A stretch of 64,000 nt of DNA from Xestospongia bergquistia (lineage: Eukaryota > Porifera > Demospongiae > Haplosclerida > Petrosiidae): the NCBI GenBank assembly GCA_963965975.1, contig OZ014414.1, positions 868,001-932,000 on the forward strand, in the 5' to 3' direction. A model generated the notes under the pieces. It searched no databases. It was given only the letters and a program-made list of their open reading frames with translations, and was not told where the DNA came from. Of this stretch, positions 1 to 64,000 are shown one piece after another. The translations under genes were made by a program, and so were the position numbers. Numbering within the stretch: the first letter of the stretch is position 1; each line of letters opens with the position of its first letter.

Positions 1-466
1 AGAAGAGGGGGGGCAAGTGCCCCCCAATATTGAAGCGCTGAGGAGGCATTGCTCCCCCCCCCCCCAATACTTACAGTTCAGCATGTATGCATAGTGCTGC
101 CACGTTTTGTGAATCATTTTGGGCTGCCCCCCCCCCCCCACCCAATAAAATTTTCCCTCCTACTCCACTGATATTAACTAAAAATCAGTGCAGGTAAACA
201 GGTATTTCTTAAGGTGAAATATCTTCAGCTGCTTTTGTAATTCTAATTAATGTCTGAGGGTTAGACTGGAAATTATCTTTGCATGACAATACTGTGATAT
301 AAATTTTTAAACTACATCAACAACAAAGAATTAATTATATTCAGCATAATTATAATTTCAATAATATAGTTCATACAAGTAGCTCCATATGCATCTCTAT
401 AACTTACATGTTCATAAACAGATACAAATATATCTAACTTAGAAAGCAAAAAGGAAATTGTTAATG
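1..466. other. Intergenic / 3' flank of first integrin gene
   Basis: No gene is seen. The first 150 bases carry several poly-C runs (about 52-67 and 127-141) and a poly-G run, unusual for this AT-rich window. The remainder is AT-rich and should hold the 3' untranslated region of the minus-strand integrin gene that stops at 467. Confidence 0.5.
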
Positions 467-2860
467 TTACAAAGGTTTTCCATGGACAGGATTCATTGTT
501 TCCGTGATAGGATTAAGGTAAACAGGATTGTCTTGTTTGGTATGCTTTGCCTGGTTAACTTCCCAAACAAACTGCTTGTACTCACGATGGTCCCTGTACA
601 TTAAAATCAGCTTGATTAGTACAATAACAAATATCCCTATAATAATAAGACCACATAGAATGATCAATACAATGGCCCAAATTGGTATTGGCAGACAAGA
701 TTCAGGTTCAACTTCGTAAACGAGTGTGGAATTCATTGACAGTGCTATATAATAAACATACTTGCATTCTGTTGTGCTGAAACTACAATGTTGTGTAGAA
801 CCCGAAATGGTGTTTGGTATGGTATATGTGTTAATGTCGTATCTATTGTATAAGGCATTATAGTCTATACAACTGCTTGAACAAGTCAAAGCAGGATCAT
901 TTTCCTTTGCATAACATTTTACACAGTCTTCATCACTGATACACTGTGGACGACCTTGAATTGCCAGACTACAATACTGACCAGTATAGCCATCATCACA
1001 AGTACAAGCACTCCCAGGTGATTTACACGGATCACATGTTCCTCGTCCACCACATAATTGGGTTGATGGATTACTTCGATCAACACAATTATCAAATGAA
1101 CATTGACATGAATCTCCACTGTATTGAAGTCCTGTGATAGTAGAGTTGTCACATTCACAATTGTATTCACCATTAGAGCAGGTACATGTGCCACGCCCAC
1201 TACATACTCGTCCACTAGAGTCAGTCTCACATTCATAATTACTACATTCGCAAGCGTTACCTACTATACGAGGATTGACAACCCCTAAAACTGGGTTAGT
1301 TGGTTGTTTACATATGCATTGGCCACATTCACATTGTCCCCTCCCACTACACATGGCACCATTGGGACCTAGAGGACATTGGGCAGTTGAACAAGAGCAG
1401 TCATTTTCCGTCCATCCATTAGTACATGTACAGAGACCACAAGTCAAGTCACCATTAGTGCTACAAGTAGAGCTATTGTATTCAGTTTTATTGTCACAAT
1501 CACAGCTACAAATACCATTAACATTGACAGTGAATTGTCCAAATCCAGGAATACTAAACAGTACTTGCTCACTAACTCCATTCTTAAGATTGTCTGTACA
1601 TTGTAGAAGTGTGAGAGTAATAGTATAGTTAACTGTTCCATTACTAATGTTAGTACATTCATAAGACTGAGGTAAATACATGGATTGGTAAGGACATTTA
1701 GCATTGATACTGGCTGATAGGTAACTGGGAAGATTAAATGAAAGACGGGCATTGGAAACAACCTTTAAATATGCTTCTTCAAGAACATTAACAAGGTTAG
1801 AGGAATCAGCTGCTAATGTTGCAGTAAATCCACCTAATAAAGGGCCTACATTCCTGTTGTATAGATTAAACAAATTTGTAGATGGTGAAGCAACAGCAAA
1901 AACAGGTACAATATCATCATTCTGTAAAACTTCCCTGACTTGTTCTATGCTTGGATAATCTTGCATGATAGCTGCAGTGTTGACAATCTTATCGTAAGAG
2001 GGATCATATTCTGTATGACATTGTCCATCATTTGGTTTTACTATCCCAGCAAGACGTCCATCACCTGCTGTGTGGATGATATCATCAGTCATAACTAGAA
2101 GAATTTTTCGTGACTTCTCCCTCCATCCAACAAGATCTTGACATACTACTGCTTGTAACATAGCACCTAATATATCTTCAGGGTCGTCTACATTATTCGA
2201 TATAATTGTCTTTTGAATTGATGAATTAAAGTGATCAGATGAGTTTGTAAGACTGACAACATGTTCATAATTAAAGGGGATAGCACATAGTGTACTAATA
2301 CAGCTAGATTCTTGTCCATTAATAACAGTCCTACCATTTATTTGAATAGAAGAAACATATGGTAGTGAAGGTTTATCTACATATGATCCAAATCCAATAA
2401 GGAAATCAGAAGACACATCTTGCAAAGCCAATGGAAGCTGGGGAGCTAGACTCTTAACAACATCGAGATCATCTTTAAAGCTACCTGACAAATCCATTAA
2501 CATGTAGATGTCAAGAGGAAAGTCCTCTGCTGCTTTAACTGATACTGTAAAATCCAATGGCTCACCAACTCTCAGTTTGACATTAAGAGACTCCAATGTG
2601 ACTTGGTTATCTTCATCTAGTTCATTGTTATTGACTTGCAAAATTTTATTGACAGTTTCACCAACATTATTTTGACCACACATATCCTTCTTTAAATCAT
2701 CATCTTGAGAGAAACAACCTACATTTGAACCAACAGCTGAACACCAAAGGCAAGAAGCAGTAGATATACATTTAGAACAAGTATTAATGCTGCTACAGTT
2801 AGCAAACTGAGCATAACTGAATCCAACAATTGAAAGGAAGAATAGCAGAATGAGAGACAT
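467..2860 (-). CDS. ITGB: Integrin beta subunit, copy 1 (NPVY tail)
   Basis: Single-exon type I membrane receptor of 797 aa that would pair with an alpha subunit and bind extracellular ligand. I chose the ATG at 2860 because it gives a clean signal peptide (residues 1-17, ending SYA) matching the copy at 6325; an in-frame ATG at 2935 would add 25 non-hydrophobic residues. In order: PSI cysteines (about 20-65), beta-A domain with MIDAS DLSGS at residue 123 and intact ADMIDAS (KDD), SyMBS NVDDPED, the strongly conserved DGRLAGIVKPNDGQCH block, a CISTLC specificity loop, I-EGF modules, beta-tail, and a transmembrane helix near 724-749. The tail has an HDRREF-like DHREY, one NPVY and a degraded second motif NPVH. 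Its I-EGF1-2 resembles copies 5, 7 and 8, although it lies on the opposite strand. Head-to-head with the gene at 3028. Confidence 0.93.
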   Translation of the reverse strand: MSLILLFFLSIVGFSYAQFANCSSINTCSKCISTASCLWCSAVGSNVGCFSQDDDLKKDMCGQNNVGETVNKILQVNNNELDEDNQVTLESLNVKLRVGEPLDFTVSVKAAEDFPLDIYMLMDLSGSFKDDLDVVKSLAPQLPLALQDVSSDFLIGFGSYVDKPSLPYVSSIQINGRTVINGQESSCISTLCAIPFNYEHVVSLTNSSDHFNSSIQKTIISNNVDDPEDILGAMLQAVVCQDLVGWREKSRKILLVMTDDIIHTAGDGRLAGIVKPNDGQCHTEYDPSYDKIVNTAAIMQDYPSIEQVREVLQNDDIVPVFAVASPSTNLFNLYNRNVGPLLGGFTATLAADSSNLVNVLEEAYLKVVSNARLSFNLPSYLSASINAKCPYQSMYLPQSYECTNISNGTVNYTITLTLLQCTDNLKNGVSEQVLFSIPGFGQFTVNVNGICSCDCDNKTEYNSSTCSTNGDLTCGLCTCTNGWTENDCSCSTAQCPLGPNGAMCSGRGQCECGQCICKQPTNPVLGVVNPRIVGNACECSNYECETDSSGRVCSGRGTCTCSNGEYNCECDNSTITGLQYSGDSCQCSFDNCVDRSNPSTQLCGGRGTCDPCKSPGSACTCDDGYTGQYCSLAIQGRPQCISDEDCVKCYAKENDPALTCSSSCIDYNALYNRYDINTYTIPNTISGSTQHCSFSTTECKYVYYIALSMNSTLVYEVEPESCLPIPIWAIVLIILCGLIIIGIFVIVLIKLILMYRDHREYKQFVWEVNQAKHTKQDNPVYLNPITETMNPVHGKPL

Positions 2861-3027
2861 GGTTGACTTTAACTGGTTGGCCTGCCCCACCTCAGTTTTA
2901 GTGACTGAAAGGTCAACAATGAATTTGTTCACCATTCATAAATCTACTTAGCACTACAAGTAAGCAAGGGTGTGGTTCTTCCATGTTATTGATTGAACAG
3001 TAACTTGAGTGTTGGATAGAATTACAT
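2861..3027. promoter_or_regulatory. Divergent promoter region between integrin copies 1 and 2
   Basis: Only 167 bases separate the two chosen start codons (92 if the upstream ATG at 2935 is used), so the two head-to-head integrin genes probably share regulatory DNA. No TATA box or other named element is convincing. The conserved upstream block of the 26-48 kb array is not recognisable here. Confidence 0.45.
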
Positions 3028-5523
3028 ATGTCTGTATCTTCTATTCATCCTATTTTGTTGTTAACTGTACTTATTTCCACCACAAAGGGAGTGAGTAGAA
3101 ATTGCAGTGATTTTGTCAGTTGTTCTGAGTGCATTTTGATTCCTTCATGCCTTTGGTGTTCAACTCCAGGTTTAGCACGCTGTATTGTGGAAAAAGATGT
3201 CTTAAATTATTTTTGCGATGATCAAGACTTGATATGGCCAGTAAGTAAAATTACATCAACAGTAAAGAAGGAGTTAAATCAAAATAATCAAATATCTTTA
3301 GATGCCATTAGTCTTAAACTGAGATTTGGTGAGCCCTTGAGTTTCAATGTGTCAGTCAAAGCTGCAGAGAACTTTCCTCTTGATCTTTACCTATTGATGG
3401 ACCTATCTGGAAGTTTTCGAGATGATCTGGCTACTGTGCATAGTCTAGCTCCACAACTACCATTGATATTACAAAATGTATCATCTGATTTCAGAATAGG
3501 CTTTGGGTCTTTTGTTGACAAGCCAACTTTACCATTCACCTCATCAATACAGACAAATACAGCTTTCAATGTTTCAGGTCAGGCATCTAGTTGCAATGAT
3601 AATATTTGTGCCAAACCTTTCAATTATGAGCATATTATTAGCCTAACAAACTCTACAAGCACTTTTCGCTCACGTCTTGAAGGTATTATCATATCAACTA
3701 ATGTTGATGACCCTGAAGATCCTTTAGGTGCTATGTTTCAAGCCATAGCATGTAAAGACCTTATTGGATGGAGAACATATGCTCGAAAGATAATTCTTGT
3801 TATCACAGATGATGTCTTCCACACAGCAGGTGATGGACGTCTTGCTGGAATAGTAAAACCTAATGATGGACAATGTCATACTGAATACGATACTTCCCTT
3901 CATAAAGCTATTTACACAAACTCACTGACACAAGATTATCCCTCTATACAACAAATGAAAGAGGCTCTTATAGATTCTGGAGTAGTCCCAATATTTGCAA
4001 TATCTAATTCCATGTACTCACAATTGAACTCAGAATTGAATGTAACATATTTTTATAATCAGGTTGCTCAGAATTTTGATGGATTTATTGAAAGATTAAC
4101 ATCAGATTCTGATAACCTAATTGACGTTATAGAAGATGCAACAAAGCAGGCAGCATCCAGAATTAAACTTAGCTTCAACTTGCCACCATATCTTCAGTTT
4201 AATATCACCCCAAGTTGTCCACATGGCTCATCCTTGCTAGATAACGGATTAGGATGTGCCAATGTTAGTCAGAACCAAACAGTTGACTTTAGAGTTGAAA
4301 TATCATTAGCAAAATGTTCTCAAGACATTATGAAAAGACAAAATTTGAAAGTTTCAGTTCCAGGTTTTGGGTATTTTGACGTATTCATTGAAAGCCTGTG
4401 TGGTTGTGATTGTGACAATGAAACAATTCATCACAGTGTTAATTGTAGTAGTAATGGTGACTTTGCATGTGGTTTGTGTACCTGTGATAAAGGATGGACA
4501 GGAACTGATTGCTCTTGCTCTACCAATGACTGTCCTATTGGTCCAAATGGTATCGTATGTAGTGGGAGGGGACAATGTGAATGTGGTCGCTGCCTTTGCT
4601 ACCAGCCTAATAACACTGTTTCAGGAATTTTTAATCCTCATATTATAGGTAATGCTTGTGAATGTAGTAACTATGAATGCAATACTGACTCTAATGGACT
4701 TGTATGTAGTGCGCGTGGCAGATGTAGATGTTCCAATGGCCGATATAGTTGTGAGTGTGATAACTCTACTCTGACAGGAATTCAACACAGTGGAGATGCC
4801 TGTCAATGTTCATATGATCATTGTATTGAGCCCAATAATCAGAAAGCAGTAATTTGCAATGATAAAGGCACTTGTAATCCATGTCAAGTAAATAAAGGGC
4901 AGGCCTGTACTTGCAATACTAATTATATTGGCCAGTACTGTGACATACGTATCAGTGAGGATCTAGAATGTTCCGGACACACGGATTGTATTTTATGCTA
5001 TGGAAAAATGAGTAAGCAAGACATTGAGACAAATCTCTGTCCTAATCTCAACTGTTCAAATTACAAGTTATTACTAGTAAATGGGTCTTTAGCTGACGAC
5101 TATCAGATCCCTTATTCGATTGATAGCACAACAATTCAGTGTGAGTTAAGGAGTGGTGAGTGCTGGTACTCATATTATCAAGCTTTCGACAATGAAGGTA
5201 GAAACATATTTGAAGTGGAGCCTGCGAGTTGCCTACTTTTGCCATTTTGGGGTATAGCACTGCTAATAGCAGTTTGTTGTATAATTTTTGGCATAATTTG
5301 TCTTTGTACCATCAAAGTATGTATCATTGTTGCAGATTATCATAGTTTGAAAGAAGGTAAAGCTACTTGTCTGTTTGAATCTCCAGTATCACACATAAAA
5401 AGGCAGTGGTCTGCTAAAGTAGTCCCAGCTGCTGCAAAGAGTCATTCAGATGACAGCGACACAATGGAATTACTAAATAAAAAAATTGGGGTCTCAGTAC
5501 AAGACATAGAAAACAAATTTTAG
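3028..5523 (+). CDS. ITGB: Integrin beta subunit, copy 2 (tail without NPxY)
   Basis: Single-exon gene, 831 aa, the longest of the set. Signal peptide about 1-22, PSI, beta-A with MIDAS DLSGS at residue 125 and intact ADMIDAS (RDD), SyMBS NVDDPED, specificity loop with a CNDNIC pair, I-EGF repeats (for example CGLCTCDKGW), beta-tail, and a transmembrane helix (about 741-765, starting LLPFWGIALL). The tail is unlike canonical integrin tails: after DYHSLKEG it runs about 60 residues, rich in Ser, Asp and Lys, with AKVVPAAAK, and has no NPxY or NxxY motif and no HDRREF-like block. By family knowledge NPxY binds talin and kindlin, so coupling to actin is probably altered or lost. The tail is shared with copy 3 and with the relic at 9110-9780, so it is an inherited type and not a sequencing error. 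Confidence 0.93.
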   Translation: MSVSSIHPILLLTVLISTTKGVSRNCSDFVSCSECILIPSCLWCSTPGLARCIVEKDVLNYFCDDQDLIWPVSKITSTVKKELNQNNQISLDAISLKLRFGEPLSFNVSVKAAENFPLDLYLLMDLSGSFRDDLATVHSLAPQLPLILQNVSSDFRIGFGSFVDKPTLPFTSSIQTNTAFNVSGQASSCNDNICAKPFNYEHIISLTNSTSTFRSRLEGIIISTNVDDPEDPLGAMFQAIACKDLIGWRTYARKIILVITDDVFHTAGDGRLAGIVKPNDGQCHTEYDTSLHKAIYTNSLTQDYPSIQQMKEALIDSGVVPIFAISNSMYSQLNSELNVTYFYNQVAQNFDGFIERLTSDSDNLIDVIEDATKQAASRIKLSFNLPPYLQFNITPSCPHGSSLLDNGLGCANVSQNQTVDFRVEISLAKCSQDIMKRQNLKVSVPGFGYFDVFIESLCGCDCDNETIHHSVNCSSNGDFACGLCTCDKGWTGTDCSCSTNDCPIGPNGIVCSGRGQCECGRCLCYQPNNTVSGIFNPHIIGNACECSNYECNTDSNGLVCSARGRCRCSNGRYSCECDNSTLTGIQHSGDACQCSYDHCIEPNNQKAVICNDKGTCNPCQVNKGQACTCNTNYIGQYCDIRISEDLECSGHTDCILCYGKMSKQDIETNLCPNLNCSNYKLLLVNGSLADDYQIPYSIDSTTIQCELRSGECWYSYYQAFDNEGRNIFEVEPASCLLLPFWGIALLIAVCCIIFGIICLCTIKVCIIVADYHSLKEGKATCLFESPVSHIKRQWSAKVVPAAAKSHSDDSDTMELLNKKIGVSVQDIENKF

Positions 5524-6324
5524 GAAGAATCTTTAACTTATAATCAATTCATTAGATAATAATTACATGTTGTACTTGGCATCATATATACACACATATA
5601 TAACCAACCTGTGAAGATAGTAATTGATATTGTTAAATGTCATTTTTTAAAAAGTGTGTCATAAAGGAGGAAGTCAGTTAAAGTAAATGTACATGTCACT
5701 TAGAAAAGTATCCTGTCATTTTAAAACTAAGGCCTTGATTACCAGATCCCAATACTACTTTGCCAAAGATAGTCTTACTCAAATATGTATAAAACATACT
5801 AGTAACCAAAAGTAATCTCTTGTCATGAATTAACCATTTGAAATGTTATTTGTATGTTGCTCATGCTGTTATTATCATTCTTCAATTATTGGGCGATAAA
5901 CTACAAAGACTATTTTGATAAAACTATCTAAACAAAGGCCTTGGTTGAAATGACACAAGTGCTTTTTAAGTGGCACTGTTGTTAATAATAATGGAGCATT
6001 TGTTCTTCGTTTTTATCTAATTAATTATATTATGTCTATAAATAATTACAACCATACTCTATTAAGATGATAATTGAAACATAATCTTCAAAAACACTAG
6101 ATGAAAATTAAGAAGGTACCTCCCACTGCTAATATGACAAAAGCTTAAGTGATGCTCAGTATTATCTACCTGTATTAATCTACCAACACTTTTATTGAAA
6201 TTTCAACGATATTAATTAGATATTATATTTCAAATTTCTTATTCTTGTTCATGAATTCTTTATTATAACCACATTCATTAACAATTGGATGCCTTTTCCC
6301 AAAAAGTAGGTGTTGCAGCCAATC
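5524..6324. other. Intergenic between integrin copies 2 and 3
   Basis: AT-rich spacer of about 800 bases. No open frame or RNA gene is recognised. It should hold the 3' end of copy 2 and the promoter of copy 3; the upstream block of the 26-48 kb array is not visible here. Confidence 0.5.
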
Positions 6325-8745
6325 ATGACTCTCTCTCTGTTGGTGCTTCTCTCCATTTTTAGATTAAGTTATGCTCAGTTTGCTAACTGTAGCAGCATTA
6401 ATACTTGTTCTAAATGTATATCTACTGCTTCTTGCCTTTGGTGTTCAGCTGTTGGTTCAAATGTAGGTTGTTTCTCTCAAGATGATGATTTAAAGAAGGA
6501 TATGTGTGGTCAAAATAATGTTGGTGAAACTGTCAATACTGTTTTGCAAGTCAATAACAATGAACTAGATAAAGATAACCAAGTCACATTGGAGTCTCTT
6601 AATGTTAAACTGAGAGTTGGTGAGCCATTGGATTTTACAGTATCAGTTAAAGCAGCAGAGGACTTTCCTCTTGACATCTACATGTTAATGGATTTGTCAG
6701 GTAGCTTTAAAAATGATCTCGATGTTGTGAAGAGTCTAGCTCCCCAGCTTCCATTGGCTTTGCAAGATGTGTCTTCTGATTTCCTTATTGGATTTGGATC
6801 ATTTGTAGATAAACCTTCACTGCCATATGTTTCATCAGTACAAATAAATGGTAGGGTTGATTTTTACTACTTCCACAAAAGTGCTATCCCCTTTAATTAT
6901 GAACATGTTGTCAGTCTTACAAACTCATCTGATAACTTTAATTCATCAATTCAAAAGACAATTATATCAAATAATGTAGACAACCCTGAAGATGTATTAG
7001 GTGCTATGTTACAAGCAGTAGTATGCAAAGATCTTGTTGGATGGAGGGAGAAATCACGGAAAATTCTTCTAGTTATGACTGATGATGTCATCCACACAGC
7101 AGGTGATGGACGTCTTGCTGGGATAGTAAAACCAAATGATGGACAATGTCATACAGAATATGATCCCTCTTACAATAAGATTGTCAACACTGCAGCTATC
7201 ATGCAAGATTATCCAAGCATAGAACAAGTCAAAGGAGCTTTACAGAATGATAATATTGTACCTGTTTTTGCTGTTGTTTCACCATCTACAAATTTGTTTA
7301 ATCTATACAACAAAAATGTAGGCCCTTTATTAGGTGGATTTACTACAATATTAACAGATAATTCCTCTAACCTTATTGATGTTTTCAAAGAAGCATATTT
7401 AAAGATTGTTTCCAATATTCGTCTTTCTTTCAATCTTCCCAATTACCTTTCAGCCAGTGTCACTGCTAACTGTCCTCCACAATCCACTTACCTATCAGAT
7501 TATGAATGTTCTGATGTTGGTAATGGAACAGTTAACTATACCATTACTCTCACACTTCTACAATGTACAGACAATCTTAAGAATGGAGTTAGTGAGCAAG
7601 TACTGTTTAATATTCCTGGATTTGGACAATTCACTGTCAATGTTAATGGTATTTGTAGCTGTGATTGTGACAATAAAACTGAATACAATAGCTCTATCTG
7701 CAACAACTATGGTGACCTGACATGTGGTCTCTGTACATGTGATAATCGATGGACAGGAAGTAATGCTAATTCTGATTCTCATTACAGCTGTCCTTTGGGT
7801 CCAAATGGCATTGTTTGTAGTGGGAGGGGACAATGTGTATGTGGCGAATGTGTGTGTATGCAACCAACCCAGCCCATACCTGGAATTGTTAATCCTACTA
7901 TTGTAGGAAACGCTTGTGAATGTAGTAACTATGAATGTAATACTGACTCTAATGGACTTGTATGCAGTGGGCGTGGCAGATGTGCATGTTTCAATGGTCA
8001 ATACAGCTGCCAGTGTGACAACTCTACCCTGACAGGAATCCAATACAGTGGAGATGCCTGTCAATGTTCATATGATAACTGCATTAATTTAAAAGGTTTA
8101 ATATGCAATGGACAAGGTGTTTGTGATCCATGTCAAGTAAATATGGGGCAGGCCTGTACATGCAATACAAGTTATTATGGCCAGTACTGTAACATTACAC
8201 TTGTTGCTACTCTCGGTGTTGTCAATGATATTTATGATGAAATGGATTGTTTTGGAGAAACTGAATGTATTGTATGCTATGGAAAGGCAGATTTAGACAT
8301 CGAAGATGTTGAGTGTTCAAATCTCAACTGTTCAAAGTACAAACTTTTAAAAAAATCTGTACATGATGACTACCAGATTCCCCATTCAATTGAAAACACC
8401 ACAATTCAGTGTGAACTTTGGAGTAATGATTGTACATACATATACTACCAAGCATTAGACACTAATGGTGAAAACACATTTGAGGTGGAGCCTGCAAACT
8501 GCCCTGTTTTGCCATACTGGAGTATAGCGTTAATAACATTAATTCTTTCAATAATTTTTGGCTTAGTTAGTCTATTTGGCATCAAAATTTGTATCATAGT
8601 TGTTGACTATAAGACTGCTCCTTTGTTAAGGACGGCAAAAGTGGTCCCAGCTGCTACTAGTGATGACAATGAGGCTACAAGCACTTTTTTCAGTGGTGGT
8701 GATACAATGAAATTGCAGGATAGATCAACCCAGCTAACAAATTGA
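6325..8745 (+). CDS. ITGB: Integrin beta subunit, copy 3 (no SDL cysteines, tail without NPxY)
   Basis: Single exon, 806 aa from the ATG at 6325; the frame is open five codons further but without an ATG. The N-terminal half closely resembles copy 1: signal peptide ending LSYA, identical PSI start, MIDAS DLSGS at 123. The C-terminal half resembles copy 2: I-EGF3-4, beta-tail, transmembrane segment and an AKVVPAAT tail with no NPxY. It is therefore a chimera of the two neighbours. ADMIDAS first Asp is Asn (KND). The specificity loop is replaced by GRVDFYYFHKSAIPF, which has no cysteines, so the usual SDL disulfide cannot form. I-EGF1 is also irregular: the usual DCSCSTNDC stretch is replaced by a Ser/Asn-rich NANSDSHYSC with fewer cysteines. 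Confidence 0.92.
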   Translation: MTLSLLVLLSIFRLSYAQFANCSSINTCSKCISTASCLWCSAVGSNVGCFSQDDDLKKDMCGQNNVGETVNTVLQVNNNELDKDNQVTLESLNVKLRVGEPLDFTVSVKAAEDFPLDIYMLMDLSGSFKNDLDVVKSLAPQLPLALQDVSSDFLIGFGSFVDKPSLPYVSSVQINGRVDFYYFHKSAIPFNYEHVVSLTNSSDNFNSSIQKTIISNNVDNPEDVLGAMLQAVVCKDLVGWREKSRKILLVMTDDVIHTAGDGRLAGIVKPNDGQCHTEYDPSYNKIVNTAAIMQDYPSIEQVKGALQNDNIVPVFAVVSPSTNLFNLYNKNVGPLLGGFTTILTDNSSNLIDVFKEAYLKIVSNIRLSFNLPNYLSASVTANCPPQSTYLSDYECSDVGNGTVNYTITLTLLQCTDNLKNGVSEQVLFNIPGFGQFTVNVNGICSCDCDNKTEYNSSICNNYGDLTCGLCTCDNRWTGSNANSDSHYSCPLGPNGIVCSGRGQCVCGECVCMQPTQPIPGIVNPTIVGNACECSNYECNTDSNGLVCSGRGRCACFNGQYSCQCDNSTLTGIQYSGDACQCSYDNCINLKGLICNGQGVCDPCQVNMGQACTCNTSYYGQYCNITLVATLGVVNDIYDEMDCFGETECIVCYGKADLDIEDVECSNLNCSKYKLLKKSVHDDYQIPHSIENTTIQCELWSNDCTYIYYQALDTNGENTFEVEPANCPVLPYWSIALITLILSIIFGLVSLFGIKICIIVVDYKTAPLLRTAKVVPAATSDDNEATSTFFSGGDTMKLQDRSTQLTN

Positions 8746-9035
8746 AGTAAAAGACAAACTCTTTTATATAGGTTATGAGCTGGGGATTAATTCCCCACTT
8801 ATTTGCTGACATTGCTAAGTATAGTAGTTGCAGATAACTTACACCAAATAACTACTTTCTACATTTGTTTACAAGGACATATCAACGTTTTCAGTTTTCA
8901 CACATTAGATTCATTAGGTAACAAGAAATGAGAATTTTCAAGAACAGTTACTACAATTCAAAAATAGCAATAATAAAATACTTGTTTGTAACTAAAACAA
9001 TGCAATATAATAATAAGGAAATATTATTTTTATTT
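8746..9035. other. Intergenic 3' flank of integrin copy 3
   Basis: AT-rich, no coding signal seen. AATAAA-like sites occur near 8972 and could end the copy 3 transcript. Confidence 0.35.
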
Positions 9036-9090
9036 TAGTTTGTTGTTTCTGAACATATCAACCTCCAAAGTGAAGCTGGAATAGTTGATT
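9036..9090 (-). pseudogene. Fragment resembling the 3' end of the afadin last exon
   Basis: About 45 bases here resemble 10018-10066, the end of the afadin coding region on the same strand: TTTGTTGTTTCTGAACATAT against TTTGTTGTCTTTGAACGTAT, followed by further matching bases. It looks like a small duplicated scrap of the afadin 3' end lying beyond the gene. Confidence 0.5.
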
Positions 9091-9109
9091 CATAAGAACA
9101 TTTATTGTA

Positions 9110-9780
9110 GTAGCAATGATGACTTTGCTTGTGGTTCATGTACCTGTGATGATGGATGGATAGGAACTGATTGCTCTTATTCTATCATACTGTGACATGA
9201 CATACTCCAATGGCCAATATAGTCGCCATGCAATGTGACAACTCCTCCCTGACAGGAATACAACACAACAGAGATGCTTGTAAATGTTCATACATTCATT
9301 GCATTGGCTCCATCAACTGAAATTACAATGACAAAGGTACTTGCAAATTACAAGCTATTACTAGTACACAACAATTCAGACTTACCTTCTTTCAAACAAT
9401 GATAACCTGCAACATTAATACATACTTTGATGGTACAAAGACAAATGATGCCAAAAATTATACAACAAAATGCTATTAGCAGTGCTATACCCCAAAACGG
9501 CAAAATTAGGCAATTGCAGACTCCTTCATTTTCCAATGAAAACCTTGATAGTGTGTACTAGCACTCATCACTCATTAATTCACTACTTGTCTGTTAGAGC
9601 CACCAGTAGTACTCTTGAGACAGAGGTCAGCTAAAGTAACTGTTACTTATAAGAATATTGACCACTTTGATAACAACAACAATGATAGAATGGAATTATT
9701 AAATACAAAAGTAGGTTGGACATAGTGAAAGACATAAACTTTTGTGATTATACAATAGTTGAATATCTTGAGTGAATCTA
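9110..9780. pseudogene. Integrin beta relic with an internal inversion
   Basis: Three blocks. About 9110-9387 on plus decays from I-EGF (SSNDDFACGSCTCDDGW, then frameshifts). About 9388-9545 reads on minus and encodes the beta-tail end, transmembrane helix and start of tail (LILPFWGIALLIA, CTIKVCINVAGYH). About 9600-9730 on plus returns to a decayed tail (NDRMELLNTKVG). All blocks are nearest to copy 2 at 3028. The beta-A domain and N-terminus are absent. The inverted middle shows a local inversion inside a dying copy. It is next to the 3' end of afadin. Confidence 0.8.
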
Positions 9781-10013
9781 TGATTATTCTGGTAATAAAT
9801 CTACATGTAATTTATGTTCACATGTAATAAAAGTATATCAATTTCTAAAAAATAACAATTAAAAATATTTTTACAAGAAACAAAAATACATAGCAATGAT
9901 AAAGATACAGACAAACACACACATATATAAATAACAATCAAGATTGTTGACTTTATGAAAACATTGGTCTGTAAAGATAATGAAATGAACTTATCGACAG
10001 GTATTTTTTATTG

Positions 10014-13000
10014 CTACAATTCAGTTTGTTGTCTTTGAACGTATCGACCTCCTAAAGCCAAATTGGAACCAATAGGGGTAGGAGGAGGCTCTGGTCGACC
10101 ACGACTATAACTATGGGGACCTCCTGTTTTACGAGGATGATTACTTCGGCTTGATGAAGTATCCCGTTCAGGAAGTTGGTATCCATGGTTACCACCATGT
10201 TGGCCTTGTTCATAATGAGATTGCATAGCTGATGGTGATTCTAAGATACCATCTCGTGACTGTGGCCTCATTAATGGTACAGATGTGGCATAGTCACGTG
10301 ATACAAAACCAGGATGAAAACGAGAATGTAGTGGTTCTACAAAAGATCCAGAGGACTGTGGCCGTGAACCTAGTTCATGTTGTCGGCTTTTTGTATACGA
10401 TTGAGTATCATGGCCAACTCCACTACCACCAGAGGACTGACGTGAATGAGATATAGACCTGATGGGTGGAGCCAATATTTGTGGAACAACATCTGGTGTT
10501 GAAGATGACAAAGAGCTATCCATAGTAGAGGTATCAAGGCCACTGCCAGTAGGTTTAAGTGGCAAGAAATGGGATGGACTGGTTGGTTGATGAGGCCATT
10601 GCCTGGCTAGGTGTGGTGGATAATAGCTCTCAACTGTTTCCAATTGATGATTAGGACTTTCTTGTTGCCTACGTGCCTCCCTTTTCAGTTGCCGTAATTG
10701 CAATGCTTTCTCTTCAGCAGATCGTGAAGGAATACTATCTAAGCTACTTAGATGTTCCTCCTTGAGCATTCTTACACGTTCTTCTTGTTCATAAGCACTT
10801 GAACTCCCACGACTGATAGGTTTTTTGACATTATGTATCAATTCAGGATTATGCATTAGTGTTGGCAGTTCAGCACTGCCATGAAGGTCAGTCCTGTGAT
10901 ACCAATTGGTAGAAAAAGGTGGACCAGGGCTGCTTGAGTCTGATCGACAACCAAGAGGTGAATTTCGTGCACCACCAGTATGAAAGTCTACACTGCTTGG
11001 AATATTGGATTCTGATCCAATTGAATTTGTGTCTTTAGAAATGTTATCATTACTAATCCAAGATGATCCAGTTGTGATACTCTCAGTGCTAACAACACGA
11101 AGTGGTCGTCCTATTGACTCATTCCATTCCCTCTCTGGAAGCTCTTGCATCATGTGAGTCGATCCTAGACCATGTGACTTACCAGAGCCTTCACACGCTT
11201 GTAATTGTTTCTTGATTTCACTGGCATGCTGTTCTAGTGCTTTCAATCTTGTTTTGGCTTCGCATTCTTTAACTTCTAACTGATGAAGCTCATCCTTTTT
11301 GTTGGATTGGAAATTTTCCCAATCCTTTAATCGTCTTTTCTGATCTCGATGCCACTTGTTTTCATCCTCAGGACGCATAAAAGGTGTCAAATGACGACTG
11401 TTTTGACTTTTAAAACGTGCTTCAGCATTAACTAAGCTCTGCTCTTCACGTTCTTTAGTAAAATGTAACTCTCGACATCGCTTTTTTTGATCGCTAATTA
11501 GCCTTCGTAAAGATTCTAATTCTTGCCTAAGTTTAGTGACCTGTAATAATTTCTCAGGATCCATTATTTCATCATTAAGACTTTTTGTTTCAGTTCCATC
11601 CTTTGCAGACCACTTTAGTGAGGAATTACCTGATGATGGCCTGTCAATAAGAGGTAACTTAGCTTCTTGATCTTGTCTTTCCTTTTCTTGTTGATAGAAA
11701 AGCAATTGCATGCGTTGCTTTTCAAGCTGGATCTCATCCACTTCAAGCTCTGCTAATTCTGATCTTTGCAATTCACCTTTCTTTCCCTTACGACTCAATT
11801 GATCAAGAACAGATGACACAGAGAGACCAGTAGAACTCATCTGAGTGTGATATCCTACTTCCATGCTAAGTTTCTCAACCATAAGTGATGGATATGATTG
11901 AGAACTAGAATTAAGGTCTGGATCTGAAGGTTGGCAAGAAAGACTGGACGGAATATCCTTGAATCGTGATTGAGAGTTACCAGTGATTGAAGAGTCAGAT
12001 GTAAGCTGGTCGAGAGGAGATGGATACTTCGGAAAGCCTACTCCACTTGTGCTTGATGTAGAACTATAGGTAGGATCAACTACCTTTGATGCTGAATTTA
12101 TAACATTAAAATTGCCATAGGAGGATTTAGAATGATGACCTCGTCGATTGTCTGAGACATCAGAGGCATGATGTGCAGTCATTAGAAAATGTTCATGTTG
12201 AGGTGCATTATGTAACTTCAATTGATTAAAAGAAGATGACGGCATTGGTAAGGAAGGTTCCTCTCGCTCAGGTACTACTAGGGAGGACAGACTGGAAGAA
12301 GGTTTTGGAGGTGGTGATATTCTATGATATCCTGATGGTTTTTGCTGATGAGCAATTTCTCTTTGGTCTTGTATCCATCTTTCTATGTGTGAAGTTGCAG
12401 ATTGTGGAGGAGGTGGAACAGGTGATGACATCGGAGGTTGGTACTCAGGTCCATGATAACTATCATAACTAATGCGACTTGGATTTTGTTGCTGATTACG
12501 TCTTTGTCTTCTAGCAGCTTTCATAGCATGAGAACTTCCCTCTTTTGGTGGAGGGCCTTTTTGGGAGAGAATGAGATAAAGCTAAAGTAAGCTTATTCAC
12601 TAATTCATGTACTAACCATATTCATGAGGGACAGGGACTTTTACTGCTTTCCGAGAGATTTGTGGCGATGTCTGGAGGACTTCATTAAGACCAAACAACT
12701 GGGCTACCTGAGTAGCTACTGTGATAGTCACCTGACTAGCACTGTTCCGTAGAAGCTTGATAACTCTAAAAAAAGACATTATTTCCATTCACACAGAAAA
12801 ATATATTAAATTACTAAACATTATCAAAACTTCATGTGGAGTCAAAAATACATGACAGAGGTTAGGTACTTACAATTCTTTGGTGTATCCAGCTAATGTT
12901 GTGTTATCAATTTTCAGTATTTGATCACCAGGATGTAAACGTCCGTCCTATTTAATTTACATATCATGAAAATTAACACCAATAATGAACTCACTTGATC

Positions 13001-16000
13001 AGCTGGCCCTCCATTGGATAGGGACTTAATAAAAATGCCTATTTCACTTTGTTTTGTCGGGTCCTATCATGTAAATATATGCATTGAGATTATTGTACTT
13101 GTGTGTGTGTGTGTACCTTAGATTCACATATATTGATGCCTAAAGACTTTTCTGGACCTCCTTTCTTCAAGGTCACAACTACTACATTAATATTGTCTAG
13201 TCCAAAGATAGCACTTGAAGATATGTTGAGGTGCATGCTCTATAGTATCAAATAAAGTACAATTAATAATTAATAATTAACTAAGATGGAAATAAAAGGA
13301 AAAAATATCAAAACACAAATAAAAAATTAAAAATAATGACATATAAACCTCTTGCTCAGCTAATGCAGCATAAGGATTATAGGGGAATTGTTTTGTTAAT
13401 GTTTGACTCATTTGAGTGCCTACATTTGTATAAAACACAAATATAAAAATGCAATAACATTAATTGGGAGACGTACTTGCTTGAGTGCTGACAGGAGATT
13501 CCCGTTGTTTTGATGTTGTGATTCGAGGAGGCACCCAACAACCAAGAGAATCCTTAGTTACAATCAATTGACATAAACCTAACAAAACAAGGTGTGAAGA
13601 TGGACTTGTATATGTCTACCGAACCTGCACTAATAGCAGCATCGAGATACTCTTCTAAGCCTACAGGAACTCCTCTCATTGTGTCACAAGAATATCCATG
13701 TTCAGGAATGAGAAATGGAAGCTCCAGGTTAGGGTCCTCTTGTAGCCCAACTTCTTGACCTTCAGATATTAACTGTTGATCAATGTTATTATATGCTATA
13801 TTAAACAAAAAAGGTAATAGTCAGCAAGGATTACTAAGATATACCCATTGTAATCAATTGTTTTTCAAGAGTAGCAGACACCATAGTCTCGCCTTCTCTG
13901 CTCTTGAAATTGGAGAAAAAAGCCGTCATTTGGTGCGAATTAATTTTTGAGCACATTTTGTGTAGACTGTCTGCATCATCTAGACTCTTTTTTGATGCAA
14001 TCAAGAGCTTTGCAGCCTAAATTGAGAGAGTAAATTGTTTGACGTACTACATAAAATGTGTAGTATTTTTTAAGAAAGTATAGATTAGTTTAAGCAATAT
14101 GATCTTGTTTACTAAAACGCCATTTATGGTATAAAGCTTACACACAGTAGTAATTAGATTAAATACAGGAATCACACATCTTTTTGTGTTCATAGTTTTG
14201 TTAGAAAGTTGAAAGGTATAATGTATACTAGATGAATGTACACCTGCTATACCTGAAATATAATCTCTAGATGATCATCAGCAGGTAATTTTAGACTTTC
14301 TTTGTCAGCCCAGGTTTTGAGGCGTTCTAATCGTCTTAGCAATCGTTGGCCAGTTGCTTTTGTACAATGTTTAGGCTCAGCAATGAGTTTGTTGAATAGT
14401 CGCATTGAAATATAACGAAAAAGTAAATTGAATATTAAAATTGAGAGAGTATTGTTCACTCTACATAAGTGTAACAATGACACAGTAGCACTTAGAGTTG
14501 ATAAAACACCACCCAGTGTTGCTCGACCTTTGCGACCAATTTTCGCCCCAGCAGCCGACCAGTAAAGACTTGTTAAACCTGCTTGGTGAGAAAAAGCTCC
14601 GTGTGAAATTGGGACTACATCAGGCTCTTGAGATGTCTCTCCTTCACCCTCCAATTGATCCATAAGATGGCTTTCTTCACTGTCAGCCTCAGATGATTCA
14701 CTTAAGAAAGCAGAGAGAAATATTCCAATTTCTCGAACCTATTACACAAAACATTGATTCAAAATAGTAGAAACAGCTTGACACAAGAAAGTAATGACAA
14801 GATGCAATTTAATTGTGCTAATATCTTGTACACTGTCCTGGGATTAAGGGAAAGTTAAATGGCAATGCATACATGTAGAGGAAATGTTTGATACACGAAC
14901 ATCTACAAGTCAGTATAAGTTCATGTGTAAACTATTACACAAGAATTGTACTTCATGTTCATATGTGTACATACACGTGTTAAAACCACCTCTAGTTTGG
15001 CAATTAGTGCATTAAATAGAATAATTGAAAACTTCAGCAAAATAGTAATTTTAAGTACAATGTAAAAGTCTGTGCTCTAAATAGAATAACTATCATGAGC
15101 AATAAATTAAATAGATTCCTTGTTTATTACACGTAGTCATGGCAATATTAACTCACCATATATTCTGTAAAGTGTTTATAGGCCATATGTATGATGCTTG
15201 TAAGTGTATTTTCATATTCATGAGCAAACATATAAAGACGGTAGTCACGGCGAAGAAAATGAAGCAGCTCTGATGTGTTTGATAACCAGAAAGCTAGAGC
15301 GCCAGCAATATTTCTGCTGTCCTGTAAAAGTCAAAATTAATTAACTAAAAAAAATAATTAAGTTAAGGAGTGTTAAGTGGAGATAAATGGATGAAAAAAG
15401 TAAAACAAATACAGACACAAACAAAAAAGAAGGCAATTATAATGTTTACTAAAAGAGGTTGTTTGTATTTACATGTATGTCAACCTTAAAAAGCTTTTTA
15501 AATTATAGTTGGCCATGTTAATTTTAAACAAGATTGTAAATGTAAAAATCATTGTTTAGAAGGTACTGACTTCAAAGTCAAACACCGAGTGAAAAGAAGT
15601 GGAATGGTAGAGGAAATAAAGGAAGTGAAATGTAAATGAATAGGAAGTGGAAATAAAGGAAGTAAAATGTAAAAGAAGTAAAACATTGACTAGAACTACT
15701 AAAATTGTATAATAAGTAGCAGTGTCTATGGTAGACTAATAACTATAATATGCTAAAAATACAGAAGGGCAAGCTAGCAAGAAGCCTTGAGCATTGTCAG
15801 TCATATCCATCATAGTACTGCTTGTGTTTAGAGTTAATAAAATTCATATCGGCCTATGGTTAAATGATGCAATTTAAGTTCATTTGTCACTCTTGAAAGA
15901 GAAAAAAGTCACTCTTATGTCAATATAAAATGATGAATACACACATGCACACACACATATGGTCCAAAACAATTATAGTACAATCTAGTAACCGTGGTTA

Positions 16001-19000
16001 CCAAGCAGAAAAATTAATCAAAAAATTCCTATTGCTATATAAACAGATGGTGGTAGATGAGCACATCAATATAAGAACAATGCAATAAAATAGTAAGAAT
16101 GTGTTCAGTAACAATGAGTAATCATGAACTACTAATTAATTTAAAAGTATACAAATTACACAGTTAACAATGAATGCTCTTATTACCATAAGTACTAATT
16201 GAGATATAGCTGTACTAACATTACGCATCGTTGCCTTTTGACATAGTTCAGTAATGTTATTCAGCTAAACATGTTACTTGCAGACTATTAAATTTTTCTG
16301 AGAATATTATACACAACATTTATAAGTATACTGTGACATACAATACATTTATTTTTAGTTGTTTGTTAATTCTCTTGACAAATACTATTAGCTAGAACAT
16401 GATTAAACACAAAAGTGTAGATATTATATATAATTGAACAAACCTTAACGGCTCTCTTTATCAGGGAACATGAATTCTTCAACATGTTCACGAGAGACTG
16501 ATGTCTATTAGGCTCTGGCGAAAAGTCAGATGATAAGTGATGTCTAGCCATCATGTAAATTGTATAAGCTGGTGCCAGTTTGAATTCAAGTACTGAACCA
16601 TTGATATCCAATATTAAACTTTGTAAGAGCTGCTGCTCATTGGACTGATAAAAGCTGAGTGATGCTGGAAGAACTGCCAGTTCGCTCTCAGGAGTTTCAT
16701 CAAGGACAGGGTCTCTAACATGTGGGGCAGAGTTGTGCCTTTTTTTAGCTACCTATAAGGAGGAGAGAGAGAGAGAGAGAGAGAAAAAACGTATGTGAAG
16801 TTGCCATGACAACAACTTTTACGATACTATAAAATTCCATTATACATGTAAGAACATAATCACAAGAGCAATTAAACATGCCATAGTAAATATCAGGCCA
16901 TAGATAGATGTATGGAAGAGAGAGTGGGTTGTAAATGAATGACATGTATTGTAACGTGAGACTATATAGGCAAATTCTAATTGTGCGTGCCATCAATATG
17001 GACATAGTTGTCATTCTGTTGTCATATGTGTGCCAACACAGACTCTCATATATCATCCAACTGTGTTTCTCCATTCAATATGAGTTACTCATCCAAGTAT
17101 GATTCCATACGTAATCCATCCATCTTTGTGTCTGCCCATTTGCTCATTTATCAAAGCAACCATACCCTAGTCGTGATGATAGAGGCAACAGGGCTAGTCA
17201 CTTCTTCTTCCTGTGATTCCAGTCCATCGTCTCCTTGATCAAGCATTCCTACTCCAGATCCATCTGCTTTTAGAGTGTGTTCAGAGACAGTGCGATCTCT
17301 TATACGAGAATCTGTTACATTTGTATGTCGTGCCTAAATGTAATAATAAATATTCATAAAACATATACTATATAAGTCAAAAAATACTTAAACTGCTAAC
17401 ATGATAAAAAGAGAGTTAATTTTCATTAAATAAGAACACACTACAATCTAATAATATGTAATGCTTTTGGAATAGTATCAGAGTGTTGTGCTAAGATAGA
17501 TCGAGTAATGCTATGTCTACTGTATTAGACACCACTTTAAAATTCCAACAATCTATTAATAACATATAATGAAAGCATTTCCATTCATTGCTAGTTTATT
17601 AATCAACTGGTGTTTACAGATAAGAATAGTTGGATGTCATTTGCATGAAAGAATGAAGTATACTTGTAGAAATCAAAACAAGGAAATTTGTCGACAGCAC
17701 GACCACAGTTGTACTACGAAACATGCCTACAAATATACTGAGAAAATGACACGTAAGATATTATTGGCATATAAACAATGAATACAATTAGAATTCTTTA
17801 GAAGTTAAAGGTATATACTGAGGGAAAGTTTTGCTTACAACTCTTGTCCTAGCTTATGGCTTTAAACTAATAAACTTGCCCGAGTGTGCTTGGAGTGTCC
17901 AAGATCATCAGATGAAAATGCCTTAGAAAGCCCATTGTAACGCTCAAGATTTATAGAAGTTTGATGTCCAGGTATGGCAGAACTGGAACGAGTATGAGAC
18001 AACATGGGAACAACAAATCGGAATGCTTCCTTCTCGCCAAAATGAATGATAGCATTAGGCATGACTTCAGTTGTGTCTGTTATTAATTTATCATTAACAC
18101 GAACATGAGCTGCATAATCCAAAAGGGATAGGATCCATTTTCCATTGCTTGATCTTTCAATTACACAGTGTCTTGGTCGAATCCCGTGAGACGTTAAACA
18201 GATATGTCCATTTGGATCAAGAAGGGAGACATGACTCCCTATTTCTGTTGTAGTATTGGTTAATGGAAAATTTCGCTGATTATGTGAAGGAGTACTATTT
18301 GGAGTGTGTGAGAGATTTATTAAAACTGGTACAGCAGGATTGGGTATTTGTGAGAAATCAATAGATGGAAATTTGACTTGATGTCGAAAACTATTTCTTC
18401 GTCGGAGATGAAATTGTATAATGCTACGATTTCTGAGTCTGTGTTCATTGGTGACCTCTTTATGAATTTTTACAGGTCTCTCATCGTCATTCATAATACG
18501 TTCATGAATATCCAAATCACCTAATATGAAGAGAAACGAGACAAATGATTATAATTAGAAAGGCATAATAAATGAAATTTGAATGATATTAAGCTAGACC
18601 AATAGAACATTGTACAAGTATGCTGTAAATATACAACATATAGTCACTCTACCTGGTACATGTGGATTGCTACTACCAATAGAAGGTATGGTCACTTGAA
18701 CAAGACAAAAGTCTTCAGGATCAAGAGCAAGACCAAATTTATCGACAGCACTCCGTACTAACTGTGCAGCTGTATCATTTTGTGTAGCTAATAGAGATTT
18801 GCTAGGCATGTCTGGTAACATAGATATCGGTACTGTATTTTCGCTTGTGCTAGTTGTCGGATCATGTTCTCCTATAGTCCTAATTGGGGCCTTGAGTACC
18901 TTGCTTCCAGAATTAGCCCAATGGGTTTTTATCATATCTGGGTTAGTGATACTTCGAGTAAACCGCGATGAGGGATAATGTTCATACAATGATCTAGCTA

Positions 19001-22000
19001 TTGAACCTTTTGTGTTTTCAGATTCAATCTCATCAGAGTCTGTGTGTGTACGTATTATAGTTGTCTTCTTTTTACGTTCATTTTTAGGGCTCTTCTTTTT
19101 CTTCTTGGTCTGGGGAGATTTCTTGCTACTTGGTTTTGAGTGAAGACTGAAGGGGGAAGGTACTTTCATTTCGTTTCTTAATAAAAAACGACCATCAATG
19201 TCTTTAGCTGACCACCTTAACATGGTAAGTAAAGGTTTTTCTGAAGAATCCATTCTTCTCTCATCTAAAAAAATAGTTGACAAAAAATAAATTAATAATG
19301 ACAAAATCTTTCAATTAAGTTTTGAATATAAAAACAACACTTTAAAAACCCAAGAGTCTCATTATAAATTGTTATATATTGTTATATTGTTAATTATAAT
19401 TTATTACTTTTATTTAACAATTTGTGAAACTTTTAACCAAAAAAAGACAAAAGAGATACCACTTTAAACCGTGTAATTTCAACTTAATACCATATATACC
19501 AGTATATGACATAAAAGGATTAATTAAATGAATATTGCGAAATAATCCAGTAACATACTCATGACTAACTTGGACCATAGTCAAAAGTGACATTGTTTAA
19601 AAAAGGAAAGAGTAGAGTAGTGTTTGCATGTATTTTTGACATGCATAACACCATAATACAAATTTAATATTAGTATGTAATTCACAAGTACGATAAAACG
19701 TCATTAATGCGTAAAAAGAATGTCTTGATGTAATCAGATCTATGTGTTATGTAATCGATATGTACATGGACATCACCTTGCAATGTAACTTAAGATATAC
19801 CAACAAGTGTGTATCTTGTCTCAGTTAACGTGCATGGATACATACTACAAATATTTAACAGAAAATATCTGACTAGAATGTCATCTATGACAATGAATAT
19901 TAAATTATTCTTATTATAAACAGAATATGCGTGTGCGCACACAAACTACCTGTATATATTGTTATACATTATACACATTGTTAAAGGTTCATTCTTGCAT
20001 AGCAGTGAGTCATGTTCAATAGTATCACCGAACACACATACACCCTTTATATCACACACATTTTCTAACCAGGTGTACAAACAAATGCACATCAGGGAAG
20101 CAACCTGCTCTGATATCATGCAGTCTCAAACATTGAACAGTTATACCTAATTAATTTTATGCATAGTTGCGTGATTATAGGATGTGATGTCACATCTATG
20201 AAATACCTCACTATTGCTTTCTACTGATGCTAAATCACCAGTATACATATGATATAGATTAACTACAGATTATCCTGATTTAAAGTGACAATTTTATAAC
20301 TAATAGTACCCTACACTCATTGTATACATACATATCTGGTTTAAATGAAAAATGCATTTAATTAATTGTGCGTGTATTTGATAATTACAAACCAGACATT
20401 AATGGATATGGTGTAAATATGATATAAAGTCTGTTTACATAACCTTACAACCATCATTACTCTTTTGATATCCGAAACATATGTCAAGTGTTCAAACCAC
20501 ACATTCTCAGCTAGATGGTCTAGTTATAATTAGAAAGTGGCTGACCATGTTTTAATCAAAACAACACTTCATGAAAATCTGATGCAAAAATGTGAAAAGC
20601 AGTCATCAAAAGCACACTTAACACTTCCTTAATAAGACATATGAGCAAATACTAAAATGAGTAATAATCTAATTATGAATAACACTAAGATTTTTCAACA
20701 TTATCTCTGGCAAAATTAAAAACATATCTACTTTTATAACTAAAAAGAATAAAATGGGGTGTGGCCTGTACCTTCATCACTGTGAACTTCATACAAAGCA
20801 TAAGAGGACAAATTTGGCAACATTCGAAGATCAGGACGAAACTTCTGTACGAGTACTTCAATTACATCTTCTACAGTAGCTGTGCTGGAAACACGTATAC
20901 ATTTTGTAGCAACTTTTTGACCATGGACATCTTGGTATTGAAAAAAGAACTTCATAACACCCTCAAATTCAAGACGCTGAAAGGTAGAACATAACAATAA
21001 CGATAGTAACATATAATATGTGGTATATAACAAAGATAGAATTAGTTGATCAAGTCAGTTATGTGTTATATTAAAATTAAACATGAAAAAATGTTGGTAT
21101 AGATTGGTATTATAGATTAACTAGGAAAACATAAAATAAAACATTGATAAGCATTGGTAGTATGTACTCTTAGTAGAGACTTTACTACAGAACTTGAGAA
21201 GACAGATGAGATATACACATATATTATTTAAATACTTTTAAGCACTTTGATCTTTAACATAGTCAATTAAGAACAAATTAAAGAACAAATAAAAGAGCAC
21301 TATATGTATAGTCTGAATAAGTAATTGAAAAGAAAGATTGAAGAAATGAAGTCATTGAGTAAGAGGTGATGCTTGCATAACATTAGATTACACTTTGTTC
21401 AACGCATCTTTGATTACTTTGGCAATAACAACATCTCAATGCACCAATTCCCCATTCAACAAACCGCCAGAGCAAATGATAATGCTCAAAACAGCTGTTA
21501 CTTAAACTACAATGACAGCACTCCTTTTGGTTTATGCAACATCATACAATAAAGCGTTATACACATATATATATATATGCATGCATACATGTACAGAATA
21601 AAAGCAAGCCTCTATATGGTCAATTCATTACCATACTTTAGTTTAGTTATGAGGATACACATGATAGATCCTTTCAGATTTCTATATTAATTATATATAA
21701 ATATCTACTTCTTTGATTTATTTGATTATATAATAAAAATAGAACATTTGTTACTTATATTGTTTATTAAATTTCTGTTCAGACTAATTGTGTAAAACCA
21801 CAATATTTGATATGAGTATCATCTGTACAGGAAAAACTAAGTATCTGCATATATGTGTGATCAATAAAGAAGTCTATCAGGAACTTAGCACATGACTGTC
21901 AACACAAGCAGGAATAATGTGTCTACAACTAGTACTGTGAAAAGTGCTGAGACTAAATTAATAACACGAACAGTTCAAACATTGTTGACTTATATTCACT

Positions 22001-22238
22001 GCAATAGTAATATTTAGCATGCAATTTATTATATTCAAATAATACTTAGTTCGTTAATAGTGTGTATTATATAATCTTTTAAGGCGTTTTTTTGCAGTCA
22101 GGACTACAAGAAATGTCTTATTTCCTAGCTCACTTCATTTGGCATAGAGATTTCAAACAATTCCACTCTCCTGTCGTTCCATCTTGCTATCATACGACAC
22201 AGTCGATCGTATTCGTCACGACTATTCCGTCGACTCAT
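10014..22238 (-). CDS. AFDN: Afadin/canoe orthologue, junction-actin scaffold (18 exons)
   Basis: Links nectin-type adhesion receptors and Ras/Rap GTPases to actin at cell junctions (family knowledge). Predicted exons, 5' to 3': 22238-22134, 20976-20772, 19264-18653, 18520-17880, 17333-17166, 16752-16444, 16264-16187, 15321-15157, 14738-14253, 14016-13845, 13795-13625, 13578-13477, 13419-13349, 13239-13117, 13063-12995, 12947-12874, 12765-12617, 12556-10014; frames join to about 2080 aa. N-terminus MSRRNSRDEYDRLCRMIARW then ELFEISMPNE; RA1 (EGVMKFFFQ, TKCIRVSSTATVEDVIEVL, DERRMDSSEKPLL); RA2 ending in exon 4; FHA (EIGSHVSLLDPNG, RPRHCVIE); DIL (AFWLSNTSELLHFL); PDZ (SLGINI carboxylate loop, GRLHPGDQILKI); then a long coiled-coil and low-complexity C-terminus ending QTEL. 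The donor after 17880 is GC (GCAAGT). Introns are 47-110 bp near the PDZ exons and up to 1.5 kb upstream (19265-20771, 20977-22133); nothing else coding was seen in them. An AATAAA overlaps the stop region (10007-10012, minus). Confidence 0.92.
15611..15680. repeat. Short imperfect direct repeat in an afadin intron
   Basis: A unit of about 30 bases (core GGAAATAAAGGAAGTGAAAT) at 15611-15640 recurs at about 15649-15678 with a few changes, within a purine-rich stretch of the intron between exons at 15157 and 16187. Confidence 0.6.
16759..16786. repeat. (GA)n microsatellite in afadin intron
   Basis: A simple GA run, directly upstream (on plus, to the right) of the acceptor of the exon 16444-16752, so it forms the polypyrimidine tract of that intron on the minus strand. 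Confidence 0.7.
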
Positions 22239-22644
22239 AGTACAAAGATAAGATGAGAGACAGCAGCTCACAAAGAAGTTATCATTCACTGCAAATGAAT
22301 AATGGAGTTTTGAAGTCAGTAAAGTCGATACACCTCACACGAATTTGTGGTAATATTCTCCCGTCGTGAGCTAAGTGGTGTGGTAAACACTGGAATGACA
22401 AACAACACGAATTTACTCCATGAGCCAATGATGTTGGGTAAAACTTTACAAGAGAGGACGTCGGTGGGTGTTGGACAGACACACCTCCTTGTAAATTATT
22501 AATTAGCACGTGGGTGATGTATGGTTGCCATTGGTTACAGGCAAATAAAGTCTTCTTGGGTGGAGCTCAGAAATTCATAGTGTAAACAAATAAATTTACT
22601 TTTAAGAGCCAGATGACAACAGCATAGCTAAATCTACATTGACT
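22239..22644. promoter_or_regulatory. Divergent promoter region between afadin and the 22.6-kb gene
   Basis: 406 bases separate the two start codons. It contains a CACGTG E-box (about 22507-22512) and a CCAAT-box-like ATTGG near 22530. It is less AT-rich than the flanking introns. Shared use by both genes is inferred from the head-to-head arrangement. Confidence 0.45.
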
Positions 22645-24186
22645 ATGTCGGTTAGAGACCGTATTCAAGGATTCGAAGCATTAGATCATGGAAAGCCAGT
22701 AGGAAAAGAAACCAGTAACCCTACCAGTCAACAAAATGGTATGCATAATATATAATATGCTAACTTTATTGCGACTACTTTTTGTTATAGGAAAGAAGTT
22801 TTTTCATCCAAGAACGCAATCAAAGTCTAAAACAGATCATGTGGTAGTGTTACCACAACTTAAAACAAAGCAGAGTGCAATTTCAGGTCAGTCAGTTAAT
22901 GAAACATTTCCAATAAAATGATGTATTTATCATAAATTTAACTTGTTTTACTTATAAAGGATCAATACACTATTAAATTTAATTTCTTACTATACAGAAT
23001 TCGAAGCTGATTTACAAGATGTATGGAGTGTTCGTAAAAATGTTCATCACACAACTAAGCAAACTCCTAGTTTAACAGGACCTTCCACTGTGGCCATGGG
23101 TATAGCTAAGTTCTCACAGTCTTATTCACGTCATGGTGCAATACCAGCTCAACCAGCTGGTGACCCATTAAGAGAGCAACGTTTTGGCAATGGACATGAT
23201 ACAAGTAAAAGTCAGTTAGTATATTGCCCTCTACCTGCATTATGTTTCCATATATGGACATTGCTGGTCTATCCTAACCTGAATAGCTATTGTAATACTT
23301 ACTATATACTATGGAAGACACAGTAGTGTTATAACCAAATGTATTTCAATATAATATAATTAGCTGACTTTAACGTGTTGTCAGAAGGTCATAACATTAT
23401 ACTTTTGTGACTCAAAGTTTTGTCCTGTTAGTAATTTTAACTGACGACATGATGACATATAATTGATCTATATTAAATAATACATTAATTAAATAAATTA
23501 ATGCTTTGGTGGTTTGTTGAACTAAGTAATAACATACATCCTTTTTTTCCATGTTAGGTGCAAACAAGAGGACACCACTGCAAGGTATGTAGTGAAGCAC
23601 TGTAACACATTTGTAATGACATTAACAATTTAACATTACTATCTTTTGGTGCTAATCATTGTGAACTTTATGGATTGCACTTTTCATTTACACTATACAA
23701 CAGTCTGTAATACTTTTTATCATTTACTATACTATGTTCCAAATAATAATATTACCCTAAGTGTCTAAGTATGTATACTTGTATACTAAATGTTTTCTCT
23801 TATTGAAATTTAATTCTTCCCAGAGCAAAATCAATCAGAAATGAGGTCATGGAATTTAAGAACACCAGGGTTTTCATATACTGAGGGTGTTAAGAGACCC
23901 GGTAACTTTCCTCCAGATGATGGTTTTCCTCAAACAAAGCGTAATACATCATTGAGAGGAGAACAAGGTGGACTTATAGTCAAGCCAACAATGGTGGAGA
24001 CTCCTCAAGGAGGACTGTCACCAATGAAGCAACATTTCATGAGAAATCAAGGTGAAAATACAATGTAAATCTAGTTAACTTTGATTAAGGTTACAACTTT
24101 TTTTGCTGTTTTACTATTGTTTAAATGTATTGTTAGGAAGGACAGTCACATGGACCAAATAAAAGATACATGAATGGGCACACAAA

Positions 24187-24261
<75 letters not shown>

Positions 24262-24514
24262 ATATATAATTCCACTATGTCTTGTTGTCATGGTATCATA
24301 TTATTGTTTGTTACTTTCATCAGATCTTTCAGATCGTAAAACTCAGTATGCTCACAAAATGGCTCAAGCTCACCTTAGATCAGTAGGCATGGGTGACTTC
24401 ACTCCACAAAATACTGGCTATATAAAAGAACAAAAATATAAAAATTCAACAAAATTGGACGGGAAAACATCAAAGTGGAGAAAATTCGATGAGGACGAAT
24501 TCAGCTTTGATTAA
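22645..24514 (+). CDS. Unknown protein with a GMGxFxPxxxxY motif (6 exons)
   Basis: I do not recognise the family. Exons that join in frame with GT/AG sites: 22645-22738, 22791-22886, 22998-23204, 23558-23584, 23824-24051, 24324-24514, giving 280 aa. It starts MSVRDRIQGFEALDHGKPVG; the middle is basic and Pro/Gly/Gln-rich (TEGVKRPGNFPPDDGFP); the end contains KMAQAHLRSVGMGDFTPQNT and an acidic finish, DEDEFSFD. There is no signal peptide, membrane segment or obvious enzyme motif, so it is probably an intrinsically disordered intracellular protein. The gene at 25222 repeats the last module. The intron before the last exon holds a (CA)n microsatellite. Head-to-head with afadin. Confidence 0.7.
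24189..24260. repeat. (CA)n microsatellite
   Basis: About 36 CA units, in the last intron of the 22645 gene. It creates a spurious open frame of alternating Thr-His residues. Confidence 0.95.
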
Positions 24515-25221
24515 CATTGTAGTCTTTATAAATTAATGTATGTCATTCTGTATTATAAAGCAATCATTTTATCATTGTCTACAAGCAATGTAATAACAAT
24601 TTTTCCAACTTGGAGTGTAAACAGTTTATTGTTAACTTTTACAATAACCTTTAAGTTCACTATCATTAAATTAAGAGTGATATGATACTGTTACAATAAT
24701 AACAGTACAGACTAATTAACTACTGATTTGCACTTAGCTACATGTTTAGACTTCATTAACCATAATATTTAATATGCCCCACCTATGCTAGCAAAACTTC
24801 CTTTTAAGGTCATAATAAACTGTTTTGTATTTGTAATTAGATAATACCATCTTATTTATAATTGTCATTCACAATATGCCTTTTATACATGTATATGTAT
24901 GAAAAGAAGTCCCTAATAAGCCACACAATGTAATATCAGATTTATTGGTATACACTTATGACATCGCAGCAATGTTGTAACAACAATTTCTAGTAGTCAT
25001 CAATTTAGTACATGTTAAAATTTCATAGTTGTGGTCTATGTAATTTCAAATGTTTCACACAGGAATGTTAGAGTAACTGATGTATGCAAACAGTCAGCAG
25101 TATTTGCATTTATGAAGCCACAATAAGACAGGTTGTGTTGACTATCCAGTAACGTATGAGTGATTGTTAACAATTTGTGCCAACACACACAGAGTGCTTC
25201 TCTTTGTTCTTTGACTTCTAA
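24515..25221. other. Intergenic / 3' flank
   Basis: AT-rich, no gene seen. It separates the 22645 gene from its small relative at 25222 and must hold the former's 3' UTR and the latter's promoter. Confidence 0.45.
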
Positions 25222-25672
25222 ATGGAGGGATCAACTGTATCTGTTCAACAACGTACTCAAAGTCTTAATACAGCTCAGAAACAAACAGGTGAGTAAAGAA
25301 GAGTTTAATTACAGTCAGGCTCTTTTGTCCACTATCATCTGCCATTAACTCTATATTAAGGCTCACTATAGCTCTTTTTATTCCCTTTCTGTTAATTCTT
25401 TCTAATAACACTCTCTATTATAAATATGTCATAAATAGCAGAATAAGTAGACAATGAAAACATCACTAGAGAATTAGTACAGTGATCATCAGATAACTAT
25501 TGTTTAATTCACAGAAAACAACAAAGGTATTGATTATGCTAAAAGGATGGCAGTTGGATACTTAAAATCGAATGGTATGGGTCACTTTGCTCCAAAAGAA
25601 TCATCTTACACTCGACAAAGAGAGGATAAAATGACCTGTGATACATCAACACAAGTACACTGGACTAAATGA
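25222..25672 (+). CDS. Small relative of the 22.6-kb gene (2 exons, 74 aa)
   Basis: Exons 25222-25288 and 25515-25672 join in frame (donor GTGAGT, acceptor TTCACAG) to a 74-aa protein starting MEGSTVSVQQRTQSLNTAQK and ending QVHWTK. The second exon carries YAKRMAVGYLKSNGMGHFAP, clearly related to YAHKMAQAHLRSVGMGDFTP of the upstream gene. Function unknown. Its 3' part and the DNA behind it (about 25560-26690) are repeated upstream of integrin copies 5 and 6, so this gene's end formed part of the duplicated unit. It could be a real short gene or the surviving end of a longer paralogue. Confidence 0.6.
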
Positions 25673-26580
25673 TATCAGTGATATATTGGATGATATCCGA
25701 TCAGTTCTGTACTACACTTATAAAGGACACATTGACCTCCTTCAATTTTTGTCACTCTCTGTATACATCAATTAATTCATTAATATAAGAATCATTTCAA
25801 TTTATAACATAATTCAATGTTGATTTAAACCAGTCAAAGTTAACAATTAATATAGTCAGTTATAATTGACTGAATCACACCCATACTTGTATTAACATAA
25901 CAGTCTGCATCAAGTTACACAGAAAAATTTCCTATCAGTGAGAGAACATCAGCAGTCTAGGTAGAAAAGCTAGGTTTATTTGATAATTGTGAACAAGCTT
26001 TCATATTAATATTCAATTCACATTGTTAGTATAGTTATGCTTATAGTTTAAACATAGAGAGATGTACCATACATACATTAAGTTTGTTGTTGCTACTAGG
26101 GTAGTATGGACATAGATTTTTATTGCTTTACCTTGCTTCATTATTAGTTAAAATAGCTAACACAAATGTATCTGCTGTTTTAAATAGTCTTATTAATTTT
26201 TTGGGTAGATCAATTGAGTAACTATGCTACTTTTGTCACTTGTTTATGGTGTGTCTCAACTGCCTCTTGTGACTCTCGATGACTTTAAATCTACTCTATG
26301 ATACTCTAATGACACTAATCTTAAAATGTGAAACAAGTGGCTTCCTTTAGCATCTTGTGTTCACAAATACATATTTTTGGATTAATCTCTAATTGGTAAG
26401 TTATAGCAAGCCCATTTGTTTCTACAGTAAATTGTGTCTTTACTAACTTACTTAACTTAGGATTACTTTGTACGCCACTATTGTTGTGTCTTGTGATATA
26501 CCAATACCAATAACAGTTATAATTGAGACTTTATATAAACAATAATGCAACAAGTGTATATTCTTATGTTTCATTTCTAC
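25673..26580. repeat. Leading flank of the array unit (repeated at about 30.45 and 34.98 kb)
   Basis: Non-coding. Long stretches recur with few changes at about 30450-31370 and 34975-35870, including TTCATATTA...TTCAATTCACA and AAAGCTAGGTTTATTTGATA. It marks the left edge of the segmental duplication that carries each integrin gene. About 26200-26340 has short stretches reminiscent of integrin coding ends (TGTCTCAACTGCCTCTTGTG, then GACTTTAAATC), also present in the other units. Confidence 0.75.
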
Positions 26581-26692
26581 TGTAGTTTGTCACAACAGTC
26601 ATGTTGACACATTTTGTTATAAAATCATAAGCTAATGTGACAGTCAGTGTGTCCCGCCTACACAAAAGTGTTATTAAATCTCATTACCTAAA
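26581..26692 (+). promoter_or_regulatory. Conserved upstream block of integrin copy 4
   Basis: Shared with the regions upstream of the copies at 31483, 42661 and 47645, and in part 35951. It has an imperfect inverted element GTCACAACAGTCATGTTGAC (26589-26608), then a GTGACAGTCAGTGTGTCC segment and CACAAAAGTGT...TTAAATCTCATTACC just before the ATG. Position and conservation suggest the core promoter and 5' UTR; the factors are unknown. Confidence 0.6.
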
Positions 26693-29119
26693 ATGACTTA
26701 CAATATTCTATTATATCTTTTCCTTCAAGTTCTTTTCTTACATCTTGGAACTGCTCAGTTGAGTAACTGTACTAATTTTGTCAGTTGCTCTGAATGTATC
26801 TCAACTACCTCTTGTGTCTGGTGTTCCACTCCTAGTAGTGCTCACTGTCTCTCTCAGGATAATATTACTGGATGTAATAAGCAAGATTTATTTCAACCTG
26901 TGAGTAATATTACAGATCAATATGACCTGCCACTAAGTGAGAAAAACCAAGTATCTTTGCAAGCTATAAGTCTTAAACTGAGAGTTGGTGAACCATTGAC
27001 TTTCACAGTGTCAGTAAAAGCTGCAGAGGATTTTCCTCTAGACCTGTATATGTTGATGGATCTGTCTGGAAGCTTTTATCATGATCTTGTTGTTGTGAAG
27101 GGCTTAGCTCCCCAACTTCCACTAGCTTTACGAAATGTGTTGTCTGATTTCCTTATTGGCTTTGGGACATTTGTTGATAAGCCTTCACTGCCATATACTT
27201 CATCTGTTCAAAAGAATACAAAATTTACTTTTTTAGGCCAACCATGTTGTGATGCTAAGAGACTTTTTGCTAAACCTTTTGATTATGAACATGTTATTAG
27301 TCTTACAAAGTCATATGATCTTTTCAATTCAGCAGTACAAGAAACTATTATATCACCTAATGTTGATGATCCTGAAGACCCACTAGGTGCAATGTTACAA
27401 GCTGTGGTATGTAAAGATCTTGTTGGATGGAGAGAAAATTCTCGAAAGATTCTTCTTGTTATGACAAAAGATGTCCTTCACACAGCAGGTGATGGACGTC
27501 TTGCTGGAATAGTAAAACCAAATGATGGACAATGTCATACAATGTATGATCCCTCTTACAAAAAGATTGTCAACACTGCAGCACTCATGCAAGATTATCC
27601 AAGCATAGAACAAGTCAGGAAAGTTTTACAAGACAATGATGTCATACCTGTTTTTGCCACAAACAATGCTTTTGTCATATATAACACAACTGTAGGTCCA
27701 TCTCTAGGTGGTTTTACAACAATATTAACAGCTAATTCTACTAACCTCGTTAGTGTTCTTGAAGAAGCATATTTAAAGGTTGTTTCCAGTGCTCGTCTTT
27801 CTTTTAATCTTCCTAATTACCTTACAGTCAATATTATAGCTAACTGTACTCCAGAGGCCACATACTTACCAGATACTTATGAATGTACTGGCATTGGTAA
27901 CGGAACAGTTACCTTCACCATTTCTCTTATGCTTCATAAATGTACTAACAACTTTAAAAATGGAATCAGTGAGCAAGTAGACTTTCATATTCCTGGATTT
28001 GGACAGTTTACAGTTGATATCGATGGTATTTGTAACTGTGACTGTGACAGTGAAACTGAATACAGTAGCTCTACTTGTAGCACTAATGGTGACTTGACTT
28101 GTGGTCTCTGTACATGTACTAATGGATGGACTGGTAATAATTGCTCCCACTCTACTACTAATACTACTACTACTGCTACTACTACAAATGTTTCTTGTCC
28201 TATTGGTCCAAATGGCATTGAATGTAGTGGGAGGGGACAATGCAAATATGGTCAATGCATATGTACACAAACAATTACAACAGTATCAGGAATTCCTTAT
28301 CCACGTATTGTAGGTGATGCTTGTGAGTGTAGCAACTTTGAATGTGATACAAACTCCAATGGAGTGGTATGTAGTGGGCGTGGTCTGTGTACATGTTCCA
28401 ATGGTCAGTATACCTGTGATTGTAATGTATCATCTCTGACAGGAGAAACACACACTGGAGATGCATGTCAATGTTCATATGACCACTGTATTGATTCTAA
28501 TAATATAGGTCATTTATGCAATGGACGAGGAACCTGTGAGCCATGTCAACCTCAAGGCAGGGCATGTAGATGTAATGATGGATACAAAGGTCAATATTGT
28601 GAGACAAGAACATTTATGTCATTGCTAGCTGTATGTGAAAACTCTGAGACTGTCAGAGAGTGTATTAAATGCTATGGTGAAGCTGCAAAAGATAACAAAG
28701 ATGTCTTCTCGATATGCCCTGGTTTGGTTTGTGGTAACTTTACACTACTCCGTGAAGATCCGTCACAAGATGATTATGATGTTCCTGGAACTGTTAATAG
28801 CAGTACTATTGACTGTTTCTTCATTGATGAGGAATGTCATTATAGTTATTATGTGGGGCTATCAAGTAATGGAGAGAGTGTCTATGCAGTGTCACCACGT
28901 GAGTGCCTCCTTGTTTCATTTTGGGCTATGGCTCTGATAATTATGTTTAGCTCAACACTGATTGGATTTATAATTTTGATGATAATAAAATGCTGTATTA
29001 TATATTTGGATTATCGTAAATTCAAAATGAAGAGACCGGAAGAAGACCTCTCAATGACTTTAAATCCATTGTATGATAACTTAGTTATTTATGCTAATGC
29101 CACTAATCTTAAAAAGTAA
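26693..29119 (+). CDS. ITGB: Integrin beta subunit, copy 4 (Thr-rich I-EGF linker, NPLY tail)
   Basis: Single exon, 808 aa; signal peptide about 1-21 (ends GTAQ), PSI, MIDAS DLSGS at residue 123. The first ADMIDAS Asp is His (YHD). The specificity loop is anomalous: PCCDAKRLFAKPF has two adjacent cysteines and the second partner position is Phe, so the usual loop disulfide is doubtful. Between I-EGF1 and I-EGF2 is a Thr/Asn stretch encoded by an ACT/ACA triplet repeat (about 28150-28190), longer than in copy 6. I-EGF2 has CKYGQC, lacking the CEC cysteine present in other copies. The transmembrane helix follows LLVSFWAMAL; the tail is short with YLDYRKFKMK, one NPLY and an ending ANATNLKK without a second NPxY. 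AATAAA lies 18 bases after the stop (29138-29143). Confidence 0.93.
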   Translation: MTYNILLYLFLQVLFLHLGTAQLSNCTNFVSCSECISTTSCVWCSTPSSAHCLSQDNITGCNKQDLFQPVSNITDQYDLPLSEKNQVSLQAISLKLRVGEPLTFTVSVKAAEDFPLDLYMLMDLSGSFYHDLVVVKGLAPQLPLALRNVLSDFLIGFGTFVDKPSLPYTSSVQKNTKFTFLGQPCCDAKRLFAKPFDYEHVISLTKSYDLFNSAVQETIISPNVDDPEDPLGAMLQAVVCKDLVGWRENSRKILLVMTKDVLHTAGDGRLAGIVKPNDGQCHTMYDPSYKKIVNTAALMQDYPSIEQVRKVLQDNDVIPVFATNNAFVIYNTTVGPSLGGFTTILTANSTNLVSVLEEAYLKVVSSARLSFNLPNYLTVNIIANCTPEATYLPDTYECTGIGNGTVTFTISLMLHKCTNNFKNGISEQVDFHIPGFGQFTVDIDGICNCDCDSETEYSSSTCSTNGDLTCGLCTCTNGWTGNNCSHSTTNTTTTATTTNVSCPIGPNGIECSGRGQCKYGQCICTQTITTVSGIPYPRIVGDACECSNFECDTNSNGVVCSGRGLCTCSNGQYTCDCNVSSLTGETHTGDACQCSYDHCIDSNNIGHLCNGRGTCEPCQPQGRACRCNDGYKGQYCETRTFMSLLAVCENSETVRECIKCYGEAAKDNKDVFSICPGLVCGNFTLLREDPSQDDYDVPGTVNSSTIDCFFIDEECHYSYYVGLSSNGESVYAVSPRECLLVSFWAMALIIMFSSTLIGFIILMIIKCCIIYLDYRKFKMKRPEEDLSMTLNPLYDNLVIYANATNLKK

Positions 29120-29862
29120 AGTGGCTTCCATTATTGCAATAAATGTTTGTGTCTTCATTTTGTTAGTTATGTCATTCAGTTTTAAATTGATAATTTACTA
29201 GAATAATCAGTTAAGTTATACTTGAGCTCTAAAAACTAAAATTCATTGACAATTATACTCAAAAATTATTGTTGATAAATGTACACCATGTGACTATTGT
29301 GATAGTGTGTATATATGATTGTTTTTTCTTTTAATTTACTGATTTGCCTGTCAAGTTCATCTATTAATTTGTTTATTTATCTAAGCACCTAATCATCCTT
29401 TTATATCATTGATTGATCTGTATTCATCCATCCAGTCTATTCATTTATCCATTCATCAGTTTACCTCTCCATTGATCAATCCATTTACTGTTTTATATCT
29501 TAATGTACATGTCCTTTAGTTTAACTTTTAAGGTTTATTAACTATTCTACCTGTTTGCTCATGAAAGTTTCTTTTCTATTCTTTAGAGTTACAAAATGCA
29601 TAAGAATAAAACTAACTTTGAACAAACTCTGGCTTCCATTAGGAACAAACAATTAAACTTCTTACATGTATATTAGACAAGACAGTAGTTATATTATTAG
29701 TGGTAAGAGACTCATGTGCCCCATACATACCACATACATGTCAAATACACGAACTGCTAATTCCCCATAGTAATTAGTATTCACAACAGTGTATGTTGTC
29801 AATAGTTTTTGATGTATTTTTAGACAAGTTGTAAACCTACCTATTACCTGTTTGCTGATTAC
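29120..29862. repeat. Trailing flank of the array unit (repeated at 33.86 and 38.35 kb)
   Basis: Non-coding. Nearly the same sequence follows copies 5 (33856-34625) and 6 (38348-38870, shortened). Contains a low-complexity stretch of CATCCATCC/ATTCATT type near 29390-29480. Confidence 0.8.
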
Positions 29863-30451
29863 TATGTTACAAGGTGTGGTATGTAAAGATCTTGTTGGAT
29901 GGAAAGAAAACTCAAAAGATTCTTCTTATTATGACTGACAATGTCCTCCAAACAGTACGTGATGGACATCTTGCTGGAATAGTAAAACCAAATGTGACCT
30001 GATTTGCAAAAAGGGACCAAAACATTTGTGACCTTATTTGTGAAAAAAAAACATTGTTAAAAATACCAAAAAAACAGTTTTGCATACATATAGAATAGTT
30101 ATGCATATATAACAACTGTATGTATACAAAACTGTTTTTTGAGATGTTTTAACAGTGTATTTTCACAAATCAGGTCACAAATGTTTTGACAGAAGTGGTC
30201 CCTTTTTGCAAATCAGGTCACATTTAATGATGACATACAAGATATGATCCTCTTACAACAAGGTAGTCAAAAATGCAGCACTCATGAAAGATTATCCAAG
30301 CATAGAACAAATCATACACTGAAGGTCATAAGAGACCAGGTAACTTTCCTCCAGATGATTGTTTTTCTACAAAAGAATCATCTTACACTCGACAAGGAGA
30401 GGAAAAAAGGACTCATGATACATCAACACAAGTACACTGGACAAAATGATA
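29863..30451 (+). pseudogene. Composite relic: integrin beta-A fragment fused to 22.6/25.2-kb-type exons
   Basis: From about 29863 the sequence matches the beta-A core (CKDLVGW region through AGIVKPN), is interrupted by a foldback element (29990-30225), resumes with a decayed DPSYNK...DYPSIEQ region to about 30312, and then passes directly into TEGHKRPGNFPPDD (as in the exon at 23824) followed in frame by KESSYTRQGEEK...QVHWTK (as in the exon at 25515). The integrin part is frameshifted. A second copy lies at 34626-34972. Confidence 0.75.
29990..30225. mobile_element. Foldback/MITE-like element with TGTGACC ends
   Basis: About 235 bases with long terminal inverted repeats: the left end AAATGTGACCTGATTTGC is the exact reverse complement of the right end, and similarity continues inward (AAAAGGGACC against GGTCCCTTTTT). 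A second internal palindrome surrounds the AAACAGTTTTG / CAAAACTGTTT arms. The sister copy of this relic (near 34751-34760) lacks the element, so it gives the empty site. No coding capacity. The exact target duplication is ambiguous. Confidence 0.8.
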
Positions 30452-31370
30452 TCTGTGATATATTGGATGATACCTGATCAGTTCCATACTACACTTATAA
30501 AGGACCTCCTACAATTTTTGTCACTCTCTATATACATCAATTAATTCATTAATATAAGAATCATTTCAATTTATGACATAATTCAATGTTGATTTAAACC
30601 AGCCAAAGTTAATAATTAATATAGTCAGTTATAATTGACTGAGTCACATGTATTAACATAACAGTCTGCATTAAGTTACACAGAAAAATTTTCTGTCAGT
30701 GAGAGAACATCAGCAGTCTAGGTAGAAAAGCTAGGTTTATTTGATAATTGTGAACAAGCTTTCATATTAGTATTCAATTCACATTGTTAGTATAGTTACG
30801 CATGGTTATAGTTTAAACACAGAGAGATGAACCACACATAAAACATTATATATATATTAACTTTGTTGTTACTACTAGGGTAGTATGGACATACACTTTT
30901 AGTGCTTTACCTTGCCTCATTATTTGCTAAAATAGCTAACACACAAATGTATCTGCTGTTTTAAATAGCTTTTTTTCTATTTTTGGGTAGGTCAATTGAA
31001 TAACTGTGCTACTGTTGTCATTTATTTATGGTGTGTCTCAACTGCCTCTTGTGACTCTCAATGACTTTAAATCCACACTATGCTAGCTTAGCTATTTACT
31101 CTAATGACGCTAATCTTAAAAAATTAAACAAGTGGCTTACTTTAGCATCTTGTGTTCACAAATACATATTTTTGGATTAATCTCTATGATTGGTAAGTTA
31201 AAGTAACCTCATTTGTTTCTACAGTAAATTGTGTCTTTACTATCTTACTTAACTTACTTTATACACCCCTATTGTTGTGTCTTGTGACATCCATCTACCA
31301 ATAACAGTTATAATTGAGACTTTATATAAACAATAATACAACAAGTGTATATTCTTAAGTTTCATTTCTA
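30452..31370. repeat. Leading flank of the second array unit
   Basis: Close repeat of 25673-26580; non-coding. No independent gene seen. Confidence 0.75.
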
Positions 31371-31482
31371 CTGTAGTTGTCACAACAGTCATGTTGACAC
31401 ATTTTTGTCTTAAAATCACAAGCTGATGTGACAGTCAGTGTGTCCTACTACACAAAAGTGTCATTAAATCTCATTACCAAAG
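31371..31482 (+). promoter_or_regulatory. Conserved upstream block of integrin copy 5
   Basis: Contains the same inverted element (31379-31398) and the GTGACAGTCAGTGTGTCC and CATTAAATCTCATTACC segments described for copy 4. Confidence 0.6.
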
Positions 31483-33855
31483 ATGGCTTACAATATTCTA
31501 TTGTATCTTCTGCTTCAAGTTTCTTTCTTTCATCTTGGAACTGCTCAGTTGAGTAACTGTACTAATTTTGTCAGTTGCTCTGAGTGTATCTCAACTCCCT
31601 CTTGTGTCTGGTGTTCTACACCTGGTAGTGCTTACTGTCTCTCTCAGGATAATGTTACTAGATGTAATGAGCAAGATTTAGTTCAACTTGTGAGTAATAT
31701 TACTGACCAATATGACCTGCCACTTAATGAGGAAAATCAAGTATCCTTAGAAACTATAAGTCTTAAACTGAGAGTTGGTGAACCATTGACTTTCACAGTG
31801 TCAGTAAAAGCAGCAGAATATTTTCCTCTAGACCTGTATATGTTGATGGATCTATCTGGAAGCTTTTATGATGATCTTGTTGTTGTGAAGGGCTTAGCAC
31901 CCCAACTTCCACTAGCTTTTAGAAACGTGTCATCTGATTTTCTTATTGGATTTGGAACATTTGTAGATAAACCTTCACTGCCATATGTTTCATCTATTCA
32001 AATAAATGGTAGGGTTGATTTTTACTACAGTATACCCTTTAATTATGAACATGTTGTCAGTCTTACAAACTCATCTGATAGCTTTAATTCATCAATTCAA
32101 AAGACAATTATATCGAATAATGTTGATGATCCTGAAGACCCACTAGGTGCAATGTTACAAGCTGTAGTGTGTAAAGATCTTGTTGGATGGAGAGAGAAGT
32201 CACGAAAGATAATTTTAGTTATGACTGATAATGTCCTCCACACAGCAGGTGATGGGCGTCTTGCTGGGATAGTTAAACCAAATGATGGACAATGTCATAC
32301 ACAATATGATCCCTCTTACAATAAGACTGTCAACACTGCAGCTATCATGCAAGATTATCCAAGCATAGAGCAGGTCACACAGGCTTTACTAGATAACAAC
32401 ATAGTGCCTGTTTTTGCCACAACTAATACTTCAAACATATTAAATCTTTATAACAACACAATAAGTCCTTTATTAGGTGGATTTACTGCCATATTAGTAT
32501 TTAATTCTGAAAATCTTGTTGAGGTTCTTGATGAAGCCTTTTTCAAAGTTGTTTCTAATGTTCGTCTTTCTTTTAATCTTCCCAGCTACCTTTCAGCTAA
32601 TATTACAGCTAACTGTCCTCCTCATGCCACATACTTACCAGATACTTATGAATGTGCTGGCATTGGTAATGGAACAGTTACCTTTACCATTTCTCTTATG
32701 CTTCACAAATGTACTAACAACTTTAGAAATGGAATTAGTGAGCAAGTAGACTTTCATATTCCAGGATTTGGACAGTTTATAGTTGATATTAATGGTATTT
32801 GTAGCTGTGACTGTGACAGTGAAACTGAATACAGTAGCTCTACTTGTAGCACTAATGGTGACTTGACTTGTGGTCTCTGTACATGTACTAATGGATGGAC
32901 GGAAAATGACTGCTCTTGTTCAACTGCTCAATGTCCTTTAGGTCCCAATGGTGCAGTATGTAGTGGGAGGGGACAATGTGAATGTGGTCAATGTATATGT
33001 ACACAAACAATTACAACAGTATCAGGTGTTCACAATCCACGTATTGTAGGTAATGCTTGTGAGTGTAGTAACTATGAATGTAATACTGGCTCAAATGGAG
33101 TGGTATGTAGTGGTCGTGGTCTGTGTATGTGTTCCAATGGTCAGTACACCTGTCAGTGTAATATATCATCACTGACAGGAGAAACATACACTGGAGATGC
33201 ATGTCAGTGTTCATATGACCACTGTATTGATCCTAATAATATAGGTCATGTATGTAATGGACGAGGAACCTGCGACTCATGTCAACCTCAAGGCAGGGTA
33301 TGTAGATGTAATTATGGATACAGAGGGCAATATTGTGAGACAAGAACATTTATGTCATTGCTAGCTGTATGTGATAACTCTGGTACTGTCAGAGAGTGTA
33401 TTAAATGCTATGGTGAAGCTGCAAAAGATAACAAAGATGTCTTCTCAGTATGTCCTGGTTTGGTTTGTGGTAACTTTACACTACTCCATGAAGATCCACC
33501 ACAAGATGATTATGATGTTCCTGGAACTGTTAATAGCAGTACTGTTGACTGTTTCTTCATTGATGGGGAATGTCATTATAGTTATTATGTAGGGCTGTTA
33601 ACTAATGGAGAGAGTGTCTATGCAGTGTCACCACGTGAGTGCCTCCTTGTTTCATTTTGGGCTATGGCTCTGATAATTATGTTCAGTTCAACATTGATTG
33701 GATTTATAATTTTGATTATAATAAAGTGCTGTATAATATATTTGGATTATCGTAAATTCAAAATGAAGAGATCGGAAGAAGATTTCTCAATGACTTTAAA
33801 TCCATTGTATGATAACTTAGTTATTTATGCTAATGCCACTAATCTTAAAAAGTAA
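31483..33855 (+). CDS. ITGB: Integrin beta subunit, copy 5 (shortest SDL, NPLY tail)
   Basis: Single exon, 790 aa, the shortest intact copy. Signal peptide and PSI as in copy 4; MIDAS DLSGS at 123; ADMIDAS intact (YDD). The specificity loop is the most reduced of all, GRVDFYYSIPFNYEH, with no cysteine and several residues fewer than copies 7 and 8. The stretch around it (about 31975-32130) is closer to copy 3 at 6325 than to its array neighbours, whereas I-EGF1-2 (about 32895-32995) is essentially the sequence of copy 7 (44100-44200) and lacks the Thr linker of copies 4 and 6. The C-terminus is of the copy 4 type (YLDYRKFKMK, NPLY, ATNLKK). It is therefore a mosaic. AATAAA at 33874-33879. Confidence 0.93.
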   Translation: MAYNILLYLLLQVSFFHLGTAQLSNCTNFVSCSECISTPSCVWCSTPGSAYCLSQDNVTRCNEQDLVQLVSNITDQYDLPLNEENQVSLETISLKLRVGEPLTFTVSVKAAEYFPLDLYMLMDLSGSFYDDLVVVKGLAPQLPLAFRNVSSDFLIGFGTFVDKPSLPYVSSIQINGRVDFYYSIPFNYEHVVSLTNSSDSFNSSIQKTIISNNVDDPEDPLGAMLQAVVCKDLVGWREKSRKIILVMTDNVLHTAGDGRLAGIVKPNDGQCHTQYDPSYNKTVNTAAIMQDYPSIEQVTQALLDNNIVPVFATTNTSNILNLYNNTISPLLGGFTAILVFNSENLVEVLDEAFFKVVSNVRLSFNLPSYLSANITANCPPHATYLPDTYECAGIGNGTVTFTISLMLHKCTNNFRNGISEQVDFHIPGFGQFIVDINGICSCDCDSETEYSSSTCSTNGDLTCGLCTCTNGWTENDCSCSTAQCPLGPNGAVCSGRGQCECGQCICTQTITTVSGVHNPRIVGNACECSNYECNTGSNGVVCSGRGLCMCSNGQYTCQCNISSLTGETYTGDACQCSYDHCIDPNNIGHVCNGRGTCDSCQPQGRVCRCNYGYRGQYCETRTFMSLLAVCDNSGTVRECIKCYGEAAKDNKDVFSVCPGLVCGNFTLLHEDPPQDDYDVPGTVNSSTVDCFFIDGECHYSYYVGLLTNGESVYAVSPRECLLVSFWAMALIIMFSSTLIGFIILIIIKCCIIYLDYRKFKMKRSEEDFSMTLNPLYDNLVIYANATNLKK

Positions 33856-34625
33856 AGTGGCTTCCATTATTGTAATAAATGTTTGTGTCTTCATTTAGTT
33901 AGTTATGACATTCAGTTTTAAATTGATAATTTACTAGAACAATTAGTTAAGTTATACTTGAGCTCTAAAAACTAAAATTCATCGACAATTATACTCATAA
34001 ATTATTGTTGAGAATTGTACACCATGTGACTATTGTGCATGATAGTGTGTGTATATGATTGTTTTTTCTTTTAATTTACTAATTTGGCTGTCAAGTTCAT
34101 CTATTAATTTGTTTATTTATCTAAGCACCTAATTATCCTTTTCTATCATCAATTGATCTCTATTCATCCATCCAGTCCATTCAATTATCCATCCATCAGC
34201 TTACCTCTCCATCGATCAATCCATTTACTGTTTTATATCTTTAATGTACATGTCCTTTAGTTTAACTTTTAAGGTTTATTAACTATTCTACCTGTTTATT
34301 AACTATTCTACCTGTTTGCTCATGAAATTTTTTTTTCTATTCTTTATAGTTACAAAATGCATAAGAATAAAACTAACTTTGAACAAACTCTGGCTCCCAT
34401 TAGGAACAAACAATTAAACTTCTTACATGTATATTAGACTAGACAGTAGTTATATTATTATTAGTAAGAGACACATGGTGCCTCATACATACCACATACA
34501 TGTCAAATATATGAACTGTTAATTCCCCATAGTAATTAGTAATCACAACAGTGTATGTTGTCAATACTTTTTGATGTATTTTTAGACAAGTTGTAAACCT
34601 ACCTATTACCTGCTTGCTGATTACT
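33856..34625. repeat. Trailing flank of the second array unit
   Basis: Repeat of 29120-29862. Includes a perfect 20-base tandem duplication (TTTATTAACTATTCTACCTG twice, about 34275-34314) that the 29.5-kb copy has only once. Confidence 0.8.
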
Positions 34626-34972
34626 ATATTACAAGGTGTGATATGTAAAGATCTTGTTGGATGGAGAGAAAACTCAAAAGATTCTTCTTATTATGACTGA
34701 CAATGTCCTCCAAACAGTATGTGATGGACATCTTGCTGGAATAGTAAAACCAAATGATGACATACAAGATATGATCCTCTTACAACAAGGTAGACAAAAA
34801 TACAGCACTCATGAAAGATTATCCAAGCATAGAACAAATCATACACTGAGGGTCATAAGAGACCAGGTAACTTCCTCCAGATGATGGTTTTCCTACAAAA
34901 GAATCATCTTACACTCAACGAGGAGAGGATAAAAGGACTCATGATACATCAACACAAGTACACTGGACAAAA
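34626..34972 (+). pseudogene. Second copy of the composite integrin/22.6-kb-type relic
   Basis: Same order as 29863-30451 but without the inserted foldback element: decayed beta-A fragment (ILLIMTDNVLQTVCDGHLAG), then a GHKRPGN-like block, then KESSYTQRGED...QVHWTK. One base is missing in the GNFPPDD part relative to the other copy, which breaks the reading frame. Confidence 0.75.
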
Positions 34973-35874
34973 TGATATCTGTGATATATTGGATGATACC
35001 TGATCAGTTCCATACTACACTTATAAAGGACCTCCTACAATTTTGTCACTCTCTATATACATCAATTAATTCATTAATATAAGAATCATTTCAATTTATA
35101 ACATAATTCATTGTTGATTTAAACCAGCCAAAGTTAACAATTAATATAGTCAGTTATAATTGAATGAATCACACACATACTTGTATTAACATAACAGTCT
35201 GCATCAAGTTACACAGAAAAATTTCTATCAGTGAGAGAAAATCAGCAATCTAAGTAGAAAAGCTAGGTTTATTTGATAATTCTTAACAAGCTTTCATATT
35301 AATATTCAATTCACACTGTTAGTATACTTTTGCTCATAGTTTGAACACAGAGAGATGAACCACACATACATTAAGTTTGTTATTACTACTAAGGTAGCAT
35401 GGATATTTTTTTGTGCCTTACCTTGCTTCATTATTAGCTAAAACAGCTAACACACAAATGTATCTGCTGTTTCAAATTGTTTTTTTCTATTTCAGGGTAG
35501 GTCAGTTGAATAACTGTTCTACTTTTGTCATTAGTTTACAGTACATCTCAACTGCCTTTTATGACTCTCAATGACTTTAAATCCACTGTATGATGCCATG
35601 TACTAATCTTAAAAAATGAAACAAGTGGCTTCTTTTAGCATCTTATGCTCACGAATGCATATTTTTGGATTAATCTCTGTGATTGGTAGGCTAAAGTAAC
35701 CATTTGTTTCTACATTAAATTATGTCATTACAGTCTTACTTAATTTAGAATTACTTTATAGAGCATAATTATTGTGTCTTGTGACATAATTTACCAATAG
35801 CTGTTATGATTGACACTTTATAATATAGACAATAATACAACAACTGTACATTCTTAGATTAGTTGATATGATTG
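34973..35874. repeat. Leading flank of the third array unit
   Basis: Repeat of 25673-26580 and 30452-31370, more diverged toward its right end. Non-coding. Confidence 0.7.
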
Positions 35875-35950
35875 TCTTAAAATCACAAGCTGATGTGACA
35901 GTCAGTGTGTCCTACCTACACAAAAGTGTCATTAAATCTCATTACCAAAG
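35875..35950 (+). promoter_or_regulatory. Partial upstream block of integrin copy 6
   Basis: Keeps the GTGACAGTCAGTGTGTCC segment and CACAAAAGTGTCATTAAATC but lacks the GTCACAACAG...GTTGAC inverted element found upstream of copies 4, 5, 7 and 8; the sequence there passes straight from TTGATATGA into TTGTCTTAAAATCAC. Confidence 0.55.
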
Positions 35951-38347
35951 ATGGCTTACAATATTCTATTGTATCTTCTGCTTCAAGTATCTTTCTTACA
36001 TCTTGGAACTGCTCAGTTGAGTAACTGTACTAATTTTGTCAGTTGCTCTGAGTGTATCTCAACTGCCTCTTGTGTCTGGTGTTCCACTCCTGGTAGTGCT
36101 CGCTGTCTCTCTCAGGATAATGTTACTGGATGTAATGAGCAAGATATATTTCAACCAGTGAGTAATATTACAGATCAATATGACCTGCCACTTAATGAGA
36201 AAAACCAAGTATCCTTAGAAACTATAAGTCTTAAACTGAGAGTTGGTGAACCATTGACTTTCACAGTGTCTGTAAAAGCTGCAGAGAATTTCCCTCTAGA
36301 CCTGTATATGTTAATGGATCTATCTGCAAGCTTTATAGATGATCTTAATGTTGTAAAAGGCTTAGCACCACAACTTCCATTAGCTTTACAAAATGTGTCA
36401 TCAAATTTCCTTATTGGATTTGGAACATTTGTAGATAAACCTTCACTGCCATATGTTTCATCTATTCAAATAAATGGTAGGGTTGATTTTTACTACAGTA
36501 AACGTGCTATACCCTTTAATTATGAACATGTTGTCAGTCTTACAAACTCATCCGATCTCTTTAATTCATCAGTACAAGAGACTATCATATCAATTAATGT
36601 TGATGATCCTGAAGATTCATTAGGTGCTATGTTACAAGCTGTGATATGTAAAGATCTTGTTGGATGGAGAGAGAAGTCACGAAAGATAATTTTAATTATG
36701 ACTGATGATGTCATCCACACAGCAGGTGATGGGCGTCTTGCTGGGATAGTGAAACCAAATGATGGACAATGTCATACACAATATGATCACTCTTATAATA
36801 AGACTGTCAACACTGCAGCTATCATGCAAGATTATCCGAGCATAGAGCAGGTCAGACAGGCTTTACTAGATAACAACATAGTGCCTGTTTTTGCCACAAC
36901 TAATACTTCAAACATATTAAATCTTTATAACAACACAATAAGTCCTTTATTAGGTGGATTTACTGCCATATTAGCATTTAATTCTGAAAATCTTGTTGAG
37001 GTTCTTGATGAAGCCTTTTTCAAAGTTGTTTCTAATGTTCGTCTTTCTTTTAATCTTCCCAGCTACCTTTCAGCTAATATTATAGCTAACTGTCCTCCTC
37101 ATGCCACATACTTACCAGATACTTATGAATGTGCTGGCATTGGTAATGGAACAGTTACCTTTACCATTTCTCTTATGCTTCATAAATGTACTAACAACTT
37201 TAGAAATGGAATCAGTGAGCAAGTAGACTTTCATATTCCTGGATTTGGACAGTTTACAGTTGATATTGATGGTATTTGTAGCTGTGACTGTGACAATGTA
37301 ACTGAATACAATAGCTCTACTTGTAGCACTAATGGTGACTTGACCTGTGGTCTCTGTACATGTACTAATGGATGGGCTGGTAATAATTGCTCCCACTCTA
37401 CTACTGCTACTACTACAAATGTTTCTTGTCCTATTGGTCCAAATGGCATTGAATGTAGTGGGAGGGGACAATGTAAATATGGTCAGTGTGTATGTACACA
37501 ACCAATTACAACAGTATCAGGAGTTCCTAATCCACTTATTGTAGGTGATGCTTGTGAGTGCAGCAACTTTGAATGTGATACTGACTCCAATGGAGTGGTA
37601 TGTAGTGGGCGTGGTCTGTGTATGTGTTCCAATGGTCAGTACACATGTCAGTGTAATGTATCATCTCTGACAGGAGAAACACACACTGGAGATGCATGTC
37701 AATGTTCGTCTGACCACTGCATGGATCCTAATAATGTAGATTCTCTATGCAATAGACAAGGAAATTGTGACCCATGTCAACAACAAGGCAGAGCATGTAA
37801 ATGTAATGATGGATACAAAGGTAAATATTGTGAGACAAGAACATTTATGTCATTGCTAGCTGTATGTGATAACTCTGGTACTGTCAGAGAGTGTGTTAAA
37901 TGCTATGGTGAAGCTGCAAAAGATAACAAAGAAATCTCTTCAATATGTCTTGATTCGGCTTGTGGTAACTTCACACTACTCCATGAAGATCCACCACAAG
38001 ATGATTATGATGTTCCTGGAACTGTTAACAGCAGTACTATTGACTGTTTCTTCATTGATGGGGAATGTCATTATAGTTATTATGTAGGGCTGTTAACTAA
38101 TGGAGAGAGTGTTTATGCAGTGTCACCACGTGAATGCCTCCTTGTTTCATTTTGGGCTATTGCTCTGATAATTATGTTTAGCTCAACATTGATTGGATTT
38201 ATAATTTTGATGATAATAAAGTGCTGTATTATATATTTGGATTATCGTAAATTCAAAATGAAGGGATTGGAAGATTTCTCAATGACTGTAAATCCATTAT
38301 ATGATAACCTAGTTATTTATGCTAATGCCATTAATCTTAAGCAATAA
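35951..38347 (+). CDS. ITGB: Integrin beta subunit, copy 6 (DLSAS MIDAS, cysteine-free SDL)
   Basis: Single exon, 798 aa. MIDAS is DLSAS at residue 123 (metal ligands kept; Ala replaces the Gly of the other copies) and ADMIDAS is intact (IDD). The specificity loop is GRVDFYYSKRAIPF without cysteines, three residues longer than in copy 5. The rest of the beta-A and hybrid region is almost identical to copy 5 (TTNTSNILNLYNNTIS). I-EGF1 has a shortened Thr run (STTATTTN) and I-EGF2 has CKYGQC as in copy 4. I-EGF4 and the beta-tail have diverged (CNRQGNCDPCQQQG). The tail has NPLY and ends NAINLKQ. AATAAA at 38366-38371. Confidence 0.93.
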   Translation: MAYNILLYLLLQVSFLHLGTAQLSNCTNFVSCSECISTASCVWCSTPGSARCLSQDNVTGCNEQDIFQPVSNITDQYDLPLNEKNQVSLETISLKLRVGEPLTFTVSVKAAENFPLDLYMLMDLSASFIDDLNVVKGLAPQLPLALQNVSSNFLIGFGTFVDKPSLPYVSSIQINGRVDFYYSKRAIPFNYEHVVSLTNSSDLFNSSVQETIISINVDDPEDSLGAMLQAVICKDLVGWREKSRKIILIMTDDVIHTAGDGRLAGIVKPNDGQCHTQYDHSYNKTVNTAAIMQDYPSIEQVRQALLDNNIVPVFATTNTSNILNLYNNTISPLLGGFTAILAFNSENLVEVLDEAFFKVVSNVRLSFNLPSYLSANIIANCPPHATYLPDTYECAGIGNGTVTFTISLMLHKCTNNFRNGISEQVDFHIPGFGQFTVDIDGICSCDCDNVTEYNSSTCSTNGDLTCGLCTCTNGWAGNNCSHSTTATTTNVSCPIGPNGIECSGRGQCKYGQCVCTQPITTVSGVPNPLIVGDACECSNFECDTDSNGVVCSGRGLCMCSNGQYTCQCNVSSLTGETHTGDACQCSSDHCMDPNNVDSLCNRQGNCDPCQQQGRACKCNDGYKGKYCETRTFMSLLAVCDNSGTVRECVKCYGEAAKDNKEISSICLDSACGNFTLLHEDPPQDDYDVPGTVNSSTIDCFFIDGECHYSYYVGLLTNGESVYAVSPRECLLVSFWAIALIIMFSSTLIGFIILMIIKCCIIYLDYRKFKMKGLEDFSMTVNPLYDNLVIYANAINLKQ

Positions 38348-38931
38348 AGAGGCTTCTGTTATTGCAATAAATGTTTGTGTCTTCATTTAGTTAGTTATGT
38401 CATTCAGTTTTAAATTGATAATTTACTATAATAATCAGTTAAGTTATACTTGAGCTCTAAAAACTAAAATTCATTGAAAATTATACTCAAAAATTATTGT
38501 TGGTTAATGTACACCATGTGACTATTGTGATAGCGTGTGTATTGTGATAGTGTGTGTAGTTTGACATTTAAGGTTTATTAACTAGTCTGCCTGTTTGCTC
38601 CTGAAATTTTCTTTTCTATTTTTTACAAGTTACAAGTTGTATAAGAAAGAACTAACATTGAACAAACTCTGGCTTCCATTAGAAACAATCTTTTAACATT
38701 AACCTTTATATGTATATTGGACTAGACAGTAGTTATATTATTATTAGTAAGAGACAAATGGCGCCTCATACATACCACAAACATGTCAAATACATGAACT
38801 GTTAATTCACCATAGTAATTAGTAATCACACCAGTGTATGTTGTCAATACTTTTTTATTTTTTATGCAAGTATGCAACCTATAAGTTACTGTAAAGTAGT
38901 GTCATGTAGTGTCAAAAACATGCATCCTAAC
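38348..38931. repeat. Trailing flank of the third unit
   Basis: Shortened version of 29120-29862; the composite relic is missing and the sequence leads directly into a broken integrin copy. Confidence 0.7.
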
Positions 38932-40819
38932 ATGGCTTATCATATTTTGTTGTATATACTGTTTCAAGTTTCTTTCTTACATCTTGGAACTGCTCAGTTG
39001 ACTAACTGTACTAATTTTGTCAGTTGCTCTGAGTGTATCTCAACTGCCTCTTGTGTCTGGTGTTCTACTCCTGGTAGTGCTCACTGTCTTTCTCAGCTGG
39101 ATAATGTTACTGGATGTAATAAGCAAGATTTATTTCAACCAGTGAGTAATATTACAGATCAGTATGACCTGCCACTAAATGAGAAAAACCAAGTATCTTT
39201 GGAAACTATAAGTCTTAAACTGAGAGTTGGTGAACCACTGAATTTCACAGTGTCAGTTAAAGCTGCTGAGGATTTTCCTCTAGACCTGTATTTGTTGATG
39301 GATCTATCTGGAAGCTTTATCTATGATCGTTATGTTGTGACGAACTTAGCTATCCAACCTCCATTAGCTTTATGAAATGTGTCTTCTGATTTCCTCATTG
39401 GCTTTGGGACATTTGTTGATAAACCTTCATTGCCATATGGACACAGTCGACCACTTAGCTGTTACATAAGACTATGTGCTAAATCTTTTGATTATGCACA
39501 TGTTGTCAGTCTTACTAACTCATCTGATCTCTTTAAATCATCAATTGAGGACATAATTACATCAGGTAATGTTGATGATCCTGAAGATCCATTAGGTGCT
39601 ATATTACAAGCTGTAGTGTGTAAAGATCTTGTTGGATGGGGAGAGAAGTCACAAAAAATAATTTTTATTATGACAAATGATGTCCTCCACACAGCAGGCG
39701 ATGGACGTCTTGCTGGGTTAGTTAAACCAAATGATGGACAATGTCATACACAATATGATCCCTCTTACAATAAGACTGTCAACACTGCAGCTATCATGCA
39801 AGATTATCCAAGCATAGCACAAGTCAAAGAAGCTTTACAGGATGATAATATTGTACCTGGGGGACAATTTGAATGTGGCCAATGCATATGTAAACATCCT
39901 AAATGGATGGGCTGGTAATAATTGCTCCCACTCTACTACTAATACTACTATGATTACTACTACTAATAATGTTTCTTGTCCTATTGGTCCAAATGGCATT
40001 GAATGTAGTGGGAGGGGACAATGTGAATGTGGTCAATGTGTATGTACACAAACAATTACAACAGTATCAGGAGTCCTTAATCCACTTATTGTAGGTGATG
40101 CTTGTGAGTGTAGCAACTTTGAATGTGATACTGACTTTAATAGAGTGGTATGTAGTGGGCGTGGTCTATGTATGTGTTCCAATGGTCAGTACACCTGTCA
40201 GTGTAATATATCATCACTGACAGGAGAAACACACACTGGAGATGCATGTCAGTGTTCGTCTGACCACTGCATTGATCTTAATAATGCAAGTCTTATATGC
40301 AATGGACGAGGAAGGTGTAACCCATGTCAACCACAAGGCAGAGCATGTACATGTAATGATGGATATGGTGGGCAATATTGTGAGACAACATTTAAATCAA
40401 TGTTAGCTGTGTGTACTAATACTAGTACTATCAGAGAGTGTGTTAAATGCTATGGTGAAGCAGCAGAAGATAACAAACATGTCTCTTTGGTATGTTCACA
40501 TTTGACTTGTTATAATTACACACTGCTTATTGAAGACCCTTCACAAGATAATTATGATGTTCTTGGAGCAGTTAATGGCAGTAATGTTGATTGTTCCTTT
40601 ATTAGTGAGGATTGCCATTATATATATTATGTGGGTTTAATGCCCGAAGGGACAAATATCTATGCAGTACCACCACGTGAATGCCTTCCTATTCCATCGT
40701 GGGCAATAGCTACGATTAATCTGTCTACTTTAGTAACCATTGGAACTGCTTTGTTGCTTATTATCAAATGCTGCATTATGTATATGGATTTTGTAAAATC
40801 CAAAAGAAGAAGACAATAG
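38932..40819 (+). pseudogene. Broken integrin beta copy (nonsense, large deletion, frame change)
   Basis: Starts with a good signal peptide and PSI (MAYHILLYILFQ) and MIDAS DLSGS, but ADMIDAS is degraded (IYDR) and the codon at 39373 is TGA where intact copies have CGA or AGA. The same frame then runs on through a beta-A domain with a Cys-pair loop (SCYIRLC) to DDNIVPGG, where it jumps into an I-EGF2-like scrap (QFECGQCICK) and stops at 39918. The I-EGF1 to tail part continues in another frame (about 39900-40819: NGWAGNNCSHS to transmembrane to DFVKSKRRRQ) with no NPxY. Roughly 170 codons (end of beta-A, hybrid, PSI-proximal part) are missing, and the EGF order is scrambled at the junction. 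The downstream half is still fully open, so loss may be recent. Confidence 0.85.
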
Positions 40820-41329
40820 ATAGGAGTACGTTTAATGCAATTGGATGTTATAATATTACATTCACTAACAATATTAGTGAATTGTCAGTCAGTCTAAAAC
40901 AATGCATGCAGTCTTAAAAGTTATGTTATGTAACTATATCTTTCAATTTTGAGTTAGTGTAGTAAAAAAATGTTTTCAATGTTGAAATATAACTACAATA
41001 CAGTCATAATTGGCTATACATCATAGACATATGAACAGATACAAACAAAGACATTTTACATTAAGTTATAGTGTCAATCTTCTGATGACAGGATGCAGTC
41101 TATGTCAACATCCAAATTATTAAGATTGTATATATAGTTTGTCTAATGATCGCATAATGCATGAAACTTGGAGTAACAGCAACAAAGCGAGAGTTCTGTC
41201 CTTTTGTCCTTCAATTCTGGTTTAGTTTGTTTCATAATATATATTAACATATTTATGCAAGATACAAATGTTGTAGTCAATGATACATAAAAAATGTTTC
41301 AATTTGATCATTTACTTAGACTACGGAGA
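40820..41329. other. Intergenic
   Basis: AT-rich, no coding signal recognised between two integrin relics. Confidence 0.45.
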
Positions 41330-42041
41330 ATACTCGTTCCAATGGTATGTAAACCTAGACTGTCATTGTAATATTTCTTGACAGGACAAACAAGCAATGA
41401 AGGGACATGTCAATGTTCATCTGACCACTGTATTGATCTTAATAATGGAGCCTGTATGCAATAGGTAAGGAAGGTGTACCCCATGTCAACCTCAAGGCAG
41501 GGCATGTACATGCAATGATGGATGCAGAGGACAATATTGTGAGACAATGTTAGGTCACTGTTAGTTGTATGTGATTACTCTGGTACTGTCAGAGAGTGTG
41601 TTAAATGCTATGGTAAAGCAGCAGAAGGTAACAAAGAAGTCTCCTCATTATGTTCTGGTTTGATCAGGAGTAACTACACATTACTCCATGAAGATCCATC
41701 GCAAGATGATTATGATGATAATATTGATGACAGTACTATTGCCTTTTTCCTTTATTTATGGAGATTGTCATTGTAATTATTATGTGGGGTTAACAACTAA
41801 TAAAGGGGTGTCTATGTAGTACTACCACATGAGTGCTTCCTTTTTCCATTTTGGTCTATGAATCTGATGATCACGTTCACTTTAAAAGTGATTGGATGTA
41901 TAATATTGATGATAATAAAGTGCTGTATTATATATTTGCATTATGGTAAATTCAAAGTGAAGGGATCAAAATATTTCTTAATAATTATAAATCCATTGTA
42001 TGATAACTTTTTTATGCTAATGCCACTAATCTTAGAAAGTA
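41330..42041 (+). pseudogene. Integrin beta C-terminal relic
   Basis: Decayed I-EGF3-4 (CQCSSDHCIDLNN, then a stop; CQPQGRACTCNDG), beta-tail (RECVKCYGKAAEGNKEVSS), transmembrane segment and tail ending near ATNLRK, with several frameshifts and stops. Homologous to about 46390-47023, and both relics precede an intact copy by about 600 bases, so the relic travels with the duplicated unit. Confidence 0.8.
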
Positions 42042-42548
42042 AAAAGTGGCTTTCCTTATACCAATAAATAATGTTTATACTACAATAATTGTTTATGTCT
42101 TTACAAGTTAATTTGTTATGACATTCAGTTTTGATTGTTTTTAAAGTAGTAAAAGTATATAATACAAACCTGTTAGGTTATACTTTGTAAAATAAAATCA
42201 ATAATAACAATTCTGTATTTGGTCTATACTAGATGGATAATGTTAGGATCATATTCTAAATATCTCCACATTGCAATTGCTATATAGCATTCTTAAAGAA
42301 ACAGACTTAAAAAAGTTGGGAAGTAGTGAAAAATATATATTATGGATCTTGTGTTCACAAATATATATTTTTGGATTAATCTCTATGATTGGTAGTTAAC
42401 TACATTTGTTTCTACAGTAAATTGTGTCTTTACAATCTTACTTAGCTTAAGATTACTTTATTGTTGTGTCTTGTGACATACATTTACCAATAGCAGTTTT
42501 AATTGAATCACAATAGTACAAGTGTACATTATTAGGGTTTTATATCTA
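42042..42548. repeat. Flank shared with 47024-47531
   Basis: Non-coding repeat leading into the promoter block of copy 7; includes GTTTATGTCTTTACAAGTTA and TTTGGTCTATACTAGATGGA in both units. Confidence 0.75.
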
Positions 42549-42660
42549 CTGTAGTTGTCACAACAGTCATGTTGACACATTTTGCTATAAAATCACAAGC
42601 TAATGTAACAGTCAGTGTGTCCTGCCTACACAAAAGTGTCATTAAATCTCAATACCAAAG
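42549..42660 (+). promoter_or_regulatory. Conserved upstream block of integrin copy 7
   Basis: Carries the inverted element (42557-42576) plus the GTCAGTGTGTCCTGCCTACA and CATTAAATCTCA segments shared across the array. Confidence 0.6.
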
Positions 42661-45072
42661 ATGGCTTGCAATATTCTGTTGTATTTTTTGCTTCAAGTTT
42701 CTTTCTTATATCTTGGAACTGCTCAGTTGATTAACTGTACTAATTTTGTCAGTTGCTCTGAGTGTATCTCAACTCCCTCTTGTGTCTGGTGTTCTACTAC
42801 TGGTAGTGCTCACTGTCTCTCTCAGGATAATGTTACTGGATGTAATGACCAAGATTTATTTCAACCAGTGAGTAATATTACAGATCAATATGACCTGCCA
42901 CTTAATGAGAAAAACCAAGTATCCTTAGAAACTATAAGTCTTAAACTGAGAATTGGTGAACCATTGACTTTCACAGTGTCAGTAAAAGCTGCAGAGGACT
43001 TTCCTCTTGACTTGTATATGTTGATGGATCTGTCTGGAAGCTTTGAAGGTGATCTTATTGTTGTGAAGGGGTTAGCTCCTCAACTTCCATTAGCTTTAAG
43101 AAATGTGTCATCTGATTTCCTTATTGGTTTTGGGACATTTGTTGATAAACCTTCATTGCCATATACTTCATCTGTTCAAAAGAATACAAAACTTACTTTT
43201 AAAGGCCAACCAAGTTGTGATGCTAATAGACTCTGTGCTAAACCTTTTGATTATGAACATGTTGTCAGTCTTACTAACTCATCTGATCTCTTTAACTCAT
43301 CAGTACAAGAAACTATTATATCAACTAATGTTGATGATCCTGAAGACCCACTAGGCGCAATGTTACAAGCTGTGGTATGTAAAGGTCTTGTTGGATGGAG
43401 AGAAAAGTCACGAAAGATTCTTCTTATTATGACAGATGACGTCCTCCACACAGCAGGTGATGGGCATCTTGCTGGAATAGTGAAACCAAATGATGGACAA
43501 TGTCATACACAATATGATTCCTCTTATAACAAGGTAGTCAATAATGCAGCACTTATGCAAGATTATCCTAGCATAGAACAAGTAAGGGAAGTTTTACAAG
43601 ACAATGATATCATACCTGTTTTTGCCATATCTCTATCACGCAATGCTTCATTCCTATATAACACAACTGTAGGTCCATTTCTAGGTGGATTTACAACGAT
43701 GTTAACAGCTAATTCTACTAACCTTGTTAATGTTCTTGAAGAAGCATATTTAAAGGTTGTTTCCAATGCTCGTCTTTCTTTTAATCTTCCTAATTACCTT
43801 TCAGTCAATATTACAGCTAACTGTCCTCCACAGGCCACATACTTACCAGATACTTATGAATGTGCTGGCATTGGTAATGGAGCAGTTACCTTCACCATTT
43901 CTCTTATGCTTCAAACATGTACTAACAACTTTAAAAATGGAATCACTGAGCAAGTAGTTTTTCATATTCCTGGATTTGGACAGTTTACAGTTGATATTGA
44001 TGGTATTTGTAGCTGTGACTGTGACAGTGAAACTGAATACAGTAGCTCTATTTGTAGCACTAATGGTGACTTGACTTGTGGTCTCTGTACATGTACTAAT
44101 GGATGGACGGAAAATGACTGCTCTTGTTCAACTGCTCAATGTCCTTTAGGTCCCAATGGTGCAGTATGTAGTGGGAGGGGACAATGTGAATGTGGTCAAT
44201 GTGTATGTACACAAACAATTACAACAGTATCAGGAATTCCTTATCCACGTATTGTAGGTGATGCTTGTGAGTGTAGTAACTATGAATGTAATACTGGCTC
44301 TAATGGACTGGTATGTAGTGGGCGTGGTCTGTGTATGTGTTCCAATGGTCAGTACACCTGTCAGTGTAATGTATCATCTCTGACAGGAGAAACACACACT
44401 GGAGATGCATGTCAGTGTTCGTCTGACCACTGCATGGATCCTAATAATATAGGTCGTGTATGCAATGGACGAGGAACCTGCGAGTCATGTCAACCTCAAG
44501 GCAGGGCATGTACATGTAATGATGAATACAGAGGGCAATATTGTGAGACAACAATTAGGTCATTGCTAGCTGTATGTGATAACTCTGGTACTGTCAGAGA
44601 GTGTGTTAAATGCTATGGTGAAGCCGCAAAAGATAACAAAGAAATCTCTTCAATATGTCTTGGTTTGGTTTGTGGTAACTTCACACTACTCCATGAAGAT
44701 CCGTCACAAGATGATTATGATGTTCCTGGAACTGTTGATAGCAGTATTGTTGACTGTTCCTTTACTGATGGAGAATGTCGTTATAATTATTATGTGGGGT
44801 TATCAACTAATGAAGAGAATGTCTATGCAGTACCACCCCGTGAGTGTTTACTTATTCCATCATGGTCTATAACTTTGATTGTTCTAGTTTGTTTAATTAT
44901 TATTGGATGCCTTGTCTTGGTGTGTATAAAGTGCTGTATTATGTATTTGGATCATCGAGAGTTTAAAAAGTTTCAAAAGGAAGTGAATGAGGTGGACTTC
45001 TCAAAAAGTTCAAATCCTTTGTACCACAAGCCAGATGTTACATATACTAATATAGCGTATGGAAAAGTGTGA
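42661..45072 (+). CDS. ITGB: Integrin beta subunit, copy 7 (canonical NPLY + NIAY tail)
   Basis: Single exon, 803 aa. MIDAS DLSGS at 123; the first ADMIDAS Asp is Gly (EGD). The specificity loop is PSCDANRLCAKPF with its Cys pair. I-EGF1-2 is of the short type (TENDCSCSTAQCPLGP). The transmembrane helix follows LLIPSWSITL and the tail is the most canonical here: YLDHREFKKFQKEV, NPLY, then TNIAY before the end, matching the spacing of vertebrate talin/kindlin-binding tails. It is the best candidate, with copy 8, for normal cytoskeletal coupling. A (GT)n run follows the stop; AATAAA at 45385-45390. Confidence 0.94.
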   Translation: MACNILLYFLLQVSFLYLGTAQLINCTNFVSCSECISTPSCVWCSTTGSAHCLSQDNVTGCNDQDLFQPVSNITDQYDLPLNEKNQVSLETISLKLRIGEPLTFTVSVKAAEDFPLDLYMLMDLSGSFEGDLIVVKGLAPQLPLALRNVSSDFLIGFGTFVDKPSLPYTSSVQKNTKLTFKGQPSCDANRLCAKPFDYEHVVSLTNSSDLFNSSVQETIISTNVDDPEDPLGAMLQAVVCKGLVGWREKSRKILLIMTDDVLHTAGDGHLAGIVKPNDGQCHTQYDSSYNKVVNNAALMQDYPSIEQVREVLQDNDIIPVFAISLSRNASFLYNTTVGPFLGGFTTMLTANSTNLVNVLEEAYLKVVSNARLSFNLPNYLSVNITANCPPQATYLPDTYECAGIGNGAVTFTISLMLQTCTNNFKNGITEQVVFHIPGFGQFTVDIDGICSCDCDSETEYSSSICSTNGDLTCGLCTCTNGWTENDCSCSTAQCPLGPNGAVCSGRGQCECGQCVCTQTITTVSGIPYPRIVGDACECSNYECNTGSNGLVCSGRGLCMCSNGQYTCQCNVSSLTGETHTGDACQCSSDHCMDPNNIGRVCNGRGTCESCQPQGRACTCNDEYRGQYCETTIRSLLAVCDNSGTVRECVKCYGEAAKDNKEISSICLGLVCGNFTLLHEDPSQDDYDVPGTVDSSIVDCSFTDGECRYNYYVGLSTNEENVYAVPPRECLLIPSWSITLIVLVCLIIIGCLVLVCIKCCIMYLDHREFKKFQKEVNEVDFSKSSNPLYHKPDVTYTNIAYGKV

Positions 45073-45117
45073 CATTTATGATATGACAGTAATACTTTAG
45101 CAGCTGTTGTGTGTCAA

Positions 45118-45119
45118 TA

Positions 45120-45148
<29 letters not shown>
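45118..45148. repeat. (GT)n microsatellite in 3' flank of copy 7
   Basis: About 15 GT units just after the stop codon; the corresponding place after copy 8 (about 50107-50119) has only a few units. Confidence 0.9.
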
Positions 45149-45150
<2 letters not shown>

Positions 45151-45760
45151 ATGTTATTTAGTATTTATATTATTGAAGTATATGCAGTAAATATATTGAA
45201 AGCCTCTTATAGTATTATGACTGTTAATTGTTGACTGTAGCAGTTTTTGTTAGCACCCCACTTGTGTATATTATATAGTGTGAGTAAATTGTATAATTAT
45301 TGGATATCATATATGTGGTTGTAATAGGACATACTGTTTATATAACATGTGATGTTACTGACATTTCATAGCTTTTCTTGTTTAAATAAAATATACTCTT
45401 CAGCTTTCAACAACATTGTAATGTTTACTCATGATTCATTAATGAATTACACTTCAAAAGTCTTAACTCCATATTCTCATAACTGATTTAAGTTAGATCA
45501 TAGTTGTGTTGAGTTCATATCACCATACACATATTGATGCAGTGTAATACACTAAATGTAAGAAAATTACATGACACGTCACACTACAAAACAACACTTG
45601 TTTCTTCCTGATAAGGAAATCAATGTGATGACACTATAGCAAACTTTCAAACCATTGTTGCCTCTTAGGATGGATATTAGTGATATTTTGAAACATTTAT
45701 ATGGACAAAAGACGCAACACTGAAAGTTTTGATTGCTTGTTTTGACAAGAAAATAGGAGA
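45149..45760. repeat. 3' flank of copy 7, repeated after copy 8
   Basis: Closely matches about 50120-50670 (for example CATTTCATAGCTTTTCTTGT and TTCAAAAGTCTTAACTCCAT in both). The match ends around ATAGGAGAGG at 45750 and 50670, marking a duplication breakpoint where the next relic begins. Confidence 0.75.
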
Positions 45761-47023
45761 GGCCTTATACTTACCAGATACTTACGAATTTGCTGGCTTG
45801 GTAATGGAACAGTTACCTTCTCCATTTCTCTAATGCTTCAAAAATGCATCAACAACTTTAAAAATGGAATCACTGAGCAAATAACCTTTCATATTCCTGG
45901 ATTTGGACAGTCTACAGTTGATATTAAAGGTATATGTAGCTGTGACTGTGATAATGAGACAGAATAAAATAGTCATTGTTAATAGCATTTGTATCTTTGA
46001 CTGTGACAATAAAACTGAATACAACAGCTCTACTTGTAGCACTAATGGTGACTTGACTTGTGATCTCTGTATGTATGTTAATGGTTGGGCTGGTAATAAT
46101 TGTTCCAGTTCTACTACTAATAATGTTTCTTGTCCTATTGGTCCAAATGGCAAGGAATGTAGTGGGAGGGGACAATGTGGAACAATTGTGGCCATGGTAT
46201 TTGCATGGAACCAAATACAAGAATCCAAAGAGTTCCTAATTCACATATTGTAGGTAATGTTTGTGAATGCAGCAACTTTGAATGTGATACTGACTCCAAT
46301 GGGGTGGTATGTAGTGGGTGTGGTCTGTGTATGTGTTCCAATGGTCAGTACACCTGTCTGTGTGACAGGGTGAAGCATACTGGAGGTGCATGTCAATGTT
46401 CGTCTGACCACTGTATCGATCCTAATAATGCATGTCTTATCTGGAGGAAGGTGTAACCCACAAGGCAGGGCATGTACATGTAATGATGGATATGGTGGGC
46501 AATATTGTGAGACAACATTTAAATCATTGCTAGCTGTATGTGATATTACTAGTAGTGTCAGTGAGTGTGTTAAATGTTATAGTGAAGCAGCAGAAGATAA
46601 CAAAGAAGTCTCCTCAATATGTCCTGGTTTGATCAGCAGTAACTCTTAACACAACTACTCCATGAAGATCCATTCCAAGATGATTATGATGGAACTGTTG
46701 ATGACAGTACTACTGAATATTCCTTTCTTGATAGAGATTGTCATTGTAATTATTATGTGGGACTAACAACTAATGAAGGGAGTGTCTATGTAGTGCTACC
46801 ACGTGAGTGCTTCCTTTTTCCACTTTGGACTATGGCTTTGATGATCACATTCATTTTAAAAGTGATTGGACGTATAATCTTGATGATAATAAGGTACTGT
46901 ATTATATGTTTGGATTATGGTAAATTCAAAATGAAGGAATCAAAAGAAGATTTCTTAATAATTTTAAATCCATTGTATAATAACTTAGTTCTTTAAGCTA
47001 ATGTCACTAATCTTAGAAAGTAA
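45761..47023 (+). pseudogene. Integrin beta C-terminal half relic
   Basis: Begins abruptly in the hybrid domain (LYLPDTYEFAGL) and runs through hybrid, I-EGF1-4, beta-tail, transmembrane and tail to about 47023, broken into at least four frames. The start of I-EGF1 is present twice (CSCDCDNETE and IFDCDNKTEYNSS, about 45937-46020), a short internal duplication. The Thr linker is short (STTNNVSCP) and part of the I-EGF3-4 linker is lost. It cannot encode a receptor. Confidence 0.85.
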
Positions 47024-47531
47024 AAAAGTGGCCTTCCTTATTGCAATAAATAATGTTTATTCTACAATAATTGTTTATGTCTTTACAAGTTAATTTGTTA
47101 TGACATTCAGTTTTGATTGTTTTTAAAGTGGTAAAATATATAATACAAACCTGTTAGGTTATACTTTGTAAAATAAAAATCAATAATAACAATTCTGTAT
47201 TTGGTCTATACTAGATGGATAATGTTAGGATCATATTCTAAATATCTCCACATTGCTATATAGCAAACATACTTAAAAAAAGTTGGGAAGTAGTGAAATA
47301 TACATATGGATCTTGTGTTTACAAATACATATTTTTGGATTGATTGGTAGGCTAAAGTAATCTCATTTGTTTTTACAGTAAATTATGTCATTACAATCTT
47401 ACTTAACTTAGGATTACTTTATACAGCACTATTTTTCTGTCTTGTGACATGTATTTGCCATTAGCAGTTATGATTGAAACTTTATATACACAATGATACA
47501 ACAACTGTACATTCTTAGGTTATATTTGTAC
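47024..47531. repeat. Flank shared with 42042-42548
   Basis: Non-coding; same sequence as upstream of copy 7 with small indels. Confidence 0.75.
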
Positions 47532-47644
47532 TGTAGTTTGTCACAACAGTCATATTGACACATTTTTGTCTTAAAATCACAAGCTAATGTGACAGTCAGT
47601 GTGTCCTACCTACAAAAAAGTGTCATTAAACCTCATTACCAAAG
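47532..47644 (+). promoter_or_regulatory. Conserved upstream block of integrin copy 8
   Basis: Inverted element at 47540-47559 with one change (CATATTGAC), followed by GTGACAGTCAGTGTGTCC and the pre-ATG segment CTCATTACCAAAG. Confidence 0.6.
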
Positions 47645-50059
47645 ATGGCTTACAATATCCTATTGTATCTTTTGGTTCAAGTTTCTTTCTTACATCTTGG
47701 AACTGCTCAGTTGAGTAACTGTACTAATTTTGTCAGTTGCTCTGAGTGTATCTCAACTACCTCTTGTGTCTGGTGTTCTACTCCTGGTAGTGCTCACTGT
47801 CTCTCTCAGGATAATGTTACTGGATGTAATGAGCAAGATTTATTTCAACCTATGAGTAATATTACAGATCAGTATGACATGCCACTAAATGAGAAAAACC
47901 AAGTATCCTTAGAAACTATAAGTCTTAAACTGAGGGTTGGTGAACCACTGACTTTCACAGTGTCAGTAAAAGCCGCAGAGGATTTTCCTCTTGACTTGTA
48001 TATGTTGATGGATCTGTCTGGAAGCTTTGAAGGTGATCTTATTGTTGTGAAGGGCTTAGCTCCCCAACTTCCACTAGCTTTAAGAAATGTGTCATCTGAT
48101 TTTCTCATTGGCTTTGGGACATTTGTTGATAAACCTTCACTACCATATACTTCATCTGTTCAAAAGAATACAATACATAATGTTTCAGGTCAACCAAGTT
48201 GTGATGCTAAGAAACTCTGTGCTAAACCTTTTGATTATGAACATATTGTCAGTCTTACTAACTCATCTGATCTTTTCAATTCATTAGTACAAGAGACTGT
48301 TATATCAAGTAATGTTGATGATCCTGAAGACCCACTAGGTGCAATGTTACAAGCTGTGGTATGTAAAGGACTTGTTGGATGGAGAGAAAACTCTCGAAAG
48401 ATTCTTCTTATAATGACAGATGATGTCCTCCACACAGCAGGTGACGGACGTCTTGCTGGAATAGTGAAACCAAATGATGGACAATGTCATACACAATATG
48501 ATCCTTCTTATAACAAAGTAGTCAATAATGCAGCACTCATGCAAGATTATCCAAGCATAGAACAAGTAAGGGAAGTTTTACAAGACAATGATATCATACC
48601 TGTTTTTGCCATATCTTTATCAGAAAATGCTTTAGTCATATATAACACAACTGTAGGTCCATCTCTAGGTGGATTTACAACAATATTAACAGCTAATTCT
48701 ACTAACCTTGTTAATGTTCTTGAAGAAGCATATTTAAAGGTTGTTTCCAGTGCTCGTCTTTCTTTTAATCTTCCTAATTACCTTTCAGTCAATATTACAG
48801 CTAACTGTCCTCCAGAGGCCATATACTTACCAGATACTTATGAATGTGCTGGCATTGGTAATGGAACAGTTACTTTCACCATTACTCTTATGCTTAAAAA
48901 ATGCACCAATAACTTTAAAAATGGAATCACTGAGCAAGTAGTTTTTCATATTCCTGGATTTGGACAGTTTACAGTTGATATCGATGGTATTTGTAGCTGT
49001 GACTGCGACAGTGAAACTGAATACAATAGCTCAACTTGTAGCACTAATGGTGACTTGACTTGTGGTCTCTGTACATGTACTAATGGATGGATGGAAAATG
49101 ACTGCTCTTGTTCAACTGCTCAATGTCCTTTAGGTCCCAATGGTGCAGTATGTAGTGGGAGGGGACAATGTGAATGTGGTCAATGTGTATGTACACAAAC
49201 AATTACAACAGTATCAGGTGTTCACAATCCACGTATTGTAGGTAATGCTTGTGAGTGTAGTAACTATGAATGTGATACTGGCTCTAATGGACTGGTATGT
49301 AGTGGGCGTGGTCTGTGTATGTGTTCTAATGGTCAGTACACCTGTAAGTGTAATATATCACCACTGACAGGAGAAACACACACTGGAGATGCATGTCAGT
49401 GTTCGTCTGACCACTGCATAGATCCTAATAATATAGGTCGTGTATGCAATGGACGAGGAACCTGTGACTCATGTCAACCTCAAGGCAGGGCATGTATATG
49501 TAATGATGGATACAGAGGACAATATTGTGAGACAACAACATCAATGTCACTAGTAGCAGTATGTGATAACTCTGGTACTGTCAGAGAGTGTGTTAAGTGC
49601 TATGGTGAAGCTGCAAAAGATAACAAAGAAATCTCTTCAATATGTCTTGGTTTGATTTGTGGTAACTTCACACTACTCCGTGAAGAACCATCACAAGGTG
49701 ATTATGATGTTCCTGGAACTGTTGATAGCAGTACTGTTGACTGTTCCTTTATTGATGGGGAATGTCGTTATAATTATTATGTGGGGTTATCAACTAATGA
49801 AGAGAGTATCTATGCAGTGCCACCCCGAGCATGCTTACTTATTCCATCATGGTCTATAGCTTTGATTGTTCTAGTCTTTTTAGTTATTATTGGATGCCTT
49901 GTCTTGGTGTGTATAAAGTGCTGTATTATGTATTTGGATTATCGAGAGTTTAAAAAGTTTGAAAAAGAAGTGAAAGAAGTGGACTTCTCAAAAAGTTCAA
50001 ATCCTTTGTACCACAAGCCAGATGTTACATATACTAATATAGCGTATGGAAAAGAATGA
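47645..50059 (+). CDS. ITGB: Integrin beta subunit, copy 8 (canonical NPLY + NIAY tail)
   Basis: Single exon, 804 aa, nearest to copy 7 (4984 bases between starts). MIDAS DLSGS at 123, ADMIDAS Gly variant (EGD), specificity loop PSCDAKKLCAKPF with Cys pair but a different preceding segment (NTIHNVSGQ instead of NTKLTFKGQ; the NVSGQ form is otherwise seen in copy 2). I-EGF1 reads NGWMENDCSC. Tail YLDYREFKKFEKEV, NPLY, TNIAYGKE. All domain cysteines seen in copy 7 appear kept. Confidence 0.94.
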   Translation: MAYNILLYLLVQVSFLHLGTAQLSNCTNFVSCSECISTTSCVWCSTPGSAHCLSQDNVTGCNEQDLFQPMSNITDQYDMPLNEKNQVSLETISLKLRVGEPLTFTVSVKAAEDFPLDLYMLMDLSGSFEGDLIVVKGLAPQLPLALRNVSSDFLIGFGTFVDKPSLPYTSSVQKNTIHNVSGQPSCDAKKLCAKPFDYEHIVSLTNSSDLFNSLVQETVISSNVDDPEDPLGAMLQAVVCKGLVGWRENSRKILLIMTDDVLHTAGDGRLAGIVKPNDGQCHTQYDPSYNKVVNNAALMQDYPSIEQVREVLQDNDIIPVFAISLSENALVIYNTTVGPSLGGFTTILTANSTNLVNVLEEAYLKVVSSARLSFNLPNYLSVNITANCPPEAIYLPDTYECAGIGNGTVTFTITLMLKKCTNNFKNGITEQVVFHIPGFGQFTVDIDGICSCDCDSETEYNSSTCSTNGDLTCGLCTCTNGWMENDCSCSTAQCPLGPNGAVCSGRGQCECGQCVCTQTITTVSGVHNPRIVGNACECSNYECDTGSNGLVCSGRGLCMCSNGQYTCKCNISPLTGETHTGDACQCSSDHCIDPNNIGRVCNGRGTCDSCQPQGRACICNDGYRGQYCETTTSMSLVAVCDNSGTVRECVKCYGEAAKDNKEISSICLGLICGNFTLLREEPSQGDYDVPGTVDSSTVDCSFIDGECRYNYYVGLSTNEESIYAVPPRACLLIPSWSIALIVLVFLVIIGCLVLVCIKCCIMYLDYREFKKFEKEVKEVDFSKSSNPLYHKPDVTYTNIAYGKE

Positions 50060-51456
50060 CATTTATGATATGACAGTAATACTTTAGCAGCTGTTGTGTA
50101 TTAATAGTGTGTGTGTGTATAATGTTATTTAGTATTTATATAATTAAAGGGATGCAGTAATCATATTATTGAATGCTTTTTATAGTTAATTGTCGTCAAT
50201 AACAATTTTTTGTTAACAGCACACAGTTATGAGTACCACATAGTGTGGGCAAATTGTACAATTATTGGATATCGTATACATGGCCCTAATAGGACATACT
50301 GTTGACATGACGTGATGTTATTGACATTTCATAGCTTTTCTTGTTTAAACAAAGTATACTCTTCAGTTTTCGATAACATGTCAACATTTACTTATGATTC
50401 ACTAATGAATAACACTTCAAAAGTCTTAACTCCATATTATCATAACTGATTTAGATTATAAGATCATAGTCATGTTGAGTTCATACACATGTTGTAATAG
50501 TGTGTTACACACTAAATGTAAGAAAATTACATGTCATGTCACACTACAAAACAACATTTATTTCTTCCTTATAAGGAAATCAATATCTATTAGTTATATT
50601 TTAAAACATTCATATGGAGAAAACACACATTACTGAAAGGTCTAATTGCTTTTTTTCACAAGAACATAGGAGAGGTAATAATTATAAAAAGTTACTCCAT
50701 CTTGTGCCTATTATTGTCCACTGTAATAGAGTACTTGGTGCTTATATAGACAGTAGTTGGTTAGCTTGTTGATATTGTATACTGTCATTATAGGTTTTCT
50801 TCTTGTAATTATGTAGTTGTGTCAATATGCTGTTAACTCATAATTGGATGCCAAATGCATGGTTTACAATAAGTATATTACTGTAAAATTAGGATTTTAG
50901 TCAATATGATAGTAAAGTGTGACTAAACCATAAATCTGACAGTACATTCATAATGAAATAGTATGATACTTATTTTCAGCTTGTATCAAATTATTTGCTA
51001 AATATGTTTAGTCAAACTTATAGCATGTTCGAAATGAAAACAGTACGATATTTACTTTCAGTTTGCGTCAAATTATTTGCTGGTTATGTTTAGTCAATCT
51101 GATTAGCATGTTAGGAATGATGTTTTCAGTATGATGTTTTCAAGACTAAACATTGTTTTAAATAATAATACACAATAAAGTATGAACTCTGTGATAGAAA
51201 TATCCACTTTATATAAGATAAGTATATATTATAACATAGTTGTCATTGTTGAAATAAAATGTGTTATTTGATACATAAATACAGTATACATTCTACAGTA
51301 GGTAGAATATGTATGTTAGAATGAAAGGTTATAAATAATAAAAAAAATAACCATATATTAACGTTACATTTATATAACACATGTCATAATACACTCAGAC
51401 TACAATTGCAAAGCAAAGATATATCTTAGAATGGAGTTATAATAGACTGTCATTAA
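50060..51456. other. Intergenic right of the integrin array
   Basis: The first 600 bases repeat the flank of copy 7 (45149-45760). The rest is unique AT-rich DNA between convergent genes (copy 8 and malonyl-CoA decarboxylase); no gene seen. Confidence 0.5.
50956..51118. repeat. Imperfect tandem duplication, unit about 80-85 bases
   Basis: The segment with TCAAATTATTTGCT...ATGTTTAGTCAA...TAGCATGTT occurs twice in a row (about 50956-51030 and 51031-51118) with scattered differences. Confidence 0.75.
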
Positions 51457-53737
51457 TCATAAAAGTTCTGCAACTAGATCAGAATAATTAATTTTTCCTT
51501 GTAATAAATATTGTGTGCTATTATGACTTATATCAGGCAAATGATATAAGTAATTAATCATCAAACTATAAGACTGTTGGATTCCATGAGGACTTGTATC
51601 ACCAAGCCAATTAATTCGCCAAAGTGATGCTCCATTCCTTACATGGAAGTGAGTAACAGGATTCATTGCAAATCCGCGTCGTTTTTCTTGAATTAGATAT
51701 CTTGTGATAGAAGTAATACTAGCAAGTATTAATTACAAGCCACAGTGCTTACCTTGCACATAAAGAGAGTAATGGTTGTTTTAAAGCTCCTGATAGTGTA
51801 CCTTGCTTATCAGTAGGCCAGTCACGATTGCTTAATGCTTGCTAAATAAGAAGAAGGTATCATTAAGATATGTAATGTATACATACAACCTGCAGTGTTA
51901 ATAAATGATTAGGTTGGTGAGGGTATAAGTCTATAAGATTGCTGAGTTCACTCCTTGATATTTTACAGTCTTTAGAATCTACAACAAAATTAGTAAGGCT
52001 TGTCTAGACAACTTCTTGACATGTTAAGGTTACTGATGTAGCTTACTTGGTGTTTGTATGCAATGGCGCAAGTGAGTATCTAACCATTTACGAAATCCTG
52101 GAATTGGAGAAAGAGTGACAAATTTTTGTAGATCAGGAAACTCTTTCTGAAGTGTGTTTACAACCTGTAAAATCATTGAATTGCCAAGGTCTATACCAGA
52201 TAAACCTTGGAAAAGAAATAAATAAATACATAAGATGGTGTTAAGATGACTTCCTAGTTAACCTTTATGAGCAGAAGAAATTGAATAAAATACAGCTGTG
52301 TTAATATAAGTTGGATCATTGCTCTTATCCAAATCCCTGCTCAATAAAGTCTGAAGTAATATTGATATGATATTTTAATGTATACATACAAACACATACT
52401 TGGACACTTGAAGAGGGACTTTGAGTTAAGGCAGAGTGCAGGATTACAATGGGTTCTCTTGGCACGCTACGATGAGTAAAGATAAAAACTCTTCGATATG
52501 GGCCAACACGATGTTTGATATCCTTCCAATGACGCACTGAATGGACAGCCTCATATTCACTGACCTGAAACATTTAAAAGTGTCATACATGAATGTGTAA
52601 AGGAAGATGTCATCACAAACTATTTGTTAGAGTCTAACCTTCTCTACAATGTCACAAGGAGACTGCCATGTTATCTGTTGAAGGTCTAGAAATCCTAAAG
52701 AGAACCACTGCGACAGTAAGTCTTTAAGGTGGCTATCAAACTCTTGGAGAAGCATGGAAGGTCCATCTTTTCCTAATGTCTCATCACAGTAAGAATTAGC
52801 AACAAGGTCCTATATAAAGTAATGCAGTTAGTAAGTGTATGATTTCATTCTTAATGTTTACCAATAAATCACTTCTCATATCAATTAACATCTTTAAACC
52901 ACCTTCCTTTTTAACTAACAATGTAAGAAGTTTCAGATACAATGGCCGAAGAGACTTCTGTAATTGAGCTTCTGATCTTAGAAGAGTAATATGATCTCGT
53001 CTCTAAAAGGGTTGGCAGATAAAAACTGTCGTAGATTCATAATGTGATATAGTAATACATAACACAATATATTATGGTGTCTGTTTGTGATCTCTTTTAG
53101 TAATTGTACTTGTTTGTAGAGTTCAACAACTTTTTCAGCTGAATTACTAATGTCTTCATGATCAGGTCCCAAGTATTGAGCCAAAAAAGTAAAGAATAAC
53201 AGTTTCTTTTCTTTGTTTTCTTTCAATGATTTATAATAGTTCGCTATAATATCTACCAATGCCTGAATAAATAACAATATTATTTATTGTGTGTAATATT
53301 ATAGATTGGGATAATTTATGCATTCAATACTTATATCATTTTTACAACAATAAAGTGTTTACCTCAGGTGTGGTAATAACGTCACTATCAAAATGACCTC
53401 TTAACTCTTGAGCTCGCAACGTTTTTCTAAGTTGATTTACAAATGGAATAGTCGTAGCATCATTTGTATTTTTAGCTAAAATAATTTTTTCCAGTCGAGT
53501 GTAAAGAGAGCTCTGATCAGGATAACCATTTGACTAAATATAGAGATAAAAAGTTAATCATCTGATTAAACATCTACTAAAATATCAGTAGTAATCATGT
53601 CATGAACAAAAGCATTCATTATATCTTTGTCCTTTGTAATTATTACTCACCTGTGAAGACAATGGGTTTGTTATGACTCTAAAACAAAGATGAGATCTTC
53701 TTAAAAAAGTAGTAAGTGCTTTGTGGAAAGAAGCCAT
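51457..53737 (-). CDS. MLYCD: Malonyl-CoA decarboxylase (11 exons)
   Basis: Converts malonyl-CoA to acetyl-CoA and CO2, relieving inhibition of fatty acid oxidation. Predicted exons, 5' to 3': 53737-53651, 53533-53363, 53262-53027, 52976-52862, 52809-52639, 52564-52400, 52350-52263, 52205-52047, 51978-51887, 51841-51753, 51700-51457; all phases join, giving about 538 aa. The N-terminus [20 protein letters not shown] is a good mitochondrial presequence. Family landmarks: [18 protein letters not shown] (start of the catalytic domain), [31 protein letters not shown], and [20 protein letters not shown] near the C-terminus. The C-terminus ends VAELL and lacks the peroxisomal SKL known in mammals. 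The donor after 53027 (GTTTTT) is weak. Head-to-head with the peroxiredoxin gene. Confidence 0.93.
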
Positions 53738-53813
53738 TACACCTGATCAATTATTCACCACAACAGACGTCATTATTAGTTATTACACTACACACGTGTT
53801 AATAAATTCCAAA
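53738..53813. promoter_or_regulatory. 76-bp divergent promoter MLYCD / peroxiredoxin
   Basis: The start codons of the two genes are 76 bases apart. The gap includes GACGTCATTA (about 53766-53775, CRE-like) and CACACGTGTT (about 53791-53800, an E-box CACGTG). No room for separate promoters, so a shared bidirectional promoter is inferred. Confidence 0.55.
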
Positions 53814-55496
53814 ATGGCTGGAGAAGACCTTTGTCATTTCCTTTTTCTTTTCTCCTCTCTTCTTATGGTGACAGTAGGAGTAGAAAGTGGTTCGACATAT
53901 GAGCAATGTCCAATACTAAACCTTAACGGGTTGGTTTTTCCTGAGTATTCTCGAAGACCAGTGGAGCATGCACTTCATTGGAGCAAAGCTCAAAGTAACA
54001 TTTCTGTGGTCTCTTTATGAAGTATTGTGGTCATATCTCTTACACAGTTGCTAAGGCTGCTCCTGACTGGAATGGGACTGCTGTTGTAGGCGACCCGCCA
54101 TCTTTTAAAGACTTGAAATTAGTAGATTTTAAAGGTTATATAGTTGTTTGATTACATTACATCATTGTTGCCATAGATACTTGTAGAAGAGTAGTAAATA
54201 GTAAATTGGTATTTATGATGCTTCAGTATTGTTCAACTGATGATATATCACATGATATAGTTCTTTCCTCTTCTATGTGTACTTGATATGGAGTAAAGAT
54301 GATACTGAATTGGACATTTAACTAAGTTAATGTATTGTGTTTTTTATAGGAAAATATTTAGTGTTCTTCTTCTACCCACTGGACTTGTGAGTCAGTTATA
54401 TAATTGTCTAGTGTATATACAATGCACCTGTTCATTGCGCCTACCCGCACAATAATTCAGTAGTTAATTGTTATGTCTTATGTATACACCAGTTTGTCAT
54501 TTTTGTGTCTCTGTCTTCCTATTAATCTATCTTTGTATTGTCTCTCTATAGTACATTTGTATGCCCAACGGAAATAATAGCATTCAGTGACAGAATTAAG
54601 GAATTTAAAGATATTAATACAGAAGTTGTAGCTTGTTCTGTTGATTCAAAGTACACTCATTTGGCTTGGATTAAACAACCTCGTGACAAAGGTGGCCTTG
54701 GTCATCTCGAGATACCTCTTCTTTCTGATATTACTAAACAAATTAGTCGTGACTATGGTGTCTTGTTGGAGGATGAAGGTATATCGTTGAGGTAAGGACA
54801 TATTGATTGCATTAATTTATTTGCTATTTATAGAGGTCTTTTCATTATTGATCCACGAGGCATTTTGAGACAAATCACGATGAACGATTTACCGGTAATT
54901 AAATGATTTCTGTTGTTATAATTGTTAGTTATATCTGTTTTATATAATAATATTTTAGGACTTGTATCATTTCATGTAATATACATATTATGTGATACAT
55001 GTGTTATTGAGGTCATAGAGCTCACTTTTAATAGTAGATAAGATTGAGGAGAGAGACAAAGGTCGCATAGTACTATATGTAGATAGAGTAACATGATAGA
55101 CATATGACATAGTTCTGTAAATTAACATGTAATCTTAATGTAAACTGTCATTGGTTGTCACAATTGAAGTTAGTGGAAGTTTATGTGCCAATTTATGGAA
55201 CTATTGAACACACATGTCATGTTACTTTGTATTATTGTGTTTATATTATGATATGTGACCTTTAACATTCCTCTCTCTCTTATCTACTCTTGCTTTTAGT
55301 AGCTAGTTGGTTATTGTTGTTGTCTAAGCAGTTATAATTTTGTATAGTGATTTTTATTCTATATAATAGACAACATTGATTTATATTTATTTCCTTACAA
55401 CTTGTCATGTAGGTAGGTCGATCTGTAGATGAAACTCTACGACTTGTGCAGGCATTCCAGTATACTGATAAACATGGAGAGGGTAAGATAAATAAT

Positions 55497-55540
<44 letters not shown>

Positions 55541-56162
55541 AGGGAGGGAGGGAGGGAGGGAGAGAGAGAGAGAGAGGGGGGGGAGGGAGGGAGGGAGAGT
55601 ATATTCTGATTTATCCTGTATCTTGTATGGTAAGAGAGTCTCTCTAGTCTAATGACTATTGCTATAATCTTAACATGTAGTAATACTATATGTTAGTAAC
55701 ACTTTCCCATCAAAGGTCTAATTGTAATACACTCATACAAAGTATATTAATCTATTACAATTGATTGAATTCACTAAGTAATATATACCAAAGACAGTGT
55801 CATTAGTACAATATTACATTATTTTAATATAGACAAGTTAGGGCATAAGTTAATACACTAATTTATATGTAATATTGGTGAACATAACTTTTACCACAAT
55901 TTACTTGTGGTCAGTTGACACACTCTAGTGCCACTCCTTTCTCCAATATTTTTTTAAATTTTTTCTAATGTTTTGTTTTATGTGAAGTTTGCCCAGCTGG
56001 TTGGAAACCTGGGGAGAAAACTGTAAGTGTGAGAACATCTGTTGATGTAATCATTTTTATGGTATAAACGATTATGAATGTTCTTCCTTGGTTATTTTTA
56101 ATTAGATCATTCCTGATCCTGAAGGCTCTCAGAAATACTTTGAACAGTGTAACAATAACTAA
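53814..56162 (+). CDS. PRDX4: Secretory typical 2-Cys peroxiredoxin, PRDX4-like (8 exons)
   Basis: Reduces hydrogen peroxide using paired cysteines, in the ER or outside the cell. Exons: 53814-53994, 54048-54134, 54350-54386, 54552-54791, 54834-54894, 55413-55482, 55988-56022, 56106-56162; 255 aa. I chose the ATG at 53814; an open frame extends upstream but without an ATG. Signal peptide about 1-24 ([15 protein letters not shown]), then an N-terminal extension with Cys (YEQCPILNL) typical of PRDX4. Peroxidatic Cys in FVCPTE (split by the intron after 54386), resolving Cys in EVCPAGW. GGLG and the C-terminal KYF motif are present, so by family knowledge it should be a peroxide-sensitive form that can be overoxidised. 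The C-terminus is EQCNNN, with no KDEL. The intron 55483-55987 has a GA/GGGA tract. Confidence 0.93.
55501..55597 (+). repeat. Polypurine GA/GGGA tract in peroxiredoxin intron
   Basis: (GA)n at about 55501-55534, then seven GGGA/GGAG units to about 55560, more (GA)n, then an eight-G run followed by further GGGA units. The GGGA series fits the pattern of a possible G-quadruplex on the coding strand. Confidence 0.9.
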
Positions 56163-56891
56163 ACTTGATCTCCTCCTCTATATTGAAGTAGTAGCTCATA
56201 TAATTGGCTACAAGTTTTCATATTTTGTACTCTCTTATCTTTCAAAGAATTAAAGTTCTTTTGTTTACCAGTTGCAACTACAATGTAATGTGTGACCAAG
56301 TCTGACAAAAGTACTGTCTTGTTGTGCAAAAAATTTCATTCATTCAAATTTTTTGTGTGGAAACTCCCTTTTGTCAGATGTCAGATTTGGTCACATATAT
56401 GTAATCTAAGTGGTCAAACACCACTAACTATCTTTCCTAGATATTTACCTGGTTTTGTTAGTTAATTGCTAGGTTTATTAATTATGTACTTCCTAAATTG
56501 TTATTCTGGATTTGTTACTAAATTAGTTGTACCCCACAAGCAATAGGAACTGTATTATTAAAATATTAGCAACTTCATCCGTCTTTGTATCTTGAGTGAC
56601 TTGACTAAGTCTTGAAATTATTAATTATAATATCTGTTCGCTTTCTCAAAACATGTTTATTTGAACTTGGTCAAAGACAAGGAGTAATCTATCTACATAG
56701 TGACACTTGTGGCAACAATGTTAGTTGTTTCAGGAACAAAATGTTTCAGATGTTATTCAAATTATGTTAAAACATCTACGAACTCAATGGCTATGTCATT
56801 AGGCTAATTGCTTAGTAATATTCATAGTAGTAGTAAGCTGATCCACCCACTGGCCCAGAGTTTAAGGGTGGTGATCTTGAAGGATTTTGTC
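56163..56891. other. Intergenic between peroxiredoxin and FEM1-like gene A
   Basis: AT-rich spacer with one small inverted-repeat element (56290-56398). Nothing else recognised. Confidence 0.5.
56290..56398. mobile_element. Small MITE-like element with TGTGACC ends
   Basis: Left arm GTGTGACCAAGTCTGACAAA and right arm CTTTTGTC...GTCAGATTTGGTCACA are inverted copies. The flanks carry ATGTAAT on both sides (56283-56289 and 56399-56405), a candidate 7-base target duplication. The terminal TGTGACC is also that of the larger element at 29990-30225. Confidence 0.6.
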
Positions 56892-59015
56892 ATGGTTTCT
56901 CGTCTTTCTAGTAAACTCAAAAGAAATACTTTAAGTGCCAAACAACCTACCCAAGAGTGGTTGATGTTGCCAGATGAAGTAAGAGATTGGAGACACAAAC
57001 TTTCTGGCTTACACATATATTATCAAGACGAAGATGACTTTATCAAGTCATTACAAAGGTACACTCAAGACAAGGGAGTACATATTGGTCCCAATACCTT
57101 TTCAAGTGGATTAATATTAGTGGTGCATATAGCATGTGGACAAGGAAGAGTGCATATTGTAAGGTATTTCATTGATCACCATATTACCCATTTCGATATA
57201 AACCAACTAATTCTTCATCATCCAAGTGCTCATAAGTACTATCCACCTTCTTCACTTAGAAGAATGAGTGATCTTACACCTTTTGATAGAGTTCAACATA
57301 GCAAAAATGCACTTCTTCATGTAGCTTGCAAATCAGGTTCAAAGAAGATTGTTGATCTTTTATTAGTTAATAATGCTATTGTTGATCCTATTGATTGCTG
57401 TGGTAAAACACCTTTCTTGATAGCAGTTGAAAACTATCACACTAAAATTGTTACAGCTCTCGTAAAAGCTGGTGCTAATATACACCATCAAGACAAAGAC
57501 GGAAAGAATGCACTTATGTATGCCATCTCTTCTAATGAACGTCAATCTGATTTATTTAATCTTTTGATTAAACATGGTGTTGATCCCAATATAGGAGACA
57601 AATACAGTTGTTCCTTGTTGCATAATGCTATTAACAGGACAACGACACTTGATGGAAGTGCAGTCAGTGGAGTTTTAAAAGCTGGTATATCTCCATTGAT
57701 TTCATGCAGTAACTTAGTCCCTACCGCTTTGTTTTATTGCCATCCATTGATCAATTCCAGTGCTGCATACCTAATTATGTCACATTCTGATTGTCCAGAG
57801 AGCCATAAAATTGATTACAATTTAATTAAAGCTTGCTCTAAGTTACACAAGTATGTTCTGTCAGCAAATAACTCCGATATAGAATCATGTATAACTTTAA
57901 TTGAAACAGCTTTAAAATCTAGAGATGCCTCAAATATGCCTCCTTCATGTGAACCTATTAAAGCATATGGTAACTTCTTGGAAGTTTCTTCTTTTGAAGA
58001 ATTCCATGACAAATATTTGACAGTTGATAGTAGAGACCCTAGTATATATACTGATCATGAGATTCATTCAAAATTGATACTTCAATGTTTAATTATCTTA
58101 GAACGATGCTTGGGTTATGGAAATTCAATGTTGGTTACCTATTTGATTCAATATGGTGAATGGTTTTATAAGGTTACTAAGAATTTACCACAGGCTTTGT
58201 CACTTTGGTCACGAGCTGTTGAAATGCTTTACTCTGCTATTCAAGCTCGTCGATGGCCTGTAACGTCATTCGCTTACTCTGTTAATCTGGCCATACGAAC
58301 TTGCTACAATGTCCCATTTTACAAGGATGTATTACCATTTATATCTCTACCATTAGAAATACATCAACATTTCTTCACAATATGGAGTGATTTAATTGAA
58401 TGTCTTAGGTTGCTTGTTTTCATCTGCAAGACGGAAGAACACTCACATTATCTTGATAAAATGGAAGATCGTGACAGACCATGCATCCTTTATACTCTTT
58501 GTCAGCTTTTCGCTAATACAGTTGTTACAGTTGACTTTGCACAGCTTGGAAGAGAGCTTATACAAAAATGTCCTATCATCAATGGTAGCTTGGGTTGGCC
58601 TGCAAATATTATAAACGCTTATCTTGATGTAAGTCTAATGGATATTTCTTCCTCTGATGTCTTTGATGTTGATTCAAAGTTCTTTATCCAGTTGATGGAA
58701 TGGGGAGGTTCTGCTCATGTAAACGATGTCACCATAAATGGTCAACGAATACTGCAACAATGTTCACATTTACCTAAAGTGGTAGAAATTTTACAGTCCT
58801 ATGGAGCACATGATGATGCCATAGATGTGAGGGGTGACTGTTTCCATGGTGATGAGTCTCCATTTTCTCTTTACTGTCTATCTGCAAGAGCTATAGTTAA
58901 GGAAGACATATCTTACCAAAGTCTTAATCTTCCAAGTCATATTGTCAAGTTTATAAGCTTTCATGATCCAATTGAAGTAGAGCTGTGGCTTAACGAACAC
59001 CTATACCTTTTATAG
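56892..59015 (+). CDS. FEM1-like ankyrin-repeat protein A
   Basis: Single open exon; from the ATG at 56892 it gives 707 aa. I chose this start because MVSRLSSKLKR aligns with MSIVRLGSTLR of the neighbour at 61600; the longer open frame begins without an ATG. FEM1 proteins are substrate receptors of CUL2 ubiquitin ligases (family knowledge). Seen here: N-terminal ankyrin repeats (for example NALLHVACKSGSKKIVDLLL, KTPFLIAVENYHTKIVTALV, about residues 70-250), a middle TPR-like section (LIILERCLGYGNSMLVTYLI, then LSLWSRAVEML), a C-terminal ankyrin (LPKVVEILQSYGAHDDAID) and a final LYCLSARAIVKEDISYQSL, as in FEM1 C-termini. Repeats are diverged from vertebrate FEM1, so substrate choice is unknown. 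Convergent with gene B. Confidence 0.82.
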   Translation: MVSRLSSKLKRNTLSAKQPTQEWLMLPDEVRDWRHKLSGLHIYYQDEDDFIKSLQRYTQDKGVHIGPNTFSSGLILVVHIACGQGRVHIVRYFIDHHITHFDINQLILHHPSAHKYYPPSSLRRMSDLTPFDRVQHSKNALLHVACKSGSKKIVDLLLVNNAIVDPIDCCGKTPFLIAVENYHTKIVTALVKAGANIHHQDKDGKNALMYAISSNERQSDLFNLLIKHGVDPNIGDKYSCSLLHNAINRTTTLDGSAVSGVLKAGISPLISCSNLVPTALFYCHPLINSSAAYLIMSHSDCPESHKIDYNLIKACSKLHKYVLSANNSDIESCITLIETALKSRDASNMPPSCEPIKAYGNFLEVSSFEEFHDKYLTVDSRDPSIYTDHEIHSKLILQCLIILERCLGYGNSMLVTYLIQYGEWFYKVTKNLPQALSLWSRAVEMLYSAIQARRWPVTSFAYSVNLAIRTCYNVPFYKDVLPFISLPLEIHQHFFTIWSDLIECLRLLVFICKTEEHSHYLDKMEDRDRPCILYTLCQLFANTVVTVDFAQLGRELIQKCPIINGSLGWPANIINAYLDVSLMDISSSDVFDVDSKFFIQLMEWGGSAHVNDVTINGQRILQQCSHLPKVVEILQSYGAHDDAIDVRGDCFHGDESPFSLYCLSARAIVKEDISYQSLNLPSHIVKFISFHDPIEVELWLNEHLYLL

Positions 59016-59407
59016 GAACGATTACAAAACCTATTTTAATAATCTTGTTGTAATATCAAGTATTTCTGTGATAATATAGTACATTTTTATTTTTAAAAAT
59101 ATTTTTAAATGAAATTACCACACTGGTTATATAAGCAGAGTTGAAATATCTGTTTACCAGACTAAATGATGACTTGGAATGGATAATGGTCAGTCTCGCA
59201 TTGCCAGCCCCTTCCCTCTAACAAGAGACTAGATAATAGTATAAACAAGTATATACAATGTTCGTTCACATATGCTATATATTGAACTCAAATATGTTCA
59301 CTCTTTCCATGAATATATTTGTATTTTGGTGGACAACAATTTCATGTAAAACACCAATGCTTTCAATTTCACAATCATCATAAAAAACATTAAAAAATGT
59401 AAAAAGT
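59016..59407. other. Spacer between convergent FEM1-like genes
   Basis: 392 AT-rich bases shared by the 3' ends of both genes; no gene seen. Confidence 0.5.
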
Positions 59408-61600
59408 TCAATCTGTATCAAATACAAACTCAAGTTCACCTCTAAGTATTGCTTCTTGTGCTTTGTTATCATGTAAGGAAATAAACCGTTTCAAAATTGG
59501 AGGAATTATTGAGAGTCCAGCATAGGGTACATCTGAGCCGGCAATGACACGAGCAGAGAGACATTTTAGAGCTTCAGGCTTGGCCCATGTGTCAGGAAAA
59601 AGATCAGGACGTCTCATGTTAACATCTTTAATAGCAGATCGTCCACTAGAATCTACAGCATCTAAATGTGCACCATAATCTAACAACAAAGTTATGACTT
59701 CTGTTTGGTATGTCAAATGTAATGGTCGCATACCTAATGGACCGACGCCATTCACCATCCAGTGACCATTCTTTTCGAAGATAATCTGAAGAATATTTTC
59801 AGGATGTTTTATAGCATCAGATTTTAGGATAATGTGAACAAGTGTGGATGGTAAACCATTTGTATCAATAATGATCTTGGGACTTTTTTCAATCAGAAGC
59901 TCAATAAGACCCTCGATATCGAGTCCGTTGGGTCTTAAAGTCAAAAAGCCATCAAGTGCTTCCAGTAACACCTTCATACCAGAATAGAAGGATTTCCGTG
60001 AAATGATATGAGTGTGGCGAGTCTTACACAAGTCAATGCTAACACATACACATTTTATTAGATTATTAATTATGGGAGTGAGGTAGTTTTGACAGAGATG
60101 CTCTCCAAATAGAATTACTCTTGGTTCTCTTGTTTCATATTCTGTTGACCAGACTTCTAATTGAGTCAGGAAGACAAGTTGAACACCGTTTAGTATTTGA
60201 TTTAGTAAAAATACAGAAATAGATGTTCTATTCTGAATTTGGTGACACAGCATATATGATCCACGCAACCATAAGGATAGCCCTTCTTTGTAACGAGAAT
60301 TAGGGGTAGATTCATGAATTAGCCATTGTCCAATTAAGAACAGAGAATATATAAGTGTAGGGTCCCCGTAACCAAGACAACGTTCCCTGATTAGAAGTGC
60401 CTGGTATGCGAGATAAAGTTGAATCTCAAAAGTTTGATTTGGAGATGGATTTGCATTAATGGTGTCTAAGTCATGGATGCTTGTCAGTTCTGAGACTCCA
60501 TTATATTCTTCAATAGGTTCCATGACAAGAGGAGGAAGCTGAAACAATGCTCTCTTATTTAATGCATTGCTAAGTGATTTTATGCATGATGTCAGAAAAC
60601 TTGACAAGCCTTTGTGGTTGGTGTGCTTAATGTGAGCAAGAAAATTGAATGAACCTTGAAGAAGAAACATATCAACAATTTGTTTCTGTGTAGTGTACTG
60701 TAATGAACTAAATATTTTAAAGAGATCATGATGTTGTGCTACATGTTGAAAATCTGCCTGTTCAATGTTTTTTTGGTCAATTAAATATGCGGGGAATGGA
60801 ATATCAGAGCTTCTTTCTAAATGATCCAAAGCACCACAAGCTATTAGAGCATTAACACTCCCTGGGGTACCCTCTGCTACTGCAATATGCAAAGCAGTGT
60901 ACCCAAGATGATCAGTAAGAGATAGGTCTGCGTTCAGTTTAGTGAGTTGACTTATAAAACTAATCATAGAGGGTATTCTAGCTGCATGCATCAAAGGTGT
61001 TCGTCCTTCATTGTCTTGGCAATTAAGACTAGCCCTGTGTTCAAGAAGGAAAGAAACACTGCTTTGCTTTCTTTCTTCAATAGCAACTGTAAGTGGTGTT
61101 TTTGAACAGCAATTTGGTATATTCACTAACGAACCATTTGTTACTAAAGCTTTCAGTATTTCAACATTATTGCTAGACACAGCTGCATGGACCAGTGTTT
61201 CTCTCTGATGTAATGCCCTATCATCTGACGACATTCCATTAGGGTTACTCCTAGGGAAATACCTAAATGTTGAAGGATGAAAAAGGATAAGCTCGTTAAT
61301 ATCAAAACAATTTTTATAACTAATTAAAAAGACAGCCAGACTTGATGATCCAAACTGACATGCTAGATGAAGGACTGTCATAAGTCCAGACTTAAAAGTT
61401 TGTTCTCCAATGAACAGTTTATTTTTGGTCAAGTGTTTCAACAAATCTTTATACACTGTTCCTTCTTTTTTCTCATTAGCAACTCTACCACGCCATTCTT
61501 TGACATCAGAAGGAGTCAGGATCCACTCTGAACTGTCAGAAGTATTTCGGGAAGCTGTTCGAAGAGTACTACCTAATCTTACTATAGACATTTCAGTCAT
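59408..61600 (-). CDS. FEM1-like ankyrin-repeat protein B
   Basis: Single open exon, 730 aa, tail-to-tail paralogue of gene A. MTEMSIVRLGSTLR start; a second Met at residue 4 is also possible. Ankyrin repeats at about residues 65-275 (TLVHAAVSSNNVEILKALV, KTPLTVAIEERKQSSVSFLL, YTALHIAVAEGTPGSVNALI), the central ALLIRERCLGYGDPTLIYSL and GLSLWLRGSYML section matching gene A, a C-terminal ankyrin (VITLLLDYGAHLDAVDSSG) and the FEM1-type ending KCLSARVIAGSDVPYAGL. The two share architecture but are well diverged, so this is an old duplication or an inverted pair from one. Both lack introns while most neighbouring genes have many. Confidence 0.82.
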   Translation of the reverse strand: MTEMSIVRLGSTLRTASRNTSDSSEWILTPSDVKEWRGRVANEKKEGTVYKDLLKHLTKNKLFIGEQTFKSGLMTVLHLACQFGSSSLAVFLISYKNCFDINELILFHPSTFRYFPRSNPNGMSSDDRALHQRETLVHAAVSSNNVEILKALVTNGSLVNIPNCCSKTPLTVAIEERKQSSVSFLLEHRASLNCQDNEGRTPLMHAARIPSMISFISQLTKLNADLSLTDHLGYTALHIAVAEGTPGSVNALIACGALDHLERSSDIPFPAYLIDQKNIEQADFQHVAQHHDLFKIFSSLQYTTQKQIVDMFLLQGSFNFLAHIKHTNHKGLSSFLTSCIKSLSNALNKRALFQLPPLVMEPIEEYNGVSELTSIHDLDTINANPSPNQTFEIQLYLAYQALLIRERCLGYGDPTLIYSLFLIGQWLIHESTPNSRYKEGLSLWLRGSYMLCHQIQNRTSISVFLLNQILNGVQLVFLTQLEVWSTEYETREPRVILFGEHLCQNYLTPIINNLIKCVCVSIDLCKTRHTHIISRKSFYSGMKVLLEALDGFLTLRPNGLDIEGLIELLIEKSPKIIIDTNGLPSTLVHIILKSDAIKHPENILQIIFEKNGHWMVNGVGPLGMRPLHLTYQTEVITLLLDYGAHLDAVDSSGRSAIKDVNMRRPDLFPDTWAKPEALKCLSARVIAGSDVPYAGLSIIPPILKRFISLHDNKAQEAILRGELEFVFDTD

Positions 61601-61827
61601 GAGTTACTGAGGGGAGTGACTTAAATTACTGACATTCCAATGTTATGAGGCTTTAGCAAAGTATTGGATCAGATGTTAGCTACGTTGTTGCCACCAAATA
61701 TCATTTTTATTTCTTACTTCTCACAGTACTACCTATAATGATGATATACAGTGCTTTGTTTTCAATAAAAAATGCTCAATAAGCCAAGCTTGTATAAAGC
61801 TTGTTACAAAAGAAGAGTGATATGATC

Positions 61828-61862
<35 letters not shown>

Positions 61863-62201
61863 ATCGATTTGACAGACACTCACGTGTCTTCAGGCTGTGC
61901 AAAACTATTAATGTAGATAAAGAGAAATCTGATAGCTTGTAACCTTCAATTAAGAAATAGTTATATTAAGGCATCAACTTATTGCTGTGAAGTCATGAGC
62001 AGCTCCACCCCTCATTTGCAGAGTTTTAACAACATTCATAGCACGTTTGTGTGTGGCTATTGTCTAAATTATTATTTTTAAAGTCTTCACATATGAAAAG
62101 TACAAACTGTACAAGTTCAAGATGAAAGATTAGTTGCTACTGGAAGATTTATGAAGTTGTTGAATCAGTGAAAAAGTATATTTGGAAATAAGAACATGTC
62201 T
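61601..62201. other. Intergenic with (AT)n run
   Basis: Upstream region of FEM1-like gene B and 3' flank of the YccV-like gene. A (TA)n microsatellite lies at about 61831-61859. No gene recognised. Confidence 0.5.
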
Positions 62202-63399
62202 CTAGTTGTCGTCAGGGTAACGATCTCTTAGCCAAGGCTTAGGATAGTATTTATTATCAGAAATGGAATACAGATCGAAATATTTGCTTAACTTTGGAGA
62301 TCTTACCTATTAAATGTAAAAATACAGTTGTAATTTGACAACATCTTTGAGTAATTATGAATACCTTTGTCGTACTGTCTAAAATTAAATGTGACTGCGG
62401 AAGATAATAAAAAATACCTTTATCTTTTGATTCTGCTAGAATAAGATAGTGAGGTTGGTTAAGAAGGTGCTATATAAAGTAAAAAAAATAACTAAAGTAC
62501 ACATTAAAAATGAAAAAAAAGATTAAATACAATTAACCTTACATTATATATATTTAATAACACACATACATACCTCCTTGCCACTATGCAGATAGCCATG
62601 TTTAGCTGCCCATTTTTCAGGAGCCTATACAACAAGTTGTAAAATGACCTGCCCATCGATATATGTATTATTTATTACCTTACAATTGACATCCCAGCCA
62701 ATAATGACACCATGATATCCGTCAAGGGTGTGTCTAACTACATCTCCTACTTTAAAGGTTACACTTGAAGGACGGGGTGTTCTAGGTTTAGCGGAACGTG
62801 CAAAGTAAACATGTTCTTCATTATATTTTTCAACTTCTTTAGCAAAAGATGTGTCATCATTAAGTGCATAGCGATTTGCTAATGGAATAAAGAGCAATGA
62901 TAAAAATAAAGGAGACAGAATAATTTGTTTTATTATCTAAAAGTGAAAGTGAAAGGTATGAAACATGTAAATGAATATATAGGCATAAATTAAAAATATA
63001 CCTCCTGGCTGATGTGGGGAACCTGGTTGATTTTGAGTGGCCATTGACTTAGACATTGAATTACTTTTGTCATTGGATGGGTGGCTACCTTTTTGAGAGA
63101 GAGAGAGAGAGAGAGAGAAGTGCAGTGATAACTTTAGTTAACAGGTACCTGTTGCTATTTTATTAGTTCCAGTTTTTGTTAACTCTGAATTCTCATCATA
63201 ATCTTCATCACTTTCCACAGCCGTCACTTTAATACCTGTTCTAGTATCTTTTAAAACCAACTTTCGAATCTTTGATTGCTTTTTTTTTTTCTTTGGAATA
63301 TATGGTACAACAAAAAGTTCTTTAAAATGTTCATATGTTGTATAGTAAAGTAAAGTTGATTGTATGTTGTTATAAGCAGTATCAGCTGAGTCACCAAAA
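62202..63399 (-). CDS. HspQ/YccV-like domain protein (3' part, at least 6 exons)
   Basis: Exons read right to left: 63399-63149, 63088-63002, 62878-62680, 62624-62574, 62469-62365, 62306-62202; the frames join. The N-terminal visible part includes YNNIQSTLLYYTTYEHFKEL and a Lys-rich PKKKKKQSKIRK, possibly a nuclear signal, then acidic and Ser/Gln-rich segments. The C-terminal part matches the YccV/HspQ (hemimethylated DNA-binding) fold: FKVGDVVRHTLDGYHGVIIG WD, then HYLILAES-like and YYLPQSHLIL, then LSKYFDLYSI. The same fold is found in bacterial HspQ and at the end of FBXO21, but no F-box is visible. The start codon was not found; more exons may lie to the right, beyond 63400 or outside the window. 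Function uncertain. Confidence 0.68.
63091..63118. repeat. (GA)n microsatellite in intron
   Basis: Short GA run in the intron between exons 63149-63399 and 63002-63088, forming the pyrimidine tract on the minus strand. Confidence 0.8.
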
Positions 63400-63837
63400 C
63401 TACATTACAACATAAAATAATAATAATAAAGAATGACATAGTTGTATACAAAGGATTTATCCATTCCTTTTCTCACTGTCCATCCATCATTCTATCTATC
63501 AATCTGTTTGTCTGTCTGTTCATTCATTAAATCCTTTATCTGTCCATTACAATAGATCAGTCAATGACATTAAGGAATGTCCATTCTCAGGCATTTAAAA
63601 AGAATATTCCACTTTTATAAAATTTAATAAGAAGAAACAACGTTAAGGTTGAATGGAACATTTTAAAGTTATGGTACATTCAGAAAGATCCTAATCACAA
63701 TTAATAAAGACATTAGTCCAAACATATATCATTCCTTTTTTTCTTAGGAGAGGTACTCTTTTTATTATTTTACTCATTTATAATCAAATTATTTTGTATT
63801 TAATATATGCATTGTTTATACAAGTGCATTATACTCC
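63400..63837. other. Non-coding right edge
   Basis: AT-rich with a low-complexity CCATCCAT/CTGTCTGT stretch (about 63478-63545). No exon of the YccV-like gene could be supported here. Confidence 0.4.
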
Positions 63838-64000
63838 TTGCCTGTTTATTGTAATTGCTTCAACATTAGTTTGTTTTTAACTCGTCTATTTTTCTACTGA
63901 TCTGTTTATTTATTGTGATCATTTTCTTCAACATTACTTTCTACAATTAACTTGTTTATTTTTCTACTCATTTGAGGTTGTTTATTCATTGCAATTGTTC
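63838..64000. repeat. Degenerate tandem repeat, unit about 65-70 bases, cut by the window end
   Basis: Units share the order CTGTTTATT...GTAATTG/GTGATCA...TTCAACATTA...TTGTTTTTAACTC or AACTTGTTTATT...TTTTTCTACT. Two full units and the start of a third (GTTGTTTATTCATTGCAATT) are visible. Confidence 0.65.

Follow-up and report, generated by a model that had tools for sequence, protein, structure and literature searches.

Integrin beta genes in many clustered copies have already been published from sponges. The genome of Ephydatia muelleri holds 36, including clusters on scaffolds 2 and 4 (PMC7385117), and many of its duplicated clusters keep identical intron–exon structure (PMC7385117, section 6). 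Terpios and six other sponges carry 3–18 betas each. The genes described here are like those of Ephydatia and other sponges in being multi-copy and clustered, with similar coding sequences, and in belonging to the same protein family and, by mitochondrial gene content, to the same class, the demosponges. By contrast, single-exon form, hypervariable loops, positive selection and exchange of tails go unmentioned in the available portions of the Ephydatia genome paper (PMC7385117).

Two other integrin systems share particular features with ours. Zebrafish beta1 has tandem paralogs (beta1-2, a truncated beta1 and beta1-3) with ADMIDAS substitutions and an altered specificity-determining loop (SDL), some of them tail-less; unlike the sponge copies they are few, their exon–intron boundaries are conserved, and selection on the loops is unreported in the available text (PMC1538996). 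An earlier note on the present DNA had set it against most animals, said to have few beta genes and none in arrays. For a sponge host this contrast is a poor one, because sponges carry many betas and zebrafish a small tandem array. Integrin beta8 has likewise lost its ADMIDAS side chains and its dependence on talin, but it is a single gene, in which the eighth and ninth residues of the beta-MIDAS motif (D8 and D9) are both replaced (PMC6889490). In the sponge arrays D9 is always kept.

Arrays, birth and death, mosaic copies and variation at binding sites are found together in the FREP, SpTransformer, SRCR and Botryllus and Hydractinia allorecognition genes. These invertebrate recognition families are built on other folds, whereas the scaffold here is a core adhesion receptor. 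Our searches of open-licence PMC full text brought up no description of sponge betas in single-exon arrays, nor of selection acting on the ligand loops of such genes; the available portions of papers on haplosclerid sponges and Oscarella hold nothing about beta arrays. What is new here is the single-exon arrays, the hypervariable ligand face and the mosaicism. Sponges have no adaptive immunity, and how they distinguish bacteria, prey and foreign sponge tissue is still a puzzle. If that specificity resides in the loops of the betaI domain, the proteins of animal cell adhesion would also have served, close to the root of the animal tree, as a diversified set of receptors; the candidate residues are named below and lend themselves to direct testing. 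Failing that, these are still intron-free integrin arrays in which change at the ligand face far outpaces change in the remaining protein.

The window array

The window is a 64,000-bp stretch of contig C4 (bases 868001–932000). Between its positions 467 and 50059 lie eight intact beta-integrin ORFs of 790–831 aa, each a single exon, named B1–B8 from left to right (Table 1). The real start of B1 may be an internal ATG, 25 codons in. Outside the intact ORFs, tblastn located seven broken beta-integrin stretches, so the earlier count of eight intact and about six broken copies was a fair one. A 325-aa ORF (39842–40819) lies mostly inside the broken copy at 38908–40816.

B4–B8 repeat at start-to-start distances of 4790, 4468, 6710 and 4984 bp, the 6710-bp gap being the one that contains the broken copy. 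Similarity between the B4 and B5 units extends from ∼1.1 kb before the ATG to ∼0.9 kb beyond the stop, in agreement with the description of five repeated units that include both flanks. The B7 and B8 units match at 89% across 4.3 kb. Protein divergence among the eight copies is 9–51%. The array had been ascribed to recent birth-and-death evolution; birth and death is borne out, together with exchange between copies (see below), but given this divergence "recent" suits pairs like B7/B8 and not the array as a whole.

Table 1. Beta-integrin genes, relics and variable sites of the window (positions within the window), and the three further clusters (positions on their contigs)
Feature	Position	Strand	Description
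B1	467..2935	-	Intact single-exon beta-integrin ORF, 822 aa; tail NPVY, distal motif NPVH
B2	3028..5523	+	Intact single-exon beta-integrin, 831 aa; divergent; NPxY absent from tail
B3	6325..8745	+	Intact single-exon beta-integrin, 806 aa; SDL without cysteines; NPxY absent
Beta-integrin relic	9088..9347	+	EGF region, query aa 467–616; tblastn
Beta-integrin relic, B2-like, strand reversed	9333..9581	-	TM/tail region, query aa 697–788; tblastn
B4	26693..29119	+	Intact single-exon beta-integrin, 808 aa; Lys at D251-equivalent
Beta-integrin relic between B4 and B5	29852..30313	+	Query aa 224–308; tblastn
B5	31483..33855	+	Intact single-exon beta-integrin, 790 aa; SDL short, without cysteines
Beta-integrin relic between B5 and B6	34614..34840	+	Query aa 224–333; tblastn
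B6	35951..38347	+	Intact single-exon beta-integrin, 798 aa; SDL short, without cysteines
Broken beta-integrin copy	38908..40816	+	Pieces spanning query aa 1 to 788; tblastn
Beta-integrin relic	41378..42016	+	Query aa 564–799; tblastn
B7	42661..45072	+	Intact single-exon beta-integrin, 803 aa; tail NPLY and NIAY
Beta-integrin relic	45759..47020	+	Query aa 381–810; tblastn
B8	47645..50059	+	Intact single-exon beta-integrin, 804 aa
B8 hypervariable site 1	48029..48034	+	Residues 129–130, X7/D8 of beta-MIDAS DXSXSXXDD; hand-counted from human beta-1 alignment
B8 hypervariable site 2	48164..48229	+	SDL, residues 174–195; hand-counted from human beta-1 alignment
B8 hypervariable site 3	48611..48640	+	Beta5-alpha6 loop, residues 323–332; hand-counted from human beta-1 alignment
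Cluster C4a	C4 225–244 kb		A1–A5 intact, single-exon
C1 cluster	C1 27.865–27.925 Mb		D1–D3 intact, single-exon; three broken
C6 cluster	C6 6.877–6.883 Mb		E1 intact, single-exon; one broken

Relatives elsewhere in the genome

The integrin-beta VWA domain (PF00362) was found in all four window copies scanned against Pfam-A (B1–B4), with E-values of 2e-70 to 3e-75. Among the same four copies, I-EGF_1 was above its Pfam cut-off in three and just below it in B3, and the Pfam tail domain was found in one. Comparison with the PDB was made for B8 alone, whose residues 27–801 aligned with human beta-1, tail included (E 2e-98).

Scanning the whole assembly (146.46 Mb in 21 contigs) gave 36 PF00362 matches, including an above-cut-off match in each of the eight intact window copies; there were none in 14 control genomes. 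Three more clusters emerged, one of them also on C4. By this PF00362 scan, the four clusters hold 17 intact single-exon beta ORFs, namely the eight of the window, A1–A5, D1–D3 and E1; the total includes D3 (762 aa), which stops early and has no tail. The single-exon structure and the three further clusters had been passed over in the earlier note. Four other beta loci, three on contig C9 and one on C5, look intron-bearing, because their PF00362 matches are short blocks in changing frames. One of the C9 genes, which reads DLSGSLRDDL and NVDDPE, is clearly related and has the usual D8–D9 pair. The presence of an intronless family alongside intron-bearing relatives suggests retroposition, and we infer that the single-exon arrays were retroposed, then amplified.

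Two collections not intended for animals were also scanned with an eight-copy betaI alignment and two peptide patterns; none of 97 stretches was confirmed in genome_contigs and none of 115 in viral_contigs.

Conserved core and hypervariable ligand face

Judged from their sequences, the copies keep a predicted hydrophobic start, the MIDAS and SyMBS residues, an EGF stalk and a predicted transmembrane helix. Residues D1, S3, S5 and D9 of the beta-MIDAS motif are kept in all 17 copies, as are N, D, P and E of the SyMBS stretch; the D251-equivalent is present in 16, the exception being B4. D8 is kept in only four copies (present in B5 and B6, absent from B7 and B8) and lost in 13, so that few copies have a complete ADMIDAS. 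A complete ADMIDAS is not essential for membership in the beta family, since beta8 lacks both D8 and D9. NPxY occurs in 14 of the 17 tails, 10 of which have both motifs, and is missing from B2, B3 and D3.

In the 17-copy alignment, variation is concentrated in three patches: X7 and D8 of the beta-MIDAS motif, the SDL, and the beta5-alpha6 loop, these loops being placed by sequence alignment and published residue roles. Every copy has its own SDL string (17 of 17 distinct), 12–23 residues long; SDL cysteines are absent in four copies, and B4 has a displaced pair. Variable columns coincide between the two groups: B4–B8 and the C4a/C1/C6 copies share 10 of the top 29 variable columns of each (247 columns in total), where 3.4 would be expected (p 5e-4). 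The earlier proposal that variation is focused on functional sites therefore stands, the sites being the metal/ligand face of betaI.

Selection on the loops

Codon models, in our own re-implemented code with IQ-TREE trees, were fitted to the betaI domain of either the nine C4a/C1/C6 copies or B4–B8. In the nine copies the loops, which were picked by eye after viewing the alignment and are indel-rich, had an omega of 1.74, versus 0.20 for the rest (above 1, p 1.1e-5). With gap-free columns these values were 2.06 and 0.28 (above 1, p 6e-6), and when the tree was built on loop-free columns they were 2.23 and 0.26 (above 1, p 1.3e-6). Loop omega was 2.32 for A1–A5 alone (p 0.004) and 2.49 for the D and E copies alone (p 6.5e-5). 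Model M2a was favoured over M1a at p 3e-9, 4e-6 and 4e-10 across the three treatments, a kind of site model that recombination can inflate; the single-tree assumption is broken here because the paralogs recombine.

For B4–B8 the loop omega was 1.06, not above 1, versus 0.15 for the rest of betaI, and M2a was favoured at p 0.0014. The rest of betaI was clearly under purifying selection, with omega of 0.15–0.34. Pooled dN/dS was 1.29 in loops versus 0.35 in the rest of betaI for C4a/C1/C6, and 0.90 versus 0.22 for B4–B8; synonymous divergence was also elevated in the loops. Across seven sister pairs the N:S ratio was 4.2-fold higher for the loops than for the remaining sequence (p 4e-8), while loop N per site exceeded S only at p 0.066. 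When columns were picked in the other group, omega was 0.88 in B4–B8 (not above 1) and 1.29 in C4a/C1/C6, where a constrained fit did not converge (negative likelihood difference) and the test was set aside.

Sites with P > 0.9 in C4a/C1/C6 were columns 155 (D8), 202–204 and 215 (SDL), 351 (third loop) and 287, the last lying outside the loops, two residues beyond the D251 equivalent. Columns 154, 211, 216, 314, 316, 372, 373, 384 and 398 came in at P > 0.8 from the subsets and the loop-free run; of these, 314, 316, 384 and 398, each above 0.8 in some run, are outside the loops. BetaI minus the loops gave p 0.004, with column 287 leading, and the signal from the remaining ectodomain was weaker (p 0.028, one site).

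A dN/dS comparison by domain, which the earlier note had put forward as a check, thus gives a divided answer within betaI: loops exceed 1 in C4a/C1/C6, but those of B4–B8 are near neutral. Positive selection is therefore shown for the sister clusters and not for the window array alone.

Exchange between copies

Binding-site cassettes have been exchanged between copies. B1 and B3 are 92–100% identical over columns 50–199, and the head of B3 is nearly identical to that of B1. In the SDL window, B3 is 93–98% identical to B5 and B6, versus 67% to B1. Over columns 525–574 it is B1 that is 92–98% identical to B5 and B7, versus 57–78% to B3, and from column 600 onward B3 is nearest B2, to which its stalk and tail are closest. 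Near-identical heads are thus joined to different stalks and tails: B1 has NPVY in its tail, and B3, with a similar head, has no NPxY. Run tests with 300 shuffles, which ignore rate variation along the gene, reached the smallest attainable p in 14 of 28 pairs of B copies, 1 of 10 pairs of A copies and 0 of 6 D/E pairs.

Alpha subunits

Alphas were found by FG-GAP, PF20805 and an exon query, and their number of loci is a lower bound. FG-GAP gave one alpha match in the genome; a 100-aa exon query gave eight, at C9 289k, 295k and 732k and at C1 15.14M. At least five alpha loci result (C9 289k, 295k, 301k and 732k, and C1 15.14M), and the genes are intron-bearing in the three loci read. The alpha profile PF08441 had no match anywhere in this genome, and none in the control genomes either, so its silence carries no information. 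That the window itself holds no alpha gene, as had been noticed, is upheld by the genome searches, which recovered alphas elsewhere and placed no alpha match in the window. The expectation that betas outnumber alphas also holds: the 17 array betas and four intron-bearing-looking loci stand against at least five alpha loci.

Residue roles and proposed mechanism

The side chains of the ADMIDAS come from D8 and D9, and alphaVbeta6 affinity is six-fold higher when both are Asn (PMC6889490). In beta3, Asp at position 252 reduces ligand binding, loss of D126 (D8) or D127 restores it, and loss of both D126 and D127 nearly abolishes it (PMC3792891). In beta3 numbering, mapped through the alignment of B8 with human beta-1, Asp occupies position 252 in 16 of the 17 copies; with D8 lost in 13 and D9 kept in all, most copies therefore resemble the restored beta3 double mutant. 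The direction of the D8-loss effect could be either, since in human beta1 mutation of the ADMIDAS aspartates inactivates alpha5beta1 (PMC1538996). The SDL disulphide loop has been linked to ligand specificity (PMC1538996, PMC2397394), and to pairing with alphas as well (PMC2397394).

The Ephydatia transcriptome has seven betas and six alphas; its authors consider that alpha-1 probably partners several betas, and an antibody to three betas co-recovered alphas 1 and 3 (PMC6820919). Junctions between Ephydatia cells and bacteria contain vinculin and sometimes FAK, and the available portions of that paper do not mention a beta-integrin antibody signal there (PMC6820919). From this alpha sharing, the bacterial junctions and the roles of the SDL and ADMIDAS, we infer that alphas are shared, that pockets are interchangeable and that the task is one of recognition. 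At six alphas per seven betas in Ephydatia, alphas need not be few.

On balance we favour the reading that this is a demosponge beta family, in four single-exon clusters, whose members act as recognition receptors on a few shared alphas. The founding single-exon gene would have come from reverse transcription and reinsertion of a spliced beta-integrin mRNA, and would then have undergone tandem amplification and dispersal to other chromosomes. Its copies differ chiefly in the loops that face ligand and alpha partner, as well as in some tails. Each copy would join one alpha from a small common set, yielding a distinct ligand pocket. Gene conversion may shuffle SDL, EGF and tail cassettes among copies, and selection, at least in the sister clusters, would favour new loop sequences. 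With D8 lost in 13 of 17 copies, each copy probably has its affinity adjusted individually at this ADMIDAS residue. Copies bearing NPxY would signal through talin, and those without it might serve as decoys or modulators. Most likely the family would distinguish the surfaces that sponge cells meet, such as bacteria, food particles or other sponge cells; the self/non-self or pathogen-facing role raised in the earlier note would be a candidate form of this.

A bolder form of this reading is possible, and we hold it only tentatively. The integrin itself would be a diversified recognition system, with retroposed single-exon betas in gene-conversion arrays supplying many ligand pockets for a small set of common alphas. 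It would discriminate symbionts, prey, pathogens or foreign sponge cells, its loop cassettes and tails being reassorted.

Alternative explanations

The copies might instead be spare adhesion genes under relaxed constraint, whose loops drift and whose drift is shuffled by gene conversion, with no role in recognition. The near-neutral B4–B8 loops (omega 1.06) would fit such drift, as would seven broken stretches among eight intact window genes and the lack of NPxY in three of 17 tails, one of them truncated. Yet relaxation would have had to spare the remainder of betaI, which is clearly purified (omega 0.15–0.34), as well as the MIDAS and SyMBS residues, invariant in all 17 copies; and the sister-cluster loops are above neutrality in three treatments and in each group alone. 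We therefore regard relaxed constraint as unlikely, if still a serious contender. Another view is that the loops diversified to fit particular alphas or self matrix ligands by cell type, which would make this tissue specialisation instead of non-self recognition. Several alpha loci exist in this genome, the SDL is implicated in alpha pairing (PMC2397394), and Ephydatia has six alphas to seven betas, alphas 1 and 3 being recovered through a beta antibody (PMC6820919). At least five alpha loci against 21 beta loci are nonetheless few partners to specialise on, and stable pairing would presumably need neither repeated turnover at the same sites nor exchange of cassettes; specialisation on self partners seems to us distinctly improbable.

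Array regions are hard to assemble, and haplotypes or collapsed repeats could be set out as a false array. We rejected this as scarcely credible on the strength of copy divergence and distinct relics: window copies are 9–51% apart in protein, and the relics between them are broken differently. Relatives also lie on three contigs, and the window contains no N.

The host

Contig C21 (18,997 bp) is mitochondrial. Its cox1 is open only when TGA is read as an amino acid, with nine internal TGA codons, and its 25 tRNA-like genes share a single strand. A 78-aa ORF in it is ATP synthase subunit c (atp9). An atp9 gene in mitochondrial DNA is a demosponge trait, so the host is a demosponge. Among six contigs of known length, one measures 28.2 Mb and four nuclear ones 7.5–9.8 Mb, which would be compatible with the karyotype of Ephydatia, where a single chromosome is large (PMC7385117, section 6). 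Cathepsin/silicatein, considered as a sponge marker, gave 76 matches in the genome; it was discarded because the one fragment compared with the PDB matched cathepsin L and silicatein alpha about equally.

Neighbours of the beta-integrin genes

The two leftmost intact beta-integrin ORFs of the window, B1 and B2, have a head-to-head arrangement: their first ATGs are separated by 92 bp, or ∼167 bp if an internal ATG of B1 is its true start. This gap may hold a promoter shared by both genes.

Between the intact copies B3 and B4, the minus strand carries an RA domain, then an FHA domain, then an 836-aa ORF for which the Pfam scan returned no match. An afadin-like adhesion scaffold would be expected to show this order.

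On contig C9, integrin alphas adjoin betas on the opposite strand, both with the look of intron-bearing genes, possibly an ancestral alpha-beta gene neighbourhood.

Elsewhere in the assembly, the second C4 cluster and the C6 beta copies have other neighbours (see table). Broken cox1 pieces in C6 are apparently mitochondrial insertions into a nuclear contig.

Two convergent ankyrin-repeat genes in the window look similar by eye and are reminiscent of Fem-1 proteins.

Features near the integrin loci and elsewhere in the assembly (L009 and L022, stretches cut from the assembly)
Feature	Position	Strand	Remark
B1-B2 gap	window 2935-3028		
RA-domain, FHA-domain and 836-aa ORFs	window 10014-19253	-	Pfam scan
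Ankyrin-repeat gene, single ORF	window 56892-59015	+	
Ankyrin-repeat gene, single ORF	window 59408-61600	-	
Integrin alphas	C9 294-303 kb	-	
Integrin betas	C9 303-312 kb	+	
Class C (7tm_3) receptor ORF	C4 222150-223028 (L009 150-1028)		adjoins second C4 cluster
Retrotransposon pol-like ORF, 1189 aa	C6 6886387-6889956 (L022)		∼3.4 kb from C6 beta copies
Broken cox1 pieces	C6 3.155 Mb and 3.199 Mb
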